Positions 1 to 64,000 of a stretch of 64,000 bases of DNA are shown here, one piece after another; the first letter of the stretch is position 1; each line of letters opens with the position of its first letter. This stretch comes from Heliocidaris erythrogramma. Its lineage: Eukaryota > Echinodermata > Echinoidea > Camarodonta > Echinometridae. Under the pieces are notes generated by a model, which did no database searches, was not told the DNA's origin, and saw only the letters and a list, made by a program, of their open reading frames with translations. Location: contig CM046858.1 in NCBI GenBank assembly GCA_025617745.1, forward strand, positions 43,349,750 through 43,413,749. The letters are read 5' to 3'. A program made the translations under genes and the position numbers.

Positions 1-153
1 TGAAAAGATCTAGTTGGGAGGGGGGCAATCATGACATGGTTCAGGGTGTTTCCACATTCATTTGGAAGATAGATAGACAGAAATGAAATATCCATTTCAT
101 CACCGTTCATCAAAAGAACACATTGACAAATACGAGAAGAATGTAAAAAAAAA

Positions 154-350
154 AGTAACGTCACACATAGAGCCCAATAAGTGACCCACTCAATCCAGCA
201 AGAATTGAGCATGTCTTATAAACATTTTTATGGTTTAATGGTTTAATGGTTTATTTTACCTGACTTGCTCAGAAAGCATTGTATGCTTGTAAGAAAGCAT
301 CCAATGGACCAACGGCTTTAAGTCCTCTCCGAGGGACTTGGTAATGAGGA
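154..350. repeat. Tandem duplication, copy 1 (SINE body)
   Basis: This segment is nearly identical to 354-542, which lies directly after it. Both run from AGTAACGTCACACATAG to GGTAATGAGGA. Copy 1 is 197 bp and copy 2 is 189 bp; the 8-bp difference is one extra TGGTTTAA unit near 231-253. Copy 2 continues into the tRNA-like head at about 579-641, so the duplicated part looks like the 3' body of a minus-strand SINE. Confidence 0.85.
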
Positions 351-353
351 GTA

Positions 354-641
354 AGTAACGTCACACATAGAGCCCAATAAGTGACCCACTCAATCCAGCA
401 AGAGTTGAGCATGTCTTATAAACATTTTTATGGTTTAATGGTTTATTTTCCCTGACTTGCTCAGAAAGCATTGTATGCTTGTAAGAAAGCATCCAGTGGA
501 CCAACGGCTTTAAGACCTCTCCGAGGGACTTGGTAATGAGGATTAATGCCTTACCAAAGGGCACTAACGCATCCACTTGGTTTCGAACCCGCGTCCTCCA
601 GTTACGAGACCACTGCTCTACAACTGAGCCATCGCGCCTCC
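354..641 (-). mobile_element. tRNA-derived SINE with tRNA-like head
   Basis: On the minus strand the head reads GGAGGCGCGATGGCTCAG from 641, with an A-box-like block at 615-631 and a perfect B-box-like block (GGTTCGAAACC) at 579-589. The body follows down to about 354. A related head lies at 59735-59846 in the right flank, so this is a dispersed family. The head is not related to the Lys array closely enough to be derived from it. An open reading frame over this element is incidental. Confidence 0.75.
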
Positions 642-3600
642 ACATGATCATGATGATAGTAAATAAACATGTTCGACAATTCAATATTCATTAAGTTTCC
701 TTAAACTGGTATTCTTAGGGAAAATGCATTTCTAATCAATCTTGTTATTACAGAATAACAATGAATTTTTGGAAAATAATCATTGAAAACTTTTAAGACC
801 AACTCCTTTTGAAGTCCAAAGTATGTACTTTTCTAACGTTATACCCTCTACATAATCATAATATGATTAAATCCTTCTTTGGCACATGTCAATTTAAGAC
901 AAGCTATAGCTATCTATGTATTCCCTCTTCATGCTAACACATCGATGTTTTTCTTTGAGTGTCGCTCTGTTTGTCACCCCTCATTTCGAAGGAAACAACG
1001 TGAAAAGGAAAACAGATAAGTCTGGCGTTGCGTGTTCAGTGTTGCTTCCCCATTCCTGTTATAGAACCCTGAAGCGCCGGTGCAGCAAAAGGCATCTTCG
1101 AACTAATATATCATGCCGCAACTGGTATTACAAAAAGGGCGTGTATACGCGATGAAGTGAAGCGTCTCAATCTTTTTCGTGTCTTTTTCACAAAGTGGCT
1201 CGCGTGCCCCACCATTATCCAATAAATTGTTGAATGCCTTGCCTTGCCTTGTAATATCCATCCTCCTGATTAATCTATTTCATTTACACCTCATTCGTTG
1301 AGAAAGAAGAAGCAAAATTTGTATTTACTAACATGCTTTACGATGCGGAAACTGTATACCATTGCGTTTCCATTTAGCCCCCAAGAACCGCAGTTACTCA
1401 CTTGTTAATAACAAACGAAAGTGATTTTAATTCAAGTGTAATTTAATAAAGGCCCCTATTCCTCGGAGCTCGTGTGGTATTTGTACGTTGGTAATTGAAT
1501 TACGTGGAAAGCGCTCTGCTGATAGCGCTAGACGATTAGTTTATTATGTTCGATACTGCATTTTGAACTTGCAGGCAGACCAGCATTGAAGATTTACTTC
1601 TTTTGGATATGAAACGTCACTATAAAGAGATTGTCTATTGTCTATACAAGTGAGTATTGAAAGATTTTTTATATAGCTGAACTTTTACATCCGAACATCG
1701 CAGATCTAATACAAGCAATAAAATATATTCATTTTCAAGATAGAAGGGCCTGATTGACATGATAACGTAGCGGGAAAAAGTAAAACCAATCACGTATGAA
1801 AAGAATTTCAGAGTCAACTATAACTTATAAGCTACACATGGTTTTGCTATATTGTACAAAACGACACCACCAGTCCAAGCATGGCGGGCGGAGAAACAGT
1901 GTATACTCCCCGCTGGGTATACATACACAGCATTAGCACACACAATAGAGGTAGGACGTGCTATTTAAAGTGCGCGCAGGGCGAGAAAACGTCTTTCCCC
2001 CTCCTCTTCCATGCACGCACACAAGAGCGAGAGCGCGGCGCCACGAGGAAGCGCATTTTTCCTCCTTCATAATCAAATCTTTGTAACTCGTCACCATGGC
2101 CTCGCCTCAAAATGTTCTCCAACATCCTCCGGAAAACTTCATTATACCATCTCCATTCTCTTCTTATTCAATTCAGGGAGGGGAAGGATAATAATCTTCC
2201 TGGCGTATCGAATGATACCACCGCGGGGACTACACTGGTACAGCAAATACGTCCGACACGGCGCAAATCAACGACTTATTGAATTAAAATCATATCAATT
2301 TGTTACCCACGTTGCTTAAATGAGGGTTTTGGTAGGTGCAGCAGGCCGTTAAATGATCATAACTGCATCAGAAATATGGATTTGTCTTCTATCATAAAGC
2401 ACAGCGAAAGGAAGATAATAATGACCGCGGAGTAATTTTCAAAATAGGGAAGATGTTAACATGCGATCGTGCAACAGGAGTAAGGAAGGAAACAGAGATA
2501 TGTCTAGACTATCACGTATAAATTACGTTCTTTTAACCCTCCTCGTGTCACTCTGTTCTTAAGTAATATGGGATATTGTTTGGTGAAATATATGATGAAT
2601 TATAGAGGTTTAAATTTATTACATGTAATATACAAGACGCGTCTTTTAGGTTTATGTGTCTGTGTGTATATGCCATGAAGCCATTTTGATACCGCAGCAA
2701 CTTTGAGTCAAGTTTTTTTTATTTATCATGTGTATAATCCATCTGTTCGGTTGATGGGTTGGGTTCAAATGAAATTAAATGTTTCTACATGTAGTTCATA
2801 CTTCCTTTTACCTTTAATGCTTTCAAGACAGGAATTATTTAAGGGAAAAATTTGATCACATTTTGTTCTTCAAAGTGGCAACAAATTTTTTCTTAGAGTG
2901 CTACATGGTTCTAATAATATAGGTGCAATATCTTTGAAAACAATATACATGGCTACAAGTTTTATCGAAAATTTGAAAAAATTTGAAAAGATTTTAAAGC
3001 TTATCCTCGTTTTTAAAATTCCTGGCATCAAAAATGGACATAGTCTGTGTGCAAAAAATGTTCCTTTCTACTCATGCATCTGGCGTATTTTGTAGAGCTC
3101 TGAATCAAAAGTTATTGAGCCAAACCACAAATTATTGTCATTTGTCTTGAAAGGGTTACGTTATATCAAATTTCTTTACTGAAGTTATGAATTTCTGGTA
3201 TGCCTAATTAATACCTTTTCATGCTGACTCGAAAGATCTTTAGAGTTATTGCCAATTTAAAGATTGCTTTTTTCTGTGATTAATAATTTTTCGTTTTGTT
3301 TTCAAATGGAACGAGGTCATATGATTTTGCTAGATATAATAAGAAGACAAAGAAGCCCAATTTATGAATTGAATCTATAATGTCGCAACGAATACTCCGT
3401 TGCGTAGTAGTAGATTCTTGAATCCTGAAAAATATTTGAACGTTCCCATATTATTAACAAATTGATTCTCCATTAATTGGCATTGATGAACTTTGAAAAT
3501 GGCTCCTGAATAGCGTGAAATTGATTACAGTTGCATTTCAACATGCTGGAGACACACGAGCATTATGGAGGGCACAATAAAGCCGCATGCACGCACGCGC

Positions 3601-3933
3601 GCGTATAGTAATTTAGATTTCCACATTTTCCTTTTTTAATTAAAACCCGTTGACTACGGCATTATTTAACTCTCATAGGCTTAATACAGGAGCCATTCGG
3701 TTCCCGTAGTACATGGGTTAAAACTAATTTAACTATGGAACTGACAAAGAACAGGCATCGATCAAAAAGACGTAACTTCTGGACCTCTGTGATGTAATGC
3801 TGAGACCTACTGCACGTAGACTGAAAGATAGTAACTCTTGTAAGAGCAAAGCCGTACCTAGACGGAAACTTGCAATGGAGCAAAGCTTACATGAATAATA
3901 TTTGATGGAAAATGTACATGAGAAAAACATTAA
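642..3933. other. Left flank, no gene recognised
   Basis: About 3.3 kb of AT-rich DNA. It holds only short unconvincing open frames (79-102 codons at most), a small GCCTT repeat near 1233-1250, a 12-bp palindrome ATTACATGTAAT at 2618-2629 and an alternating CG/CA stretch near 3588-3603. No conserved protein motif, splice pattern or RNA gene could be supported. Confidence 0.6.
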
Positions 3934-4824
3934 AGGAGAATTAAGCCCTGATTACAAATTGACTTATATTGGAAGGTGTAATATATTCCTACTTATTGGC
4001 CTAAATCATTTTCTAATAAGATATCATAAAAGGGTATAAATAAAGATACTCCAACACCCGGTATCGTCTCCTACTCATTTACATGGGGGCTGCCATTTTC
4101 TTGCTGATTTGGAGTTGTACATGAACCATTGAGAAATGTTCCAGTCAGGAAGATATTTTGAATCCAAATCCTAAATTGATTTTCTTCAATACCTAAAATC
4201 CCATATGTGACGGAAAATATAAAGTGGGTGTTTACATGTATTATAAAAATTAAATCTTTATAATGATACTTTTAAATTGTCTGGTTTTGCTTAACAAAAA
4301 TCTGTTTTCTTGGGTTTGCCAAACAGAGCAGAACATAATATATGCAGCATGCATTCTGACTTTTCAAGTCCATTATCCGAAAGCAGGTGAATGCATAGTT
4401 TGCCGCTATAGATGCTCAGGGAAGAAGCATCCATAAAATTTGAATTAATTTGCTCCGTCCCATACGTCCAGTATCGAGAAAATAGATTTCTATTAAGCGA
4501 ATATCGAAATATATAAGGAAATCTTCAGTTTAAAAATAAATTAACATATCTATTCTATATTTTTAATCTCAAATGGGTTTTTAATTTTGAAAAAGGCAAT
4601 TGAGCATTTGGATTAAGAAAATCTTCTTGTACACATAAACAAAATGGCAGCCCTCATGTGCTGCTAGCAGACGATACATATTGCTAGCAGATGGTAAATT
4701 TTGCTCAGAAAAATTTGATTCGTATCGATCTCGTATATTTTGACGCGAAGCCATATAGTCTAACAAGTAGGAATAAATAACACCTTTGAACACTATCGTC
4801 TTTATTTTTGAGCGTAATTCTCCT
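3934..4824. mobile_element. TTAA-flanked non-autonomous DNA transposon (MITE)
   Basis: The element is bounded by TTAA at 3930-3933 and 4825-4828. Its ends are imperfect terminal inverted repeats: AGGAGAATTAAGCCC on the left against AGGAGAATTACGCTC read inward from the right. Internal blocks resemble the 636-bp element nested twice in the tRNA array: GGCTGCCATTTT near the left end, and TGTACACATAAA, AATGGCAGCC and GCTAGCAGAC near the right. TTAA target duplication is known for the piggyBac and Kolobok superfamilies. No transposase is present, so it is non-autonomous. It lies about 140 bp before the array. Confidence 0.8.
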
Positions 4825-4828
4825 TTAA

Positions 4829-4965
4829 AGTGACCAAAAAATGTTCAATAGCATAAAATATTGCATTTAAATCCATGGATCCATTAAAAAAATGGATCAT
4901 GGTTGGGGTTTATATAACAGCTATCTTTTGACTTCATCCATTTTACTTTTTTGTTATTTATATTA
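4829..4965. other. Junction between MITE and array
   Basis: AT-rich DNA without a gene. A CCATTTTAC word at 4938-4946 matches the sequence that normally follows each tRNA, so homology to the array may begin here and be interrupted by about 20-28 bp before it becomes continuous near 4966. Confidence 0.5.
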
Positions 4966-5114
4966 TTACACTTTGCTTGTTACGCATTTTTTATTCACTC
5001 TTTAATGTAAAGCAAATTCTTCTACGTAAAATGTTGATAAAGATTCATGGTACCAAAAGATATTAAAGTTTTGCCAAACACATGTTTGTTTTTTGTTTAT
5101 GAGAGAGGATCAAC

Positions 5115-5135
5115 TCCAGCTATTTTACAGCTGGA
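5115..5135 (+). repeat. Spacer hairpin (representative copy)
   Basis: TCCAGCT, a 7-base loop ATTTTAC, and AGCTGGA form a perfect 7-bp stem. It recurs at the same place in most spacers. Variants keep pairing: CCAGTT makes a G-T wobble, and TTTCAC changes only the loop. It is missing in the 275-bp units and in the unit before copy 45, so it is not needed for array persistence. Function unknown. Confidence 0.7.
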
Positions 5136-5205
5136 CTGGAAAATGTTTGGGAGAACCAGAAGGTTTTTGAAAGAAGAAAGTTGAATTAATGATAAATAGA
5201 ATTAC

Positions 5206-5213
5206 AAATTAAA
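5206..5213 (+). promoter_or_regulatory. TATA-like element upstream of tRNA (representative)
   Basis: AAATTAAA sits at -32 to -25 relative to the first tRNA base, the usual position for TFIIIB/TBP contact on Pol III genes. The same block is kept in essentially all 137 units, including the 275-bp morph, whose deletion ends just upstream. Promoter role is inferred from position. Confidence 0.55.
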
Positions 5214-5237
5214 GGCACATCAAACGCCGTCATGTAA

Positions 5238-5310
5238 GCCCGGTTAGCTCAGTCGGTAGAGCATGGGACTCTTAATCCCAGGGTCGTGGGTTCGAGCCCC
5301 ACATTGGGCG
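5238..5310 (+). tRNA. tRNA-Lys-CTT: tRNA-Lys(CTT) array copy 1
   Basis: Delivers lysine to AAG codons. The 73-base cloverleaf is complete: 7-bp acceptor stem with two G-T wobbles, 4-bp D stem, 5-bp anticodon stem TGGGA/TCCCA, loop CTCTTAA with anticodon CTT at 5271-5273, 5-base variable loop, 5-bp T stem and TTCGAGC loop. A box TAGCTCAGTCGG is at 5245-5256 and B box GGTTCGAGCCC at 5289-5299. Compared with the vertebrate gene as I recall it, pairs 7-66 and 29-41 have both changed in a compensatory way. No intron, no encoded CCA. First tRNA of the array. Confidence 0.97.
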
Positions 5311-5315
5311 AACCA

Positions 5316-5319
5316 TTTT
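5316..5319 (+). terminator. Pol III terminator TTTT (representative)
   Basis: A run of four T begins six bases after the tRNA end. It recurs after almost every copy in the context CCATTTTACA. Four T is a minimal Pol III terminator. Confidence 0.7.
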
Positions 5320-5338
5320 ACACTTTGCTTGTTACGCA

Positions 5339-5344
5339 TTTTTT
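5339..5344 (+). terminator. Backup Pol III terminator T6 (representative)
   Basis: A run of six T at +29 to +34 after the tRNA, in the context CGCATTTTTTATTC, is repeated in nearly every unit. It would catch transcripts reading through the TTTT at +6. Confidence 0.6.
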
Positions 5345-5627
5345 ATTCACTCTTTAATGTAAAGCAAATTCTGCTACGTAAAATGTTGATAAAGATTCAT
5401 GGTACCAAAAGATATTAAAGTTTTGCAAAACACATGTTTGTTTTTTGGTTTTTGTTTTTGTTTTTGTTGAAATATTGTAACAGCGTTTATGAGAGAGGAT
5501 CAACTCCAGCTATTTTACAGCTGGACTGGAAAATGTTTGGGAGAACCAGAAGGTTTTTGAAAGAAGAAAGTTGAATTAATGATAAATAGAATTACAAATT
5601 AAAGGCACATCAAACGCCGTCATGTAA

Positions 5628-5700
5628 GCCCGGTTAGCTCAGTCGGTAGAGCATGGGACTCTTAATCCCAGGGTCGTGGGTTCGAGCCCCACATTGGGCG
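5628..5700 (+). tRNA. tRNA-Lys-CTT: tRNA-Lys(CTT) array copy 2
   Basis: Consensus body; ends a 390-bp unit; 5' flank TGTAA. Confidence 0.96.
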
Positions 5701-6017
5701 AACCATTTTACACTTTGCTTGTTACGCATTTTTTATTCACTCTTTAATGTAAAGCAAATTCTGCTACGTAAAATGTTGATAAAGATTCATGGTACCAAAA
5801 GATATTAAAGTTTTGCAAAACACATGTTTGTTTTTTGTTTTTTGTTTTTGTTTTTGTTGAAATATTGTAACAGCGTTTATGAGAGAGGATCAACTCCAGC
5901 TATTTTACAGCTGGACTGGTAAATGTTTGGGAGAACCAGAAGGTTTTTGAAAGAAGAAAGTTGAATTAATGATAAATAGAATTACAAATTAAAGGCACAT
6001 CAAACGCCGTCATGTAA

Positions 6018-6090
6018 GCCCGGTTAGCTCAGTCGGTAGAGCATGGGACTCTTAATCCCAGGGTCGTGGGTTCGAGCCCCACATTGGGCG
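6018..6090 (+). tRNA. tRNA-Lys-CTT: tRNA-Lys(CTT) array copy 3
   Basis: Consensus body; ends a 390-bp unit; 5' flank TGTAA. Confidence 0.96.
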
Positions 6091-6381
6091 AACCATTTTA
6101 CACTTTGCTTGTTACGCATTTTTTATTCACTCTTTAATGTAAAGCAAATTCTGCTACGTAAAATGTTGATAAAGATTCATGGTACCAAAAGATATTAAAG
6201 TTTTGCAAAACACATGTTTGTTGAAATTTTGTAACAGCTTTTATGAGAGAGGATCAACTCCAGCTATTTTACAGCTGGACTGGAAAATGTTTGGGAGAAC
6301 CAGAAGGTTTTTGAAAGAAGAAAGTTGAATTAATGATAAATAGAATTACAAATTAAAGGCACATCAAACGCCGTCATGTAA

Positions 6382-6454
6382 GCCCGGTTAGCTCAGTCGG
6401 TAGAGCATGGGACTCTTAATCCCAGGGTCGTGGGTTCGAGCCCCACATTGGGCG
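6382..6454 (+). tRNA. tRNA-Lys-CTT: tRNA-Lys(CTT) array copy 4
   Basis: Consensus body; ends a 364-bp unit; 5' flank TGTAA. Confidence 0.96.
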
Positions 6455-6745
6455 AACCATTTTACACTTTGCTTGTTACGCATTTTTTATTCACTCTTTA
6501 ATGTAAAGCAAATTCTGCTACGTAAAATGTTGATAAAGATTCATGGTACCAAAAGATATTAAAGTTTTGCAAAACACATGTTTGTTGAAATATTGTAACA
6601 GCTTTTTTGAGAGAGGATCAACTCCAGCTATTTTACAGCTGGACTGGAAAATGTTTGGGAGAACCAGAAGGTTTTTGAAAGAAGAAAGTTGAATTAATGA
6701 TAAATAGAATTACAAATTAAAGGCACATGAAACGCCGTCATGTAA

Positions 6746-6818
6746 GCCCGGTTAGCTCAGTCGGTAGAGCATGGGACTCTTAATCCCAGGGTCGTGGGTT
6801 CGAGCCCCACATTGGGCG
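6746..6818 (+). tRNA. tRNA-Lys-CTT: tRNA-Lys(CTT) array copy 5
   Basis: Consensus body; ends a 364-bp unit; 3' flank ATCC rather than AACC. Confidence 0.96.
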
Positions 6819-7119
6819 ATCCATTTTACACTTTGTTTGTTACGCATTTTTTATTCACTCTTTAATGTAAAGCAAATTCTGCTACGTAAAATGTTGATAA
6901 AGATTCATGGTACCGAAAGATATTAAAGTTTTGTTTTTTGTTTTTTGTTTTTATTTTGTTGAAATATTGTAACAGCGTTTATGAGAGAGGATCAACTCCA
7001 GCTATTTTACAGCTGGACTGGAAAATGTTTGGGAGAACCAGAAGGTTTTTGAAAGAAGAAAGTTGAATTAATGATAAATAGAATTACAAATTAAAGTCGC
7101 ATGAAACGCCGTCATGTCA

Positions 7120-7192
7120 GCCCGGTTAGCTCAGTCGGTAGAGCATGGGACTCTTAATCCCAGGGTCGTGGGTTCGAGCCCCACATTGGGCG
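7120..7192 (+). tRNA. tRNA-Lys-CTT: tRNA-Lys(CTT) array copy 6
   Basis: Consensus body; ends a 374-bp unit; 5' flank TGTCA. Confidence 0.96.
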
Positions 7193-7494
7193 AACCATTT
7201 TACACTTTGCTTGTTACGCATTTTTTATTCATTCTTTAATGTAAAGCAAATTCTTCTACGTAAAATGTTGATAAAGATTCATGGTACCAAAAGATATTAA
7301 AGTTTTGTTTTTTGTTGTTTGTTTTTGTTTTGTTGAAATATTGTAACAGCGTTAATGAGAGAGGATCAACTCCAGCTATTTCACAGCTGGACTGGAAAAT
7401 GTTTGGGAGAACCAAAAGGTTTTTTGAAAGAAGAAACCTAAATTAATGATAAATAAAATTACAAATTATAGGCACATCAAACGCCGTCATGTCA

Positions 7495-7567
7495 GCCCGG
7501 TTAGCTCAGTCGGTAGAGCATGGGACTCTTAATCCCAGGGTCGTGGGTTCGAGCCCCACATTGGGCG
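7495..7567 (+). tRNA. tRNA-Lys-CTT: tRNA-Lys(CTT) array copy 7
   Basis: Consensus body; ends a 375-bp unit; 5' flank TGTCA. Start of the segment repeated from copy 14. Confidence 0.96.
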
Positions 7568-7884
7568 AACCATTTTACACTTTGCTTGTTACGCATTTTT
7601 TATTCACTCTTTAATGTAAAGCAAATTCTGCTACGTAAAATGTTGATAAAGATTCATGGTACCAAAAGATATTAAAGTTTTGCAAAACACATGTTTGTTT
7701 TTTGTTTTTTGTGTTTGTTTTTGTTGAAATATTGTAACAGCGTTTATGAGAGAGGATCAACTCCAGCTATTTTACAGCTGGACTGGTAAATGTTTGGGAG
7801 AACCAGAAGGTTTTTGAAAGAAGAAAGTTGAATTAATGATAAATAGAATTACAAATTAAAGGCACATCAAACGCCGTCATGTAA

Positions 7885-7957
7885 GCCCGGTTAGCTCAGT
7901 CGGTAGAGCATGGGACTCTTAATCCCAGGGTCGTGGGTTCGAGCCCCACATTGGGCG
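7885..7957 (+). tRNA. tRNA-Lys-CTT: tRNA-Lys(CTT) array copy 8
   Basis: Consensus body; ends a 390-bp unit; 3' flank ATCC. Last gene before the nested transposon. Confidence 0.96.
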
Positions 7958-8210
7958 ATCCATTTTACACTTTGTTTGTTACGCATTTTTTATTCACTCT
8001 TTAATGTAAAGCAAATTCTTCTACGTAAAATGTTGATAAAGATTCATGGTACCAAAAGATATTAAAGTTTTGTTTTTTGTTTTTTGTTTTTGTTTTGTAG
8101 AAATATTGTAACAGCGTTAATGAGAGAGGATCAACTCCAGCTATTTCACAGCTGGACTGGAAAATGTTTGGGAGAACCAGAAAGTTTTTGAACCAAGAAA
8201 GTTGAATTAA

Positions 8211-8846
8211 AGGACAATTAACCCCACATGATATTCTAGATGCGGTATTGTCTGCTACGTCTTTCCATGGAGGCTGCCATTTTGTGCATGACACGGATCA
8301 TTAGGTACCATATGCATTGATAATAGCCTACCTTTACAACAGATACGTCGCTTTGTTCTGATTTTATTACGATTGTTATTGGTCATGGGCCTAGATAATT
8401 GACGACCCATGAGTTCTAATAGCCATCCTGTAATGCAGATTCCTCGCTTTGTTTTGGTATTGTTACGATTGTCTCCGTCCTTGACGTCAATTCTCCGTCT
8501 CCACGTACAGAAAGTATATTTTTATGAACAAATTAAGACCTTTTAAAAAATATATAAAACTAAACTTACATTTCAGAATATGTGACTATATCTAATATAT
8601 ATTTGTCCTCTAAAAATCAATTACAAGTTAACGATGAAGGAAATATTACTTGGGATGAAAAATATTTTCGTGTACACATAAAGTAATGGCAGCCCCCTTA
8701 TTATTGCTAGCAGACAATAACTTGGCTGGAAAATAGTGATTTATATCTATATCCTGTGTTTTTACATGAAATTGCATGTATCAAATAAGAGGCATATACT
8801 ACACCATTCAAAATAAGCTAGTTCATACGCTGAGGTTAATTTCCCT
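8211..8846. mobile_element. Nested TTAA-flanked MITE in tRNA spacer, copy 1
   Basis: A 636-bp insertion with ends AGGACAATTAACC and, read inward from the right, AGGGAAATTAACC (11 of 13 match). It is bordered by TTAA at 8207-8210 and 8847-8850. All other units show the empty site GTTGAATTAATGATAA with a single TTAA, so the target duplication is read directly. It shares internal blocks with the 3934-4824 element. No transposase frame. A 97-codon minus-strand frame across its left end is incidental. Confidence 0.92.
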
Positions 8847-8898
8847 TTAATGATAAATAGAATTACAAATTAAAGTCGCATGAAACGCCGTCATGTCA

Positions 8899-8971
8899 GC
8901 CCGGTTAGCTCAGTCGGTAGAGCATGGGACTCTTAATCCCAGGGTCGTGGGTTCGAGCCCCACATTGGGCG
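8899..8971 (+). tRNA. tRNA-Lys-CTT: tRNA-Lys(CTT) array copy 9
   Basis: Consensus body; ends a 1014-bp unit enlarged by the nested transposon. The 5' flank next to the gene is normal (TGTCA). Confidence 0.96.
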
Positions 8972-9272
8972 AACCATTTTACACTTTGCTTGTTACGCAT
9001 TTTTTATTCATTCTTTAATGTAAAGCAAATTCTTCTACGTAAAATGTTGATAAAGATTCATGGTACCAAAAGATATTAAAGTTTTGTTTTTTGTTGTTTG
9101 TTTTTGTTTTGTTGAAATATTGTAACAGCGTTTTTGAGAGAGGATCAACTCCAGCTATTTTACAGCTGGACTGGTAAATGTTTGGGAGAACCAGAAGGTT
9201 TTTGAAAGAAGAAAGTTGAATTAATGATAAATAGAATTACAAATTAAAGGCACATGAAACGCCGTCATGTAA

Positions 9273-9345
9273 GCCCGGTTAGCTCAGTCGGTAGAGCATG
9301 GGACTCTTAATCCCAGGGTCGTGGGTTCGAGCCCCACATTGGGCG
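9273..9345 (+). tRNA. tRNA-Lys-CTT: tRNA-Lys(CTT) array copy 10
   Basis: Consensus body; ends a 374-bp unit; 5' flank TGTAA. Confidence 0.96.
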
Positions 9346-9636
9346 AACCATTTTACACTTTGCTTGTTACGCATTTTTTATTCACTCTTTAATGTAAAGC
9401 AAATTCTGCTACGTAAAATGTTGATAAAGATTCATGGTACCAAAAGATATTAAAGTTTTGCAAAACACATGTTTGTTGAAATATTGTAACAGCTTTTTTG
9501 AGAGAGGATCAACTCCAGCTATTTTACAGCTGGACTGGTAAATGTTTGGGAGAACCAGAAGGTTTCTGAAAGAAGAAAGTTGAATTAATGATAAATAGAA
9601 TTACAAATTAAAGGCACATGAAACGCCGTCATGTAA

Positions 9637-9709
9637 GCCCGGTTAGCTCAGTCGGTAGAGCATGGGACTCTTAATCCCAGGGTCGTGGGTTCGAGCCCCA
9701 CATTGGGCG
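9637..9709 (+). tRNA. tRNA-Lys-CTT: tRNA-Lys(CTT) array copy 11
   Basis: Consensus body; ends a 364-bp unit; 5' flank TGTAA. Confidence 0.96.
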
Positions 9710-9988
9710 AACCATTTTACACTTTGCTTGTTACGCATTTTTTATTCACTCTTTAATGTAAAGCAAATTCTGCTACGTAAAATGTTGATAAAGATTCATG
9801 GTACCAAAAGATATTAAAGTTTTGCAAAACACATGTTTGTTTTTTGTTTATGAGAGAGGATCAACTCCAGCTATTTTACAGCTGGACTGGAAAATGTTTG
9901 GGAGAACCAGAAGGTTTTTGAAAGAAGAAAGTTGAATTAATGATAAATAGAATTACAAATTAAAGGCACATGAAACGCCGTCATGTAA

Positions 9989-10061
9989 GCCCGGTTAGCT
10001 CAGTCGGTAGAGCATGGGACTCTTAATCCCAGGGTCGTGGGTTCGAGCCCCACATTGGGCG
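9989..10061 (+). tRNA. tRNA-Lys-CTT: tRNA-Lys(CTT) array copy 12
   Basis: Consensus body; ends a 352-bp unit; 3' flank ATCC. Confidence 0.96.
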
Positions 10062-10362
10062 ATCCATTTTACACTTTGTTTGTTACGCATTTTTTATTCA
10101 CTCTTTAATGTAAAGCAAATTCTTCTACGTAAAATGTTGATAAAGATTCATGGTACCAAAAGATATTAAAGTTTTGTTTTTTGTTTTTTGTTTTTATTTT
10201 GTTGAAATATTGTAACAGCGTTTATGAGAGAGGATCAACTCCAGCTATTTTACAGCTGGACTGGAAAATGTTTGGGAGAACCAGAAGGTTTTTGAAAGAA
10301 GAAAGTTGAATTAATGATAAATAGAATTACAAATTAAAGTCGCATGAAACGCCGTCATGTCA

Positions 10363-10435
10363 GCCCGGTTAGCTCAGTCGGTAGAGCATGGGACTCTTAA
10401 TCCCAGGGTCGTGGGTTCGAGCCCCACATTGGGCG
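10363..10435 (+). tRNA. tRNA-Lys-CTT: tRNA-Lys(CTT) array copy 13
   Basis: Consensus body; ends a 374-bp unit; 5' flank TGTCA. Confidence 0.96.
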
Positions 10436-10736
10436 AACCATTTTACACTTTGCTTGTTACGCATTTTTTATTCACTCTTTAATGTAAAGCAAATTCTGCT
10501 ACGTAAAATGTTGATAAAGATTCATGGTACCAAAAGATATTAAAGTTTTGTTTTTTGTTGTTTGTTTTTGTTTTGTTGAAATATTGTAACAGCGTTTATG
10601 AGAGAGGATCAACTCCAGCTATTTTACAGCTGGACTGGAAAATGTTTGGGAGAACCAGAAGGTTTTTGAAAGAAGAAAGTTGAATTAATGATAAATAGAA
10701 TTACAAATTATAGTCACATCAAACGCCGTCATGTAA

Positions 10737-10809
10737 GCCCGGTTAGCTCAGTCGGTAGAGCATGGGACTCTTAATCCCAGGGTCGTGGGTTCGAGCCCCA
10801 CATTGGGCG
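10737..10809 (+). tRNA. tRNA-Lys-CTT: tRNA-Lys(CTT) array copy 14
   Basis: Consensus body; ends a 374-bp unit; 5' flank TGTAA. Confidence 0.96.
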
Positions 10810-11126
10810 AACCATTTTACACTTTGCTTGTTACGCATTTTTTATTCACTCTTTAATGTAAAGCAAATTCTGCTACGTAAAATGTTGATAAAGATTCATG
10901 GTACCAAAAGATATTAAAGTTTTGCAAAACACATGTTTGTTTTTTGTTTTTTGTTTTTGTTTTTGTTGAAATATTGTAACAGCGTTTTTGAGAGAGGATC
11001 AACTCCAGCTATTTTACAGCTGGACTGGTAAATGTTTGGGAGAACCAGAAGGTTTTTGAAAGAAGAAAGTTGAATTAATGATAAATAGAATTACAAATTA
11101 AAGGCACATCAAACGCCGTCATGTAA

Positions 11127-11199
11127 GCCCGGTTAGCTCAGTCGGTAGAGCATGGGACTCTTAATCCCAGGGTCGTGGGTTCGAGCCCCACATTGGGCG
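11127..11199 (+). tRNA. tRNA-Lys-CTT: tRNA-Lys(CTT) array copy 15
   Basis: Consensus body; ends a 390-bp unit; 3' flank ATCC, as at copy 8. Confidence 0.96.
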
Positions 11200-11452
11200 A
11201 TCCATTTTACACTTTGCTTGTTACGCATTTTTTATTCACTCTTTAATGTAAAGCAAATTCTTCTACGTAAAATGTTGATAAAGATTCATGGTACCAAAAG
11301 ATATTAAAGTTTTGTTTTTTGTTTTTTGTTTTTGTTTTGTAGAAATATTGTAACAGCGTTAATGAGAGAGGATCAACTCCAGCTATTTCACAGCTGGACT
11401 GGAAAATGTTTGGGAGAACCAGAAAGTTTTTGAAAGAAGAAAGTTGAATTAA

Positions 11453-12088
11453 AGGACAATTAACCCCACATGATATTCTAGATGCGGTATTGTCTGCTAC
11501 GTCTTTCCATGGAGGCTGCCATTTTGTGCATGACACGGATCATTAGGTACCATATGCATTGATAATAGCCTACCTTTACAACAGATACGTCGCTTTGTTC
11601 TGATTTTATTACGATTGTTATTGGTCATGGGCCTAGATAATTGACGACCCATGAGTTCTAATAGCCATCCTGTAATGCAGATTCCTCGCTTTGTTTTGGT
11701 ATTGTTACGATTGTCTCCGTCCTTGACGTCAATTCTCCGTCTCCACGTACAGAAAGTATATTTTTATGAACAAATTAAGACCTTTTAAAAAATATATAAA
11801 ACTAAACTTACATTTCAGAATATGTGACTATATCTAATATATATTTGTCCTCTAAAAATCAATTACAAGTTAACGATGAAGGAAATATTACTTGGGATGA
11901 AAAATATTTTCGTGTACACATAAAGTAATGGCAGCCCCCTTATTATTGCTAGCAGACAATAACTTGGCTGGAAAATAGTGATTTATATCTATATCCTGTG
12001 TTTTTACATGAAATTGCATGTATCAAATAAGAGGCATATACTACACCATTCAAAATAAGCTAGTTCATACGCTGAGGTTAATTTCCCT
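11453..12088. mobile_element. Nested TTAA-flanked MITE in tRNA spacer, copy 2
   Basis: Copy of the 8211-8846 element, TTAA at 11449-11452 and 12089-12092, apparently identical along its length by eye. A difference just outside (GAAAGAAGAAAG here, GAACCAAGAAAG before copy 1) separates the two units. It was amplified with its host unit rather than inserted again. Confidence 0.92.
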
Positions 12089-12140
12089 TTAATGATAAAT
12101 AGAATTACAAATTAAAGTCGCATGAAACGCCGTCATGTCA

Positions 12141-12213
12141 GCCCGGTTAGCTCAGTAGGTAGAGCATGGGACTCTTAATCCCAGGGTCGTGGGTTCGAGC
12201 CCCACATTGGGCG
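12141..12213 (+). tRNA. tRNA-Lys-CTT: tRNA-Lys(CTT) array copy 16, C17A variant
   Basis: D loop reads AGTAGG instead of AGTCGG, a change at a normally variable position, so probably neutral. Ends a 1014-bp unit. Its counterpart, copy 9, lacks the change, so it arose after the duplication. Confidence 0.93.
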
Positions 12214-12514
12214 AACCATTTTACACTTTGCTTGTTACGCATTTTTTATTCATTCTTTAATGTAAAGCAAATTCTTCTACGTAAAATGTTGATAAAGATT
12301 CATGGTACCAAAAGATATTAAAGTTTTGTTTTTTGTTGTTTGTTTTTGTTTTGTTGAAATATTGTAACAGCGTTTTTGAGAGAGGATCAACTCCAGCTAT
12401 TTTACAGCTGGACTGGTAAATGTTTGGGAGAACCAGAAGGTTTTTGAAAGAAGAAAGTTGAATTAATGATAAATAGAATTACAAATTAAAGGCACATGAA
12501 ACGCCGTCATGTAA

Positions 12515-12587
12515 GCCCGGTTAGCTCAGTCGGTAGAGCATGGGACTCTTAATCCCAGGGTCGTGGGTTCGAGCCCCACATTGGGCG
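12515..12587 (+). tRNA. tRNA-Lys-CTT: tRNA-Lys(CTT) array copy 17
   Basis: Consensus body; ends a 374-bp unit; 5' flank TGTAA. Confidence 0.96.
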
Positions 12588-12878
12588 AACCATTTTACAC
12601 TTTGCTTGTTACGCATTTTTTATTCACTCTTTAATGTAAAGCAAATTCTGCTACGTAAAATGTTGATAAAGATTCATGGTACCAAAAGATATTAAAGTTT
12701 TGCAAAACACATGTTTGTTGAAATATTGTAACAGCTTTTTTGAGAGAGGATCAACTCCAGCTATTTTACAGCTGGACTGGTAAATGTTTGGGAGAACCAG
12801 AAGGTTTCTGAAAGAAGAAAGTTGAATTAATGATAAATAGAATTACAAATTAAAGGCACATGAAACGCCGTCATGTAA

Positions 12879-12951
12879 GCCCGGTTAGCTCAGTCGGTAG
12901 AGCATGGGACTCTTAATCCCAGGGTCGTGGGTTCGAGCCCCACATTGGGCG
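12879..12951 (+). tRNA. tRNA-Lys-CTT: tRNA-Lys(CTT) array copy 18
   Basis: Consensus body; ends a 364-bp unit; 5' flank TGTAA. Confidence 0.96.
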
Positions 12952-13252
12952 AACCATTTTACACTTTGCTTGTTACGCATTTTTTATTCACTCTTTAATG
13001 TAAAGCAAATTCTGCTACGTAAAATGTTGATAAAGATTCATGGTACCAAAAGATATTAAAGTTTTGTTTTTTGTTGTTTGTTTTTGTTTTGTTGAAATAT
13101 TGTAACAGCGTTAATGAGAGAGGATCAACTCCAGCTATTTCACAGCTGGACTGGAAAATGTTTGGGAGAACCAAAAGGTTTTTGAAAGAAGAAACCTAAA
13201 TTAATGATAAATAGAATTACAAATTAAAGTCACATGAAACGCCGTCATGTAA

Positions 13253-13325
13253 GCCCGGTTAGCTCAGTCGGTAGAGCATGGGACTCTTAATCCCAGGGTC
13301 GTGGGTTCGAGCCTCACATTGGGCG
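13253..13325 (+). tRNA. tRNA-Lys-CTT: tRNA-Lys(CTT) array copy 19, T-stem variant
   Basis: C62 is T (GCCTCAC), turning a G-C pair of the T stem into a G-U wobble; the fold survives, but the end of the B box is altered. Ends a 374-bp unit. Confidence 0.92.
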
Positions 13326-13604
13326 AACCATTTTACACTTTGCTTGTTACGCATTTTTTATTCACTCTTTAATGTAAAGCAAATTCTGCTACGTAAGATG
13401 TTGATAAAGATTCATGGTACCAAAAGATATTAAAGTTTTGCCCAACACATGTTTGTTTTTTGTTTATGAGAGAGGAACAACTCCAGCTATTTTACAGCTG
13501 GACTGGTAAATGTTTGGGAGAACCAGAAGGTTTTTGAAAGAAGAAAGTTGAATTAATGATAAATAGAATTACAAATTAAAGGCACATGAAACGCCGTCAT
13601 GTCA

Positions 13605-13677
13605 GCCCGGTTAGCTCACTCGGTAGAGCATGGGACTCTTAATCCCAGGGTCGTGGGTTCGAGCCCCACATTGGGCG
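13605..13677 (+). tRNA. tRNA-Lys-CTT: tRNA-Lys(CTT) array copy 20, G15C variant
   Basis: D loop starts ACT instead of AGT. G15 normally forms the Levitt tertiary pair with position 48 and is part of the A box, so this may weaken folding or transcription. Ends a 352-bp unit; 5' flank TGTCA. Confidence 0.9.
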
Positions 13678-13956
13678 AACCATTTTACACTTTGCTTGTT
13701 ACGCATTTTTTATTCACTCTTTAATGTAAAGCAAATTCTGCTACGTAAAATGTTGATAAAGATTCATGGTACCAAAAGATATTAAAGTTTTGCCAAACAC
13801 ATGTTTGTTTTTTGTTTATGAGAGAGGATCAACTCCAGCTATTTTACAGCTGGACTGGTAAATGTTTGGGAGAACCAGAAGGTTTTTGAAAGAAGAAAGT
13901 TGAATTAATGATAAATAGAATTACAAATTAAAGTCGCATGAAACGCCGTCATGTCA

Positions 13957-14029
13957 GCCCGGTTAGCTCAGTCGGTAGAGCATGGGACTCTTAATCCCAG
14001 GGTCGTGGGTTCGAGCCCCACATTGGGCG
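13957..14029 (+). tRNA. tRNA-Lys-CTT: tRNA-Lys(CTT) array copy 21
   Basis: Consensus body; ends a 352-bp unit; 5' flank TGTCA. Confidence 0.96.
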
Positions 14030-14330
14030 AACCATTTTACACTTTGCTTGTTACGCATTTTTTATTCACTCTTTAATGTAAAGCAAATTCTGCTACGTAA
14101 AATGTTGATAAAGATTCATGGTACCAAAAGATATTAAAGTTTTGTTTTTTGTTGTTTGTTTTTGTTTTGTTGAAATATTGTAACAGCGTTTTTGAGAGAG
14201 GATCAACTCCAGCTATTTTACAGCTGGACTGGTAAATGTTTGGGAGAACCAGAAGGTTTTTGAAAGAAGAAAGTTGAATTAATGATAAATAGAATTACAA
14301 ATTAAAGGCACATCAAACGCCGTCATGTAA

Positions 14331-14403
14331 GCCCGGTTAGCTCAGTCGGTAGAGCATGGGACTCTTAATCCCAGGGTCGTGGGTTCGAGCCCCACATTGG
14401 GCG
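14331..14403 (+). tRNA. tRNA-Lys-CTT: tRNA-Lys(CTT) array copy 22
   Basis: Consensus body; ends a 374-bp unit; 5' flank TGTAA. Confidence 0.96.
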
Positions 14404-14720
14404 AACCATTTTACACTTTGTTTGTTACGCATTTTTTATTCACTCTTTAATGTAAAGCAAATTCTGCTACGTAAAATGTTGATAAAGATTCATGGTACCA
14501 AAAGATATTAAAGTTTTGCAAAACACATGTTTGTTTTTTGTTTTTTGTTTTTGTTTTTGTTGAAATATTGTAACAGCGTTTATGAGAGAGGATCAACTCC
14601 AGCTATTTTACAGCTGGACTGGAAAATGTTTGGGAGAACCAGAAGGTTTTTGAAAGAAGAAAGTTGAATTAATGATAAATAGAATTACAAATTAAAGTCG
14701 CATGAAACGCCGTCATGTCA

Positions 14721-14793
14721 GCCCGGTTAGCTCACTCGGTAGAGCATGGGACTCTTAATCCCAGGGTCGTGGGTTCGAGCCCCACATTGGGCG
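14721..14793 (+). tRNA. tRNA-Lys-CTT: tRNA-Lys(CTT) array copy 23, G15C variant
   Basis: Carries ACT in the D loop; ends a 390-bp unit; 3' flank AGCC. Confidence 0.9.
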
Positions 14794-15072
14794 AGCCATT
14801 TTACACTTTGCTTGTTACGCATTTTTTATTCACTCTTTAATGTAAAGCAAATTCTTCTACGTAAGATGTTGATAAAGATTCATGGTACCAAAAGATATTA
14901 AAGTTTTGCCCAACACATGTTTGTTTTTTGTTTATGAGAGAGGATCAACTCCAGCTATTTTACAGCTGGACTGGAAAATGTTTGGGAGAACCAGAAAGTT
15001 TTTGAAAGAAGAAAGTTGAATTAATGATAAATAGAATTACAAATTAAAGTCACATGAAACGCCGTCATGTCA

Positions 15073-15145
15073 GCCCGGTTAGCTCACTCGGTAGAGCATG
15101 GGACTCTTAATCCCAGGGTCGTGGGTTCGAGCCCCACATTGGGCG
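15073..15145 (+). tRNA. tRNA-Lys-CTT: tRNA-Lys(CTT) array copy 24, G15C variant
   Basis: Carries ACT in the D loop; ends a 352-bp unit; 5' flank TGTCA. Confidence 0.9.
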
Positions 15146-15424
15146 AACCATTTTACACTTTGCTTGTTACGCATTTTTTATTCACTCTTTAATGTAAAGC
15201 AAATTCTTCTACGTAAGATGTTGATAAAGATTCATGGTACCAAAAGATATTAAAGTTTTGCCCAACACATGTTTGTTTTTTGTTTATGAGAGAGGATCAA
15301 CTCCAGCTATTTTACAGCTGGACTGGAAAATGTTTGGGAGAACCAGAAAGTTTTTGAAAGAAGAAAGTTGAATTAATGATAAATAGAATTACAAATTAAA
15401 GTCACATGAAACGCCGTCATGTCA

Positions 15425-15497
15425 GCCCGGTTAGCTCACTCGGTAGAGCATGGGACTCTTAATCCCAGGGTCGTGGGTTCGAGCCCCACATTGGGCG
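15425..15497 (+). tRNA. tRNA-Lys-CTT: tRNA-Lys(CTT) array copy 25, G15C variant
   Basis: Carries ACT in the D loop; ends a 352-bp unit almost identical to the one before it. Confidence 0.9.
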
Positions 15498-15776
15498 AAC
15501 CATTTTACACTTTGCTTGTTACGCATTTTTTATTCACTCTTTAATGTAAAGCAAATTCTGCTACGTAAAATGTTGATAAAGATTCATGGTACCAAAAGAT
15601 ATTAAAGTTTTGCCAAACACATGTTTGTTTTTTGTTTATGAGAGAGGATCAACTCCAGCTATTTTACAGCTGGACTGGTAAATGTTTGGGAGAACCAGAA
15701 GGTTTCTGAAAGAAGAAAGTTGAATTAATGATAAATAGAATTACAAATTAAAGTCACATGAAACGCCGTCATGTCA

Positions 15777-15849
15777 GCCCGGTTAGCTCAGTCGGTAGAG
15801 CATGGGACTCTTAATCCCAGGGTCGTGGGTTCGAGCCCCACATTGGGCG
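15777..15849 (+). tRNA. tRNA-Lys-CTT: tRNA-Lys(CTT) array copy 26
   Basis: Consensus body; ends a 352-bp unit; 5' flank TGTCA. Confidence 0.96.
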
Positions 15850-16150
15850 AACCATTTTACACTTTGCTTGTTACGCATTTTTTATTCACTCTTTAATGTA
15901 AAGCAAATTCTGCTACGTAAAATGTTGATAAAGATTCATGGTACCAAAAGATATTAAAGTTTTGTTTTTTGTTGTTTGTTTTTGTTTTGTTGAAATATTG
16001 TAACAGCGTTTATGAGAGAGGATCAACTCCAGCTATTTTACAGCTGGACTGGAAAATGTTTGGGAGAACCAGAAGGTTTTTGAAAGAAGAAAGTTGAATT
16101 AATGATAAATAGAATTACAAATTAAAGGCACATCAAACGCCGTCATGTAA

Positions 16151-16223
16151 GCCCGGTTAGCTCAGTCGGTAGAGCATGGGACTCTTAATCCCAGGGTCGT
16201 GGGTTCGAGCCCCACATTGGGCG
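16151..16223 (+). tRNA. tRNA-Lys-CTT: tRNA-Lys(CTT) array copy 27
   Basis: Consensus body; ends a 374-bp unit; 5' flank TGTAA. Confidence 0.96.
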
Positions 16224-16540
16224 AACCATTTTACACTTTGCTTGTTACGCATTTTTTATTCACTCTTTAATGTAAAGCAAATTCTGCTACGTAAAATGTT
16301 GATAAAGATTCATGGTACCAAAAGATATTAAAGTTTTGCAAAACACATGTTTGTTTTTTGTTTTTTGTTTTTGTTTTTGTTGAAATATTGTAACAGCGTT
16401 TATGAGAGAGGATCAACTCCAGCTATTTTACAGCTGGACTGGAAAATGTTTGGGAGAACCAGAAGGTTTTTGAAAGAAGAAAGTTGAATTAATGATAAAT
16501 AGAATTACAAATTAAAGGCACATGAAACGCCGTCATGTCA

Positions 16541-16613
16541 GCCCGGTTAGCTCAGTCGGTAGAGCATGGGACTCTTAATCCCAGGGTCGTGGGTTCGACC
16601 CCCACATTGGGCG
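16541..16613 (+). tRNA. tRNA-Lys-CTT: tRNA-Lys(CTT) array copy 28, T-loop variant
   Basis: T loop reads TTCGACC (G59C); position 59 is variable in tRNAs and the B box still fits GGTTCGANNCC. Ends a 390-bp unit; 3' flank ATCC. Confidence 0.92.
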
Positions 16614-16930
16614 ATCCATTTTACACTTTGCTTGTTACGCATTTTTTATTCACTCTTTAATGTAAAGCAAATTCTGCTACGTAAAATGTTGATAAAGATT
16701 CATGGTACCAAAAGATATTAAAGTTTTGCAAAACACATGTTTGTTTTTTGTTTTTTGTTTTTGTTTTTGTTGAAATATTGTAACAGCGTTTATGAGAGAG
16801 GATCAACTCCAGCTATTTTACAGCTGGACTGGAAAATGTTTGGGAGAACCAGAAGGTTTTTGAAAGAAGAAAGTTGAATTAATGATAAATAGAATTACAA
16901 ATTAAAGGCACATGAAACGCCGTCATGTAA

Positions 16931-17003
16931 GCCCGGTTAGCTCAGTCGGTAGAGCATGGGACTCTTAATCCCAGGGTCGTGGGTTCGAGCCCCACATTGG
17001 GCG
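16931..17003 (+). tRNA. tRNA-Lys-CTT: tRNA-Lys(CTT) array copy 29
   Basis: Consensus body; ends a 390-bp unit. Confidence 0.96.
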
Positions 17004-17282
17004 AACCATTTTACACTTTGCTTGTTACGCATTTTTTATTCACTCTTTAATGTAAAGCAAATTCTGCTACGTAAAATGTTGATAAAGATTCATGGTACCA
17101 AAAGATATTAAAGTTTTGCCCAACACATGTTTGTTTTTTGTTTATGAGAGAGGATCAACTCCAGCTATTTTACAGCTGGACTGGAAAATGTTTGGGAGAA
17201 CCAGAAAGTTTTTGAAAGAAGAAAGTTGAATTAATGATAAATAGAATTACAAATTAAAGGCACATGAAACGCCGTCATGTAA

Positions 17283-17355
17283 GCCCGGTTAGCTCAGTCG
17301 GTAGAGCATGGGACTCTTAATCCCAGGGTCGTGGGTTCGAGCCCCACATTGGGCG
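17283..17355 (+). tRNA. tRNA-Lys-CTT: tRNA-Lys(CTT) array copy 30
   Basis: Consensus body; ends a 352-bp unit. Confidence 0.96.
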
Positions 17356-17634
17356 AACCATTTTACACTTTGCTTGTTACGCATTTTTTATTCACTCTTT
17401 AATGTAAAGCAAATTCTTCTACGTAAGATGTTGATAAAGATTCATGGTACCAAAAGATATTAAAGTTTTGCCCAACACATGTTTGTTTTTTGTTTATGAG
17501 AGAGGATCAACTCCAGCTATTTTACAGCTGGACTGGAAAATGTTTGGGAGAACCAGAAAGTTTTTGAAAGAAGAAAGTTGAATTAATGATAAATAGAATT
17601 ACAAATTAAAGTCACATGAAACGCCGTCATGTCA

Positions 17635-17707
17635 GCCCGGTTAGCTCACTCGGTAGAGCATGGGACTCTTAATCCCAGGGTCGTGGGTTCGAGCCCCACA
17701 TTGGGCG
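17635..17707 (+). tRNA. tRNA-Lys-CTT: tRNA-Lys(CTT) array copy 31, G15C variant
   Basis: Carries ACT in the D loop; ends a 352-bp unit; 5' flank TGTCA. Confidence 0.9.
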
Positions 17708-17986
17708 AACCATTTTACACTTTGCTTGTTACGCATTTTTTATTCACTCTTTAATGTAAAGCAAATTCTTCTACGTAAGATGTTGATAAAGATTCATGGT
17801 ACCAAAAGATATTAAAGTTTTGCCAAACACATGTTTGTTTTTTGTTTATGAGAGAGGATCAACTCCAGCTATTTTACAGCTGGACTGGTAAATGTTTGGG
17901 AGAACCAGAAGGTTTTTGAAAGAAGAAAGTTGAATTAATGATAAATAGAATTACAAATTAAAGGCACATGAAACGCCGTCATGTAA

Positions 17987-18059
17987 GCCCGGTTAGCTCA
18001 GTCGGTAGAGCATGGGACTCTTAATCCCAGGGTCGTGGGTTCGAGCCCCACATTGGGCG
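17987..18059 (+). tRNA. tRNA-Lys-CTT: tRNA-Lys(CTT) array copy 32
   Basis: Consensus body; ends a 352-bp unit. Confidence 0.96.
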
Positions 18060-18360
18060 AACCATTTTACACTTTGCTTGTTACGCATTTTTTATTCACT
18101 CTTTAATGTAAAGCAAATTCTGCTACGTAAAATGTTGATAAAGATTCATGGTACCAAAAGATATTAAAGTTTTGTTTTTTGTTGTTTGTTTTTGTTTTGT
18201 TGAAATATTGTAACAGCGTTTATGAGAGAGGATCAACTCCAGCTATTTTACAGCTGGACTGGTAAATGTTTGGGAGAACCAGAAGGTTTTTGAAAGAAGA
18301 AAGTTGAATTAATGATAAATAGAATTACAAATTAAAGGCACATCAAACACCGTCATGTAA

Positions 18361-18433
18361 GCCCGGTTAGCTCAGTCGGTAGAGCATGGGACTCTTAATC
18401 CCAGGGTCGTGGGTTCGAGCCCCACATTGGGCG
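18361..18433 (+). tRNA. tRNA-Lys-CTT: tRNA-Lys(CTT) array copy 33
   Basis: Consensus body; ends a 374-bp unit; upstream block reads AAACACCGTC instead of AAACGCCGTC. Confidence 0.96.
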
Positions 18434-18750
18434 AACCATTTTACACTTTGCTTGTTACGCATTTTTTATTCACTCTTTAATGTAAAGCAAATTCTGCTAC
18501 GTAAAATGTTGATAAAGATTCATGGTACCAAAAGATATTAAAGTTTTGCAAAACACATGTTTGTTTTTTGTTTTTTGTTTTTGTTTTTGTTGAAATATTG
18601 TAACAGCGTTTATGAGAGAGGATCAACTCCAGCTATTTTACAGCTGGACTGGTAAATGTTTGGGAGAACCAGAAGGTTTTTGAAAGAAGAAAGTTGAATT
18701 AATGATAAATAGAATTACAAATTAAAGGCGCATGAAACGCCGTCATGTAA

Positions 18751-18823
18751 GCCCGGTTAGCTCAGTCGGTAGAGCATGGGACTCTTAATCCCAGGGTCGT
18801 GGGTTCGAGCCCCACATTGGGCG
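18751..18823 (+). tRNA. tRNA-Lys-CTT: tRNA-Lys(CTT) array copy 34
   Basis: Consensus body; ends a 390-bp unit. Confidence 0.96.
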
Positions 18824-19140
18824 AACCATTTTACACTTTGCTTGTTACGCATTTTTTATTCACTCTTTAATGTAAAGCAAATTCTGCTACGTAAAATGTT
18901 GATAAAGATTCATGGTACCAAAAGATATTAAAGTTTTGCAAAACACATGTTTGTTTTTTGTTTTTTGTTTTTGTTTTTGTTGAAATATTGTAACAGCGTT
19001 TTTGAGAGAGGATCAACTCCAGCTATTTTACAGCTGGACTGGTAAATGTTTGGGAGAACCAGAAGGTTTTTGAAAGAAGAAAGTTGAATTAATGATAAAT
19101 AGAATTACAAATTAAAGGCACATGAAACGCCGTCATGTAA

Positions 19141-19213
19141 GCCCGGTTAGCTCAGTCGGTAGAGCATGGGACTCTTAATCCCAGGGTCGTGGGTTCGAGC
19201 CCCACATTGGGCG
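19141..19213 (+). tRNA. tRNA-Lys-CTT: tRNA-Lys(CTT) array copy 35
   Basis: Consensus body; ends a 390-bp unit. Confidence 0.96.
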
Positions 19214-19492
19214 AACCATTTTACACTTTGCTTGTTACGCATTTTTTATTCACTCTTTAATGTAAAGCAAATTCTGCTACGTAAGATGTTGATAAAGATT
19301 CATGGTACCAAAAGATATTAAAGTTTTGCCCAACACATGTTTGTTTTTTGTTTATGAGAGAGGATCAACTCCAGCTATTTTACAGCTGGACTGGTAAATG
19401 TTTGGGAGAACCAGAAAGTTTCTGAAAGAAGAAAGTTGAATTAATGATAAATAGAATTACAAATTAAAGGCACATGAAACGCCGTCATGTAA

Positions 19493-19565
19493 GCCCGGTT
19501 AGCTCAGTCGGTAGAGCATGGGACTCTTAATCCCAGGGTCGTGGGTTCGAGCCCCACATTGGGCG
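19493..19565 (+). tRNA. tRNA-Lys-CTT: tRNA-Lys(CTT) array copy 36
   Basis: Consensus body; ends a 352-bp unit. Confidence 0.96.
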
Positions 19566-19844
19566 AACCATTTTACACTTTGCTTGTTACGCATTTTTTA
19601 TTCACTCTTTAATGTAAAGCAAATTCTGCTACGTAAAATGTTGATAAAGATTCATGGTACCAAAAGATATTAAAGTTTTGCCCAACACATGTTTGTTTTT
19701 TGTTTATGAGAGAGGATCAACTCCAGCTATTTTACAGCTGGACTGGAAAATGTTTGGGAGAACCAGAAAGTTTTTGAAAGAAGAAAGTTGAATTAATGAT
19801 AAATAGAATTACAAATTAAAGGCACATGAAACGCCGTCATGTAA

Positions 19845-19917
19845 GCCCGGTTAGCTCAGTCGGTAGAGCATGGGACTCTTAATCCCAGGGTCGTGGGTTC
19901 GAGCCCCACATTGGGCG
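19845..19917 (+). tRNA. tRNA-Lys-CTT: tRNA-Lys(CTT) array copy 37
   Basis: Consensus body; ends a 352-bp unit. Confidence 0.96.
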
Positions 19918-20208
19918 AACCATTTTACACTTTGCTTGTTACGCATTTTTTATTCACTCTTTAATGTAAAGCAAATTCTGCTACGTAAGATGTTGATAAA
20001 GATTCATGGTACCAAAAGATATTAAAGTTTTGCAAAACACATGTTTGTTGAAATATTGTAACAGCTTTTTTGAGAGAGGATCAACTCCAGCTATTTTACA
20101 GCTGGACTGGAAAATGTTTGGGAGAACCAGAAGGTTTTTGAAAGAAGAAAGTTGAATTAATGATAAATAGAATTACAAATTAAAGGCACATGAAACGCCG
20201 TCATGTAA

Positions 20209-20281
20209 GCCCGGTTAGCTCAGTCGGTAGAGCATGGGACTCTTAATCCCAGGGTCGTGGGTTCGAGCCCCACATTGGGCG
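20209..20281 (+). tRNA. tRNA-Lys-CTT: tRNA-Lys(CTT) array copy 38
   Basis: Consensus body; ends a 364-bp unit. Confidence 0.96.
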
Positions 20282-20582
20282 AACCATTTTACACTTTGCT
20301 TGTTACGCATTTTTTATTCACTCTTTAATGTAAAGCAAATTCTGCTACGTAAAATGTTGATAAAGATTCATGGTACCAAAAGATATTAAAGTTTTGTTTT
20401 TTGTTGTTTGTTTTTGTTTTGTTGAAATATTGTAACAGCGTTTATGAGAGAGGATCAACTCCAGCTATTTTACAGCTGGACTGGAAAATGTTTGGGAGAA
20501 CCAGAAGGTTTTTGAAAGAAGAAAGTTGAATTAATGATAAATAGAATTACAAATTAAAGGCACATCAAACGCCGTCATGTAA

Positions 20583-20655
20583 GCCCGGTTAGCTCAGTCG
20601 GTAGAGCATGGGACTCTTAATCCCAGGGTCGTGGGTTCGAGCCCCACATTGGGCG
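20583..20655 (+). tRNA. tRNA-Lys-CTT: tRNA-Lys(CTT) array copy 39
   Basis: Consensus body; ends a 374-bp unit. Confidence 0.96.
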
Positions 20656-20972
20656 AACCATTTTACACTTTGCTTGTTACGCATTTTTTATTCACTCTTT
20701 AATGTAAAGCAAATTCTGCTACGTAAAATGTTGATAAAGATTCATGGTACCAAAAGATATTAAAGTTTTGCAAAACACATGTTTGTTTTTTGTTTTTTGT
20801 TTTTGTTTTTGTTGAAATATTGTAACAGCGTTTATGAGAGAGGATCAACTCCAGCTATTTTACAGCTGGACTGGAAAATGTTTGGGAGAACCAGAAGGTT
20901 TTTGAAAGAAGAAAGTTGAATTAATGATAAATAGAATTACAAATTAAAGGCACATGAAACGCCGTCATGTAA

Positions 20973-21045
20973 GCCCGGTTAGCTCAGTCGGTAGAGCATG
21001 GGACTCTTAATCCCAGGGTCGTGGGTTCGAGCCCCACATTGGGCG
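20973..21045 (+). tRNA. tRNA-Lys-CTT: tRNA-Lys(CTT) array copy 40
   Basis: Consensus body; ends a 390-bp unit, the last of that full-length morph until copy 73. Confidence 0.96.
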
Positions 21046-21324
21046 AACCATTTTACACTTTGCTTGTTACGCATTTTTTATTCACTCTTTAATGTAAAGC
21101 AAATTCTGCTACGTAAGATGTTGATAAAGATTCATGGTACCAAAAGATATTAAAGTTTTGCCCAACACATGTTTGTTTTTTGTTTATGAGAGAGGATCAA
21201 CTCCAGCTATTTTACAGCTGGACTGGAAAATGTTTGGGAGAACCAGAAGGTTTCTGAAAGAAGAAAGTTGAATTAATGATAAATAGAATTACAAATTAAA
21301 GGCACATGAAACGCCGTCATGTAA

Positions 21325-21397
21325 GCCCGGTTAGCTCAGTCGGTAGAGCATGGGACTCTTAATCCCAGGGTCGTGGGTTCGAGCCCCACATTGGGCG
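21325..21397 (+). tRNA. tRNA-Lys-CTT: tRNA-Lys(CTT) array copy 41
   Basis: Consensus body; ends a 352-bp unit. Confidence 0.96.
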
Positions 21398-21698
21398 AAC
21401 CATTTTACACTTTGCTTGTTACGCATTTTTTATTCACTCTTTAATGTAAAGCAAATTCTGCTACGTAAAATGTTGATAAAGATTCATGGTACCAAAAGAT
21501 ATTAAAGTTTTGTTTTTTGTTGTTTGTTTTTTTTTTGTTGAAATATTGTAACAGCGTTTTTGAGAGAGGATCAACTCCAGCTATTTTACAGCTGGACTGG
21601 TAAATGTTTGGGAGAACCAGAAGGTTTTTGAAAGAAGAAAGTTGAATTAATGATAAATAGAATTACAAATTAAAGGCACATGAAACGCCGTCATGTAA

Positions 21699-21771
21699 GC
21701 CCGGTTAGCTCAGTCGGTAGAGCATGGGACTCTTAATCCCAGGGTCGTGGGTTCGAGCCCCACATTGGGCG
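21699..21771 (+). tRNA. tRNA-Lys-CTT: tRNA-Lys(CTT) array copy 42
   Basis: Consensus body; ends a 374-bp unit with an uninterrupted T tract (GTTTTTTTTTTG) in its spacer. Confidence 0.96.
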
Positions 21772-22050
21772 AACCATTTTACACTTTGCTTGTTACGCAT
21801 TTTTTATTCACTCTTTAATGTAAAGCAAATTCTGCTACGTAAAATGTTGATAAAGATTCATGGTACCAAAAGATATTAAAGTTTTGCAAAACACATGTTT
21901 GTTTTTTGTTTATGAGAGAGGATCAACTCCAGCTATTTTACAGCTGGACTGGTAAATGTTTGGGAGAACCAGAAAGTTTCTGAAAGAAGAAAGTTGAATT
22001 AATGATAAATAGAATTACAAATTAAAGGCACATGAAACGCCGTCATGTAA

Positions 22051-22123
22051 GCCCGGTTAGCTCAGTCGGTAGAGCATGGGACTCTTAATCCCAGGGTCGT
22101 GGGTTCGAGCCCCACATTGGGCG
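22051..22123 (+). tRNA. tRNA-Lys-CTT: tRNA-Lys(CTT) array copy 43
   Basis: Consensus body; ends a 352-bp unit. Confidence 0.96.
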
Positions 22124-22414
22124 AACCATTTTACACTTTGCTTGTTACGCATTTTTTATTCACTCTTTAATGTAAAGCAAATTCTGCTACGTAAAATGTT
22201 GATAAAGATTCATGGTACCAAAAGATATTAAAGTTTTGCAAAACACATGTTTGTTGAAATATTGTAACAGCTTTTTTGAGAGAGGATCAACTCCAGCTAT
22301 TTTACAGCTGGACTGGTAAATGTTTGGGAGAACCAGAAGGTTTTTGAAAGAAGAAAGTTGAATTAATGATAAATAGAATTACAAATTAAAGGCACATGAA
22401 ACGCCGTCATGTAA

Positions 22415-22487
22415 GCCCGGTTAGCTCAGTCGGTAGAGCATGGGACTCTTAATCCCAGGGTCGTGGGTTCGAGCCCCACATTGGGCG
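22415..22487 (+). tRNA. tRNA-Lys-CTT: tRNA-Lys(CTT) array copy 44
   Basis: Consensus body; ends a 364-bp unit and opens the 364-rich middle block. Confidence 0.96.
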
Positions 22488-22782
22488 AACCATTTTACAC
22501 TTTGCTTGTTACGCATTTTTTATTCACTCTTTAATGTAAAGCAAATTCTGCTACGTAAAATGTTGATAAAGATTCATGGTACCAAAAGATATTAAAGTTT
22601 TGCAAAACACATGTTTGTTTTTTGTTTTTTGTTTTTGTTTTTGTTGAAATATTGTAACAGCGTTAATGAGAGAGGATCAACTGGAAAATGTTTGGGAGAA
22701 CCAGAAGGTTTTTGAAAGAAGAAAGTTGAATTAATGATAAATAGAATTACAAATTAAAGTCACATCAAACGCCGTCATGTAA

Positions 22783-22855
22783 GCCCGGTTAGCTCAGTCG
22801 GTAGAGCATGGGACTCTTAATCCCAGGGTCGTGGGTTCGAGCCCCACATTGGGCG
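22783..22855 (+). tRNA. tRNA-Lys-CTT: tRNA-Lys(CTT) array copy 45
   Basis: Consensus body; ends a 368-bp unit, a 390 morph lacking the 22-bp spacer hairpin. Confidence 0.96.
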
Positions 22856-23145
22856 AACCATTTTACACTTTGCTTGTTACGCATTTTTTATTCACTCTTT
22901 AATGTAAAGCAAATTCTGCTACGTAAAATGTTGATAAAGATTCATGGTACCAAAAGATATTAAAGTTTTGCAAACACATGTTTGTTTATTTTTTGTAACA
23001 GCGTTTTTGAGAGAGGATCAACTCCAGCTATTTTACAGCTGGACTGGTAAATGTTTGGGAGAACCAGAAGGTTTTTGAAAGAAGAAAGTTGAATTAATGA
23101 TAAATAGAATTACAAATTAAAGGCACATGAAACGCCGTCATGTAA

Positions 23146-23218
23146 GCCCGGTTAGCTCAGTCGGTAGAGCATGGGACTCTTAATCCCAGGGTCGTGGGTT
23201 CGAGCCCCACATTGGGCG
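23146..23218 (+). tRNA. tRNA-Lys-CTT: tRNA-Lys(CTT) array copy 46
   Basis: Consensus body; ends a 363-bp unit with a unique T-rich spacer core (GTTTATTTTTTGTAAC). Confidence 0.96.
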
Positions 23219-23509
23219 AACCATTTTACACTTTGCTTGTTACGCATTTTTTATTCACTCTTTAATGTAAAGCAAATTCTGCTACGTAAAATGTTGATAA
23301 AGATTCATGGTACCAAAAGATATTAAAGTTTTGCAAAACACATGTTTGTTGAAATTTTGTAACAGCTTTTATGAGAGAGGATCAACTCCAGCTATTTTAC
23401 AGCTGGACTGGTAAATGTTTGGGAGAACCAGAAGGTTTTTGAAAGAAGAAAGTTGAATTAATGATAAATAGAATTACAAATTAAAGGCACATGAAACGCC
23501 GTCATGTAA

Positions 23510-23582
23510 GCCCGGTTAGCTCAGTCGGTAGAGCATGGGACTCTTAATCCCAGGGTCGTGGGTTCGAGCCCCACATTGGGCG
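23510..23582 (+). tRNA. tRNA-Lys-CTT: tRNA-Lys(CTT) array copy 47
   Basis: Consensus body; ends a 364-bp unit. Confidence 0.96.
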
Positions 23583-23873
23583 AACCATTTTACACTTTGC
23601 TTGTTACGCATTTTTTATTCACTCTTTAATGTAAAGCAAATTCTGCTACGTAAAATGTTGATAAAGATTCATGGTACCAAAAGATATTAAAGTTTTGCAA
23701 AACACATGTTTGTTGAAATATTGTAACAGCTTTTTTGAGAGAGGATCAACTCCAGCTATTTTACAGCTGGACTGGTAAATGTTTGGGAGAACCAGAAGGT
23801 TTTTGAAAGAAGAAAGTTGAATTAATGATAAATAGAATTACAAATTAAAGGCACATGAAACGCCGTCATGTAA

Positions 23874-23946
23874 GCCCGGTTAGCTCAGTCGGTAGAGCAT
23901 GGGACTCTTAATCCCAGGGTCGTGGGTTCGAGCCCCACATTGGGCG
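23874..23946 (+). tRNA. tRNA-Lys-CTT: tRNA-Lys(CTT) array copy 48
   Basis: Consensus body; ends a 364-bp unit. Confidence 0.96.
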
Positions 23947-24237
23947 AACCATTTTACACTTTGCTTGTTACGCATTTTTTATTCACTCTTTAATGTAAAG
24001 CAAATTCTGCTACGTAAAATGTTGATAAAGATTCATGGTACCAAAAGATATTAAAGTTTTGCAAAACACATGTTTGTTGAAATATTGTAACAGCTTTTTT
24101 GAGAGAGGATCAACTCCAGCTATTTTACAGCTGGACTGGTAAATGTTTGGGAGAACCAGAAGGTTTTTGAAAGAAGAAAGTTGAATTAATGATAAATAGA
24201 ATTACAAATTAAAGGCACATGAAACGCCGTCATGTAA

Positions 24238-24310
24238 GCCCGGTTAGCTCAGTCGGTAGAGCATGGGACTCTTAATCCCAGGGTCGTGGGTTCGAGCCCC
24301 ACATTGGGCG
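24238..24310 (+). tRNA. tRNA-Lys-CTT: tRNA-Lys(CTT) array copy 49
   Basis: Consensus body; ends a 364-bp unit. Confidence 0.96.
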
Positions 24311-24595
24311 AACCATTTTACACTTTGCTTGTTACGCATTTTTTATTCACTCTTTAATGTAAAGCAAATTCTGCTACGTAAAATGTTGATAAAGATTCAT
24401 GGTACCAAAAGATATTAAAGTTTTGTTTTTTGTTGTTTGTTTTTGTTTTGTTGTTTATGAGAGAGGATCAACTCCAGCTATTTTACAGCTGGACTGGTAA
24501 ATGTTTGGGAGAACCAGAAGGTTTTTGAAAGAAGAAAGTTGAATTAATGATAAATAGAATTACAAATTAAAGGCACATGAAACGCCGTCATGTAA

Positions 24596-24668
24596 GCCCG
24601 GTTAGCTCAGTCGGTAGAGCATGGGACTCTTAATCCCAGGGTCGTGGGTTCGAGCCCCACATTGGGCG
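24596..24668 (+). tRNA. tRNA-Lys-CTT: tRNA-Lys(CTT) array copy 50
   Basis: Consensus body; ends a 358-bp unit, a 374 morph lacking the GAAATATTGTAACAGC segment. Confidence 0.96.
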
Positions 24669-24959
24669 AACCATTTTACACTTTGCTTGTTACGCATTTT
24701 TTATTCACTCTTTAATGTAAAGCAAATTCTGCTACGTAAAATGTTGATAAAGATTCATGGTACCAAAAGATATTAAAGTTTTGCAAAACACATGTTTGTT
24801 GAAATATTGTAACAGCTTTTTTGAAAGAGGATCAACTCCAGCTATTTTACAGCTGGACTGGTAAATGTTTGGGAGAACCAGAAGGTTTCTGAAAGAAGAA
24901 AGTTGAATTAATGATAAATAGAATTACAAATTAAAGTCGCATGAAACGCCGTCATGTAA

Positions 24960-25032
24960 GCCCGGTTAGCTCAGTCGGTAGAGCATGGGACTCTTAATCC
25001 CAGGGTCGTGGGTTCGAGCCCCACATTGGGCG
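24960..25032 (+). tRNA. tRNA-Lys-CTT: tRNA-Lys(CTT) array copy 51
   Basis: Consensus body; ends a 364-bp unit. Confidence 0.96.
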
Positions 25033-25323
25033 AACCATTTTACACTTTGCTTGTTACGCATTTTTTATTCACTCTTTAATGTAAAGCAAATTCTGCTACG
25101 TAAAATGTTGATAAAGATTCATGGTACCAAAAGATATTAAAGTTTTGCAAAACACATGTTTGTTGAAATTTTGTAACAGCTTTTATGAGAGAGGATCAAC
25201 TCCAGCTATTTTACAGCTGGACTGGTAAATGTTTGGGAGAACCAGAAGGTTTTTGAAAGAAGAAAGTTGAATTAATGATAAATAGAATTACAAATTAAAG
25301 GCACATGAAACGCCGTCATGTAA

Positions 25324-25396
25324 GCCCGGTTAGCTCAGTCGGTAGAGCATGGGACTCTTAATCCCAGGGTCGTGGGTTCGAGCCCCACATTGGGCG
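25324..25396 (+). tRNA. tRNA-Lys-CTT: tRNA-Lys(CTT) array copy 52
   Basis: Consensus body; ends a 364-bp unit. Confidence 0.96.
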
Positions 25397-25687
25397 AACC
25401 ATTTTACACTTTGCTTGTTACGCATTTTTTATTCACTCTTTAATGTAAAGCAAATTCTGCTACGTAAAATGTTGATAAAGATTCATGGTACCAAAAGATA
25501 TTAAAGTTTTGCAAAACACATGTTTGTTGAAATATTGTAACAGCTTTTATGAGAGAGGATCAACTCCAGCTATTTTACAGCTGGACTGGTAAATGTTTGG
25601 GAGAACCAGAAGGTTTTTGAAAGAAGAAAGTTGAATTAATGATAAATAGAATTACAAATTAAAGGCACATGAAACGCCGTCATGTAA

Positions 25688-25760
25688 GCCCGGTTAGCTC
25701 AGTCGGTAGAGCATGGGACTCTTAATCCCAGGGTCGTGGGTTCGAGCCCCACATTGGGCG
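25688..25760 (+). tRNA. tRNA-Lys-CTT: tRNA-Lys(CTT) array copy 53
   Basis: Consensus body; ends a 364-bp unit. Confidence 0.96.
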
Positions 25761-26051
25761 AACCATTTTACACTTTGCTTGTTACGCATTTTTTATTCAC
25801 TCTTTAATGTAAAGCAAATTCTGCTACGTAAAATGTTGATAAAGATTCATGGTACCAAAAGATATTAAAGTTTTGCAAAACACATGTTTGTTGAAATATT
25901 GTAACAGCTTTTTTGAGAGAGGATCAACTCCAGCTATTTTACAGCTGGACTGGAAAATGTTTGGGAGAACCAGAAGGTTTTTGAAAGAAGAAAGTTGAAT
26001 TAATGATAAATAGAATTACAAATTAAAGGCACATCAAACGCCGTCATGTAA

Positions 26052-26124
26052 GCCCGGTTAGCTCAGTCGGTAGAGCATGGGACTCTTAATCCCAGGGTCG
26101 TGGGTTCGAGCCCCACATTGGGCG
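26052..26124 (+). tRNA. tRNA-Lys-CTT: tRNA-Lys(CTT) array copy 54
   Basis: Consensus body; ends a 364-bp unit. Confidence 0.96.
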
Positions 26125-26415
26125 AACCATTTTACACTTTGCTTGTTACGCATTTTTTATTCACTCTTTAATGTAAAGCAAATTCTGCTACGTAAAATGT
26201 TGATAAAGATTCATGGTACCAAAAGATATTAAAGTTTTGCAAAACACATGTTTGTTGAAATATTGTAACAGCTTTTTTGAAAGAGGATCAACTCCAGCTA
26301 TTTTACAGCTGGACTGGTAAATGTTTGGGAGAACCAGAAGGTTTCTGAAAGAAGAAAGTTGAATTAATGATAAATAGAATTACAAATTAAAGGCACATGA
26401 AACGCCGTCATGTAA

Positions 26416-26488
26416 GCCCGGTTAGCTCAGTCGGTAGAGCATGGGACTCTTAATCCCAGGGTCGTGGGTTCGAGCCCCACATTGGGCG
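26416..26488 (+). tRNA. tRNA-Lys-CTT: tRNA-Lys(CTT) array copy 55
   Basis: Consensus body; ends a 364-bp unit. Confidence 0.96.
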
Positions 26489-26719
26489 AACCATTTTACA
26501 CTTTGCTTGTTACGCATTTTTTATTCACTCTTTAATGTAAAGCAAATTCTGCTACGTAAAATGTTGATAAAGATTCATGGTACCAAAAGATATTAAAGTT
26601 TTGCCAAACACATGTTTGTTTTTTGTTTATGAGAGAGGATCAACTCCAGCTATTTTACAGCTGGACTGGAAAATGTTTGGGAAAGTCAAATTAAAGTCAC
26701 ATGAAACGCCGTCATGTAA

Positions 26720-26792
26720 GCCCGGTTAGCTCAGTCGGTAGAGCATGGGACTCTTAATCCCAGGGTCGTGGGTTCGAGCCCCACATTGGGCG
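26720..26792 (+). tRNA. tRNA-Lys-CTT: tRNA-Lys(CTT) array copy 56
   Basis: Consensus body; ends a unique 304-bp unit. A deletion joins GTTTGGGA to AATTAAAG near 26682-26690 with a few filler bases, independent of the 275-bp morph. The TATA-like block is kept. Confidence 0.96.
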
Positions 26793-27083
26793 AACCATTT
26801 TACACTTTGCTTGTTACGCATTTTTTATTCACTCTTTAATGTAAAGCAAATTCTGCTACGTAAAATGTTGATAAAGATTCATGGTACCAAAAGATATTAA
26901 AGTTTTGCAAAACACATGTTTGTTGAAATATTGTAACAGCTTTTTTGAGAGAGGATCAACTCCAGCTATTTTACAGCTGGACTGGTAAATGTTTGGGAGA
27001 ACCAGAAGGTTTCTGAAAGAAGAAAGTTGAATTAATGATAAATAGAATTACAAATTAAAGGCACATGAAACGCCGTCATGTAA

Positions 27084-27156
27084 GCCCGGTTAGCTCAGTC
27101 GGTAGAGCATGGGACTCTTAATCCCAGGGTCGTGGGTTCGAGCCCCACATTGGGCG
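27084..27156 (+). tRNA. tRNA-Lys-CTT: tRNA-Lys(CTT) array copy 57
   Basis: Consensus body; ends a 364-bp unit. Confidence 0.96.
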
Positions 27157-27443
27157 AACCATTTTACACTTTGCTTGTTACGCATTTTTTATTCACTCTT
27201 TAATGTAAAGCAAATTCTGCTACGTAAAATGTTGATAAAGATTCATGGTACCAAAAGATATTAAAGTTTTGCAAAACACATGTTTGTTTTTTGTAACAGC
27301 TTTTTTGAGAGAGGATCAACTCCAGCTATTTTACAGCTGGACTGGTAAATGTTTGGGAGAACCAGAAGGTTTTTGAAAGAAGAAAGTTGAATTAATGATA
27401 AATAGAATTACAAATTAAAGGCACATGAAACGCCGTCATGTAA

Positions 27444-27516
27444 GCCCGGTTAGCTCAGTCGGTAGAGCATGGGACTCTTAATCCCAGGGTCGTGGGTTCG
27501 AGCCCCACATTGGGCG
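27444..27516 (+). tRNA. tRNA-Lys-CTT: tRNA-Lys(CTT) array copy 58
   Basis: Consensus body; ends a 360-bp unit with TTTTTTGTAACAGC in place of TTGAAATATTGTAACAGC. Confidence 0.96.
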
Positions 27517-27803
27517 AACCATTTTACACTTTGCTTGTTACGCATTTTTTATTCACTCTTTAATGTAAAGCAAATTCTGCTACGTAAAATGTTGATAAAG
27601 ATTCATGGTACCAAAAGATATTAAAGTTTTGCCAAACACATGTTTGTTTTTTGTAACAGCTTTTATGAGAGAGGATCAACTCCAGCTATTTTACAGCTGG
27701 ACTGGTAAATGTTTGGGAGAACCAGAAGGTTTTTGAAAGAAGAAAGTTGAATTAATGATAAATAGAATTACAAATTAAAGGCACATGAAACGCCGTCATG
27801 TAA

Positions 27804-27876
27804 GCCCGGTTAGCTCAGTCGGTAGAGCATGGGACTCTTAATCCCAGGGTCGTGGGTTCGAGCCCCACATTGGGCG
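27804..27876 (+). tRNA. tRNA-Lys-CTT: tRNA-Lys(CTT) array copy 59
   Basis: Consensus body; ends a second 360-bp unit that combines the CCAAAC start of the 352 morph with the GTAACAGC end of the 364 morph, so it looks recombinant. Confidence 0.96.
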
Positions 27877-28167
27877 AACCATTTTACACTTTGCTTGTTA
27901 CGCATTTTTTATTCACTCTTTAATGTAAAGCAAATTCTGCTACGTAAAATGTTGATAAAGATTCATGGTACCAAAAGATATTAAAGTTTTGCAAAACACA
28001 TGTTTGTTGAAATATTGTAACAGCTTTTTTGAGAGAGGATCAACTCCAGCTATTTTACAGCTGGACTGGTAAATGTTTGGGAGAACCAGAAGGTTTCTGA
28101 AAGAAGAAAGTTGAATTAATGATAAATAGAATTACAAATTAAAGGCACATGAAACGCCGTCATGTAA

Positions 28168-28240
28168 GCCCGGTTAGCTCAGTCGGTAGAGCATGGGACT
28201 CTTAATCCCAGGGTCGTGGGTTCGAGCCCCACATTGGGCG
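28168..28240 (+). tRNA. tRNA-Lys-CTT: tRNA-Lys(CTT) array copy 60
   Basis: Consensus body; ends a 364-bp unit. Confidence 0.96.
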
Positions 28241-28517
28241 AACCATTTTACACTTTGCTTGTTACGCATTTTTTATTCACTCTTTAATGTAAAGCAAATT
28301 CTGCTACGTAAAATGTTGATAAAGATTCATGGTACCAAAAGATATTAAAGTTTTGAAACACATGTTTGTTTTTTGTTTATGAGAGAGGATCAACTCCAGC
28401 TATTTTACAGCTGGACTGGTAAATGTTTGGGAGAACCAGAAGGTTTTTGAAAGAAGAAAGTTGAATTAATGATAAATAGAATTACAAATTAAAGGCACAT
28501 GAAACGCCGTCATGTAA

Positions 28518-28590
28518 GCCCGGTTAGCTCAGTCGGTAGAGCATGGGACTCTTAATCCCAGGGTCGTGGGTTCGAGCCCCACATTGGGCG
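28518..28590 (+). tRNA. tRNA-Lys-CTT: tRNA-Lys(CTT) array copy 61
   Basis: Consensus body; ends a 350-bp unit, a 352 morph missing two bases after AAAGTTTTG. Confidence 0.96.
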
Positions 28591-28881
28591 AACCATTTTA
28601 CACTTTGCTTGTTACGCATTTTTTATTCACTCTTTAATGTAAAGCAAATTCTGCTACGTAAAATGTTGATAAAGATTCATGGTACCAAAAGATATTAAAG
28701 TTTTGCAAAACACATGTTTGTTGAAATATTGTAACAGCTTTTATGAGAGAGGATCAACTCCAGCTATTTTACAGCTGGACTGGTAAATGTTTGGGAGAAC
28801 CAGAAGGTTTTTGAAAGAAGAAAGTTGAATTAATGATAAATAGAATTACAAATTAAAGGCACATGAAACGCCGTCATGTAA

Positions 28882-28954
28882 GCCCGGTTAGCTCAGTCGG
28901 TAGAGCATGGGACTCTTAATCCCAGGGTCGTGGGTTCGAGCCCCACATTGGGCG
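28882..28954 (+). tRNA. tRNA-Lys-CTT: tRNA-Lys(CTT) array copy 62
   Basis: Consensus body; ends a 364-bp unit. Confidence 0.96.
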
Positions 28955-29245
28955 AACCATTTTACACTTTGCTTGTTACGCATTTTTTATTCACTCTTTA
29001 ATGTAAAGCAAATTCTGCTACGTAAAATGTTGATAAAGATTCATGGTACCAAAAGATATTAAAGTTTTGCAAAACACATGTTTGTTGAAATATTGTAACA
29101 GCTTTTATGAGAGAGGATCAACTCCAGCTATTTTACAGCTGGACTGGAAAATGTTTGGGAGAACCAGAAGGTTTTTGAAAGAAGAAAGTTGAATTAATGA
29201 TAAATAGAATTACAAATTAAAGGCACATCAAACGCCGTCATGTAA

Positions 29246-29318
29246 GCCCGGTTAGCTCAGTCGGTAGAGCATGGGACTCTTAATCCCAGGGTCGTGGGTT
29301 CGAGCCCCACATTGGGCG
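29246..29318 (+). tRNA. tRNA-Lys-CTT: tRNA-Lys(CTT) array copy 63
   Basis: Consensus body; ends a 364-bp unit, the last of the 364-rich block. Confidence 0.96.
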
Positions 29319-29597
29319 AACCATTTTACACTTTGCTTGTTACGCATTTTTTATTCACTCTTTAATGTAAAGCAAATTCTGCTACGTAAAATGTTGATAA
29401 AGATTCATGGTACCAAAAGATATTAAAGTTTTGCAAAACACATGTTTGTTTTTTGTTTTTGAGAGAGGATCAACTCCAGTTATTTTACAGCTGGACTGGA
29501 AAATGTTTGGGAGAACCAGAAGGTTTTTGAAAGAAGAAAGTTGAATTAATGATAAATAGAATTACAAATTAAAGGCACATGAAACGCCGTCATGTAA

Positions 29598-29670
29598 GCC
29601 CGGTTAGCTCAGTCGGTAGAGCATGGGACTCTTAATCCCAGGGTCGTGGGTTCGAGCCCCACATTGGGCG
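29598..29670 (+). tRNA. tRNA-Lys-CTT: tRNA-Lys(CTT) array copy 64
   Basis: Consensus body; ends a 352-bp unit with the wobble hairpin form (CCAGTT). Confidence 0.96.
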
Positions 29671-29949
29671 AACCATTTTACACTTTGCTTGTTACGCATT
29701 TTTTATTCACTCTTTAATGTAAAGCAAATTCTGCTACGTAAAATGTTGATAAAGATTCATGGTACCAAAAGATATTAAAGTTTTGCCCAACACATGTTTG
29801 TTTTTTGTTTATGAGAGAGGATCAACTCCAGCTATTTTACAGCTGGACTGGAAAATGTTTGGGAGAACCAGAAAGTTTTTGAAAGAAGAAAGTTGAATTA
29901 ATGATAAATAGAATTACAAATTAAAGTCACATGAAACGCCGTCATGTCA

Positions 29950-30022
29950 GCCCGGTTAGCTCAGTCGGTAGAGCATGGGACTCTTAATCCCAGGGTCGTG
30001 GGTTCGAGCCCCACATTGGGCG
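29950..30022 (+). tRNA. tRNA-Lys-CTT: tRNA-Lys(CTT) array copy 65
   Basis: Consensus body; ends a 352-bp unit; 5' flank TGTCA; followed by TTACATTTTGC rather than TTACACTTTGC. Confidence 0.96.
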
Positions 30023-30224
30023 AACCATTTTACATTTTGCTTGTTACGCATTTTTTATTCACTCTTTAATGTAAAGCAAATTCTTCTACGTAAGATGTTG
30101 ATAAAGATTCATGGTACCAAAAGATATTAAAGTTTTGCCAAACACATGTTTGTTTTTTGTTTATGAGCGAGGATCAACTCCAGCTATTTTACAAATTAAA
30201 GTCACATGAAACGCCGTCATGTCA

Positions 30225-30297
30225 GCCCGGTTAGCTCAGTCGGTAGAGCATGGGACTCTTAATCCCAGGGTCGTGGGTTCGAGCCCCACATTGGGCG
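30225..30297 (+). tRNA. tRNA-Lys-CTT: tRNA-Lys(CTT) array copy 66
   Basis: Consensus body; ends the first 275-bp unit met from the left. Confidence 0.96.
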
Positions 30298-30576
30298 AAC
30301 CATTTTACACTTTGCTTGTTACGCATTTTTTATTCACTCTTTAATGTAAAGCAAATTCTGCTACGTAAAATGTTGATAAAGATTCATGGTACCAAAAGAT
30401 ATTAAAGTTTTGCCAAACACATGTTTGTTTTTTGTTTATGAGAGAGGATCAACTCCAGCTATTTTACAGCTGGACTGGTAAATGTTTGGGAGAACCAGAA
30501 GGTTTTTGAAAGAAGAAAGTTGAATTAATGATAAATAGAATTACAAATTAAAGGCACATCAAACGCCGTCATGTAA

Positions 30577-30599
30577 GCCCGGTTAGCTCAGTCGGTAGA
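30577..30599 (+). pseudogene. Truncated tRNA-Lys(CTT), array copy 67
   Basis: Only the first 23 bases of the gene remain, ending in GGTAGA. They are joined directly to spacer TGTTTATGAGAGAGG. The A box is present, but the anticodon, T arm, B box and terminator are lost. Relative to a 352-bp unit, 185 bp are missing, and the next tRNA starts only 167 bp on. It cannot give a tRNA. Confidence 0.95.
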
Positions 30600-30743
30600 T
30601 GTTTATGAGAGAGGATCAACTCCAGCTATTTTACAGCTGGACTGGAAAATGTTTGGGAGAACCAGAAGGTTTTTGAAAGAAGAAAGTTGAATTAATGATA
30701 AATAGAATTACAAATTAAAGGCACATGAAACGCCGTCATGTAA

Positions 30744-30816
30744 GCCCGGTTAGCTCAGTCGGTAGAGCATGGGACTCTTAATCCCAGGGTCGTGGGTTCG
30801 AGCCCCACATTGGGCG
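30744..30816 (+). tRNA. tRNA-Lys-CTT: tRNA-Lys(CTT) array copy 68
   Basis: Consensus body; starts 167 bp after the truncated copy; own 5' flank and TATA-like block intact. Confidence 0.96.
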
Positions 30817-31095
30817 AACCATTTTACACTTTGCTTGTTACGCATTTTTTATTCACTCTTTAATGTAAAGCAAATTCTGCTACGTAAAATGTTGATAAAG
30901 ATTCATGGTACCAAAAGATATTAAAGTTTTGCCAAACACATGTTTGTTTTTTGTTTATGAGAGAGGATCAACTCCAGTTATTTTACAGCTGGACTGGTAA
31001 ATGTTTGGGAGAACCAGAAGGTTTTTGAAAGAAGAAAGTTGAATTAATGATAAATAGAATTACAAATTAAAGGCACATCAAACGCCGTCATGTAA

Positions 31096-31168
31096 GCCCG
31101 GTTAGCTCAGTCGGTAGAGCATGGGACTCTTAATCCCAGGGTCGTGGGTTCGAGCCCCACATTGGGCG
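31096..31168 (+). tRNA. tRNA-Lys-CTT: tRNA-Lys(CTT) array copy 69
   Basis: Consensus body; ends a 352-bp unit. Confidence 0.96.
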
Positions 31169-31447
31169 AACCATTTTACACTTTGCTTGTTACGCATTTT
31201 TTATTCACTCTTTAATGTAAAGCAAATTCTGCTACGTAAAATGTTGATAAAGATTCATGGTACCAAAAGATATTAAAGTTTTGCCCAACACATGTTTGTT
31301 TTTTGTTTATGAGAGAGGATCAACTCCAGCTATTTTACAGCTGGACTGGAAAATGTTTGGGAGAACCAGAAAGTTTTTGAAAGAAGAAAGTTGAATTAAT
31401 GATAAATAGAATTACAAATTAAAGTCACATGAAACGCCGTCATGTCA

Positions 31448-31520
31448 GCCCGGTTAGCTCACTCGGTAGAGCATGGGACTCTTAATCCCAGGGTCGTGGG
31501 TTCGAGCCCCACATTGGGCG
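31448..31520 (+). tRNA. tRNA-Lys-CTT: tRNA-Lys(CTT) array copy 70, G15C variant
   Basis: Carries ACT in the D loop, 14 kb from the main cluster of this variant but with the same CCCAACAC spacer and TGTCA flank, so probably moved with its unit. Confidence 0.9.
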
Positions 31521-31799
31521 AACCATTTTACACTTTGCTTGTTACGCATTTTTTATTCACTCTTTAATGTAAAGCAAATTCTGCTACGTAAAATGTTGAT
31601 AAAGATTCATGGTACCAAAAGATATTAAAGTTTTGCCAAACACATGTTTGTTTTTTGTTTATGAGAGAGGATCAACTCCAGCTATTTTACAGCTGGACTG
31701 GAAAATGTTTGGGAGAACCAGAAGGTTTTTGAAAGAAGAAAGTTGAATTAATGATAAATAGAATTACAAATTAAAGTCGCATGAAACGCCGTCATGTCA

Positions 31800-31872
31800 G
31801 CCCGGTTAGCTCAGTCGGTAGAGCATGGGACTCTTAATCCCAGGGTCGTGGGTTCGAGCCCCACATTGGGCG
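31800..31872 (+). tRNA. tRNA-Lys-CTT: tRNA-Lys(CTT) array copy 71
   Basis: Consensus body; ends a 352-bp unit; 5' flank TGTCA. Confidence 0.96.
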
Positions 31873-32173
31873 AACCATTTTACACTTTGCTTGTTACGCA
31901 TTTTTTATTCACTCTTTAATGTAAAGCAAATTCTGCTACGTAAAATGTTGATAAAGATTCATGGTACCAAAAGATATTAAAGTTTTGTTTTTTGTTGTTT
32001 GTTTTTGTTTTGTTGAAATATTGTAACAGCGTTTATGAGAGAGGATCAACTCCAGCTATTTTACAGCTGGACTGGAAAATGTTTGGGAGAACCAGAAGGT
32101 TTTTGAAAGAAGAAAGTTGAATTAATGATAAATAGAATTACAAATTAAAGGCACATCAAACACCGTCATGTAA

Positions 32174-32246
32174 GCCCGGTTAGCTCAGTCGGTAGAGCAT
32201 GGGACTCTTAATCCCAGGGTCGTGGGTTCGAGCCCCACATTGGGCG
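32174..32246 (+). tRNA. tRNA-Lys-CTT: tRNA-Lys(CTT) array copy 72
   Basis: Consensus body; ends a 374-bp unit; shares AAACACCGTC upstream with copy 33. Confidence 0.96.
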
Positions 32247-32563
32247 AACCATTTTACACTTTGCTTGTTACGCATTTTTTATTCACTCTTTAATGTAAAG
32301 CAAATTCTGCTACGTAAAATGTTGATAAAGATTCATGGTACCAAAAGATATTAAAGTTTTGCAAAACACATGTTTGTTTTTTGTTTTTTGTTTTTGTTTT
32401 TGTTGAAATATTGTAACAGCGTTTATGAGAGAGGATCAACTCCAGCTATTTTACAGCTGGACTGGAAAATGTTTGGGAGAACCAGAAGGTTTTTGAAAGA
32501 AGAAAGTTGAATTAATGATAAATAGAATTACAAATTAAAGGCACATGAAACGCCGTCATGTAA

Positions 32564-32636
32564 GCCCGGTTAGCTCAGTCGGTAGAGCATGGGACTCTTA
32601 ATCCCAGGGTCGTGGGTTCGAGCCCCACATTGGGCG
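32564..32636 (+). tRNA. tRNA-Lys-CTT: tRNA-Lys(CTT) array copy 73
   Basis: Consensus body; ends an isolated 390-bp unit. Confidence 0.96.
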
Positions 32637-32938
32637 AACCATTTTACACTTTGCTTGTTACGCATTTTTTATTCACTCTTTAATGTAAAGCAAATTCTGC
32701 TACGTAAAATGTTGATAAAGATTCATGGTACCAAAAGATATTAAAGTTTTGTTTTTTGTTGTTTGTTTTTGTTTTGTTGAAATATTGTAACAGCGTTAAT
32801 GAGAGAGGATCAACTCCAGCTATTTCACAGCTGGACTGGAAAATGTTTGGGAGAACCAAAAGAGTTTTTGAAAGAAGAAACTTGAATTAATGATAAATAG
32901 AATTACAAATTAAAGTCGCATGAAACGCCGTCATGTCA

Positions 32939-33011
32939 GCCCGGTTAGCTCAGTCGGTAGAGCATGGGACTCTTAATCCCAGGGTCGTGGGTTCGAGCCC
33001 CACATTGGGCG
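32939..33011 (+). tRNA. tRNA-Lys-CTT: tRNA-Lys(CTT) array copy 74
   Basis: Consensus body; ends a 375-bp unit; 3' flank AGCC. Confidence 0.96.
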
Positions 33012-33290
33012 AGCCATTTTACACTTTGCTTGTTACGCATTTTTTATTCACTCTTTAATGTAAAGCAAATTCTTCTACGTAAGATGTTGATAAAGATTCA
33101 TGGTACCAAAAGATATTAAAGTTTTGCCAAACACATGTTTGTTTTTTGTTTATGAGAGAGGATCAACTCCAGTTATTTTACAGCTGGACTGGAAAATGTT
33201 TGGGAGAACCAGAAGGTTTTTGAAAGAAGAAAGTTGAATTAATGATAAATAGAATTACAAATTAAAGTCACATGAAACGCCGTCATGTCA

Positions 33291-33363
33291 GCCCGGTTAG
33301 CTCAGTCGGTAGAGCATGGGACTCTTAATCCCAGGGTCGTGGGTTCGAGCCCCACATTGGGCG
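33291..33363 (+). tRNA. tRNA-Lys-CTT: tRNA-Lys(CTT) array copy 75
   Basis: Consensus body; ends a 352-bp unit; 5' flank TGTCA. Confidence 0.96.
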
Positions 33364-33565
33364 AACCATTTTACATTTTGCTTGTTACGCATTTTTTATT
33401 CACTCTTTAATGTAAAGCAAATTCTTCTACGTAAGATGTTGATAAAGATTCATGGTACCAAAAGATATTAAAGTTTTGCCAAACACATGTTTGTTTTTTG
33501 TTTATGAGCGAGGATCAACTCCAGCTATTTTACAAATTAAAGGCACATGAAACGCCGTCATGTAA

Positions 33566-33638
33566 GCCCGGTTAGCTCAGTCGGTAGAGCATGGGACTCT
33601 TAATCCCAGGGTCGTGGGTTCGAGCCCCACATTGGGCG
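33566..33638 (+). tRNA. tRNA-Lys-CTT: tRNA-Lys(CTT) array copy 76
   Basis: Consensus body; ends a 275-bp unit. Confidence 0.96.
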
Positions 33639-33928
33639 AACCATTTTACACTTTGCTTGTTACGCATTTTTTATTCACTCTTTAATGTAAAGCAAATTCT
33701 GCTACGTAAAATGTTGATAAAGATTCATGGTACCAAAAGATATTAAAGTTTTGCAAAACACATGTTTGTTGAAATATTGTAACAGCTTTTTGAGAGAGGA
33801 TCAACTCCAGCTATTTTACAGCTGGACTGGTAAATGTTTGGGAGAACCAGAAGGTTTCTGAAAGAAGAAAGTTGAATTAATGATAAATAGAATTACAAAT
33901 TAAAGGCACATGAAACGCCGTCATGTAA

Positions 33929-34001
33929 GCCCGGTTAGCTCAGTCGGTAGAGCATGGGACTCTTAATCCCAGGGTCGTGGGTTCGAGCCCCACATTGGGC
34001 G
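33929..34001 (+). tRNA. tRNA-Lys-CTT: tRNA-Lys(CTT) array copy 77
   Basis: Consensus body; ends a 363-bp unit. Confidence 0.96.
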
Positions 34002-34302
34002 AACCATTTTACACTTTGCTTGTTACGCATTTTTTATTCACTCTTTAATGTAAAGCAAATTCTGCTACGTAAAATGTTGATAAAGATTCATGGTACCAAA
34101 AGATATTAAAGTTTTGTTTTTTGTTGTTTGTTTTTTTTTTGTTGAAATATTGTAACAGCGTTTTTGAGAGAGGATCAACTCCAGCTATTTTACAGCTGGA
34201 CTGGAAAATGTTTGGGAGAACCAGAAGGTTTTTGAAAGAAGAAAGTTGAATTAATGATAAATAGAATTACAAATTAAAGGCACATGAAACGCCGTCATGT
34301 AA

Positions 34303-34375
34303 GCCCGGTTAGCTCAGTCGGTAGAGCATGGGACTCTTAATCCCAGGGTCGTGGGTTCGAGCCCCACATTGGGCG
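34303..34375 (+). tRNA. tRNA-Lys-CTT: tRNA-Lys(CTT) array copy 78
   Basis: Consensus body; ends a 374-bp unit with the same uninterrupted T tract as copy 42. Confidence 0.96.
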
Positions 34376-34666
34376 AACCATTTTACACTTTGCTTGTTAC
34401 GCATTTTTTATTCACTCTTTAATGTAAAGCAAATTCTGCTACGTAAAATGTTGATAAAGATTCATGGTACCAAAAGATATTAAAGTTTTGCAAAACACAT
34501 GTTTGTTGAAATTTTGTAACAGCTTTTTTGAGAGAGGATCAACTCCAGCTATTTTACAGCTGGACTGGTAAATGTTTGGGAGAACCAGAAGGTTTCTGAA
34601 AGAAGAAAGTTGAATTAATGATAAATAGAATTACAAATTAAAGGCACATGAAACGCCGTCATGTAA

Positions 34667-34739
34667 GCCCGGTTAGCTCACTCGGTAGAGCATGGGACTC
34701 TTAATCCCAGGGTCGTGGGTTCGAGCCCCACATTGGGCG
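34667..34739 (+). tRNA. tRNA-Lys-CTT: tRNA-Lys(CTT) array copy 79, G15C variant
   Basis: Carries ACT in the D loop but sits in a 364-bp unit with a TGTAA flank, unlike all other G15C copies. This points to a short conversion tract ending inside or near the tRNA. Confidence 0.9.
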
Positions 34740-35030
34740 AACCATTTTACACTTTGCTTGTTACGCATTTTTTATTCACTCTTTAATGTAAAGCAAATTC
34801 TGCTACGTAAAATGTTGATAAAGATTCATGGTACCAAAAGATATTAAAGTTTTGCAAAACACATGTTTGTTGAAATATTGTAACAGCTTTTTTGAGAGAG
34901 GATCAACTCCAGCTATTTTACAGCTGGACTGGTAAATGTTTGGGAGAACCAGAAGGTTTTTGAAAGAAGAAAGTTGAATTAATGATAAATAGAATTACAA
35001 ATTAAAGGCACATGAAACGCCGTCATGTAA

Positions 35031-35103
35031 GCCCGGTTAGCTCAGTCGGTAGAGCATGGGACTCTTAATCCCAGGGTCGTGGGTTCGAGCCCCACATTGG
35101 GCG
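35031..35103 (+). tRNA. tRNA-Lys-CTT: tRNA-Lys(CTT) array copy 80
   Basis: Consensus body; ends a 364-bp unit. Confidence 0.96.
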
Positions 35104-35305
35104 AACCATTTTACATTTTGCTTGTTACGCATTTTTTATTCACTCTTTAATGTAAAGCAAATTCTTCTACGTAAGATGTTGATAAAGATTCATGGTACCA
35201 AAAGATATTAAAGTTTTGCCAAACACATGTTTGTTTTTTGTTTATGAGCGAGGATCAACTCCAGCTATTTTACAAATTAAAGTCACATGAAACGCCGTCA
35301 TGTCA

Positions 35306-35378
35306 GCCCGGTTAGCTCAGTCGGTAGAGCATGGGACTCTTAATCCCAGGGTCGTGGGTTCGAGCCCCACATTGGGCG
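35306..35378 (+). tRNA. tRNA-Lys-CTT: tRNA-Lys(CTT) array copy 81
   Basis: Consensus body; ends a 275-bp unit. Confidence 0.96.
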
Positions 35379-35580
35379 AACCATTTTACACTTTGCTTGT
35401 TACGCATTTTTTATTCACTCTTTAATGTAAAGCAAATTCTTCTACGTAAGATGTTGATAAAGATTCATGGTACCAAAAGATATTAAAGTTTTGCCAAACA
35501 CATGTTTGTTTTTTGTTTATGAGCGAGGATCAACTCCAGCTATTTTACAAATTAAAGTCACATGAAACGCCGTCATGTCA

Positions 35581-35653
35581 GCCCGGTTAGCTCAGTCGGT
35601 AGAGCATGGGACTCTTAATCCCAGGGTCGTGGGTTCGAGCCCCACATTGGGCG
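35581..35653 (+). tRNA. tRNA-Lys-CTT: tRNA-Lys(CTT) array copy 82
   Basis: Consensus body; ends a second consecutive 275-bp unit. Confidence 0.96.
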
Positions 35654-35932
35654 AACCATTTTACACTTTGCTTGTTACGCATTTTTTATTCACTCTTTAA
35701 TGTAAAGCAAATTCTTCTACGTAAGATGTTGATAAAGATTCATGGTACCAAAAGATATTAAAGTTTTGCCAAACACATGTTTGTTTTTTGTTTATGAGAG
35801 AGGATCAACTCCAGTTATTTTACAGCTGGACTGGAAAATGTTTGGGAGAACCAGAAAGTTTTTGAAAGAAGAAAGTTGAATTAATGATAAATAGAATTAC
35901 AAATTAAAGTCGCATGAAACGCCGTCATGTCA

Positions 35933-36005
35933 GCCCGGTTAGCTCAGTCGGTAGAGCATGGGACTCTTAATCCCAGGGTCGTGGGTTCGAGCCCCACATT
36001 GGGCG
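35933..36005 (+). tRNA. tRNA-Lys-CTT: tRNA-Lys(CTT) array copy 83
   Basis: Consensus body; ends a 352-bp unit; 5' flank TGTCA. Confidence 0.96.
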
Positions 36006-36305
36006 AACCATTTTACACTTTGCTTGTTACGCATTTTTTATTCATTCTTTAATGTAAAGCAAATTTTCTACGTAAAATGTTGATAAAGATTCATGGTACC
36101 AAAAGATATTAAAGTTTTGTTTTTTGTTGTTTGTTTTTGTTTTGTTGAAATATTGTAACAGCGTTAATGAGAGAGGATCAACTCCAGCTATTTCACAGCT
36201 GGACTGGAAAATGTTTGGGAGAACCAAAAGGTTTTTGAAAGAAGAAACTTGAATTAATGATAAATAGAATTACAAATTAAAGTCGCATGAAACGCCGTCA
36301 TGTCA

Positions 36306-36378
36306 GCCCGGTTAGCTCAGTCGGTAGAGCATGGGACTCTTAATCCCAGGGTCGTGGGTTCGAGCCCCACATTGGGCG
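36306..36378 (+). tRNA. tRNA-Lys-CTT: tRNA-Lys(CTT) array copy 84
   Basis: Consensus body; ends a 373-bp unit; 3' flank AGCC. Confidence 0.96.
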
Positions 36379-36657
36379 AGCCATTTTACACTTTGCTTGT
36401 TACGCATTTTTTATTCACTCTTTAATGTAAAGCAAATTCTTCTACGTAAGATGTTGATAAAGATTCATGGTACCAAAAGATATTAAAGTTTTGCCAAACA
36501 CATGTTTGTTTTTTGTTTATGAGAGAGGATCAACTCCAGTTATTTTACAGCTGGACTGGAAAATGTTTGGGAGAACCAGAAGGTTTTTGAAAGAAGAAAG
36601 TTGAATTAATGATAAATAGAATTACAAATTAAAGGCACATCAAACGCCGTCATGTAA

Positions 36658-36730
36658 GCCCGGTTAGCTCAGTCGGTAGAGCATGGGACTCTTAATCCCA
36701 GGGTCGTGGGTTCGAGCCCCACATTGGGCG
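36658..36730 (+). tRNA. tRNA-Lys-CTT: tRNA-Lys(CTT) array copy 85
   Basis: Consensus body; ends a 352-bp unit. Confidence 0.96.
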
Positions 36731-37009
36731 AACCATTTTACATTTTGCTTGTTACGCATTTTTTATTCACTCTTTAATGTAAAGCAAATTCTTCTACGTA
36801 AGATGTTGATAAAGATTCATGGTACCAAAAGATATTAAAGTTTTGCCAAACACATGTTTGTTTTTTGTTTATGAGAGAGGATCAACTCCAGTTATTTTAC
36901 AGCTGGACTGGAAAATGTTTGGGAGAACCAGAAAGTTTTTGAAAGAAGAAAGTTGAATTAATGATAAATAGAATTACAAATTAAAGTCGCATGAAACGCC
37001 GTCATGTAA

Positions 37010-37082
37010 GCCCGGTTAGCTCAGTCGGTAGAGCATGGGACTCTTAATCCCAGGGTCGTGGGTTCGAGCCCCACATTGGGCG
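37010..37082 (+). tRNA. tRNA-Lys-CTT: tRNA-Lys(CTT) array copy 86
   Basis: Consensus body; ends a 352-bp unit. Confidence 0.96.
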
Positions 37083-37382
37083 AACCATTTTACACTTTGC
37101 TTGTTACGCATTTTTTATTCACTCTTTAATGTAAAGCAAATTTTCTACGTAAAATGTTGATAAAGATTCATGGTACCAAAAGATATTAAAGTTTTGTTTT
37201 TTGTTGTTTGTTTTTGTTTTGTTGAAATATTGTAACAGCGTTAATGAGAGAGGATCAACTCCAGCTATTTCACAGCTGGACTGGAAAATGTTTGGGAGAA
37301 CCAAAAGGTTTTTGAAAGAAGAAAGTTGAATTAATGATAAATAGAATTACAAATTAAAGTCGCATGAAACGCCGTCATGTGA

Positions 37383-37455
37383 GCCCGGTTAGCTCAGTCG
37401 GTAGAGCATGGGACTCTTAATCCCAGGGTCGTGGGTTCGAGCCCCACATTGGGCG
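37383..37455 (+). tRNA. tRNA-Lys-CTT: tRNA-Lys(CTT) array copy 87
   Basis: Consensus body; ends a 373-bp unit; first copy with 5' flank TGTGA; 3' flank AGCC. Confidence 0.96.
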
Positions 37456-37734
37456 AGCCATTTTACACTTTGCTTGTTACGCATTTTTTATTCACTCTTT
37501 AATGTAAAGCAAATTCTTCTACGTAAGATGTTGATAAAGATTCATGGTACCAAAAGATATTAAAGTTTTGCCAAACACATGTTTGTTTTTTGTTTATGAG
37601 AGAGGATCAACTCCAGTTATTTTACAGCTGGACTGGAAAATGTTTGGGAGAACCAGAAGGTTTTTGAAAGAAGAAAGTTGAATTAATGATAAATAGAATT
37701 ACAAATTAAAGGCACATCAAACGCCGTCATGTTA

Positions 37735-37807
37735 GCCCGGTTAGCTCAGTCGGTAGAGCATGGGACTCTTAATCCCAGGGTCGTGGGTTCGAGCCCCACA
37801 TTGGGCG
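37735..37807 (+). tRNA. tRNA-Lys-CTT: tRNA-Lys(CTT) array copy 88
   Basis: Consensus body; ends a 352-bp unit; 5' flank TGTTA. Confidence 0.96.
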
Positions 37808-38008
37808 AACCATTTTACACTTTGCTTGTTACGCATTTTTTATTCACTCTTTAATGTAAAGCAAATTCTTCTACGTAAGATGTTGATAAAGATTCATGGT
37901 ACCAAAAGATATTAAAGTTTTGCCAAACACATTTTTTTTTTTGTTTATGAGCGAGGATCAACTCCAGCTATTTTACAAATTAAAGTCACATGAAACGCCG
38001 TCATGTCA

Positions 38009-38081
38009 GCCCGGTTAGCTCAGTCGGTAGAGCATGGGACTCTTAATCCCAGGGTCGTGGGTTCGAGCCCCACATTGGGCG
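38009..38081 (+). tRNA. tRNA-Lys-CTT: tRNA-Lys(CTT) array copy 89
   Basis: Consensus body; ends a 274-bp unit whose spacer has an 11-T run in place of TGTTTGTTTTTTG. Confidence 0.96.
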
Positions 38082-38362
38082 AACCATTTTACACTTTGCT
38101 TGTTACGCATTTTTTATTCACTCTTTAATGTAAAGCAAATTCTTCTACGTAAGATGTTGATAAAGATTCATGGTACCAAAAGATATTGAAGATTGTGAAA
38201 CACATGTTTGTTTTTTGTTTATGAGAGAGGATCAACTCCAGCTATTTTACAGCTGGACTGGAAAATGTTTGGGGGAACCAGAAGGTTTTTGAAAGAAGAA
38301 ACTTGAATTAATGATATAAAATAGAATTACAAATTAAAGTCACATGAAACGCCGTCATGTGA

Positions 38363-38435
38363 GCCCGGTTAGCTCAGTCGGTAGAGCATGGGACTCTTAA
38401 TCCCAGGGTCGTGGGTTCGAGCCCCACATTGGGCG
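38363..38435 (+). tRNA. tRNA-Lys-CTT: tRNA-Lys(CTT) array copy 90
   Basis: Consensus body; ends a 354-bp unit; 5' flank TGTGA. Confidence 0.96.
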
Positions 38436-38714
38436 AACCATTTTACACTTTGCTTGTTACGAATTTTTTATTCACTCTTTAATGTAAAGCAAATTCTTCT
38501 ACGTAAGATGTTGATAAAGATTCATGGTACCAAAAGATATTAAAGTTTTGCCAAACACATGTTTGTTTTTTGTTTATGAGAGAGGATCAACTCCAGTTAT
38601 TTTACAGCTGGACTGGAAAATGTTTGGGAGAACCAGAAGGTTTTTGAAAGAAGAAAGTTGAATTAATGATAAATAGAATTACAAATTAAAGTCACATCAA
38701 ACGCCGTCATGTAA

Positions 38715-38787
38715 GCCCGGTTAGCTCAGTCGGTAGAGCATGGGACTCTTAATCCCAGGGTCGTGGGTTCGAGCCCCACATTGGGCG
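38715..38787 (+). tRNA. tRNA-Lys-CTT: tRNA-Lys(CTT) array copy 91
   Basis: Consensus body; ends a 352-bp unit. Confidence 0.96.
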
Positions 38788-38989
38788 AACCATTTTACAC
38801 TTTGCTTGTTACGCATTTTTTATTCACTCTTTAATGTAAAGCAAATTCTTCTACGTAAGATGTTGATAAAGATTCATGGTACCAAAAGATATTAAAGTTT
38901 TGCCAAACACATGTTTGTTTTTTGTTTATGAGCGAGGATCAACTCCAGCTATTTTACAAATTAAAGTCACATGAAACGCCGTCATGTCA

Positions 38990-39062
38990 GCCCGGTTAGC
39001 TCAGTCGGTAGAGCATGGGACTCTTAATCCCAGGGTCGTGGGTTCGAGCCCCACATTGGGCG
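38990..39062 (+). tRNA. tRNA-Lys-CTT: tRNA-Lys(CTT) array copy 92
   Basis: Consensus body; ends a 275-bp unit; 5' flank TGTCA. Confidence 0.96.
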
Positions 39063-39343
39063 AACCATTTTACACTTTGCTTGTTACGCATTTTTTATTC
39101 ACTCTTTAATGTAAAGCAAATTCTTCTACGTAAGATGTTGATAAAGATTCATGGTACCAAAAGATATTGAAGATTGTGAAACACATGTTTGTTTTTTGTT
39201 TATGAGAGAGGATCAACTCCAGCTATTTTACAGCTGGACTGGAAAATGTTTGGGGGAACCAGAAGGTTTTTGAAAGAAGAAACTTGAATTAATGATATAA
39301 AATAGAATTACAAATTAAAGTCACATGAAACGCCGTCATGTGA

Positions 39344-39416
39344 GCCCGGTTAGCTCAGTCGGTAGAGCATGGGACTCTTAATCCCAGGGTCGTGGGTTCG
39401 AGCCCCACATTGGGCG
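39344..39416 (+). tRNA. tRNA-Lys-CTT: tRNA-Lys(CTT) array copy 93
   Basis: Consensus body; ends a 354-bp unit; 5' flank TGTGA. Confidence 0.96.
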
Positions 39417-39695
39417 AACCATTTTACACTTTGCTTGTTACGAATTTTTTATTCACTCTTTAATGTAAAGCAAATTCTTCTACGTAAGATGTTGATAAAG
39501 ATTCATGGTACCAAAAGATATTAAAGTTTTGCCAAACACATGTTTGTTTTTTGTTTATGAGAGAGGATCAACTCCAGTTATTTTACAGCTGGACTGGAAA
39601 ATGTTTGGGAGAACCAGAAGGTTTTTGAAAGAAGAAAGTTGAATTAATGATAAATAGAATTACAAATTAAAGGCACATCAAACGCCGTCATGTTA

Positions 39696-39768
39696 GCCCG
39701 GTTAGCTCAGTCGGTAGAGCATGGGACTCTTAATCCCAGGGTCGTGGGTTCGAGCCCCACATTGGGCG
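39696..39768 (+). tRNA. tRNA-Lys-CTT: tRNA-Lys(CTT) array copy 94
   Basis: Consensus body; ends a 352-bp unit; 5' flank TGTTA. Confidence 0.96.
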
Positions 39769-39970
39769 AACCATTTTACATTTTGCTTGTTACGCATTTT
39801 TTATTCACTCTTTAATGTAAAGCAAATTCTTCTACGTAAGATGTTGATAAAGATTCATGGTACCAAAAGATATTAAAGTTTTGCCAAACACATGTTTGTT
39901 TTTTGTTTATGAGCGAGGATCAACTCCAGCTATTTTACAAATTAAAGTCACATGAAACGCCGTCATGTCA

Positions 39971-40043
39971 GCCCGGTTAGCTCAGTCGGTAGAGCATGGG
40001 ACTCTTAATCCCAGGGTCGTGGGTTCGAGCCCCACATTGGGCG
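39971..40043 (+). tRNA. tRNA-Lys-CTT: tRNA-Lys(CTT) array copy 95
   Basis: Consensus body; ends a 275-bp unit; 5' flank TGTCA. Confidence 0.96.
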
Positions 40044-40245
40044 AACCATTTTACATTTTGCTTGTTACGCATTTTTTATTCACTCTTTAATGTAAAGCAA
40101 ATTCTTCTACGTAAGATGTTGATAAAGATTCATGGTACCAAAAGATATTAAAGTTTTGCCAAACACATGTTTGTTTTTTGTTTATGAGCGAGGATCAACT
40201 CCAGCTATTTTACAAATTAAAGTCACATGAAACGCCGTCATGTTA

Positions 40246-40318
40246 GCCCGGTTAGCTCAGTCGGTAGAGCATGGGACTCTTAATCCCAGGGTCGTGGGTT
40301 CGAGCCCCACATTGGGCG
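40246..40318 (+). tRNA. tRNA-Lys-CTT: tRNA-Lys(CTT) array copy 96
   Basis: Consensus body; ends a 275-bp unit that carries the TGTTA flank usually seen on 352-bp units. Confidence 0.96.
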
Positions 40319-40596
40319 AACCATTTTACACTTTGCTTGTTACGCATTTTTTATTCACTCTTTAATGTAAAGCAAATTCTGCTACGTAAAATGTTGATAA
40401 AGATTCATGGTACCAAAAGATATTGAAGATTGTGAAACACATGTTTGTTTTTTGTTTATGAGAGAGGATCAACTCCAGCTATTTTACAGCTGGACTGGAA
40501 AATGTTTGGGAGAACCAGAAGGTTTTTGAAAGAAGAAAGTTGAATTAATGATAAATAGAATTACAAATTAAAGGCACATCAAACGCCGTCATGTAA

Positions 40597-40669
40597 GCCC
40601 GGTTAGCTCAGTCGGTAGAGCATGGGACTCTTAATCCCAGGGTCGTGGGTTCGAGCCCCACATTGGGCG
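40597..40669 (+). tRNA. tRNA-Lys-CTT: tRNA-Lys(CTT) array copy 97
   Basis: Consensus body; ends a 351-bp mosaic unit: GAAGATTGTG of the 354 morph at the left, GATAAATAG of the 352 morph at the right. Confidence 0.96.
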
Positions 40670-40871
40670 AACCATTTTACATTTTGCTTGTTACGCATTT
40701 TTTATTCACTCTTTAATGTAAAGCAAATTCTTCTACGTAAGATGTTGATAAAGATTCATGGTACCAAAAGATATTAAAGTTTTGCCAAACACATGTTTGT
40801 TTTTTGTTTATGAGCGAGGATCAACTCCAGCTATTTTACAAATTAAAGTCACATGAAACGCCGTCATGTCA

Positions 40872-40944
40872 GCCCGGTTAGCTCAGTCGGTAGAGCATGG
40901 GACTCTTAATCCCAGGGTCGTGGGTTCGAGCCCCACATTGGGCG
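40872..40944 (+). tRNA. tRNA-Lys-CTT: tRNA-Lys(CTT) array copy 98
   Basis: Consensus body; ends a 275-bp unit. Confidence 0.96.
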
Positions 40945-41225
40945 AACCATTTTACACTTTGCTTGTTACGCATTTTTTATTCACTCTTTAATGTAAAGCA
41001 AATTCTTCTACGTAAGATGTTGATAAAGATTCATGGTACCAAAAGATATTGAAGATTGTGAAACACATGTTTGTTTTTTGTTTATGAGAGAGGATCAACT
41101 CCAGCTATTTTACAGCTGGACTGGAAAATGTTTGGGGGAACCAGAAGGTTTTTGAAAGAAGAAACTTGAATTAATGATATAAAATAGAATTACAAATTAA
41201 AGTCACATGAAACGCCGTCATGTGA

Positions 41226-41298
41226 GCCCGGTTAGCTCAGTCGGTAGAGCATGGGACTCTTAATCCCAGGGTCGTGGGTTCGAGCCCCACATTGGGCG
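41226..41298 (+). tRNA. tRNA-Lys-CTT: tRNA-Lys(CTT) array copy 99
   Basis: Consensus body; ends a 354-bp unit; 5' flank TGTGA. Confidence 0.96.
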
Positions 41299-41500
41299 AA
41301 CCATTTTACATTTTGCTTGTTACGCATTTTTTATTCACTCTTTAATGTAAAGCAAATTCTTCTACGTAAGATGTTGATAAAGATTCATGGTACCAAAAGA
41401 TATTAAAGTTTTGCCAAACACATGTTTGTTTTTTGTTTATGAGAGAGGATCAACTCCAGCTATTTTACAAATTAAAGTCACATGAAACGCCGTCATGTCA

Positions 41501-41573
41501 GCCCGGTTAGCTCAGTCGGTAGAGCATGGGACTCTTAATCCCAGGGTCGTGGGTTCGAGCCCCACATTGGGCG
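41501..41573 (+). tRNA. tRNA-Lys-CTT: tRNA-Lys(CTT) array copy 100
   Basis: Consensus body; ends a 275-bp unit with GAGAGAGG rather than the usual GAGCGAGG. Confidence 0.96.
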
Positions 41574-41775
41574 AACCATTTTACATTTTGCTTGTTACGC
41601 ATTTTTTATTCACTCTTTAATGTAAAGCAAATTCTTCTACGTAAGATGTTGATAAAGATTCATGGTACCAAAAGATATTAAAGTTTTGCCAAACACATGT
41701 TTGTTTTTTGTTTATGAGCGAGGATCAACTCCAGCTATTTTACAAATTAAAGGCACATGAAACGCCGTCATGTAA

Positions 41776-41848
41776 GCCCGGTTAGCTCAGTCGGTAGAGC
41801 ATGGGACTCTTAATCCCAGGGTCGTGGGTTCGAGCCCCACATTGGGCG
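41776..41848 (+). tRNA. tRNA-Lys-CTT: tRNA-Lys(CTT) array copy 101
   Basis: Consensus body; ends a 275-bp unit. Confidence 0.96.
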
Positions 41849-42126
41849 AACCATTTTACACTTTGCTTGTTACGCATTTTTTATTCACTCTTTAATGTAA
41901 AGCAAATTCTGCTACGTAAAATGTTGATAAAGATTCATGGTACCAAAAGATATTGAAGATTGTGAAACACATGTTTGTTTTTTGTTTATGAGAGAGGATC
42001 AACTCCAGCTATTTTACAGCTGGACTGGTAAATGTTTGGGAGAACCAGAAGGTTTTTGAAAGAAGAAAGTTGAATTAATGATAAATAGAATTACAAATTA
42101 AAGGCACATCAAACGCCGTCATGTAA

Positions 42127-42199
42127 GCCCGGTTAGCTCAGTCGGTAGAGCATGGGACTCTTAATCCCAGGGTCGTGGGTTCGAGCCCCACATTGGGCG
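42127..42199 (+). tRNA. tRNA-Lys-CTT: tRNA-Lys(CTT) array copy 102
   Basis: Consensus body; ends a 351-bp mosaic unit like that of copy 97. Confidence 0.96.
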
Positions 42200-42401
42200 A
42201 ACCATTTTACACTTTGCTTGTTACGCATTTTTTATTCACTCTTTAATGTAAAGCAAATTCTGCTACGTAAAATGTTGATAAAGATTCATGGTACCAAAAG
42301 ATATTAAAGTTTTGCCAAACACATGTTTGTTTTTTGTTTATGAGCGAGGATCAACTCCAGCTATTTTACAAATTAAAGTCACATGAAACGCCGTCATGTC
42401 A

Positions 42402-42474
42402 GCCCGGTTAGCTCAGTCGGTAGAGCATGGGACTCTTAATCCCAGGGTCGTGGGTTCGAGCCCCACATTGGGCG
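42402..42474 (+). tRNA. tRNA-Lys-CTT: tRNA-Lys(CTT) array copy 103
   Basis: Consensus body; ends a 275-bp unit; first gene of the six-copy higher-order block. Confidence 0.96.
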
Positions 42475-42755
42475 AACCATTTTACACTTTGCTTGTTACG
42501 CATTTTTTATTCACTCTTTAATGTAAAGCAAATTCTTCTACGTAAGATGTTGATAAAGATTCATGGTACCAAAAGATATTGAAGATTGTGAAACACATGT
42601 TTGTTTTTTGTTTATGAGAGAGGATCAACTCCAGCTATTTTACAGCTGGACTGGAAAATGTTTGGGGGAACCAGAAGGTTTTTGAAAGAAGAAACTTGAA
42701 TTAATGATATAAAATAGAATTACAAATTAAAGTCACATGAAACGCCGTCATGTGA

Positions 42756-42828
42756 GCCCGGTTAGCTCAGTCGGTAGAGCATGGGACTCTTAATCCCAGG
42801 GTCGTGGGTTCGAGCCCCACATTGGGCG
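42756..42828 (+). tRNA. tRNA-Lys-CTT: tRNA-Lys(CTT) array copy 104
   Basis: Consensus body; ends a 354-bp unit; 5' flank TGTGA. Confidence 0.96.
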
Positions 42829-43107
42829 AACCATTTTACACTTTGCTTGTTACGAATTTTTTATTCACTCTTTAATGTAAAGCAAATTCTTCTACGTAAG
42901 ATGTTGATAAAGATTCATGGTACCAAAAGATATTAAAGTTTTGCCAAACACATGTTTGTTTTTTGTTTATGAGAGAGGATCAACTCCAGTTATTTTACAG
43001 CTGGACTGGAAAATGTTTGGGAGAACCAGAAGGTTTTTGAAAGAAGAAAGTTGAATTAATGATAAATAGAATTACAAATTAAAGTCACATCAAACGCCGT
43101 CATGTCA

Positions 43108-43180
43108 GCCCGGTTAGCTCAGTCGGTAGAGCATGGGACTCTTAATCCCAGGGTCGTGGGTTCGAGCCCCACATTGGGCG
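43108..43180 (+). tRNA. tRNA-Lys-CTT: tRNA-Lys(CTT) array copy 105
   Basis: Consensus body; ends a 352-bp unit; 5' flank TGTCA. Confidence 0.96.
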
Positions 43181-43382
43181 AACCATTTTACATTTTGCTT
43201 GTTACGCATTTTTTATTCACTCTTTAATGTAAAGCAAATTCTTCTACGTAAGATGTTGATAAAGATTCATGGTACCAAAAGATATTAAAGTTTTGCCAAA
43301 CACATGTTTGTTTTTTGTTTATGAGCGAGGATCAACTCCAGCTATTTTACAAATTAAAGTCACATGAAACGCCGTCATGTCA

Positions 43383-43455
43383 GCCCGGTTAGCTCAGTCG
43401 GTAGAGCATGGGACTCTTAATCCCAGGGTCGTGGGTTCGAGCCCCACATTGGGCG
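43383..43455 (+). tRNA. tRNA-Lys-CTT: tRNA-Lys(CTT) array copy 106
   Basis: Consensus body; ends a 275-bp unit. Confidence 0.96.
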
Positions 43456-43735
43456 AACCATTTTACACTTTGCTTGTTACGCATTTTTTATTCACTCTTT
43501 AATGTAAAGCAAATTCTTCTACGTAAGATGTTGATAAAGATTCATGGTACCAAAAGATATTGAAGATTGTGAAACACATGTTTGTTTTTTGTTTATGAGA
43601 GAGGATCAACTCCAGCTATTTTACAGCTGGACTGGAAAATGTTTGGGGAACCAGAAGGTTTTTGAAAGAAGAAACTTGAATTAATGATATAAAATAGAAT
43701 TACAAATTAAAGTCACATGAAACGCCGCCATGTGA

Positions 43736-43808
43736 GCCCGGTTAGCTCAGTCGGTAGAGCATGGGACTCTTAATCCCAGGGTCGTGGGTTCGAGCCCCAC
43801 ATTGGGCG
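43736..43808 (+). tRNA. tRNA-Lys-CTT: tRNA-Lys(CTT) array copy 107
   Basis: Consensus body; ends a 353-bp unit (one G fewer in TTTGGGGAACC); upstream block reads CGCCGCCATG. Confidence 0.96.
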
Positions 43809-44087
43809 AACCATTTTACACTTTGCTTGTTACGAATTTTTTATTCACTCTTTAATGTAAAGCAAATTCTTCTACGTAAGATGTTGATAAAGATTCATGG
43901 TACCAAAAGATATTAAAGTTTTGCCAAACACATGTTTGTTTTTTGTTTATGAGAGAGGATCAACTCCAGTTATTTTACAGCTGGACTGGAAAATGTTTGG
44001 GAGAACCAGAAGGTTTTTGAAAGAAGAAAGTTGAATTAATGATAAATAGAATTACAAATTAAAGTCACATCAAACGCCGTCATGTAA

Positions 44088-44160
44088 GCCCGGTTAGCTC
44101 AGTCGGTAGAGCATGGGACTCTTAATCCCAGGGTCGTGGGTTCGAGCCCCACATTGGGCG
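44088..44160 (+). tRNA. tRNA-Lys-CTT: tRNA-Lys(CTT) array copy 108
   Basis: Consensus body; ends a 352-bp unit. Confidence 0.96.
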
Positions 44161-44362
44161 AACCATTTTACATTTTGCTTGTTACGCATTTTTTATTCAC
44201 TCTTTAATGTAAAGCAAATTCTTCTACGTAAGATGTTGATAAAGATTCATGGTACCAAAAGATATTAAAGTTTTGCCAAACACATGTTTGTTTTTTGTTT
44301 ATGAGCGAGGATCAACTCCAGCTATTTTACAAATTAAAGTCACATGAAACGCCGTCATGTCA

Positions 44363-44435
44363 GCCCGGTTAGCTCAGTCGGTAGAGCATGGGACTCTTAA
44401 TCCCAGGGTCGTGGGTTCGAGCCCCACATTGGGCG
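44363..44435 (+). tRNA. tRNA-Lys-CTT: tRNA-Lys(CTT) array copy 109
   Basis: Consensus body; ends a 275-bp unit; 5' flank TGTCA. Confidence 0.96.
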
Positions 44436-44716
44436 AACCATTTTACACTTTGCTTGTTACGCATTTTTTATTCACTCTTTAATGTAAAGCAAATTCTTCT
44501 ACGTAAGATGTTGATAAAGATTCATGGTACCAAAAGATATTGAAGATTGTGAAACACATGTTTGTTTTTTGTTAATGAGAGAGGATCAACTCCAGCTATT
44601 TTACAGCTGGACTGGAAAATGTTTGGGGGAACCAGAAGGTTTTTGAAAGAAGAAACTTGAATTAATGATATAAAATAGAATTACAAATTAAAGTCACATG
44701 AAACGCCGTCATGTGA

Positions 44717-44789
44717 GCCCGGTTAGCTCAGTCGGTAGAGCATGGGACTCTTAATCCCAGGGTCGTGGGTTCGAGCCCCACATTGGGCG
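44717..44789 (+). tRNA. tRNA-Lys-CTT: tRNA-Lys(CTT) array copy 110
   Basis: Consensus body; ends a 354-bp unit; 5' flank TGTGA. Confidence 0.96.
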
Positions 44790-45068
44790 AACCATTTTAC
44801 ACTTTGCTTGTTACGCATTTTTTATTCACTCTTTAATGTAAAGCAAATTCTGCTACGTAAAATGTTGATAAAGATTCATGGTACCAAAAGATATTAAAGT
44901 TTTGCCAAACACATGTTTGTTTTTTGTTTATGAGAGAGGATCAACTCCAGTTATTTTACAGCTGGACTGGAAAATGTTTGGGAGAACCAGAAGGTTTCTG
45001 AAAGAAGAAAGTTGAATTAATGATAAATAGAATTACAAATTAAAGGCACATCAAACGCCGTCATGTAA

Positions 45069-45141
45069 GCCCGGTTAGCTCAGTCGGTAGAGCATGGGAC
45101 TCTTAATCCCAGGGTCGTGGGTTCGAGCCCCACATTGGGCG
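45069..45141 (+). tRNA. tRNA-Lys-CTT: tRNA-Lys(CTT) array copy 111
   Basis: Consensus body; ends a 352-bp unit. Confidence 0.96.
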
Positions 45142-45343
45142 AACCATTTTACATTTTGCTTGTTACGCATTTTTTATTCACTCTTTAATGTAAAGCAAAT
45201 TCTTCTACGTAAGATGTTGATAAAGATTCATGGTACCAAAAGATATTAAAGTTTTGCCAAACACATGTTTGTTTTTTGTTTATGAGAGAGGATCAACTCC
45301 AGCTATTTTACAAATTAAAGTCACATGAAACGCCGTCATGTAA

Positions 45344-45416
45344 GCCCGGTTAGCTCAGTCGGTAGAGCATGGGACTCTTAATCCCAGGGTCGTGGGTTCG
45401 AGCCCCACATTGGGCG
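45344..45416 (+). tRNA. tRNA-Lys-CTT: tRNA-Lys(CTT) array copy 112
   Basis: Consensus body; ends a 275-bp unit; 5' flank TGTAA. Confidence 0.96.
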
Positions 45417-45697
45417 AACCATTTTACACTTTGCTTGTTACGCATTTTTTATTCACTCTTTAATGTAAAGCAAATTCTTCTACGTAAGATGTTGATAAAG
45501 ATTCATGGTACCAAAAGATATTGAAGATTGTGAAACACATGTTTGTTTTTTGTTTATGAGAGAGGATCAACTCCAGCTATTTTACAGCTGGACTGGAAAA
45601 TGTTTGGGGGAACCAGAAGGTTTTTGAAAGAAGAAACTTGAATTAATGATATAAAATAGAATTACAAATTAAAGTCACATGAAACGCCGTCATGTAA

Positions 45698-45770
45698 GCC
45701 CGGTTAGCTCAGTCGGTAGAGCATGGGACTCTTAATCCCAGGGTCGTGGGTTCGAGCCCCACATTGGGCG
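45698..45770 (+). tRNA. tRNA-Lys-CTT: tRNA-Lys(CTT) array copy 113
   Basis: Consensus body; ends a 354-bp unit with flank TGTAA, where most 354-bp units have TGTGA. Confidence 0.96.
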
Positions 45771-46049
45771 AACCATTTTACACTTTGCTTGTTACGCATT
45801 TTTTATTCACTCTTTAATGTAAAGCAATTTCTGGTACGTAAAATGTTGATAAAGATTCATGGTACCAAAAGATATTAAAGTTTTGCCAAACACATGTTTG
45901 TTTTTTGTTTATGAGAGAGGATCAACTCCAGTTATTTTACAGCTGGACTGGAAAATGTTTGGGAGAACCAGAAGGTTTCTGAAAGAAGAAAGTTGAATTA
46001 ATGATAAATAGAATTACAAATTAAAGGCACATGAAACGCCGTCATGTAA

Positions 46050-46122
46050 GCCCGGTTAGCTCAGTCGGTAGAGCATGGGACTCTTAATCCCAGGGTCGTG
46101 GGTTCGAGCCCCACATTGGGCG
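46050..46122 (+). tRNA. tRNA-Lys-CTT: tRNA-Lys(CTT) array copy 114
   Basis: Consensus body; ends a 352-bp unit with private changes near 45827-45836 (GCAATTTCTGG). Confidence 0.96.
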
Positions 46123-46324
46123 AACCATTTTACATTTTGCTTGTTACGCATTTTTTATTCACTCTTTAATGTAAAGCAAATTCTTCTACGTAAGATGTTG
46201 ATAAAGATTCATGGTACCAAAAGATATTAAAGTTTTGCCAAACACATGTTTGTTTTTTGTTTATGAGCGAGGATCAACTCCAGCTATTTTACAAATTAAA
46301 GTCACATGAAACGCCGTCATGTCA

Positions 46325-46397
46325 GCCCGGTTAGCTCAGTCGGTAGAGCATGGGACTCTTAATCCCAGGGTCGTGGGTTCGAGCCCCACATTGGGCG
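46325..46397 (+). tRNA. tRNA-Lys-CTT: tRNA-Lys(CTT) array copy 115
   Basis: Consensus body; ends a 275-bp unit; 5' flank TGTCA. Confidence 0.96.
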
Positions 46398-46678
46398 AAC
46401 CATTTTACACTTTGCTTGTTACGCATTTTTTATTCACTCTTTAATGTAAAGCAAATTCTTCTACGTAAGATGTTGATAAAGATTCATGGTACCAAAAGAT
46501 ATTGAAGATTGTGAAACACATGTTTGTTTTTTGTTTATGAGAGAGGATCAACTCCAGCTATTTTACAGCTGGACTGGAAAATGTTTGGGGGAACCAGAAG
46601 GTTTTTGAAAGAAGAAACTTGAATTAATGATATAAAATAGAATTACAAATTAAAGTCACATGAAACGCCGTCATGTAA

Positions 46679-46751
46679 GCCCGGTTAGCTCAGTCGGTAG
46701 AGCATGGGACTCTTAATCCCAGGGTCGTGGGTTCGAGCCCCACATTGGGCG
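46679..46751 (+). tRNA. tRNA-Lys-CTT: tRNA-Lys(CTT) array copy 116
   Basis: Consensus body; ends a 354-bp unit with flank TGTAA. Confidence 0.96.
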
Positions 46752-47030
46752 AACCATTTTACACTTTGCTTGTTACGCATTTTTTATTCACTCTTTAATG
46801 TAAAGCAAATTCTGCTACGTAAGATGTTGATAAAGATTCATGGTACCAAAAGATATTAAAGTTTTGCCAAACACATGTTTGTTTTTTGTTTATGAGAGAG
46901 GATCAACTCCAGTTATTTTACAGCTGGACTGGAAAATGTTTGGGAGAACCAGAAGGTTTTTGAAAGAAGAAAGTTGAATTAATGATAAATAGAATTACAA
47001 ATTAAAGGCACATCAAACGCCGTCATGTAA

Positions 47031-47103
47031 GCCCGGTTAGCTCAGTCGGTAGAGCATGGGACTCTTAATCCCAGGGTCGTGGGTTCGAGCCCCACATTGG
47101 GCG
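47031..47103 (+). tRNA. tRNA-Lys-CTT: tRNA-Lys(CTT) array copy 117
   Basis: Consensus body; ends a 352-bp unit. Confidence 0.96.
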
Positions 47104-47305
47104 AACCATTTTACATTTTGCTTGTTACGCATTTTTTATTCACTCTTTAATGTAAAGCAAATTCTTCTACGTAAGATGTTGATAAAGATTCATGGTACCA
47201 AAAGATATTAAAGTTTTGCCAAACACATGTTTGTTTTTTGTTTATGAGCGAGGATCAACTCCAGCTATTTTACAAATTAAAGTCACATGAAACGCCGTCA
47301 TGTAA

Positions 47306-47378
47306 GCCCGGTTAGCTCAGTCGGTAGAGCATGGGACTCTTAATCCCAGGGTCGTGGGTTCGAGCCCCACATTGGGCG
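47306..47378 (+). tRNA. tRNA-Lys-CTT: tRNA-Lys(CTT) array copy 118
   Basis: Consensus body; ends a 275-bp unit. Confidence 0.96.
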
Positions 47379-47659
47379 AACCATTTTACACTTTGCTTGT
47401 TACGCATTTTTTATTCACTCTTTAATGTAAAGCAAATTCTTCTACGTAAGATGTTGATAAAGATTCATGGTACCAAAAGATATTGAAGATTGTGAAACAC
47501 ATGTTTGTTTTTTGTTTATGAGAGAGGATCAACTCCAGCTATTTTACAGCTGGACTGGAAAATGTTTGGGGGAACCAAAAGGTTTTTGAAAGAAGAAACT
47601 TGAATTAATGATATAAAATAGAATTACAAATTAAAGTCACATGAAACGCCGTCATGTGA

Positions 47660-47732
47660 GCCCGGTTAGCTCAGTCGGTAGAGCATGGGACTCTTAATCC
47701 CAGGGTCGTGGGTTCGAGCCCCACATTGGGCG
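47660..47732 (+). tRNA. tRNA-Lys-CTT: tRNA-Lys(CTT) array copy 119
   Basis: Consensus body; ends a 354-bp unit; 5' flank TGTGA. Confidence 0.96.
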
Positions 47733-48011
47733 AACCATTTTACACTTTGCTTGTTACGCATTTTTTATTCACTCTTTAATGTAAAGCAAATTCTTCTACG
47801 TAAGATGTTGATAAAGATTCATGGTACCAAAAGATATTAAAGTTTTGCCAAACACATGTTTGTTTTTTGTTTATGAGAGAGGATCAACTCCAGTTATTTT
47901 ACAGCTGGACTGGTAAATGTTTGGGAGAACCAGAAGGTTTTTGAAAGAAGAAAGTTGAATTAATGATAAATAGAATTACAAATTAAAGGCACATCAAACG
48001 CCGTCATGTAA

Positions 48012-48083
48012 GCCCGGTTAGCTCAGTCGGTAGAGCAGGGACTCTTAATCCCAGGGTCGTGGGTTCGAGCCCCACATTGGGCG
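48012..48083 (+). tRNA. tRNA-Lys-CTT: tRNA-Lys(CTT) array copy 120, 1-base deletion
   Basis: The gene is 72 bases: GAGCAGGGACTC replaces GAGCATGGGACTC, removing one base at the top of the anticodon stem, so the 27-43 pair is lost. A and B boxes are intact, so it may be transcribed, but folding is impaired. Possible pseudogene. Confidence 0.8.
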
Positions 48084-48285
48084 AACCATTTTACATTTTG
48101 CTTGTTACGCATTTTTTATTCACTCTTTAATGTAAAGCAAATTCTTCTACGTAAGATGTTGATAAAGATTCATGGTACCAAAAGATATTAAAGTTTTGCC
48201 AAACACATGTTTGTTTTTTGTTTATGAGAGAGGATTAACTCCAGCTATTTTACAAATTAAAGTCACATGAAACGCCGTCATGTAA

Positions 48286-48358
48286 GCCCGGTTAGCTCAG
48301 TCGGTAGAGCATGGGACTCTTAATCCCAGGGTCGTGGGTTCGAGCCCCACATTGGGCG
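48286..48358 (+). tRNA. tRNA-Lys-CTT: tRNA-Lys(CTT) array copy 121
   Basis: Consensus body; normal 275-morph spacer of 202 bp, with GATTAACTCC in place of GATCAACTCC. Confidence 0.96.
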
Positions 48359-48649
48359 AACCATTTTACACTTTGCTTGTTACGCATTTTTTATTCACTC
48401 TTTAATGTAAAGCAAATTCTGCTACGTAAAATGTTGATAAAGATTCATGGTACCAAAAGATATTAAAGTTTTGCAAAACACATGTTTGTTGAAATATTGT
48501 AACAGCTTTTTTGAGAGAGGATCAACTCCAGCTATTTTACAGCTGGACTGGTAAATGTTTGGGAGAACCAGAAGGTTTCTGAAAGAAGAAAGTTGAATTA
48601 ATGATAAATAGAATTACAAATTAAAGGCACATGAAACGCCGTCATGTAA

Positions 48650-48722
48650 GCCCGGTTAGCTCAGTCGGTAGAGCATGGGACTCTTAATCCCAGGGTCGTG
48701 GGTTCGAGCCCCACATTGGGCG
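48650..48722 (+). tRNA. tRNA-Lys-CTT: tRNA-Lys(CTT) array copy 122
   Basis: Consensus body; ends a 364-bp unit, a middle-block morph reappearing here. Confidence 0.96.
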
Positions 48723-49003
48723 AACCATTTTACACTTTGCTTGTTACGCATTTTTTATTCACTCTTTAATGTAAAGCAAATTCTGCTACGTAAGATGTTG
48801 ATAAAGATTCATGGTACCAAAAGATATTGAAGAATGTGAAACACATGTTTGTTTTTTGTTTATGAGAGAGGATCAACTCCAGCTATTTTACAGCTGGACT
48901 GGAAAATGTTTGGGGGAACCAAAAGGTTTTTGAAAGAAGAAACTTGAATTAATGATATAAAATAGAATTACAAATTAAAGGCACATGAAACGCCGTCATG
49001 TGA

Positions 49004-49076
49004 GCCCGGTTAGCTCAGTCGGTAGAGCATGGGACTCTTAATCCCAGGGTCGTGGGTTCGAGCCCCACATTGGGCG
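49004..49076 (+). tRNA. tRNA-Lys-CTT: tRNA-Lys(CTT) array copy 123
   Basis: Consensus body; ends a 354-bp unit with GAAGAATGTG; 5' flank TGTGA. Confidence 0.96.
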
Positions 49077-49355
49077 AACCATTTTACACTTTGCTTGTTA
49101 CGCATTTTTTATTCACTCTTTAATGTAAAGCAAATTCTGCTACGTAAAATGTTGATAAAGATTCATGGTACCAAAAGATATTAAAGTTTTGCCAAACACA
49201 TGTTTGTTTTTTGTTTATGAGAGAGGATCAACTCCAGTTATTTTACAGCTGGACTGGAAAATGTTTGGGAGAACCAGAAGGTTTTTGAAAGAAGAAAGTT
49301 GAATTAATGATAAATAGAATTACAAATTAAAGGCACATCAAACGCCGTCATGTAA

Positions 49356-49428
49356 GCCCGGTTAGCTCAGTCGGTAGAGCATGGGACTCTTAATCCCAGG
49401 GTCGTGGGTTCGAGCCCCACATTGGGCG
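49356..49428 (+). tRNA. tRNA-Lys-CTT: tRNA-Lys(CTT) array copy 124
   Basis: Consensus body; ends a 352-bp unit. Confidence 0.96.
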
Positions 49429-49707
49429 AACCATTTTACACTTTGCTTGTTACGCATTTTTTATTCACTCTTTAATGTAAAGCAAATTCTGCTACGTAAA
49501 ATGTTGATAAAGATTCATGGTACCAAAAGATATTAAAGTTTTGCCAAACACATGTTTGTTTTTTGTTTATGAGAGAGGATCAACTCCAGCTATTTTACAG
49601 CTGGACTGGAAAATGTTTGGGAGAACCAGAAGGTTTTTGAAAGAAGAAAGTTGAATTAATGATAAATAGAATTACAAATTAAAGGCACATCAAACGCCGT
49701 CATGTAA

Positions 49708-49780
49708 GCCCGGTTAGCTCAGTCGGTAGAGCATGGGACTCTTAATCCCAGGGTCGTGGGTTCGAGCCCCACATTGGGCG
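49708..49780 (+). tRNA. tRNA-Lys-CTT: tRNA-Lys(CTT) array copy 125
   Basis: Consensus body; ends a 352-bp unit. Confidence 0.96.
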
Positions 49781-49982
49781 AACCATTTTACACTTTGCTT
49801 GTTACGCATTTTTTATTCACTCTTTAATGTAAAGCAAATTCTTCTACGTAAGATGTTGATAAAGATTCATGGTACCAAAAGATATTAAAGTTTTGCCAAA
49901 CACATGTTTGTTTTTTGTTTATGAGAGAGGATTAACTCCAGCTATTTTACAAATTAAAGTCACATGAAACGCCGTCATGTAA

Positions 49983-50055
49983 GCCCGGTTAGCTCAGTCG
50001 GTAGAGCATGGGACTCTTAATCCCAGGGTCGTGGGTTCGAGCCCCACATTGGGCG
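49983..50055 (+). tRNA. tRNA-Lys-CTT: tRNA-Lys(CTT) array copy 126
   Basis: Consensus body; ends a 275-bp unit sharing the GATTAACTCC change with copy 121. The next unit is again 364 bp, so this is a short duplication. Confidence 0.96.
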
Positions 50056-50346
50056 AACCATTTTACACTTTGCTTGTTACGCATTTTTTATTCACTCTTT
50101 AATGTAAAGCAAATTCTGCTACGTAAAATGTTGATAAAGATTCATGGTACCAAAAGATATTAAAGTTTTGCAAAACACATGTTTGTTGAAATATTGTAAC
50201 AGCTTTTTTGAGAGAGGATCAACTCCAGCTATTTTACAGCTGGACTGGTAAATGTTTGGGAGAACCAGAAGGTTTCTGAAAGAAGAAAGTTGAATTAATG
50301 ATAAATAGAATTACAAATTAAAGGCACATGAAACGCCGTCATGTAA

Positions 50347-50419
50347 GCCCGGTTAGCTCAGTCGGTAGAGCATGGGACTCTTAATCCCAGGGTCGTGGGT
50401 TCGAGCCCCACATTGGGCG
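50347..50419 (+). tRNA. tRNA-Lys-CTT: tRNA-Lys(CTT) array copy 127
   Basis: Consensus body; ends a 364-bp unit. Confidence 0.96.
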
Positions 50420-50720
50420 AACCATTTTACACTTTGCTTGTTACGCATTTTTTATTCACTCTTTAATGTAAAGCAAATTCTGCTACGTAAAATGTTGATA
50501 AAGATTCATGGTACCAAAAGATATTAAAGTTTTGTTTTTTGTTGTTTGTTTTTATTTTGTTGAAATATTGTAACAGCGTTTATGAGAGAGGATCAACTCC
50601 AGCTATTTTACAGCTGGACTGGTAAATGTTTGGGAGAACCAGAAGGTTTTTGAAAGAAGAAAGTTGAATTAATGATAAATAGAATTACAAATTAAAGGCA
50701 CATGAAACGCCGTCATGTAA

Positions 50721-50793
50721 GCCAGGTTAGCTCAGTCGGTAGAGCATGGGACTCTTAATCCCAGGGTCGTGGGTTCGAGCCCCACATTGGGCG
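50721..50793 (+). tRNA. tRNA-Lys-CTT: tRNA-Lys(CTT) array copy 128, acceptor-stem variant
   Basis: C4 is A (GCCAGG), giving an A-G mismatch with position 69 in the acceptor stem, next to two G-U wobbles. The stem is weakened and processing may suffer. Ends a 374-bp unit; 3' flank AGCC. Confidence 0.88.
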
Positions 50794-51072
50794 AGCCATT
50801 TTACACTTTGCTTGTTACGCATTTTTTATTCACTCTTTAATGTAAAGCAAATTCTTCTACGTAAGATGTTGATAAAGATTCATGGTACCAAAAGATATTA
50901 AAGTTTTGCCAAACACATGTTTGTTTTTTGTTTATGAGAGAGGATCAACTCCAGTTATTTTACAGCTGGACTGGAAAATGTTTGGGAGAACCAGAAGGTT
51001 TTTGAAAGAAGAAAGTTGAATTAATGATAAATAGAATTACAAATTAAAGTCACATCAAACGCCGTCATGTAA

Positions 51073-51145
51073 GCCCGGTTAGCTCAGTCGGTAGAGCATG
51101 GGACTCTTAATCCCAGGGTCGTGGGTTCGAGCCCCACATTGGGCG
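51073..51145 (+). tRNA. tRNA-Lys-CTT: tRNA-Lys(CTT) array copy 129
   Basis: Consensus body; ends a 352-bp unit. Confidence 0.96.
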
Positions 51146-51347
51146 AACCATTTTACATTTTGCTTGTTACGCATTTTTTATTCACTCTTTAATGTAAAGC
51201 AAATTCTTCTACGTAAGATGTTGATAAAGATTCATGGTACCAAAAGATATTAAAGTTTTGCCAAACACATGTTTGTTTTTTGTTTATGAGCGAGGATCAA
51301 CTCCAGCTATTTTACAAATTAAAGTCACATGAAACGCCGTCATGTCA

Positions 51348-51420
51348 GCCCGGTTAGCTCAGTCGGTAGAGCATGGGACTCTTAATCCCAGGGTCGTGGG
51401 TTCGAGCCCCACATTGGGCG
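51348..51420 (+). tRNA. tRNA-Lys-CTT: tRNA-Lys(CTT) array copy 130
   Basis: Consensus body; ends a 275-bp unit, the last of this morph. Confidence 0.96.
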
Positions 51421-51701
51421 AACCATTTTACACTTTGCTTGTTACGCATTTTTTATTCACTCTTTAATGTAAAGCAAATTCTTCTACGTAAGATGTTGAT
51501 AAAGATTCATGGTACCAAAAGATATTGAAGATTGTGAAACACATGTTTGTTTTTTGTTTATGAGAGAGGATCAACTCCAGCTATTTTACAGCTGGACTGG
51601 AAAATGTTTGGGGGAACCAGAAGGTTTTTGAAAGAAGAAACTTGAATTAATGATATAAAATAGAATTACAAATAAAAGTCACATGAAACGCCGTCATGTG
51701 A

Positions 51702-51774
51702 GCCCGGTTAGCTCAGTCGGTAGAGCATGGGACTCTTAATCCCAGGGTCGTGGGTTCGAGCCCCACATTGGGCG
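51702..51774 (+). tRNA. tRNA-Lys-CTT: tRNA-Lys(CTT) array copy 131
   Basis: Consensus body; ends a 354-bp unit; TATA-like block is AAATAAAA here. Confidence 0.96.
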
Positions 51775-52053
51775 AACCATTTTACACTTTGCTTGTTACG
51801 AATTTTTTATTCACTCTTTAATGTAAAGCAAATTCTTCTACGTAAGATGTTGATAAAGATTCATGGTACCAAAAGATATTAAAGTTTTGCCAAACACATG
51901 TTTGTTTTTTGTTTATGAGAGAGGATCAACTCCAGTTATTTTACAGCTGGACTGGAAAATGTTTGGGAGAACCAGAAGGTTTTTGAAAGAAGAAAGTTGA
52001 ATTAATGATAAATAGAATTACAAATTAAAGTCACATCAAACGCCGTCATGTCA

Positions 52054-52126
52054 GCCCGGTTAGCTCAGTCGGTAGAGCATGGGACTCTTAATCCCAGGGT
52101 CGTGGGTTCGAGCCCCACATTGGGCG
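52054..52126 (+). tRNA. tRNA-Lys-CTT: tRNA-Lys(CTT) array copy 132
   Basis: Consensus body; ends a 352-bp unit; 5' flank TGTCA. Confidence 0.96.
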
Positions 52127-52405
52127 AACCATTTTACATTTTGCTTGTTACGCATTTTTCATTCACTCTTTAATGTAAAGCAAATTCTTCTACGTAAGAT
52201 GTTGATAAAGATTCATGGTACCAAAAGATATTAAAGTTTGTCAAACACATGTTTGTTTTTTGTTTATGAGAGAGGATCAACTCCAGCTATTTTACAGCTG
52301 GACTGGAAAATGTTTGGGAGAACCAAAAGGTTTTTTGAAAGAAGAAAGTTGAATTAATGATAAATAGAATTACAAATTAAAGGCACATCATACACCGTCA
52401 TGTAA

Positions 52406-52478
52406 GCCCGGTTAGCTCAGTCGGTAGAGCATGGGACTCTTAATCCCAGGGTCGTGGGTTCGAGCCCCACATTGGGCG
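52406..52478 (+). tRNA. tRNA-Lys-CTT: tRNA-Lys(CTT) array copy 133
   Basis: Consensus body; spacer has the edge markers AAGTTTGTCAAACAC and CCAAAAGG, and upstream CATCATACACC. Confidence 0.95.
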
Positions 52479-52770
52479 AACCATTTTACACTTTGCTTGT
52501 TACGCATTTTTTTATTCACTCTTTAATGTAAAGCAAATTCTGCTACGTAAAATGTTGATAAAGATTCATGGTACCAAAAGATATTAAAGTTTTGCAAAAC
52601 ACATGTTTGTTGAAATATTGTAACAGCTTTTTTGAGAGAGGATCAACTCCAGCTATTTTACAGCTGGACTGGAAAATTTTTGGGAGAACAAAAAGGTTTT
52701 TGAAAGAAGAAAGTTGAATTAATGATAAATAGAATTACAAATTAAAGGCACATCAAACGCCGTCATGTAA

Positions 52771-52843
52771 GCCCGGTTAGCTCAGTCGGTAGAGCATGGG
52801 ACTCTTAATCCCAGGGTCGTGGGTTCGAGCCCCACATTGGGCG
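52771..52843 (+). tRNA. tRNA-Lys-CTT: tRNA-Lys(CTT) array copy 134
   Basis: Consensus body; ends a 365-bp unit with private changes (GGGAGAACAAAAAGG). Confidence 0.95.
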
Positions 52844-53122
52844 AACCATTTTACACTTTGCTTGTTACGCATTTTTTATTCACTCTTTAATGTAAAGCAA
52901 ATTCTGCTACGTAAAATGTTGATAAAGATTCATGGTACCAAAAGATATTAAAGTTTGTCAAACACATGTTTGTTTTTTGTTGATGAGAGAGGATCAACTC
53001 CAGCTATTTTACAGCTGGACTGGAAAATGTTTGGGAGAACCAAAAGGTTTTTTGAAAGAAGAAAGTTGAATTAATGATAAATAGAATTACAAATTAAAGG
53101 CACATCAAACGCCGTCATGTAA

Positions 53123-53195
53123 GCCCGGTTAGCTCAGTCGGTAGAGCATGGGACTCTTAATCCCAGGGTCGTGGGTTCGAGCCCCACATTGGGCG
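53123..53195 (+). tRNA. tRNA-Lys-CTT: tRNA-Lys(CTT) array copy 135
   Basis: Consensus body; 352-bp unit with edge markers. Confidence 0.95.
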
Positions 53196-53472
53196 AACCA
53201 TTTTACACTTTGCTTGTTACGCATTTTTTATTCACTCTTTAATGTAAAGCAAATTCTTCTACGTAAGATGTTGATAAAGATTCATGGTACCAAAAGATAT
53301 TAAAGTTTGTCAAACACGTTTGTTTTTTGTTTATGAGAGAGGATCAACTCCAGCTATTTTACAGCTGGACTGGAAAATGTTTGGGAGAACCAAAAGGTTT
53401 TTTGAAAGAAGAAAGTTGAATTAATGATAAATAGAATTACAAATTAAAGGCACATCAAACGCCGTCATGTAA

Positions 53473-53545
53473 GCCCGGTTAGCTCAGTCGGTAGAGCATG
53501 GGACTCTTAATCCCAGGGTCGTGGGTTCGAGCCCCACATTGGGCG
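53473..53545 (+). tRNA. tRNA-Lys-CTT: tRNA-Lys(CTT) array copy 136
   Basis: Consensus body; 350-bp unit with edge markers. Last intact copy. Confidence 0.95.
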
Positions 53546-53824
53546 AACCATTTTACACTTTGCTTGTTACGCATTTTTTATTCACTCTTTATTGTAAAGC
53601 AAATTCTCATACGTAAGATGTTGATAAAGATTCATGGTACCAAAATATATTAAAGTTTGTCAAACACATGTTTGTTTTTTGTTTATGAGAGAGGATCAAC
53701 TCCAGCTATTTTACAGCTGGACTGGAAAATGTTTGGGAGAACCAAAAGGTTTTTTGAAAGAAGAAAGTCGAAATAATGATAAATAGAATTACAAATTAAA
53801 GGCACATCAAACACCCTCATGTAA

Positions 53825-53896
53825 GCCCGGTTAGCTCAGTCGGTTGGCAAGGGACTCTTAATCCCAGGGTCGTGGGTTCGAACCCCACATTGGGCG
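53825..53896 (+). tRNA. Degenerate terminal tRNA-Lys(CTT), array copy 137
   Basis: A 72-base copy with TTGGCAA in place of TAGAGCAT, which breaks the D stem and the first anticodon-stem pair, and TTCGAAC in the T loop. The anticodon CTT, T stem, acceptor stem and B box remain. It is followed by AAACCTTTT, so a TTTT terminator is present, and array homology stops at the tRNA end. Probably a decayed edge copy and possibly a pseudogene. Confidence 0.65.
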
Positions 53897-55202
53897 AAAC
53901 CTTTTCGTCATTCCCTTTTACTGCAAAAACAAGCTTAGGGATCTTTTACAGCAAAATCTTTTGTTTACGTTTCAGCTATATAATTTGACAAATTATAATC
54001 TTTTGTCATTAATTTGTAGGAAAAAATCCCTGTTCTGTAGTATGACTGATGAAGTGGAGATTGTCCCCCGCCCCCCCACCTAGTTGTATTAACTGATCAA
54101 CTCAAGATATAATTCTTGCTTCTGGTATGCATACACGCAATTACATTGTTCATTCCTAATGAGCATTTGATAACCGATCGTCATTTCCTTACCAAATGGT
54201 TTATACATTAACCAGGGACCATTCACGTGGCTCTTTGCAGGCTCAATTAGATTCAATTTACTCGAGATTCAGTCAAGCAAATGCATTCAACAGCATTTCA
54301 ATTGCACACACTTGTTCGCCAAAAACCATCGTTCACAATGCTGCTCGCAATACGACGGGAGGTCGTTTCCGCGCGCGCGCGCCAAATGTCATAGAAAATT
54401 TAGCCTTGGATAAAAAATCGAAACTGCTGTTTCTGTAAGCACTCTCGATTTGATTCAATTTTTTCCCGATTCACCTTTCCTTACGAAAACATCGAGGTGT
54501 TATTTTGAAAAAGATCCTTAACGTTCGGCACTGTGGGTGCACCATTATAAACTAATTATACTTTCCCCTTTTGAGAAGGGATGATGAAATTTCGCGCTAG
54601 GCGAGCACGTATACGCGTTCTTTTACAGAAGCGGCGCTTGTTCCTGCACAGCACTCATTTTCTTTTTCTTCCCGAACTTGAGCGTAGCCTCAAGCTTAAG
54701 CTAGGCCGGCGCTGGAAGGAATAATAACTGTGCATGATGACTGAGTACATGGAACAAATTTAGTCTGACTGATTTTGGGCCGCGCAATACATGAAATCTA
54801 ATTAACTTTTGACGAGGAACGGGAATGATTAAAGACGAACAAAACATGAGAAGAAAAGTGACTTTGAGGAGCGGACAATGTGAATTACGTGAAAGCTTCA
54901 ATCATGAAAATAAGACAGAATTTCTTCCCTCCTTGCAGGACCCATTCCGTGTCTACTACTTCTTAACCTTACAATAGAATATTGCTTGTGAAAGACCTTT
55001 TTTTTTACTGCGTTCAAATGAATTATAAATGACCGATAAAATACTTCTTAATTACAAGAGCCGACTTCACTGCTTCCTTCATTGGTAATAGATTGCAACT
55101 CGGCCAGGTTCCTGATCATTTGATTTGGGGGTCTTTCGTCTATTCAGGTTGTTGATGCAAACTTCGGTTACGTCCGTTCATACCATGACCATGTAGAATA
55201 TC
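53897..55202. other. Right flank proximal, no gene recognised
   Basis: Unique-looking DNA with a C-rich stretch near 54066-54080 and a CG-alternating stretch near 54371-54382. An 80-codon frame at 54196-54438 has no recognisable motif and no support as an exon. Confidence 0.6.
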
Positions 55203-55206
55203 TTAA

Positions 55207-55597
55207 AGTGATTTGGTAACTTTGTAGAGGCTTGATAAAATCTGAGCTGCCTGGCCTTACATGCTATCAATGTATTAAATATGGTGTAATTATGAAGCAC
55301 AGGGAAAAAAAAGAGCACTTCAAAATCATCATGTGCTTCACAAAAGTCAACATATGCAAGTGACCGGAATTGCCAGACTCATTTTCCCCAAAAGACTTAG
55401 TGTTAGACTAAAGCGTATGGCCATATGCTTTCATAAATGGGAGTATTCAGTCACAGATGTCTTAATAATAGCACTATATATTTGAAAACCTTTCTATGCC
55501 TGGCTATTTATTTATCCTTCTGAACATCATTATACAAGACAGATATCAAAATTCAACAATTTATTTAATCACGCCTCCACAAAGTTACCGAATCCCC
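55207..55597. mobile_element. TTAA-flanked inverted-repeat element (MITE)
   Basis: 391 bp between TTAA at 55203-55206 and 55598-55601. Left end AGTGATTTGGTAACTTTGT and following GAGGC match the inverted right end GGGGATTCGGTAACTTTGT and GAGGC closely, continuing to about 30 bp. No coding capacity. The same TTAA signature as the array elements, but the end sequence is a different family. Confidence 0.75.
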
Positions 55598-55700
55598 TTA
55601 ATTCTGGGTCGGTTGAAAGTTACAGACATTCGTATTTTCGCCCCAATTTGATAATGATTTAATTTGAAGGTTTGTTTTGCCTCGCTACTAAGAAAGCAGG

Positions 55701-55836
55701 TGGGCGTTTCATGAAAGGACATGTCAGATATTTTATCTGACAAATTTGCTCTCAGCCAATCAGATGCAAGGATTTCAGTAGCTTATAACAGTTGTCAGAG
55801 AAAATATCCGACAACTTCCTTTCATGAAACGCTCCC
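55701..55836. mobile_element. Palindromic MITE-like element
   Basis: The outer arms GCGTTTCATGAAAGGA (from 55704) and TCCTTTCATGAAACGC (to 55832) are inverted copies. Inside them TGTCAGATATTTT pairs imperfectly with AAAATATCCGACA. CAGG lies just outside both ends (55697-55700 and 55837-55840) and could be a 4-bp target duplication. About 136 bp, non-coding. Confidence 0.65.
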
Positions 55837-55840
55837 CAGG

Positions 55841-56862
55841 TATATACACTTGTAGGAAAGCAACCAGGAATGACTTAAAGATGTGCCCCTACGCCCCAGT
55901 CCGTACGTTACGGTCCTGCAGTGGGAACACTGTTCCTTTCGCAGCATGCCTGGATGCAAACTGTTTGTTTACGATCCGATTACGAATGTCCTAACAAAGG
56001 CAATTAACCACATATTATCCAAGCCCTCTAACCTTTATTCCGTTTCTTCAAGTTCATCAAGCAGGGCAAAACCTTCATATATAACTTTCCGTTTTTCCAC
56101 ATATCATAGAAACTTGAATTGAATTGAATTGGCTAGATACCCACGGCCGAAGTTTGCCGAACATGACACGGAAAGGTGCAAATGGGATTAAGAGAATTTT
56201 CAAGATTCTAGGCAGTCGTTTTGACATTATACTTCTCATTATTTTCTGTCCTTTTCTCAAGGGGCACATTATTTTTTGCCCTTCGTTTCTATGGAACGAG
56301 ATCACTTTTAAACTTAGCACGAAGACGGAAAACATAACATTTATCCCCAATCCCCGACATAATTCCACTAATACGTTTGTATTAGTGTGGTGTGTTCTTG
56401 TTTCGGTAATTGCATTCTCTGGTAAAAGCACCTGTGCATGAAAATAATTGAGTAATGGGCAAACAAGAATTGTAACTAAACAATTGCATTAACAGTATCA
56501 TAAAACATTATTTGGAGTCGAATCGAGGAGGTGTGTACTGGCGCAGGGACCCTCCCCAGTGGCGTACTTATAATAGGCCTTGTATGTCATGTATGCCAGC
56601 AATAAAACCACAGAATGTGCCTGTTGAGTATAAGAGGGAGTGAAACAGGCATGTTTTGCAAACTGTGTAAGCGTGTGTGTGTGTGTTGGGGGGGGGGGGG
56701 GGTGGGGAAGAGGAGGGGTCACAAGAAATGTGAATTTGAAGGAGCAGAAAAAAGAGGCACATGTAATGTTTGGTTTATATAGGTGGAAAGCTTCCCATTT
56801 GTAGAGGATAATCATTATAAATATGTTCGTACAATATTGATCCATCAAAATGAGATAATCAT
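55841..56862. other. Right flank segment, no gene recognised
   Basis: Contains a GAATT repeat near 56115-56128, a GT stretch followed by a 15-base G run at 56688-56702, and open frames of about 105-118 codons on both strands over the same bases (56075-56441), which suggests chance rather than coding. No motif recognised. Confidence 0.55.
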
Positions 56863-57201
56863 GATAATAATAATATTCCGCTTTTATATAGGGCCTAATA
56901 CATCGGCGATGTCTCTAAGCGCTTTACAGATATATTATTACCCTTGGTCATCGGATTCTGGCTTGTCCGCACACAATGTATACACATTCTCCACTCCCTG
57001 GGAAGCATTCCAGCAATGGGCCGTGGCGCTCACATTGCTAAGCAAATTTCGCGCCCTACTGGGTACCCATTTAACACCTGGGTGGAGAGTGGCAAATGTA
57101 GATTAACGTCTTGACAAAGGATGCTGGTGCTGCGGCGCGATTCGAACCCCGGACCTCGTGGTTCACAGTCCGGGGACTTATCCGCTGATCCACAGCACCT
57201 C
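56863..57201 (-). mobile_element. tRNA-derived SINE, apparently full length
   Basis: On the minus strand the element begins at 57201 with a tRNA-like head (GAGGTGCTGTGGATCAGCGG, B-box-like GGTTCGAATCG near 57139-57149), continues through a body with CTGGGTGGAGAGTGGCAA (plus strand, 57078-57095) and ends in an ATT repeat tail near 56863-56875. About 340 bp. The head belongs to a different tRNA-like type from the Lys array and from the SINE at 354-641. Confidence 0.75.
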
Positions 57202-58313
57202 TACATTTTATGACAATAGGGGATTATAATCAATCTCTTTGCAACTTTTTATTTTGTCATCTGGCTTGACAATCCATTTTTATCAGGACTGGTTATTTTG
57301 TTTGTTTTAATGGTCGGCTGACGGACGGCAGTGGCCTGATTATCATGATTATCAAAATGACCATGGAAGTTTGACCACTTTCATTATTAATTGGTTGTAC
57401 TTTCACGAGAGATGATGTAATTCTCCACCGACCCTTTCCATCTCTACTCAAAAATAATCATTTTATAAAGCTGGTCTGTTGGTGAGTAACACATGTTCAT
57501 CGGGGCTTGTATTATAAAGTCATCAGTCATGTCATTATATCCCTGACACGTCAAACCGCCGAGTCGATTCTTGCGCCTGAGACAGTAACCATCTTTCATA
57601 CGGTTACATTACAAATATCAACCATCCACCTCTTTGCCGACTTTCCCGTTCTTGTTTGAGCCGATGCCAAGTTTGAATTGTATTAATAATTTCGCTGGAA
57701 AATGTAGGTGCCGTCTGCCCGGAGAAGTCCGCGTTCATTAGCTTGTGCAAACAGGTACCCGTTCATGCGGATCTTGCTCGCCGAAGGAAGCGGAGCAAAA
57801 TATGTCAGGAGTGGGATCATGCATACGCTGGTCGCTGAAGCGCTTCTTGATGTAAGCGTAGTTAAGTTTAGAATCGGGCATGCTCATTAGATAGCATCAC
57901 ATAACATATCACACGTAAGACAATTTTCCAAAGAATGATTAAATGCATTCTTCACTGATTTTTAATGTTCCTGAAGTTGGGCAACTTAAGTTTGACCAGA
58001 AATCCATTAAACTTATGCCATTATTAGCCGTTGGTCCATGGGATATTCATTAAACAGATCATTATTTAGCATGTACAATCAATGATTGAATACACTCTTT
58101 ACTAACTTTTAATATTCCTAAAGTAGGACAACTTAATTTTGACCAGAGACCCATTAGAATTATGTCATTCCTGTAGTCATCGGACCATAGCACACTCAAC
58201 ATACTTTGTCCAAATTTCAAGAGTGTCAACACGAAGCCATTAAGTAATTTAAATGTAGTTCCAACTTCTTTCAAATAGGATTAACAAACATTGAAGCTGG
58301 TTTTCAGAAGCAT
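57202..58313. other. Right flank segment, no gene recognised
   Basis: AT-rich DNA with two imperfectly repeated stretches near 57938-58020 and 58070-58165 (both contain TTTTTAATRTTCCT and GGGCAACTTAA- or GGACAACTTAA-like blocks), an old tandem duplication. Frames of 60-70 codons show no motif. Confidence 0.5.
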
Positions 58314-58811
58314 TATACTCTTAGAAAAAATGGTGCTTATGGGGTACTCATTAGCTCATTAGCTCCAAACTGGTGCCGGACTGAAAAGGTGTCTACAAGT
58401 TCCATTAAAAGGACCTTAGCCATTGAGCTTAGATTTCTCCACCTTTTGTTATGCGTATTAGTCTTTATCATAATCTGTAGATATTATTTAAACATGTCCA
58501 CGATAATATCTATCTACCTTCGTCATTTTCAAAATACTTTGGTTTGATACAAATTGTATAAATATGTTCTATTGCATGTTGTTATAATTTATTGATTTCA
58601 GTTACTATGGATATATTGTATTTTTTTCAACGATAAAATATTGCTCAAGAGTAGGCTAGCTCTTTGCCAGTGCTCGTGATGAGCACCTTTAAAGGTGTCG
58701 ATGAAAACCTTTTCAAAAGGTGCTTAGGGACATCCTAAAAGGTGGCACTGGTGTGGCAAATATAAGCACCTTTTAAAGGTGCTCAAACAAACATTTATTT
58801 CTAAGAGTGTA
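58314..58811. mobile_element. Inverted-repeat element with TAYACTCTTAGAAA ends
   Basis: TATACTCTTAGAAA at 58314-58327 and its inverted partner TTTCTAAGAGTGTA at 58798-58811 enclose about 498 bp. AGCACCTTT/AAAGGTGCT blocks occur in both orientations inside, so the right part could fold extensively. The outer TA may be the target site. No transposase. A short non-autonomous DNA transposon is the likely explanation. Confidence 0.7.
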
Positions 58812-59294
58812 TGGAGGTAAGATGGGAGTAAAGGAAATGATGAAAAGGGTTTAGGAATGACGATCATTCTGATAAATAGAACCGAGATGATAAATACAAA
58901 CAGGTATTGTTGAAATGTCAATTTACATAATCAGTGAAAGAATACAGTTGGAAGATAATTGTGAATGAAAAGGATTGATAGGAAATATGGGGTTATAACC
59001 ACGATAATAATGGTTTGATGTTAAGAATTGTGTGGGAACCAACGGTGCATAACCTATCTAGCATGTCTTATAATGACAAAGACTGGGGGAAATTCCTTTT
59101 AACCATGTTAAGGATACTGATGAAAATTTAGTCCTTCCATTGGACCATGAATTCTATAACCGCATAAAAAATGACGGATCGTACACAAAATTATGATTCT
59201 TATTAGACATATTAGAAATATTAGAAAACATCACATGTACTCCATTCGATGCTAAATATATTTTACTTAGAACTAGCAGGCCCTCCTCTTGAAG
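58812..59294. other. Right flank segment, no gene recognised
   Basis: AT-rich DNA with no open frame, repeat or RNA gene that I can support. Confidence 0.5.
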
Positions 59295-59298
59295 TTAA

Positions 59299-59632
59299 AG
59301 GTGAGTTCTGATCATGAGATCACATTGTGAAAGAAACCGTCTCAAATAATTGGAAAATGGTGATCACGTCTTATTATAAGAAATTATAAGAAATTGACCC
59401 AATTTCGCTAAAAAGCACACGCACTGCACACAGACTGCACACACAATCATGTGGCATGAATGTTCGGCCCGAACATTTCAGCTATTTACTGTCATATTTC
59501 ACATATGAGAGCATTTGAAGAGCAATCGTTTCCAGGGGACATTTTCTAGTAAGAATTTCTTCCGAACGGACATAAGAGGAATGAAAAATCTCACAAATTA
59601 ATTTTCACCTTTCACAGAACTCAACCTTCTCT
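59299..59632. mobile_element. Possible TTAA-flanked inverted-repeat element
   Basis: TTAA at 59295-59298 and 59633-59636. Ends AGGTGAGTTCTG on the left and AGAGAAGGTTGAGTTCTG read inward on the right share GAGTTCTG and a few more bases with a small offset. Weaker than the other TTAA elements; 334 bp, non-coding. Confidence 0.45.
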
Positions 59633-59734
59633 TTAAAATATGACTAAGGTATGATGGTGATGGTGATGTTTTCTCTTTAAATGGCAGCTAAGAAAGCAAG
59701 TATATGCCTTTAGATACTATACTTCCAGCTTCAA

Positions 59735-59846
59735 AGAGTGTTAATGCCCAACAAAGGGGCATTAGCGCACCGATTTGGTTTTGAACCCGGGGCCTCGCGG
59801 TTTCGAGACCACGCTCCTCTGTATGCCACTAAGCCATCACGCCTCA
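59735..59846 (-). mobile_element. tRNA-derived SINE fragment
   Basis: On the minus strand it begins TGAGGCGTGATGGCTTAG at 59846 and carries a B-box-like GGGTTCAAAACC near 59778-59789, then GGTGCGCTAATGCCCC. It aligns with the head and start of body of the SINE at 354-641 (GGAGGCGCGATGGCTCAG). The body beyond the head is short or diverged. Confidence 0.65.
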
Positions 59847-60934
59847 GATTCTACCAGCTGTTATATGACCTTTAAATTCTTGCAGAATAGAATTCAACCT
59901 GTATTACTTTTTTGTTTTGTAAGTAGATACTTTCCAACAGAAATTTTCGAAGTTTCACTTGAATTGCAATTTGACTACTTCCACGTCTACATAAGATAGC
60001 ACTCCATTAATGTGGGTAGCTCATTATGGACTTAATTTTCGTACATTATTATAGATACTGAGGAGATGAACTTTCACCATCACTCGCTCCGTATCCCAAG
60101 TTTTACGACCCCGAGAGAGTGATGGCTCTTTGACCAGCGATAAGTTGGTCGGTCAACACATTGACCTTCAACGGTCATGTCCACTGCCAACATCAGCCTC
60201 GTACACCGTCTTGCGGTCACCTTTTCGCCGCTCACCTTCCCCCCGGTGCGGCGGTGTATTTTGACACGCCATAAAACCGTCAATCAGAGGCGCGCGAAAT
60301 CAAACTTTCGGCGAGTTCATAAAAGGACAGAGGGTGCACCAGAAATCACTCCATCAATAAACGATTATGTTGTTATGTTTATAGGTGTAAACGGCGCGCT
60401 TTGTATCACTATATACCTTCTTTCGATGTTACGTTGGCGCGTTCCGTGTTCTGGTATCGCGTTTGATGGTCTTGTCAAAGGGAAAACAAATAAAGAGTGG
60501 TGTAAATTTTCCCGGCTACGTGGAAGATGAAAGTCGAGCGGTCAACGTATGCATAACCCCGGCCGACCAGGTGAGATATAATTTTGATGACCATCAACGA
60601 CTTTGTTGAGCACACATCGAAATATTTATGGACAGTGTTGTGGCATGCACACCTCTGGTAGGTCAATAAACATGGTTTGCGTCGTAAAGCTATCAGAACA
60701 GCGTGGTAGGTAACAAACCATTATAAAAATGAAAAATTTATGTGAATGCCCTTCCGACAAATTATATCATTGCGATTTACAAAATCAATATTGTTGCTTT
60801 GTGTACATACTCCAGCGACCATTTTCTTTCGGTGCTGTATCCATTATAGACAAGCAATCATGGTATAAGATTTCTGTTACTATAGCCTTCTACTAACATA
60901 AACATCAGTGTTCCATGCCTTGCCCACCCTCTTC
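59847..60934. other. Right flank segment, no gene recognised
   Basis: A GC-richer patch near 60170-60300 gives overlapping frames on both strands (60080-60283 minus, 60177-60530 plus, 117 codons). Neither has a recognisable motif or splice context, so no gene is called. Confidence 0.5.
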
Positions 60935-61000
60935 ATTCTCTCTCTTTCTCTCTTCCCTCACTCTCTCTCCCTCCCTCTCTCTCTCTTCCTCTCTCTCTCC
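60935..61000 (+). repeat. CT-rich microsatellite
   Basis: Repeated CT with occasional TT and CC, pyrimidine-only except for a few A bases near the start. Confidence 0.85.
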
Positions 61001-62243
61001 TAGCCAGATCTTCTATCTTCAAATCTTCTTCAGTTTGCATAACAAGAGGGAAATATTATAAGCTTTATTTTTGTTTTCACGTTGAAGAATGTAATATAAA
61101 CATTTTTAAATGAAAAATGATTTCTCCTGTAATGCTCTCATATTTCATATTTGACTCTAGAAATGGCTGAAAACTTTGGGCCAAATTTTGGTGTCATTCA
61201 CATGTATGTGTAGTTCTAAAAACAACCGACATACCCAAAGCTGTGTTCACTGTTCTTCACTGTTTGTAATTTCAGTAAGATTTAACCAATAATAATAATT
61301 CGTCTGTTTGGAGCCGGAAAGGCGTTAACTCATATACTTTAACACAGAGTTAACGCTCTTATGGCTATCATCAAATTTTGATGATTCCAAGACATCAAAA
61401 TACACGATTTTAATATTCATTACAACATAATCAACCATACAGGATAACTTCTAGACACTTTCTTTCACTATGTATTACCTTCATCGTGGAGAATATTTTA
61501 AAGAAGTGGAAGATGCTAGATAAAAAAACACTATTAGAGTGACATAGTGATTATTTATCCATACAGTCCGTTTTGTTTTGTTTATTTGTATGTGATTATT
61601 TTGTTTTACCTTGTACAATTGTTCTATTATCCTCAAGATTGGGGGTTTCAATAAAAATAGGCCTCTTTTTAGGGGTTGAAATAAGAAAAAAATCCTTCAT
61701 CTTTGGCTCGGGTAGGTGATGATGGGAGAATGTCTCTTTCTCCTTTTGACTCTCTGACAAGTTACGATTGATAGCTTGTCCTCAACACCACAATGGCTTA
61801 CACGTGGTAATCGTCCCTTGACATGCAATTTATAAACTGCTCGTAAAACTTGAGGCTAGAGGCGTGTATGATACGACCTAGTAGAATGGGATAGAGGTCT
61901 TGTATTCATGGTATATTTGCCCTCATGAAAAAGAATATCATGTACAAAATAACGCCAACATGCAATCATCCATCCGAGAAATTGGGATTAAACGTGTAAG
62001 ACTGTACCTAATATTTTTATAGTTACCTGTCAATTTACAGGTATATAGAATAATAATTGAAATGGGAATTACCTCTAGTCTAGAGTAACATATTTTCCAT
62101 AGACTCACGGAAGATGGCAACATTTATTTGACACAAATACATTATCGTATTTCTTAATTGATGCCCCATAAACCGTGAAAGAATAATGTGTGACCTACCC
62201 GTATTGTCAAAATCATATATAATTTATGTCAGTAACAAAAAGT
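61001..62243. other. Right flank segment, no gene recognised
   Basis: AT-rich. Holds a perfect 10-bp inverted repeat GCGTTAACTC (61322-61331) / GAGTTAACGC (61347-61356) with a 15-base loop, and a 7-bp stem TACCTGT/ACAGGTA at 62024-62043. Short frames only. Confidence 0.5.
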
Positions 62244-62244
62244 T

Positions 62245-62527
62245 GGGGGGGGGGGGGGCACCCAGTTGTGTTATGAGCATGTGCGGCAATGTCTTGTCAC
62301 GGGGGGGGGGGGGGGGACTAGCCTTTACCATTGGTTTTCTGTACAATCTTATCTTCAAAATCTCCGGCGTCGCTTCCCCCCGAAGGTGGGTAAAGACGCG
62401 AATGATCGATCTTGGGGTGTCGGAGGGGTTCGTGTCATTTTTATCCCCTCTCCTGTGTTTAATAGGTCTCTTTTTCTTTCCCCTTGTTTACCATTTGGAT
62501 GGGGACATCCCCCCCCCCCCCCCCCCC
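62245..62527. repeat. Cluster of long poly-G and poly-C runs
   Basis: G14 at 62245-62258, G16 at 62301-62316 and C19 at 62509-62527 lie within 283 bp. Open frames of 61-131 codons here owe part of their length to the homopolymers (Gly and Pro runs) and are not called as genes. Confidence 0.9.
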
Positions 62528-64000
62528 GAACCAAAGCCACTGATTGGGGTAGATCTTGATGTATTTGAGAGGATGGTTTGAAGCGAATCCTGTAGTCCTT
62601 ATTTCATTCTCACTGTCGCCTATAAAAATAATCGTAACCTTCTTTTTTCTCAAAACGCATGTGATTGCTATAAATTTAGACACCTCATCAATACTAATAA
62701 GCGTTCTTACGTTTTAAATTTCATGTCATGTTCTCTATTTAAAGAAGTGGCTGTAACCAAAATGTTTTCCAAACATAATGCTTACCGTAAAATTAGACAC
62801 ATCACCACTGAAAATAACTGGTACAAACTGCGTCACTGGGCCAACTGACAGCCGAACTTGATGATTATAATGGCGTTTGTATACATGCACATTTCAATGG
62901 TGATGATCATAAATGTCCATCTTTTGGAGGACGAGGGATTTGTTTTGAGGAGCTAACCGCTGACGGTTCATCTCAATTATCCATTGACGCAGGCAGCGTC
63001 GTAAAGAGCCGTAAAGATGCCGAGTTTTGTTTTATTGTTGATCGTCTTTGCCGAGGTATCCCGCGCAAATCGGTCGTCTGCTCAGGAGTGGCACGTTGGA
63101 ACGTTACTTGCCTGCCAAATCGAATGAAAATGTTCAAAAGGAAGACTGTGGGTCACTTCAGAACCAACTATTGTAAAGTCACTTTTTTAAATGATGGTTT
63201 GATATCTTTCTCTACTAAAGGATTTCAGAGTAGTCAAATGGTTCAGTAAATTATTATTTGATATATGGGAAAAGGAGATCAAATTATTATCGTTACTATT
63301 TGTCAAATATCTGTAAATCAGTACTAAAGAATGACAATTTTTATGAAATAATTCTACAATGTCCTTTCCAAGCAATGATCCAAGCCAAATGTCAAATTAT
63401 ATAAAGTTATCGGCAAATGGCTAACTATTAACCCAGTCAAAGGATTCACATCTCTGACTGTGGTTCAGAAAGATTACTCCTTCGCGATGCAGTCCTAGAT
63501 TTTTTGGACACCTTTGAAGCCCCAACTTCCCACTTCCCCAAGTCTAAAATAAACACCCTTTTTTAGGTTGAATATTCTCTGAATATTTTAGCATAAGACA
63601 CATAAACCTCAGCATGCTCAGTGTATGCTGAATCATGATACTACTAACCAAAATATGGGGTTAACACATTTTGTCAACTTGTTCACAAAATAATGAGCAC
63701 ACTTTCCTCCACAAAGGGGCAGGGTGCCACCGCTGGCACTTTGCCTGCAGTCATCACAGATTGATCATATGACAAATACAAGATTCTCTAGTCTGAGCCC
63801 TGCTTGCATGAAAGCCTGTAAGCGAGAACGGCATCCAATGAGATGGATGTAGGCCTAGGGACCAGGCGGTTACCAGTGAGTAATGATTGTAATTTCTTTT
63901 GTCATTTACAGCCACCATACATCGATCAAATAACGTTGCTCCTGCTCTCACGACAACCGAAACCTGGAGACCATTTTTGTGACTTCTTTTGATCTTCTTA
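62528..64000. other. Right end of window, no gene recognised
   Basis: AT-rich DNA with only short frames (62-74 codons). No repeat family, RNA gene or conserved protein segment recognised. Confidence 0.5.

What the first reader, a model, noticed from the sequence alone, without database searches (positions are those of the whole stretch)
4966..53896. A complete 48.9-kb macrosatellite made of 137 tRNA-Lys(CTT) genes
Seen: 137 head-to-tail units, all on one strand, one isoacceptor only, 123 bodies apparently identical. Known: tRNA genes are often clustered, but mixed clusters and small arrays are usual; a single-isoacceptor array with both edges resolved is striking. Inference: it may mass-produce tRNA-Lys (for example in oogenesis), act as a chromatin boundary or nuclear organising site through TFIIIC, or simply be a satellite that recruited a tRNA gene.
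Basis: partly seen in the sequence, partly recalled or inferred. Interest (0 to 1): 0.92.

Follow-up and report, generated by a model that had tools for sequence, protein, structure and literature searches.

The report
Single-type tRNA gene arrays, echinoderm genome
A 49-kb stretch of an animal genome, probably a sea cucumber, carries 136 near-identical copies of one lysine tRNA gene in a row, and at least six other tRNA types in that genome have similar arrays, which suggests that this animal stocks tRNA genes the way animals usually stock ribosomal RNA genes.

Summary
Confirmed, and part of something larger. The window holds 136 complete tRNA-Lys(CTT) genes plus one 23-nt truncated copy, all on the + strand. 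123 of 136 bodies are identical. It is unlikely to be an assembly duplication: 106 of 136 units are distinct, the longest exact repeat is 909 bp, and both flanks are unique. tRNA bodies vary about 13-fold less than spacers (pi 0.0020 v 0.0264), and identical bodies occur on C1 and C14 with unrelated flanks, so the genes look selected. The spacer probe occurs 116 times in the genome, all 116 in this window. New: of seven further tRNA probes, six gave hits (Lys-TTT, Asp-GTC, initiator Met, Gly-GCC, Trp-CCA, Glu-CTC), and each showed at least one one-strand array; the Sec probe found nothing. Spacers of the two sister arrays sampled are unrelated to this one. The mitochondrial code indicates an echinoderm, probably a sea cucumber. 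Most likely role: tRNA dosage, perhaps in oogenesis; no expression data. Nearest known kind: Entamoeba tRNA arrays. My ten paper searches found no such report for echinoderms.

The parts
4966..53905 (+). Whole tandem array, about 48.9 kb, from the partial first spacer to just past the terminator of the last gene
5238..53896 (+). 136 tRNA-Lys(CTT) genes, 123 with identical 73-nt bodies
52844..53195 (+). Example of one 352-bp unit: T4 terminator region of the previous gene, spacer, tRNA gene
37937..48254 (+). Region with a higher-order trimer of about 981 bp (roughly 352 + 275 + 354 bp)
30577..30599 (+).
8211..8850 (.). 640-bp MITE-like insert at a TTAA, first copy
11453..12092 (.). Same insert, second copy, 100% identical, 3,242 bp on: block duplication
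48012..48083 (+). tRNA copy with a 1-nt deletion (54.5 bits v 67.8 for the standard body)
53825..53896 (+). Diverged right-edge tRNA copy (49 bits)

Best explanation
A functional tRNA-Lys(CTT) multigene array, one of at least seven isoacceptor-specific array sets in this echinoderm genome. SHOWN: tandem structure, higher-order blocks, co-amplified insert, far less variation in bodies than in spacers, a T4 after every gene, a spacer probe found only here, one-strand arrays for six other isoacceptors. INFERRED origin: one founder gene was duplicated by an exchange that joined the T-run after the gene to sequence about 270 bp upstream, so every unit carries upstream region, gene and terminator; unequal exchange and conversion then expanded and homogenised it while selection kept the bodies usable. 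INFERRED function: gene dosage. Each copy has its own internal Pol III promoter, so output can rise with copy number, as for 5S rRNA genes; the likeliest demand is bulk supply in growing oocytes or early embryos, with the few dispersed genes as a second source.
For: 136 genes with cloverleaf scores of 49-67.8 bits. Diversity 0.0020 in bodies v 0.0264 in spacers; 4 of 73 v 47 of 257 columns vary (Fisher p = 0.006), 131 of 136 units used. None of 186 all-spacer windows of the same size is as invariant. T4 at +6 after 136 of 136 genes. Identical bodies on C1 and three times on C14 with unrelated flanks. One-strand arrays for Lys-TTT, Asp-GTC, initiator Met, Gly-GCC, Trp-CCA and Glu-CTC. The rarest amino acid tested, Trp, has the fewest hits (68 v 108-224), as dosage would predict; seven points only. 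[quoted passage not shown]
Against: No expression data. 13 of 136 bodies differ, and G15C, at a conserved D-loop/A-box base (recalled), spread to 7 copies, so defective copies are tolerated. The array terminator is a minimal T4, while four of five dispersed Lys-CTT genes have T5-T12 (the fifth, on C21, has no T4 within 60 nt). A tandem tRNA cluster in Arabidopsis is silent in most tissues (PMC12308677, passages). Array and sampled dispersed bodies are identical on C1 and C14, unlike the distinct isodecoders in zebrafish. The Fisher test ignores linkage between sites. In circular shifts of the column set 15 of 331 windows, those overlapping the body included, are as poor in variable sites.
Confidence: 0.52

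Rival explanations
1. Near-neutral satellite: the tRNA gene is carried in a tandem repeat that grows and shrinks by unequal exchange; most copies are silent and the size of the array has no function.
For: Higher-order blocks, many length variants and a co-amplified insert are usual for satellites. Imperfect copies persist.
Against: Bodies vary about 13-fold less than spacers; the T4 is kept in 136 of 136 copies; the spacer probe is found only here; six other isoacceptors have arrays, and the two sampled have unrelated spacers.
Confidence: 0.22
2. Chromatin boundary or nuclear organising site: dense TFIIIC binding at 136 tRNA genes insulates or clusters chromosome domains, and tRNA output is secondary.
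For: Precedent: the human 1q23.3 tRNA repeat binds CTCF and lies at a domain boundary (PMC4041453, passages). The array lies far from the contig ends (about 43.4 of 54.8 Mb).
Against: No test here. A boundary role alone does not explain one array per isoacceptor or identical anticodons and bodies.
Confidence: 0.13
3. Assembly artefact: copy number inflated by false duplication of a short cluster.
For: Tandem arrays are hard to assemble, and no reads could be inspected here.
Against: 106 of 136 units are distinct and the longest exact repeat is 909 bp; both flanks are unique; separate arrays occur elsewhere in the assembly.
Confidence: 0.04

Closest known systems
Entamoeba tRNA gene arrays (PMC2652664, passages)
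   Same: Tandem units of one to five tRNA types; several separate arrays; very high tRNA gene numbers
   Different: There 25 array types, over 10% of the genome, and in E. histolytica short tandem repeats between genes; here an animal with arrays that show one isoacceptor per probe and spacers of a few hundred bases
Zebrafish chromosome 4 tRNA clusters (PMC11417395, passages; PMC2888827, passages)
   Same: Large repetitive tRNA clusters beside isolated genes; parallel orientation
   Different: Zebrafish adjacent pairs are mostly heterogeneous (K-N, K-S, R-T most frequent); here one isoacceptor per array. Expression classes are known there, not here
Human 1q23.3 tRNA tandem repeat (PMC4041453, passages)
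   Same: Tandem repeat of tRNA genes
   Different: 7.3-kb GC-rich units with five tRNA genes of four amino acids and 9-43 copies; here units are mostly 274-390 bp with one gene, AT-rich
Arabidopsis Ser/Tyr (SYY) tRNA cluster (PMC12308677, passages)
   Same: Tandem tRNA genes in one cluster
   Different: Two amino acids per repeat; silent in most tissues and active in root cap cells
Sea cucumber tRNA gene sets (PMC8580430, passages and section 2.1; PMC11082199, passages)
   Same: High numbers: 1,032 tRNA genes in Apostichopus japonicus (Asp 146, Leu 116, Met 90) and 5,836 in Holothuria scabra
   Different: Arrays are not described in what I saw; the words tandem and cluster do not occur in the main text of PMC8580430

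Membership tests
Functional nuclear tRNA-Lys(CTT) gene | Cloverleaf with CTT anticodon | tested here: met
   136 of 136 by ARAGORN and RF00005, 49-67.8 bits
Functional nuclear tRNA-Lys(CTT) gene | Pol III terminator (T run of four or more) close behind the gene | tested here: met
   T4 at +6 after 136 of 136 genes
Functional nuclear tRNA-Lys(CTT) gene | Transcribed and charged | not testable with these tools
   no expression data held
Entamoeba-type tRNA arrays | Head-to-tail units coding for one to five tRNA types | tested here: met
   one type per unit in this array
Entamoeba-type tRNA arrays | Almost all tRNA genes of the genome in arrays | tested here: inconclusive
   seven isoacceptors with hits have arrays, Sec probe none, other isoacceptors not probed; dispersed copies and small clusters exist too
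Entamoeba-type tRNA arrays | Complex short tandem repeats between genes (E. histolytica, E. dispar) | tested here: not met
   only a short T-rich stretch repeats in some spacers
Macrosatellite | Units above about 1 kb (recalled definition) | tested here: not met
   132 of 135 spacings are 274-390 bp
Macrosatellite | Copy number differs between individuals | not testable with these tools
   one assembly
Inert satellite DNA | No part of the unit more constrained than the rest | tested here: not met
   body pi 0.0020 v spacer 0.0264; spacer windows at least 0.0153
Zebrafish-type maternal tRNA clusters | Arrayed genes supply eggs and early embryos, isolated genes the later pool | not testable with these tools
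   both gene classes exist but no expression data

The most novel reading that the evidence does not exclude
An animal genome in which many or most tRNA isoacceptors each have their own one-isoacceptor tandem array of tens to hundreds of copies on scattered chromosomes, an rDNA-like organisation known mainly from Entamoeba, with the arrays giving a maternal tRNA supply and the dispersed copies the somatic one.
Probability: 0.3. Interest if true: 0.78.

Novelty: new variant of a known kind. Interest (0 to 1): 0.62.

Why it matters
A 2010 survey of eukaryotic tRNA genes says that tRNA tandem repeats had been reported only in Entamoeba histolytica (PMC2888827, passage). One-isoacceptor arrays for at least seven isoacceptors in a deuterostome animal would make three questions testable: whether tRNA supply is set by gene copy number, whether animals keep separate maternal and somatic tRNA gene sets as suggested for zebrafish, and how selection and homogenisation act together on very short repeated genes. 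Spacers differ between the arrays sampled, so precursor reads could be assigned to an array even where mature tRNAs are identical.

Tried and rejected
Longer ORFs in the neighbouring loci were listed but not searched. A fuzzy regular expression timed out and was replaced by mismatch counts. The Sec probe gave 0 hits; it may simply not fit, so there is no working single-copy control. An RF00005 scan of the genome did not complete, because the tool scores only the best candidates. Ten paper searches found no account of tRNA arrays in echinoderms; they cover open-licence papers only. CpG decay as a sign of methylation: nine consensus CpGs are kept in at least 128 of 131 units, which neither supports nor excludes silencing. 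A 1,000-base piece of a long gap in the C5 Glu array holds no tRNA. Considered and set aside: assembly duplication (units too diverse), and a dispersed satellite that picked up a tRNA gene (spacer probe found only here).
Full report
OBSERVATION. The window is G000:C6:43349750-43413749 of a 1,064,227,859-base assembly in 26 contigs. It contains 136 tRNA-Lys(CTT) genes, all on the + strand, by ARAGORN, and 136 tRNA matches by Rfam RF00005. 123 of 136 bodies are identical, 11 have one substitution, one has a 1-nt deletion and the last has several changes. Gene-to-gene spacings cluster at 352, 364, 275, 374, 390 and 354 bp, and 106 of 136 units are distinct. The array runs from 4966 to about 53905.

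REAL ARRAY. The longest exact repeat in the array is 909 bp. About 37.9-48.3 kb has a higher-order trimer of about 981 bp: among units 89-120, units three apart differ by a median of 2 events and neighbours by 12. A 640-bp insert with near-matching inverted ends at a TTAA occurs twice, 100% identical, 3,242 bp apart, as expected if a block that carried it was duplicated. Both flanks are unique, and eight neighbouring 10-kb stretches (40 kb each side) hold no tRNA by ARAGORN. No reads were inspected.

CONSTRAINT. I aligned the 133 units shorter than 450 bp and left out the first (partial) and last (edge) units, so 131 of 136 units enter; three long units and the indel-rich columns 118-176 were dropped. 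Mean pairwise diversity is 0.0020 in the 73-nt body and 0.0264 in 257 spacer columns; 4 of 73 and 47 of 257 columns vary (Fisher p = 0.006); for variants seen at least twice it is 1 of 73 and 32 of 257 (p = 0.003). Sites are linked, so the p values are approximate. Of 331 circular windows of 73 columns, 15 have as few variable sites as the body and 3 as low a diversity, the body and its overlaps included; none of the 186 windows wholly in spacer reaches either value (fewest variable sites 8, lowest diversity 0.0153). A T4 at +6 follows 136 of 136 genes. The one body variant that spread, G15C in 7 copies, changes a conserved D-loop/A-box base (recalled), so weakened copies are tolerated.

REST OF THE GENOME. 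The exact body occurs 133 times, 123 of them in the window. The 5' half with up to 2 mismatches occurs 149 times, 134 in the window. Of the 15 elsewhere, eight are listed (C1, C21, three on C14, three on C16) and seven are not. The C1 copy and the three on C14 have identical bodies and unrelated flanks; the C21 copy has one mismatch and lies between tRNA-Glu(CTC) and tRNA-Val(CAC) genes. A spacer 35-mer with up to 3 mismatches occurs 116 times in the genome and 116 times in the window.

SISTER ARRAYS. Seven other tRNA probes with up to 3 mismatches were run. The tool lists 100 places per search, so most array ends are lower bounds. Lys-TTT: 151 hits; 99 of 100 listed lie at C12:18857091-18897568, + strand. 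Asp-GTC: 224; 97 of 100 listed at C3:18209957-18267590, - strand. Initiator Met: 203; of 100 listed 77 at C9:44051664-44072186 and 18 at C5:42081089-42104552, - strand, 5 elsewhere. Gly-GCC: 156; 95 of 100 listed at C10:23799483-23835335, - strand. Trp-CCA: 68, all listed; 65 at C6:27469395-27494512, + strand. Glu-CTC: 108; of 100 listed 65 at C5:3826051-3898215 (-), 23 at C1:65094382-65108734 (+), 12 elsewhere. Sec: none. So each of the seven isoacceptors with any hit, Lys-CTT included, has at least one one-strand array. A probe sees one isoacceptor only, so other genes could lie between; in the pieces read (C12 1.1 kb with 4 Lys-TTT genes, C3 1.2 kb with 3 Asp genes) there were none, nor in a 1-kb piece of a long gap of the C5 Glu array. 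The C9, C10, C1, C5 Met and C6 Trp arrays were not read. Between the C6, C12 and C3 pieces BLAST aligns only Lys-CTT with Lys-TTT, over the tRNA body and up to about 30 flanking bases. I read this as separate origins of the arrays, not spread of one satellite.

ORGANISM. A COX1 frame lies on C24, a 12,905-base contig. In the 220 codons read, three of four AAA codons fall at positions that I recall as Asn in animal COX1, ATA reads as Ile, AGA as Ser and TGA as Trp: the echinoderm code, table 9. Genome size and the 78.55-Mb C1 resemble Holothuria scabra (1.19 Gb, 23 pseudo-chromosomes, longest 79.75 Mb; PMC11082199, passages). Echinoderm is well supported; sea cucumber is an inference; the species is unknown.

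MECHANISM. The left edge (ATTATTACACTTTGC), the right edge (GGGCGAAACCTTTTCGTC) and the internal joint (GGGCGAACCATTTTACACTTTGC) suggest a first duplication that joined the T-run behind the gene to a point about 270 bp upstream, so each unit kept gene and terminator; this is inference. Expansion by unequal exchange follows from the block structure. For function I favour dosage. Copy numbers agree loosely: Trp has the fewest hits. Zebrafish is the closest functional parallel (PMC11417395, passages). Against it stand the lack of expression data, identical bodies in array and sampled dispersed genes on C1 and C14, the minimal T4 where four of five dispersed genes have T5-T12 (the C21 gene has none within 60 nt), and the mostly silent Arabidopsis cluster (PMC12308677, passages).

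KNOWN OR NEW. Tandem tRNA arrays are known in Entamoeba (PMC2652664, passages), repetitive clusters in zebrafish and a tRNA tandem repeat in human (PMC4041453, passages); I also recall tandem tRNA repeats in Xenopus, not checked. In ten searches of open-licence papers I saw no account of one-isoacceptor arrays for several isoacceptors in an animal, nor of tRNA arrays in an echinoderm. I file it as a new variant of a known kind.

Noticed in passing
G000:C6:27475413-27491305 (listing): 11 of the 65 copies in the Trp-CCA array read CTCCTGA in the anticodon loop, so their anticodon would be CCT (Arg, codon AGG) on a tRNA-Trp-like body; they also share a GGTCG change. An anticodon-shifted subfamily or pseudogenes.
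   Followed up: no
window 8211-8850 and 11453-12092; relatives at 4607-4676 and 4059-4099: A 640-bp MITE-like element with inverted ends (AAAGGRMAATTAACC-like) at a TTAA, inserted once and then co-duplicated; pieces of a related element lie in the left flank.
   Followed up: partly
window 13605, 14721, 15073, 15425, 17635, 31448, 34667: The G15C tRNA variant, the only body change shared by several copies; five of the seven lie within 4.1 kb.
   Followed up: no
L051 1377-1625 (C21 near 46.3656 Mb): Tight mixed cluster of tRNA-Glu(CTC), tRNA-Lys(CTT) and tRNA-Val(CAC) with gaps of 11-18 nt; the Val-like gene looks like a SINE head (judged by eye).
   Followed up: no
G000:C5:3826051-3898215: The Glu-CTC array alternates steps of about 457 and 1,460 bp; one 1-kb piece of a long step holds no tRNA.
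   Followed up: partly
window units, alignment column 322 (next to the 5' end of the gene): One position just before the gene carries all four bases (A 87, C 33, G 10, T 3 of 133) beside the nearly invariant body.
   Followed up: no
window 153-546: A 192-bp sequence tandemly duplicated in the left flank, 93% matches.
   Followed up: no
G000:C18:38311399-38311439: A Lys-TTT copy that matches the canonical probe exactly, whereas 99 of 100 listed copies (the C12 array) differ from it, most by GGGCC for GGGTC: array and dispersed isodecoders may differ for Lys-TTT.
   Followed up: no
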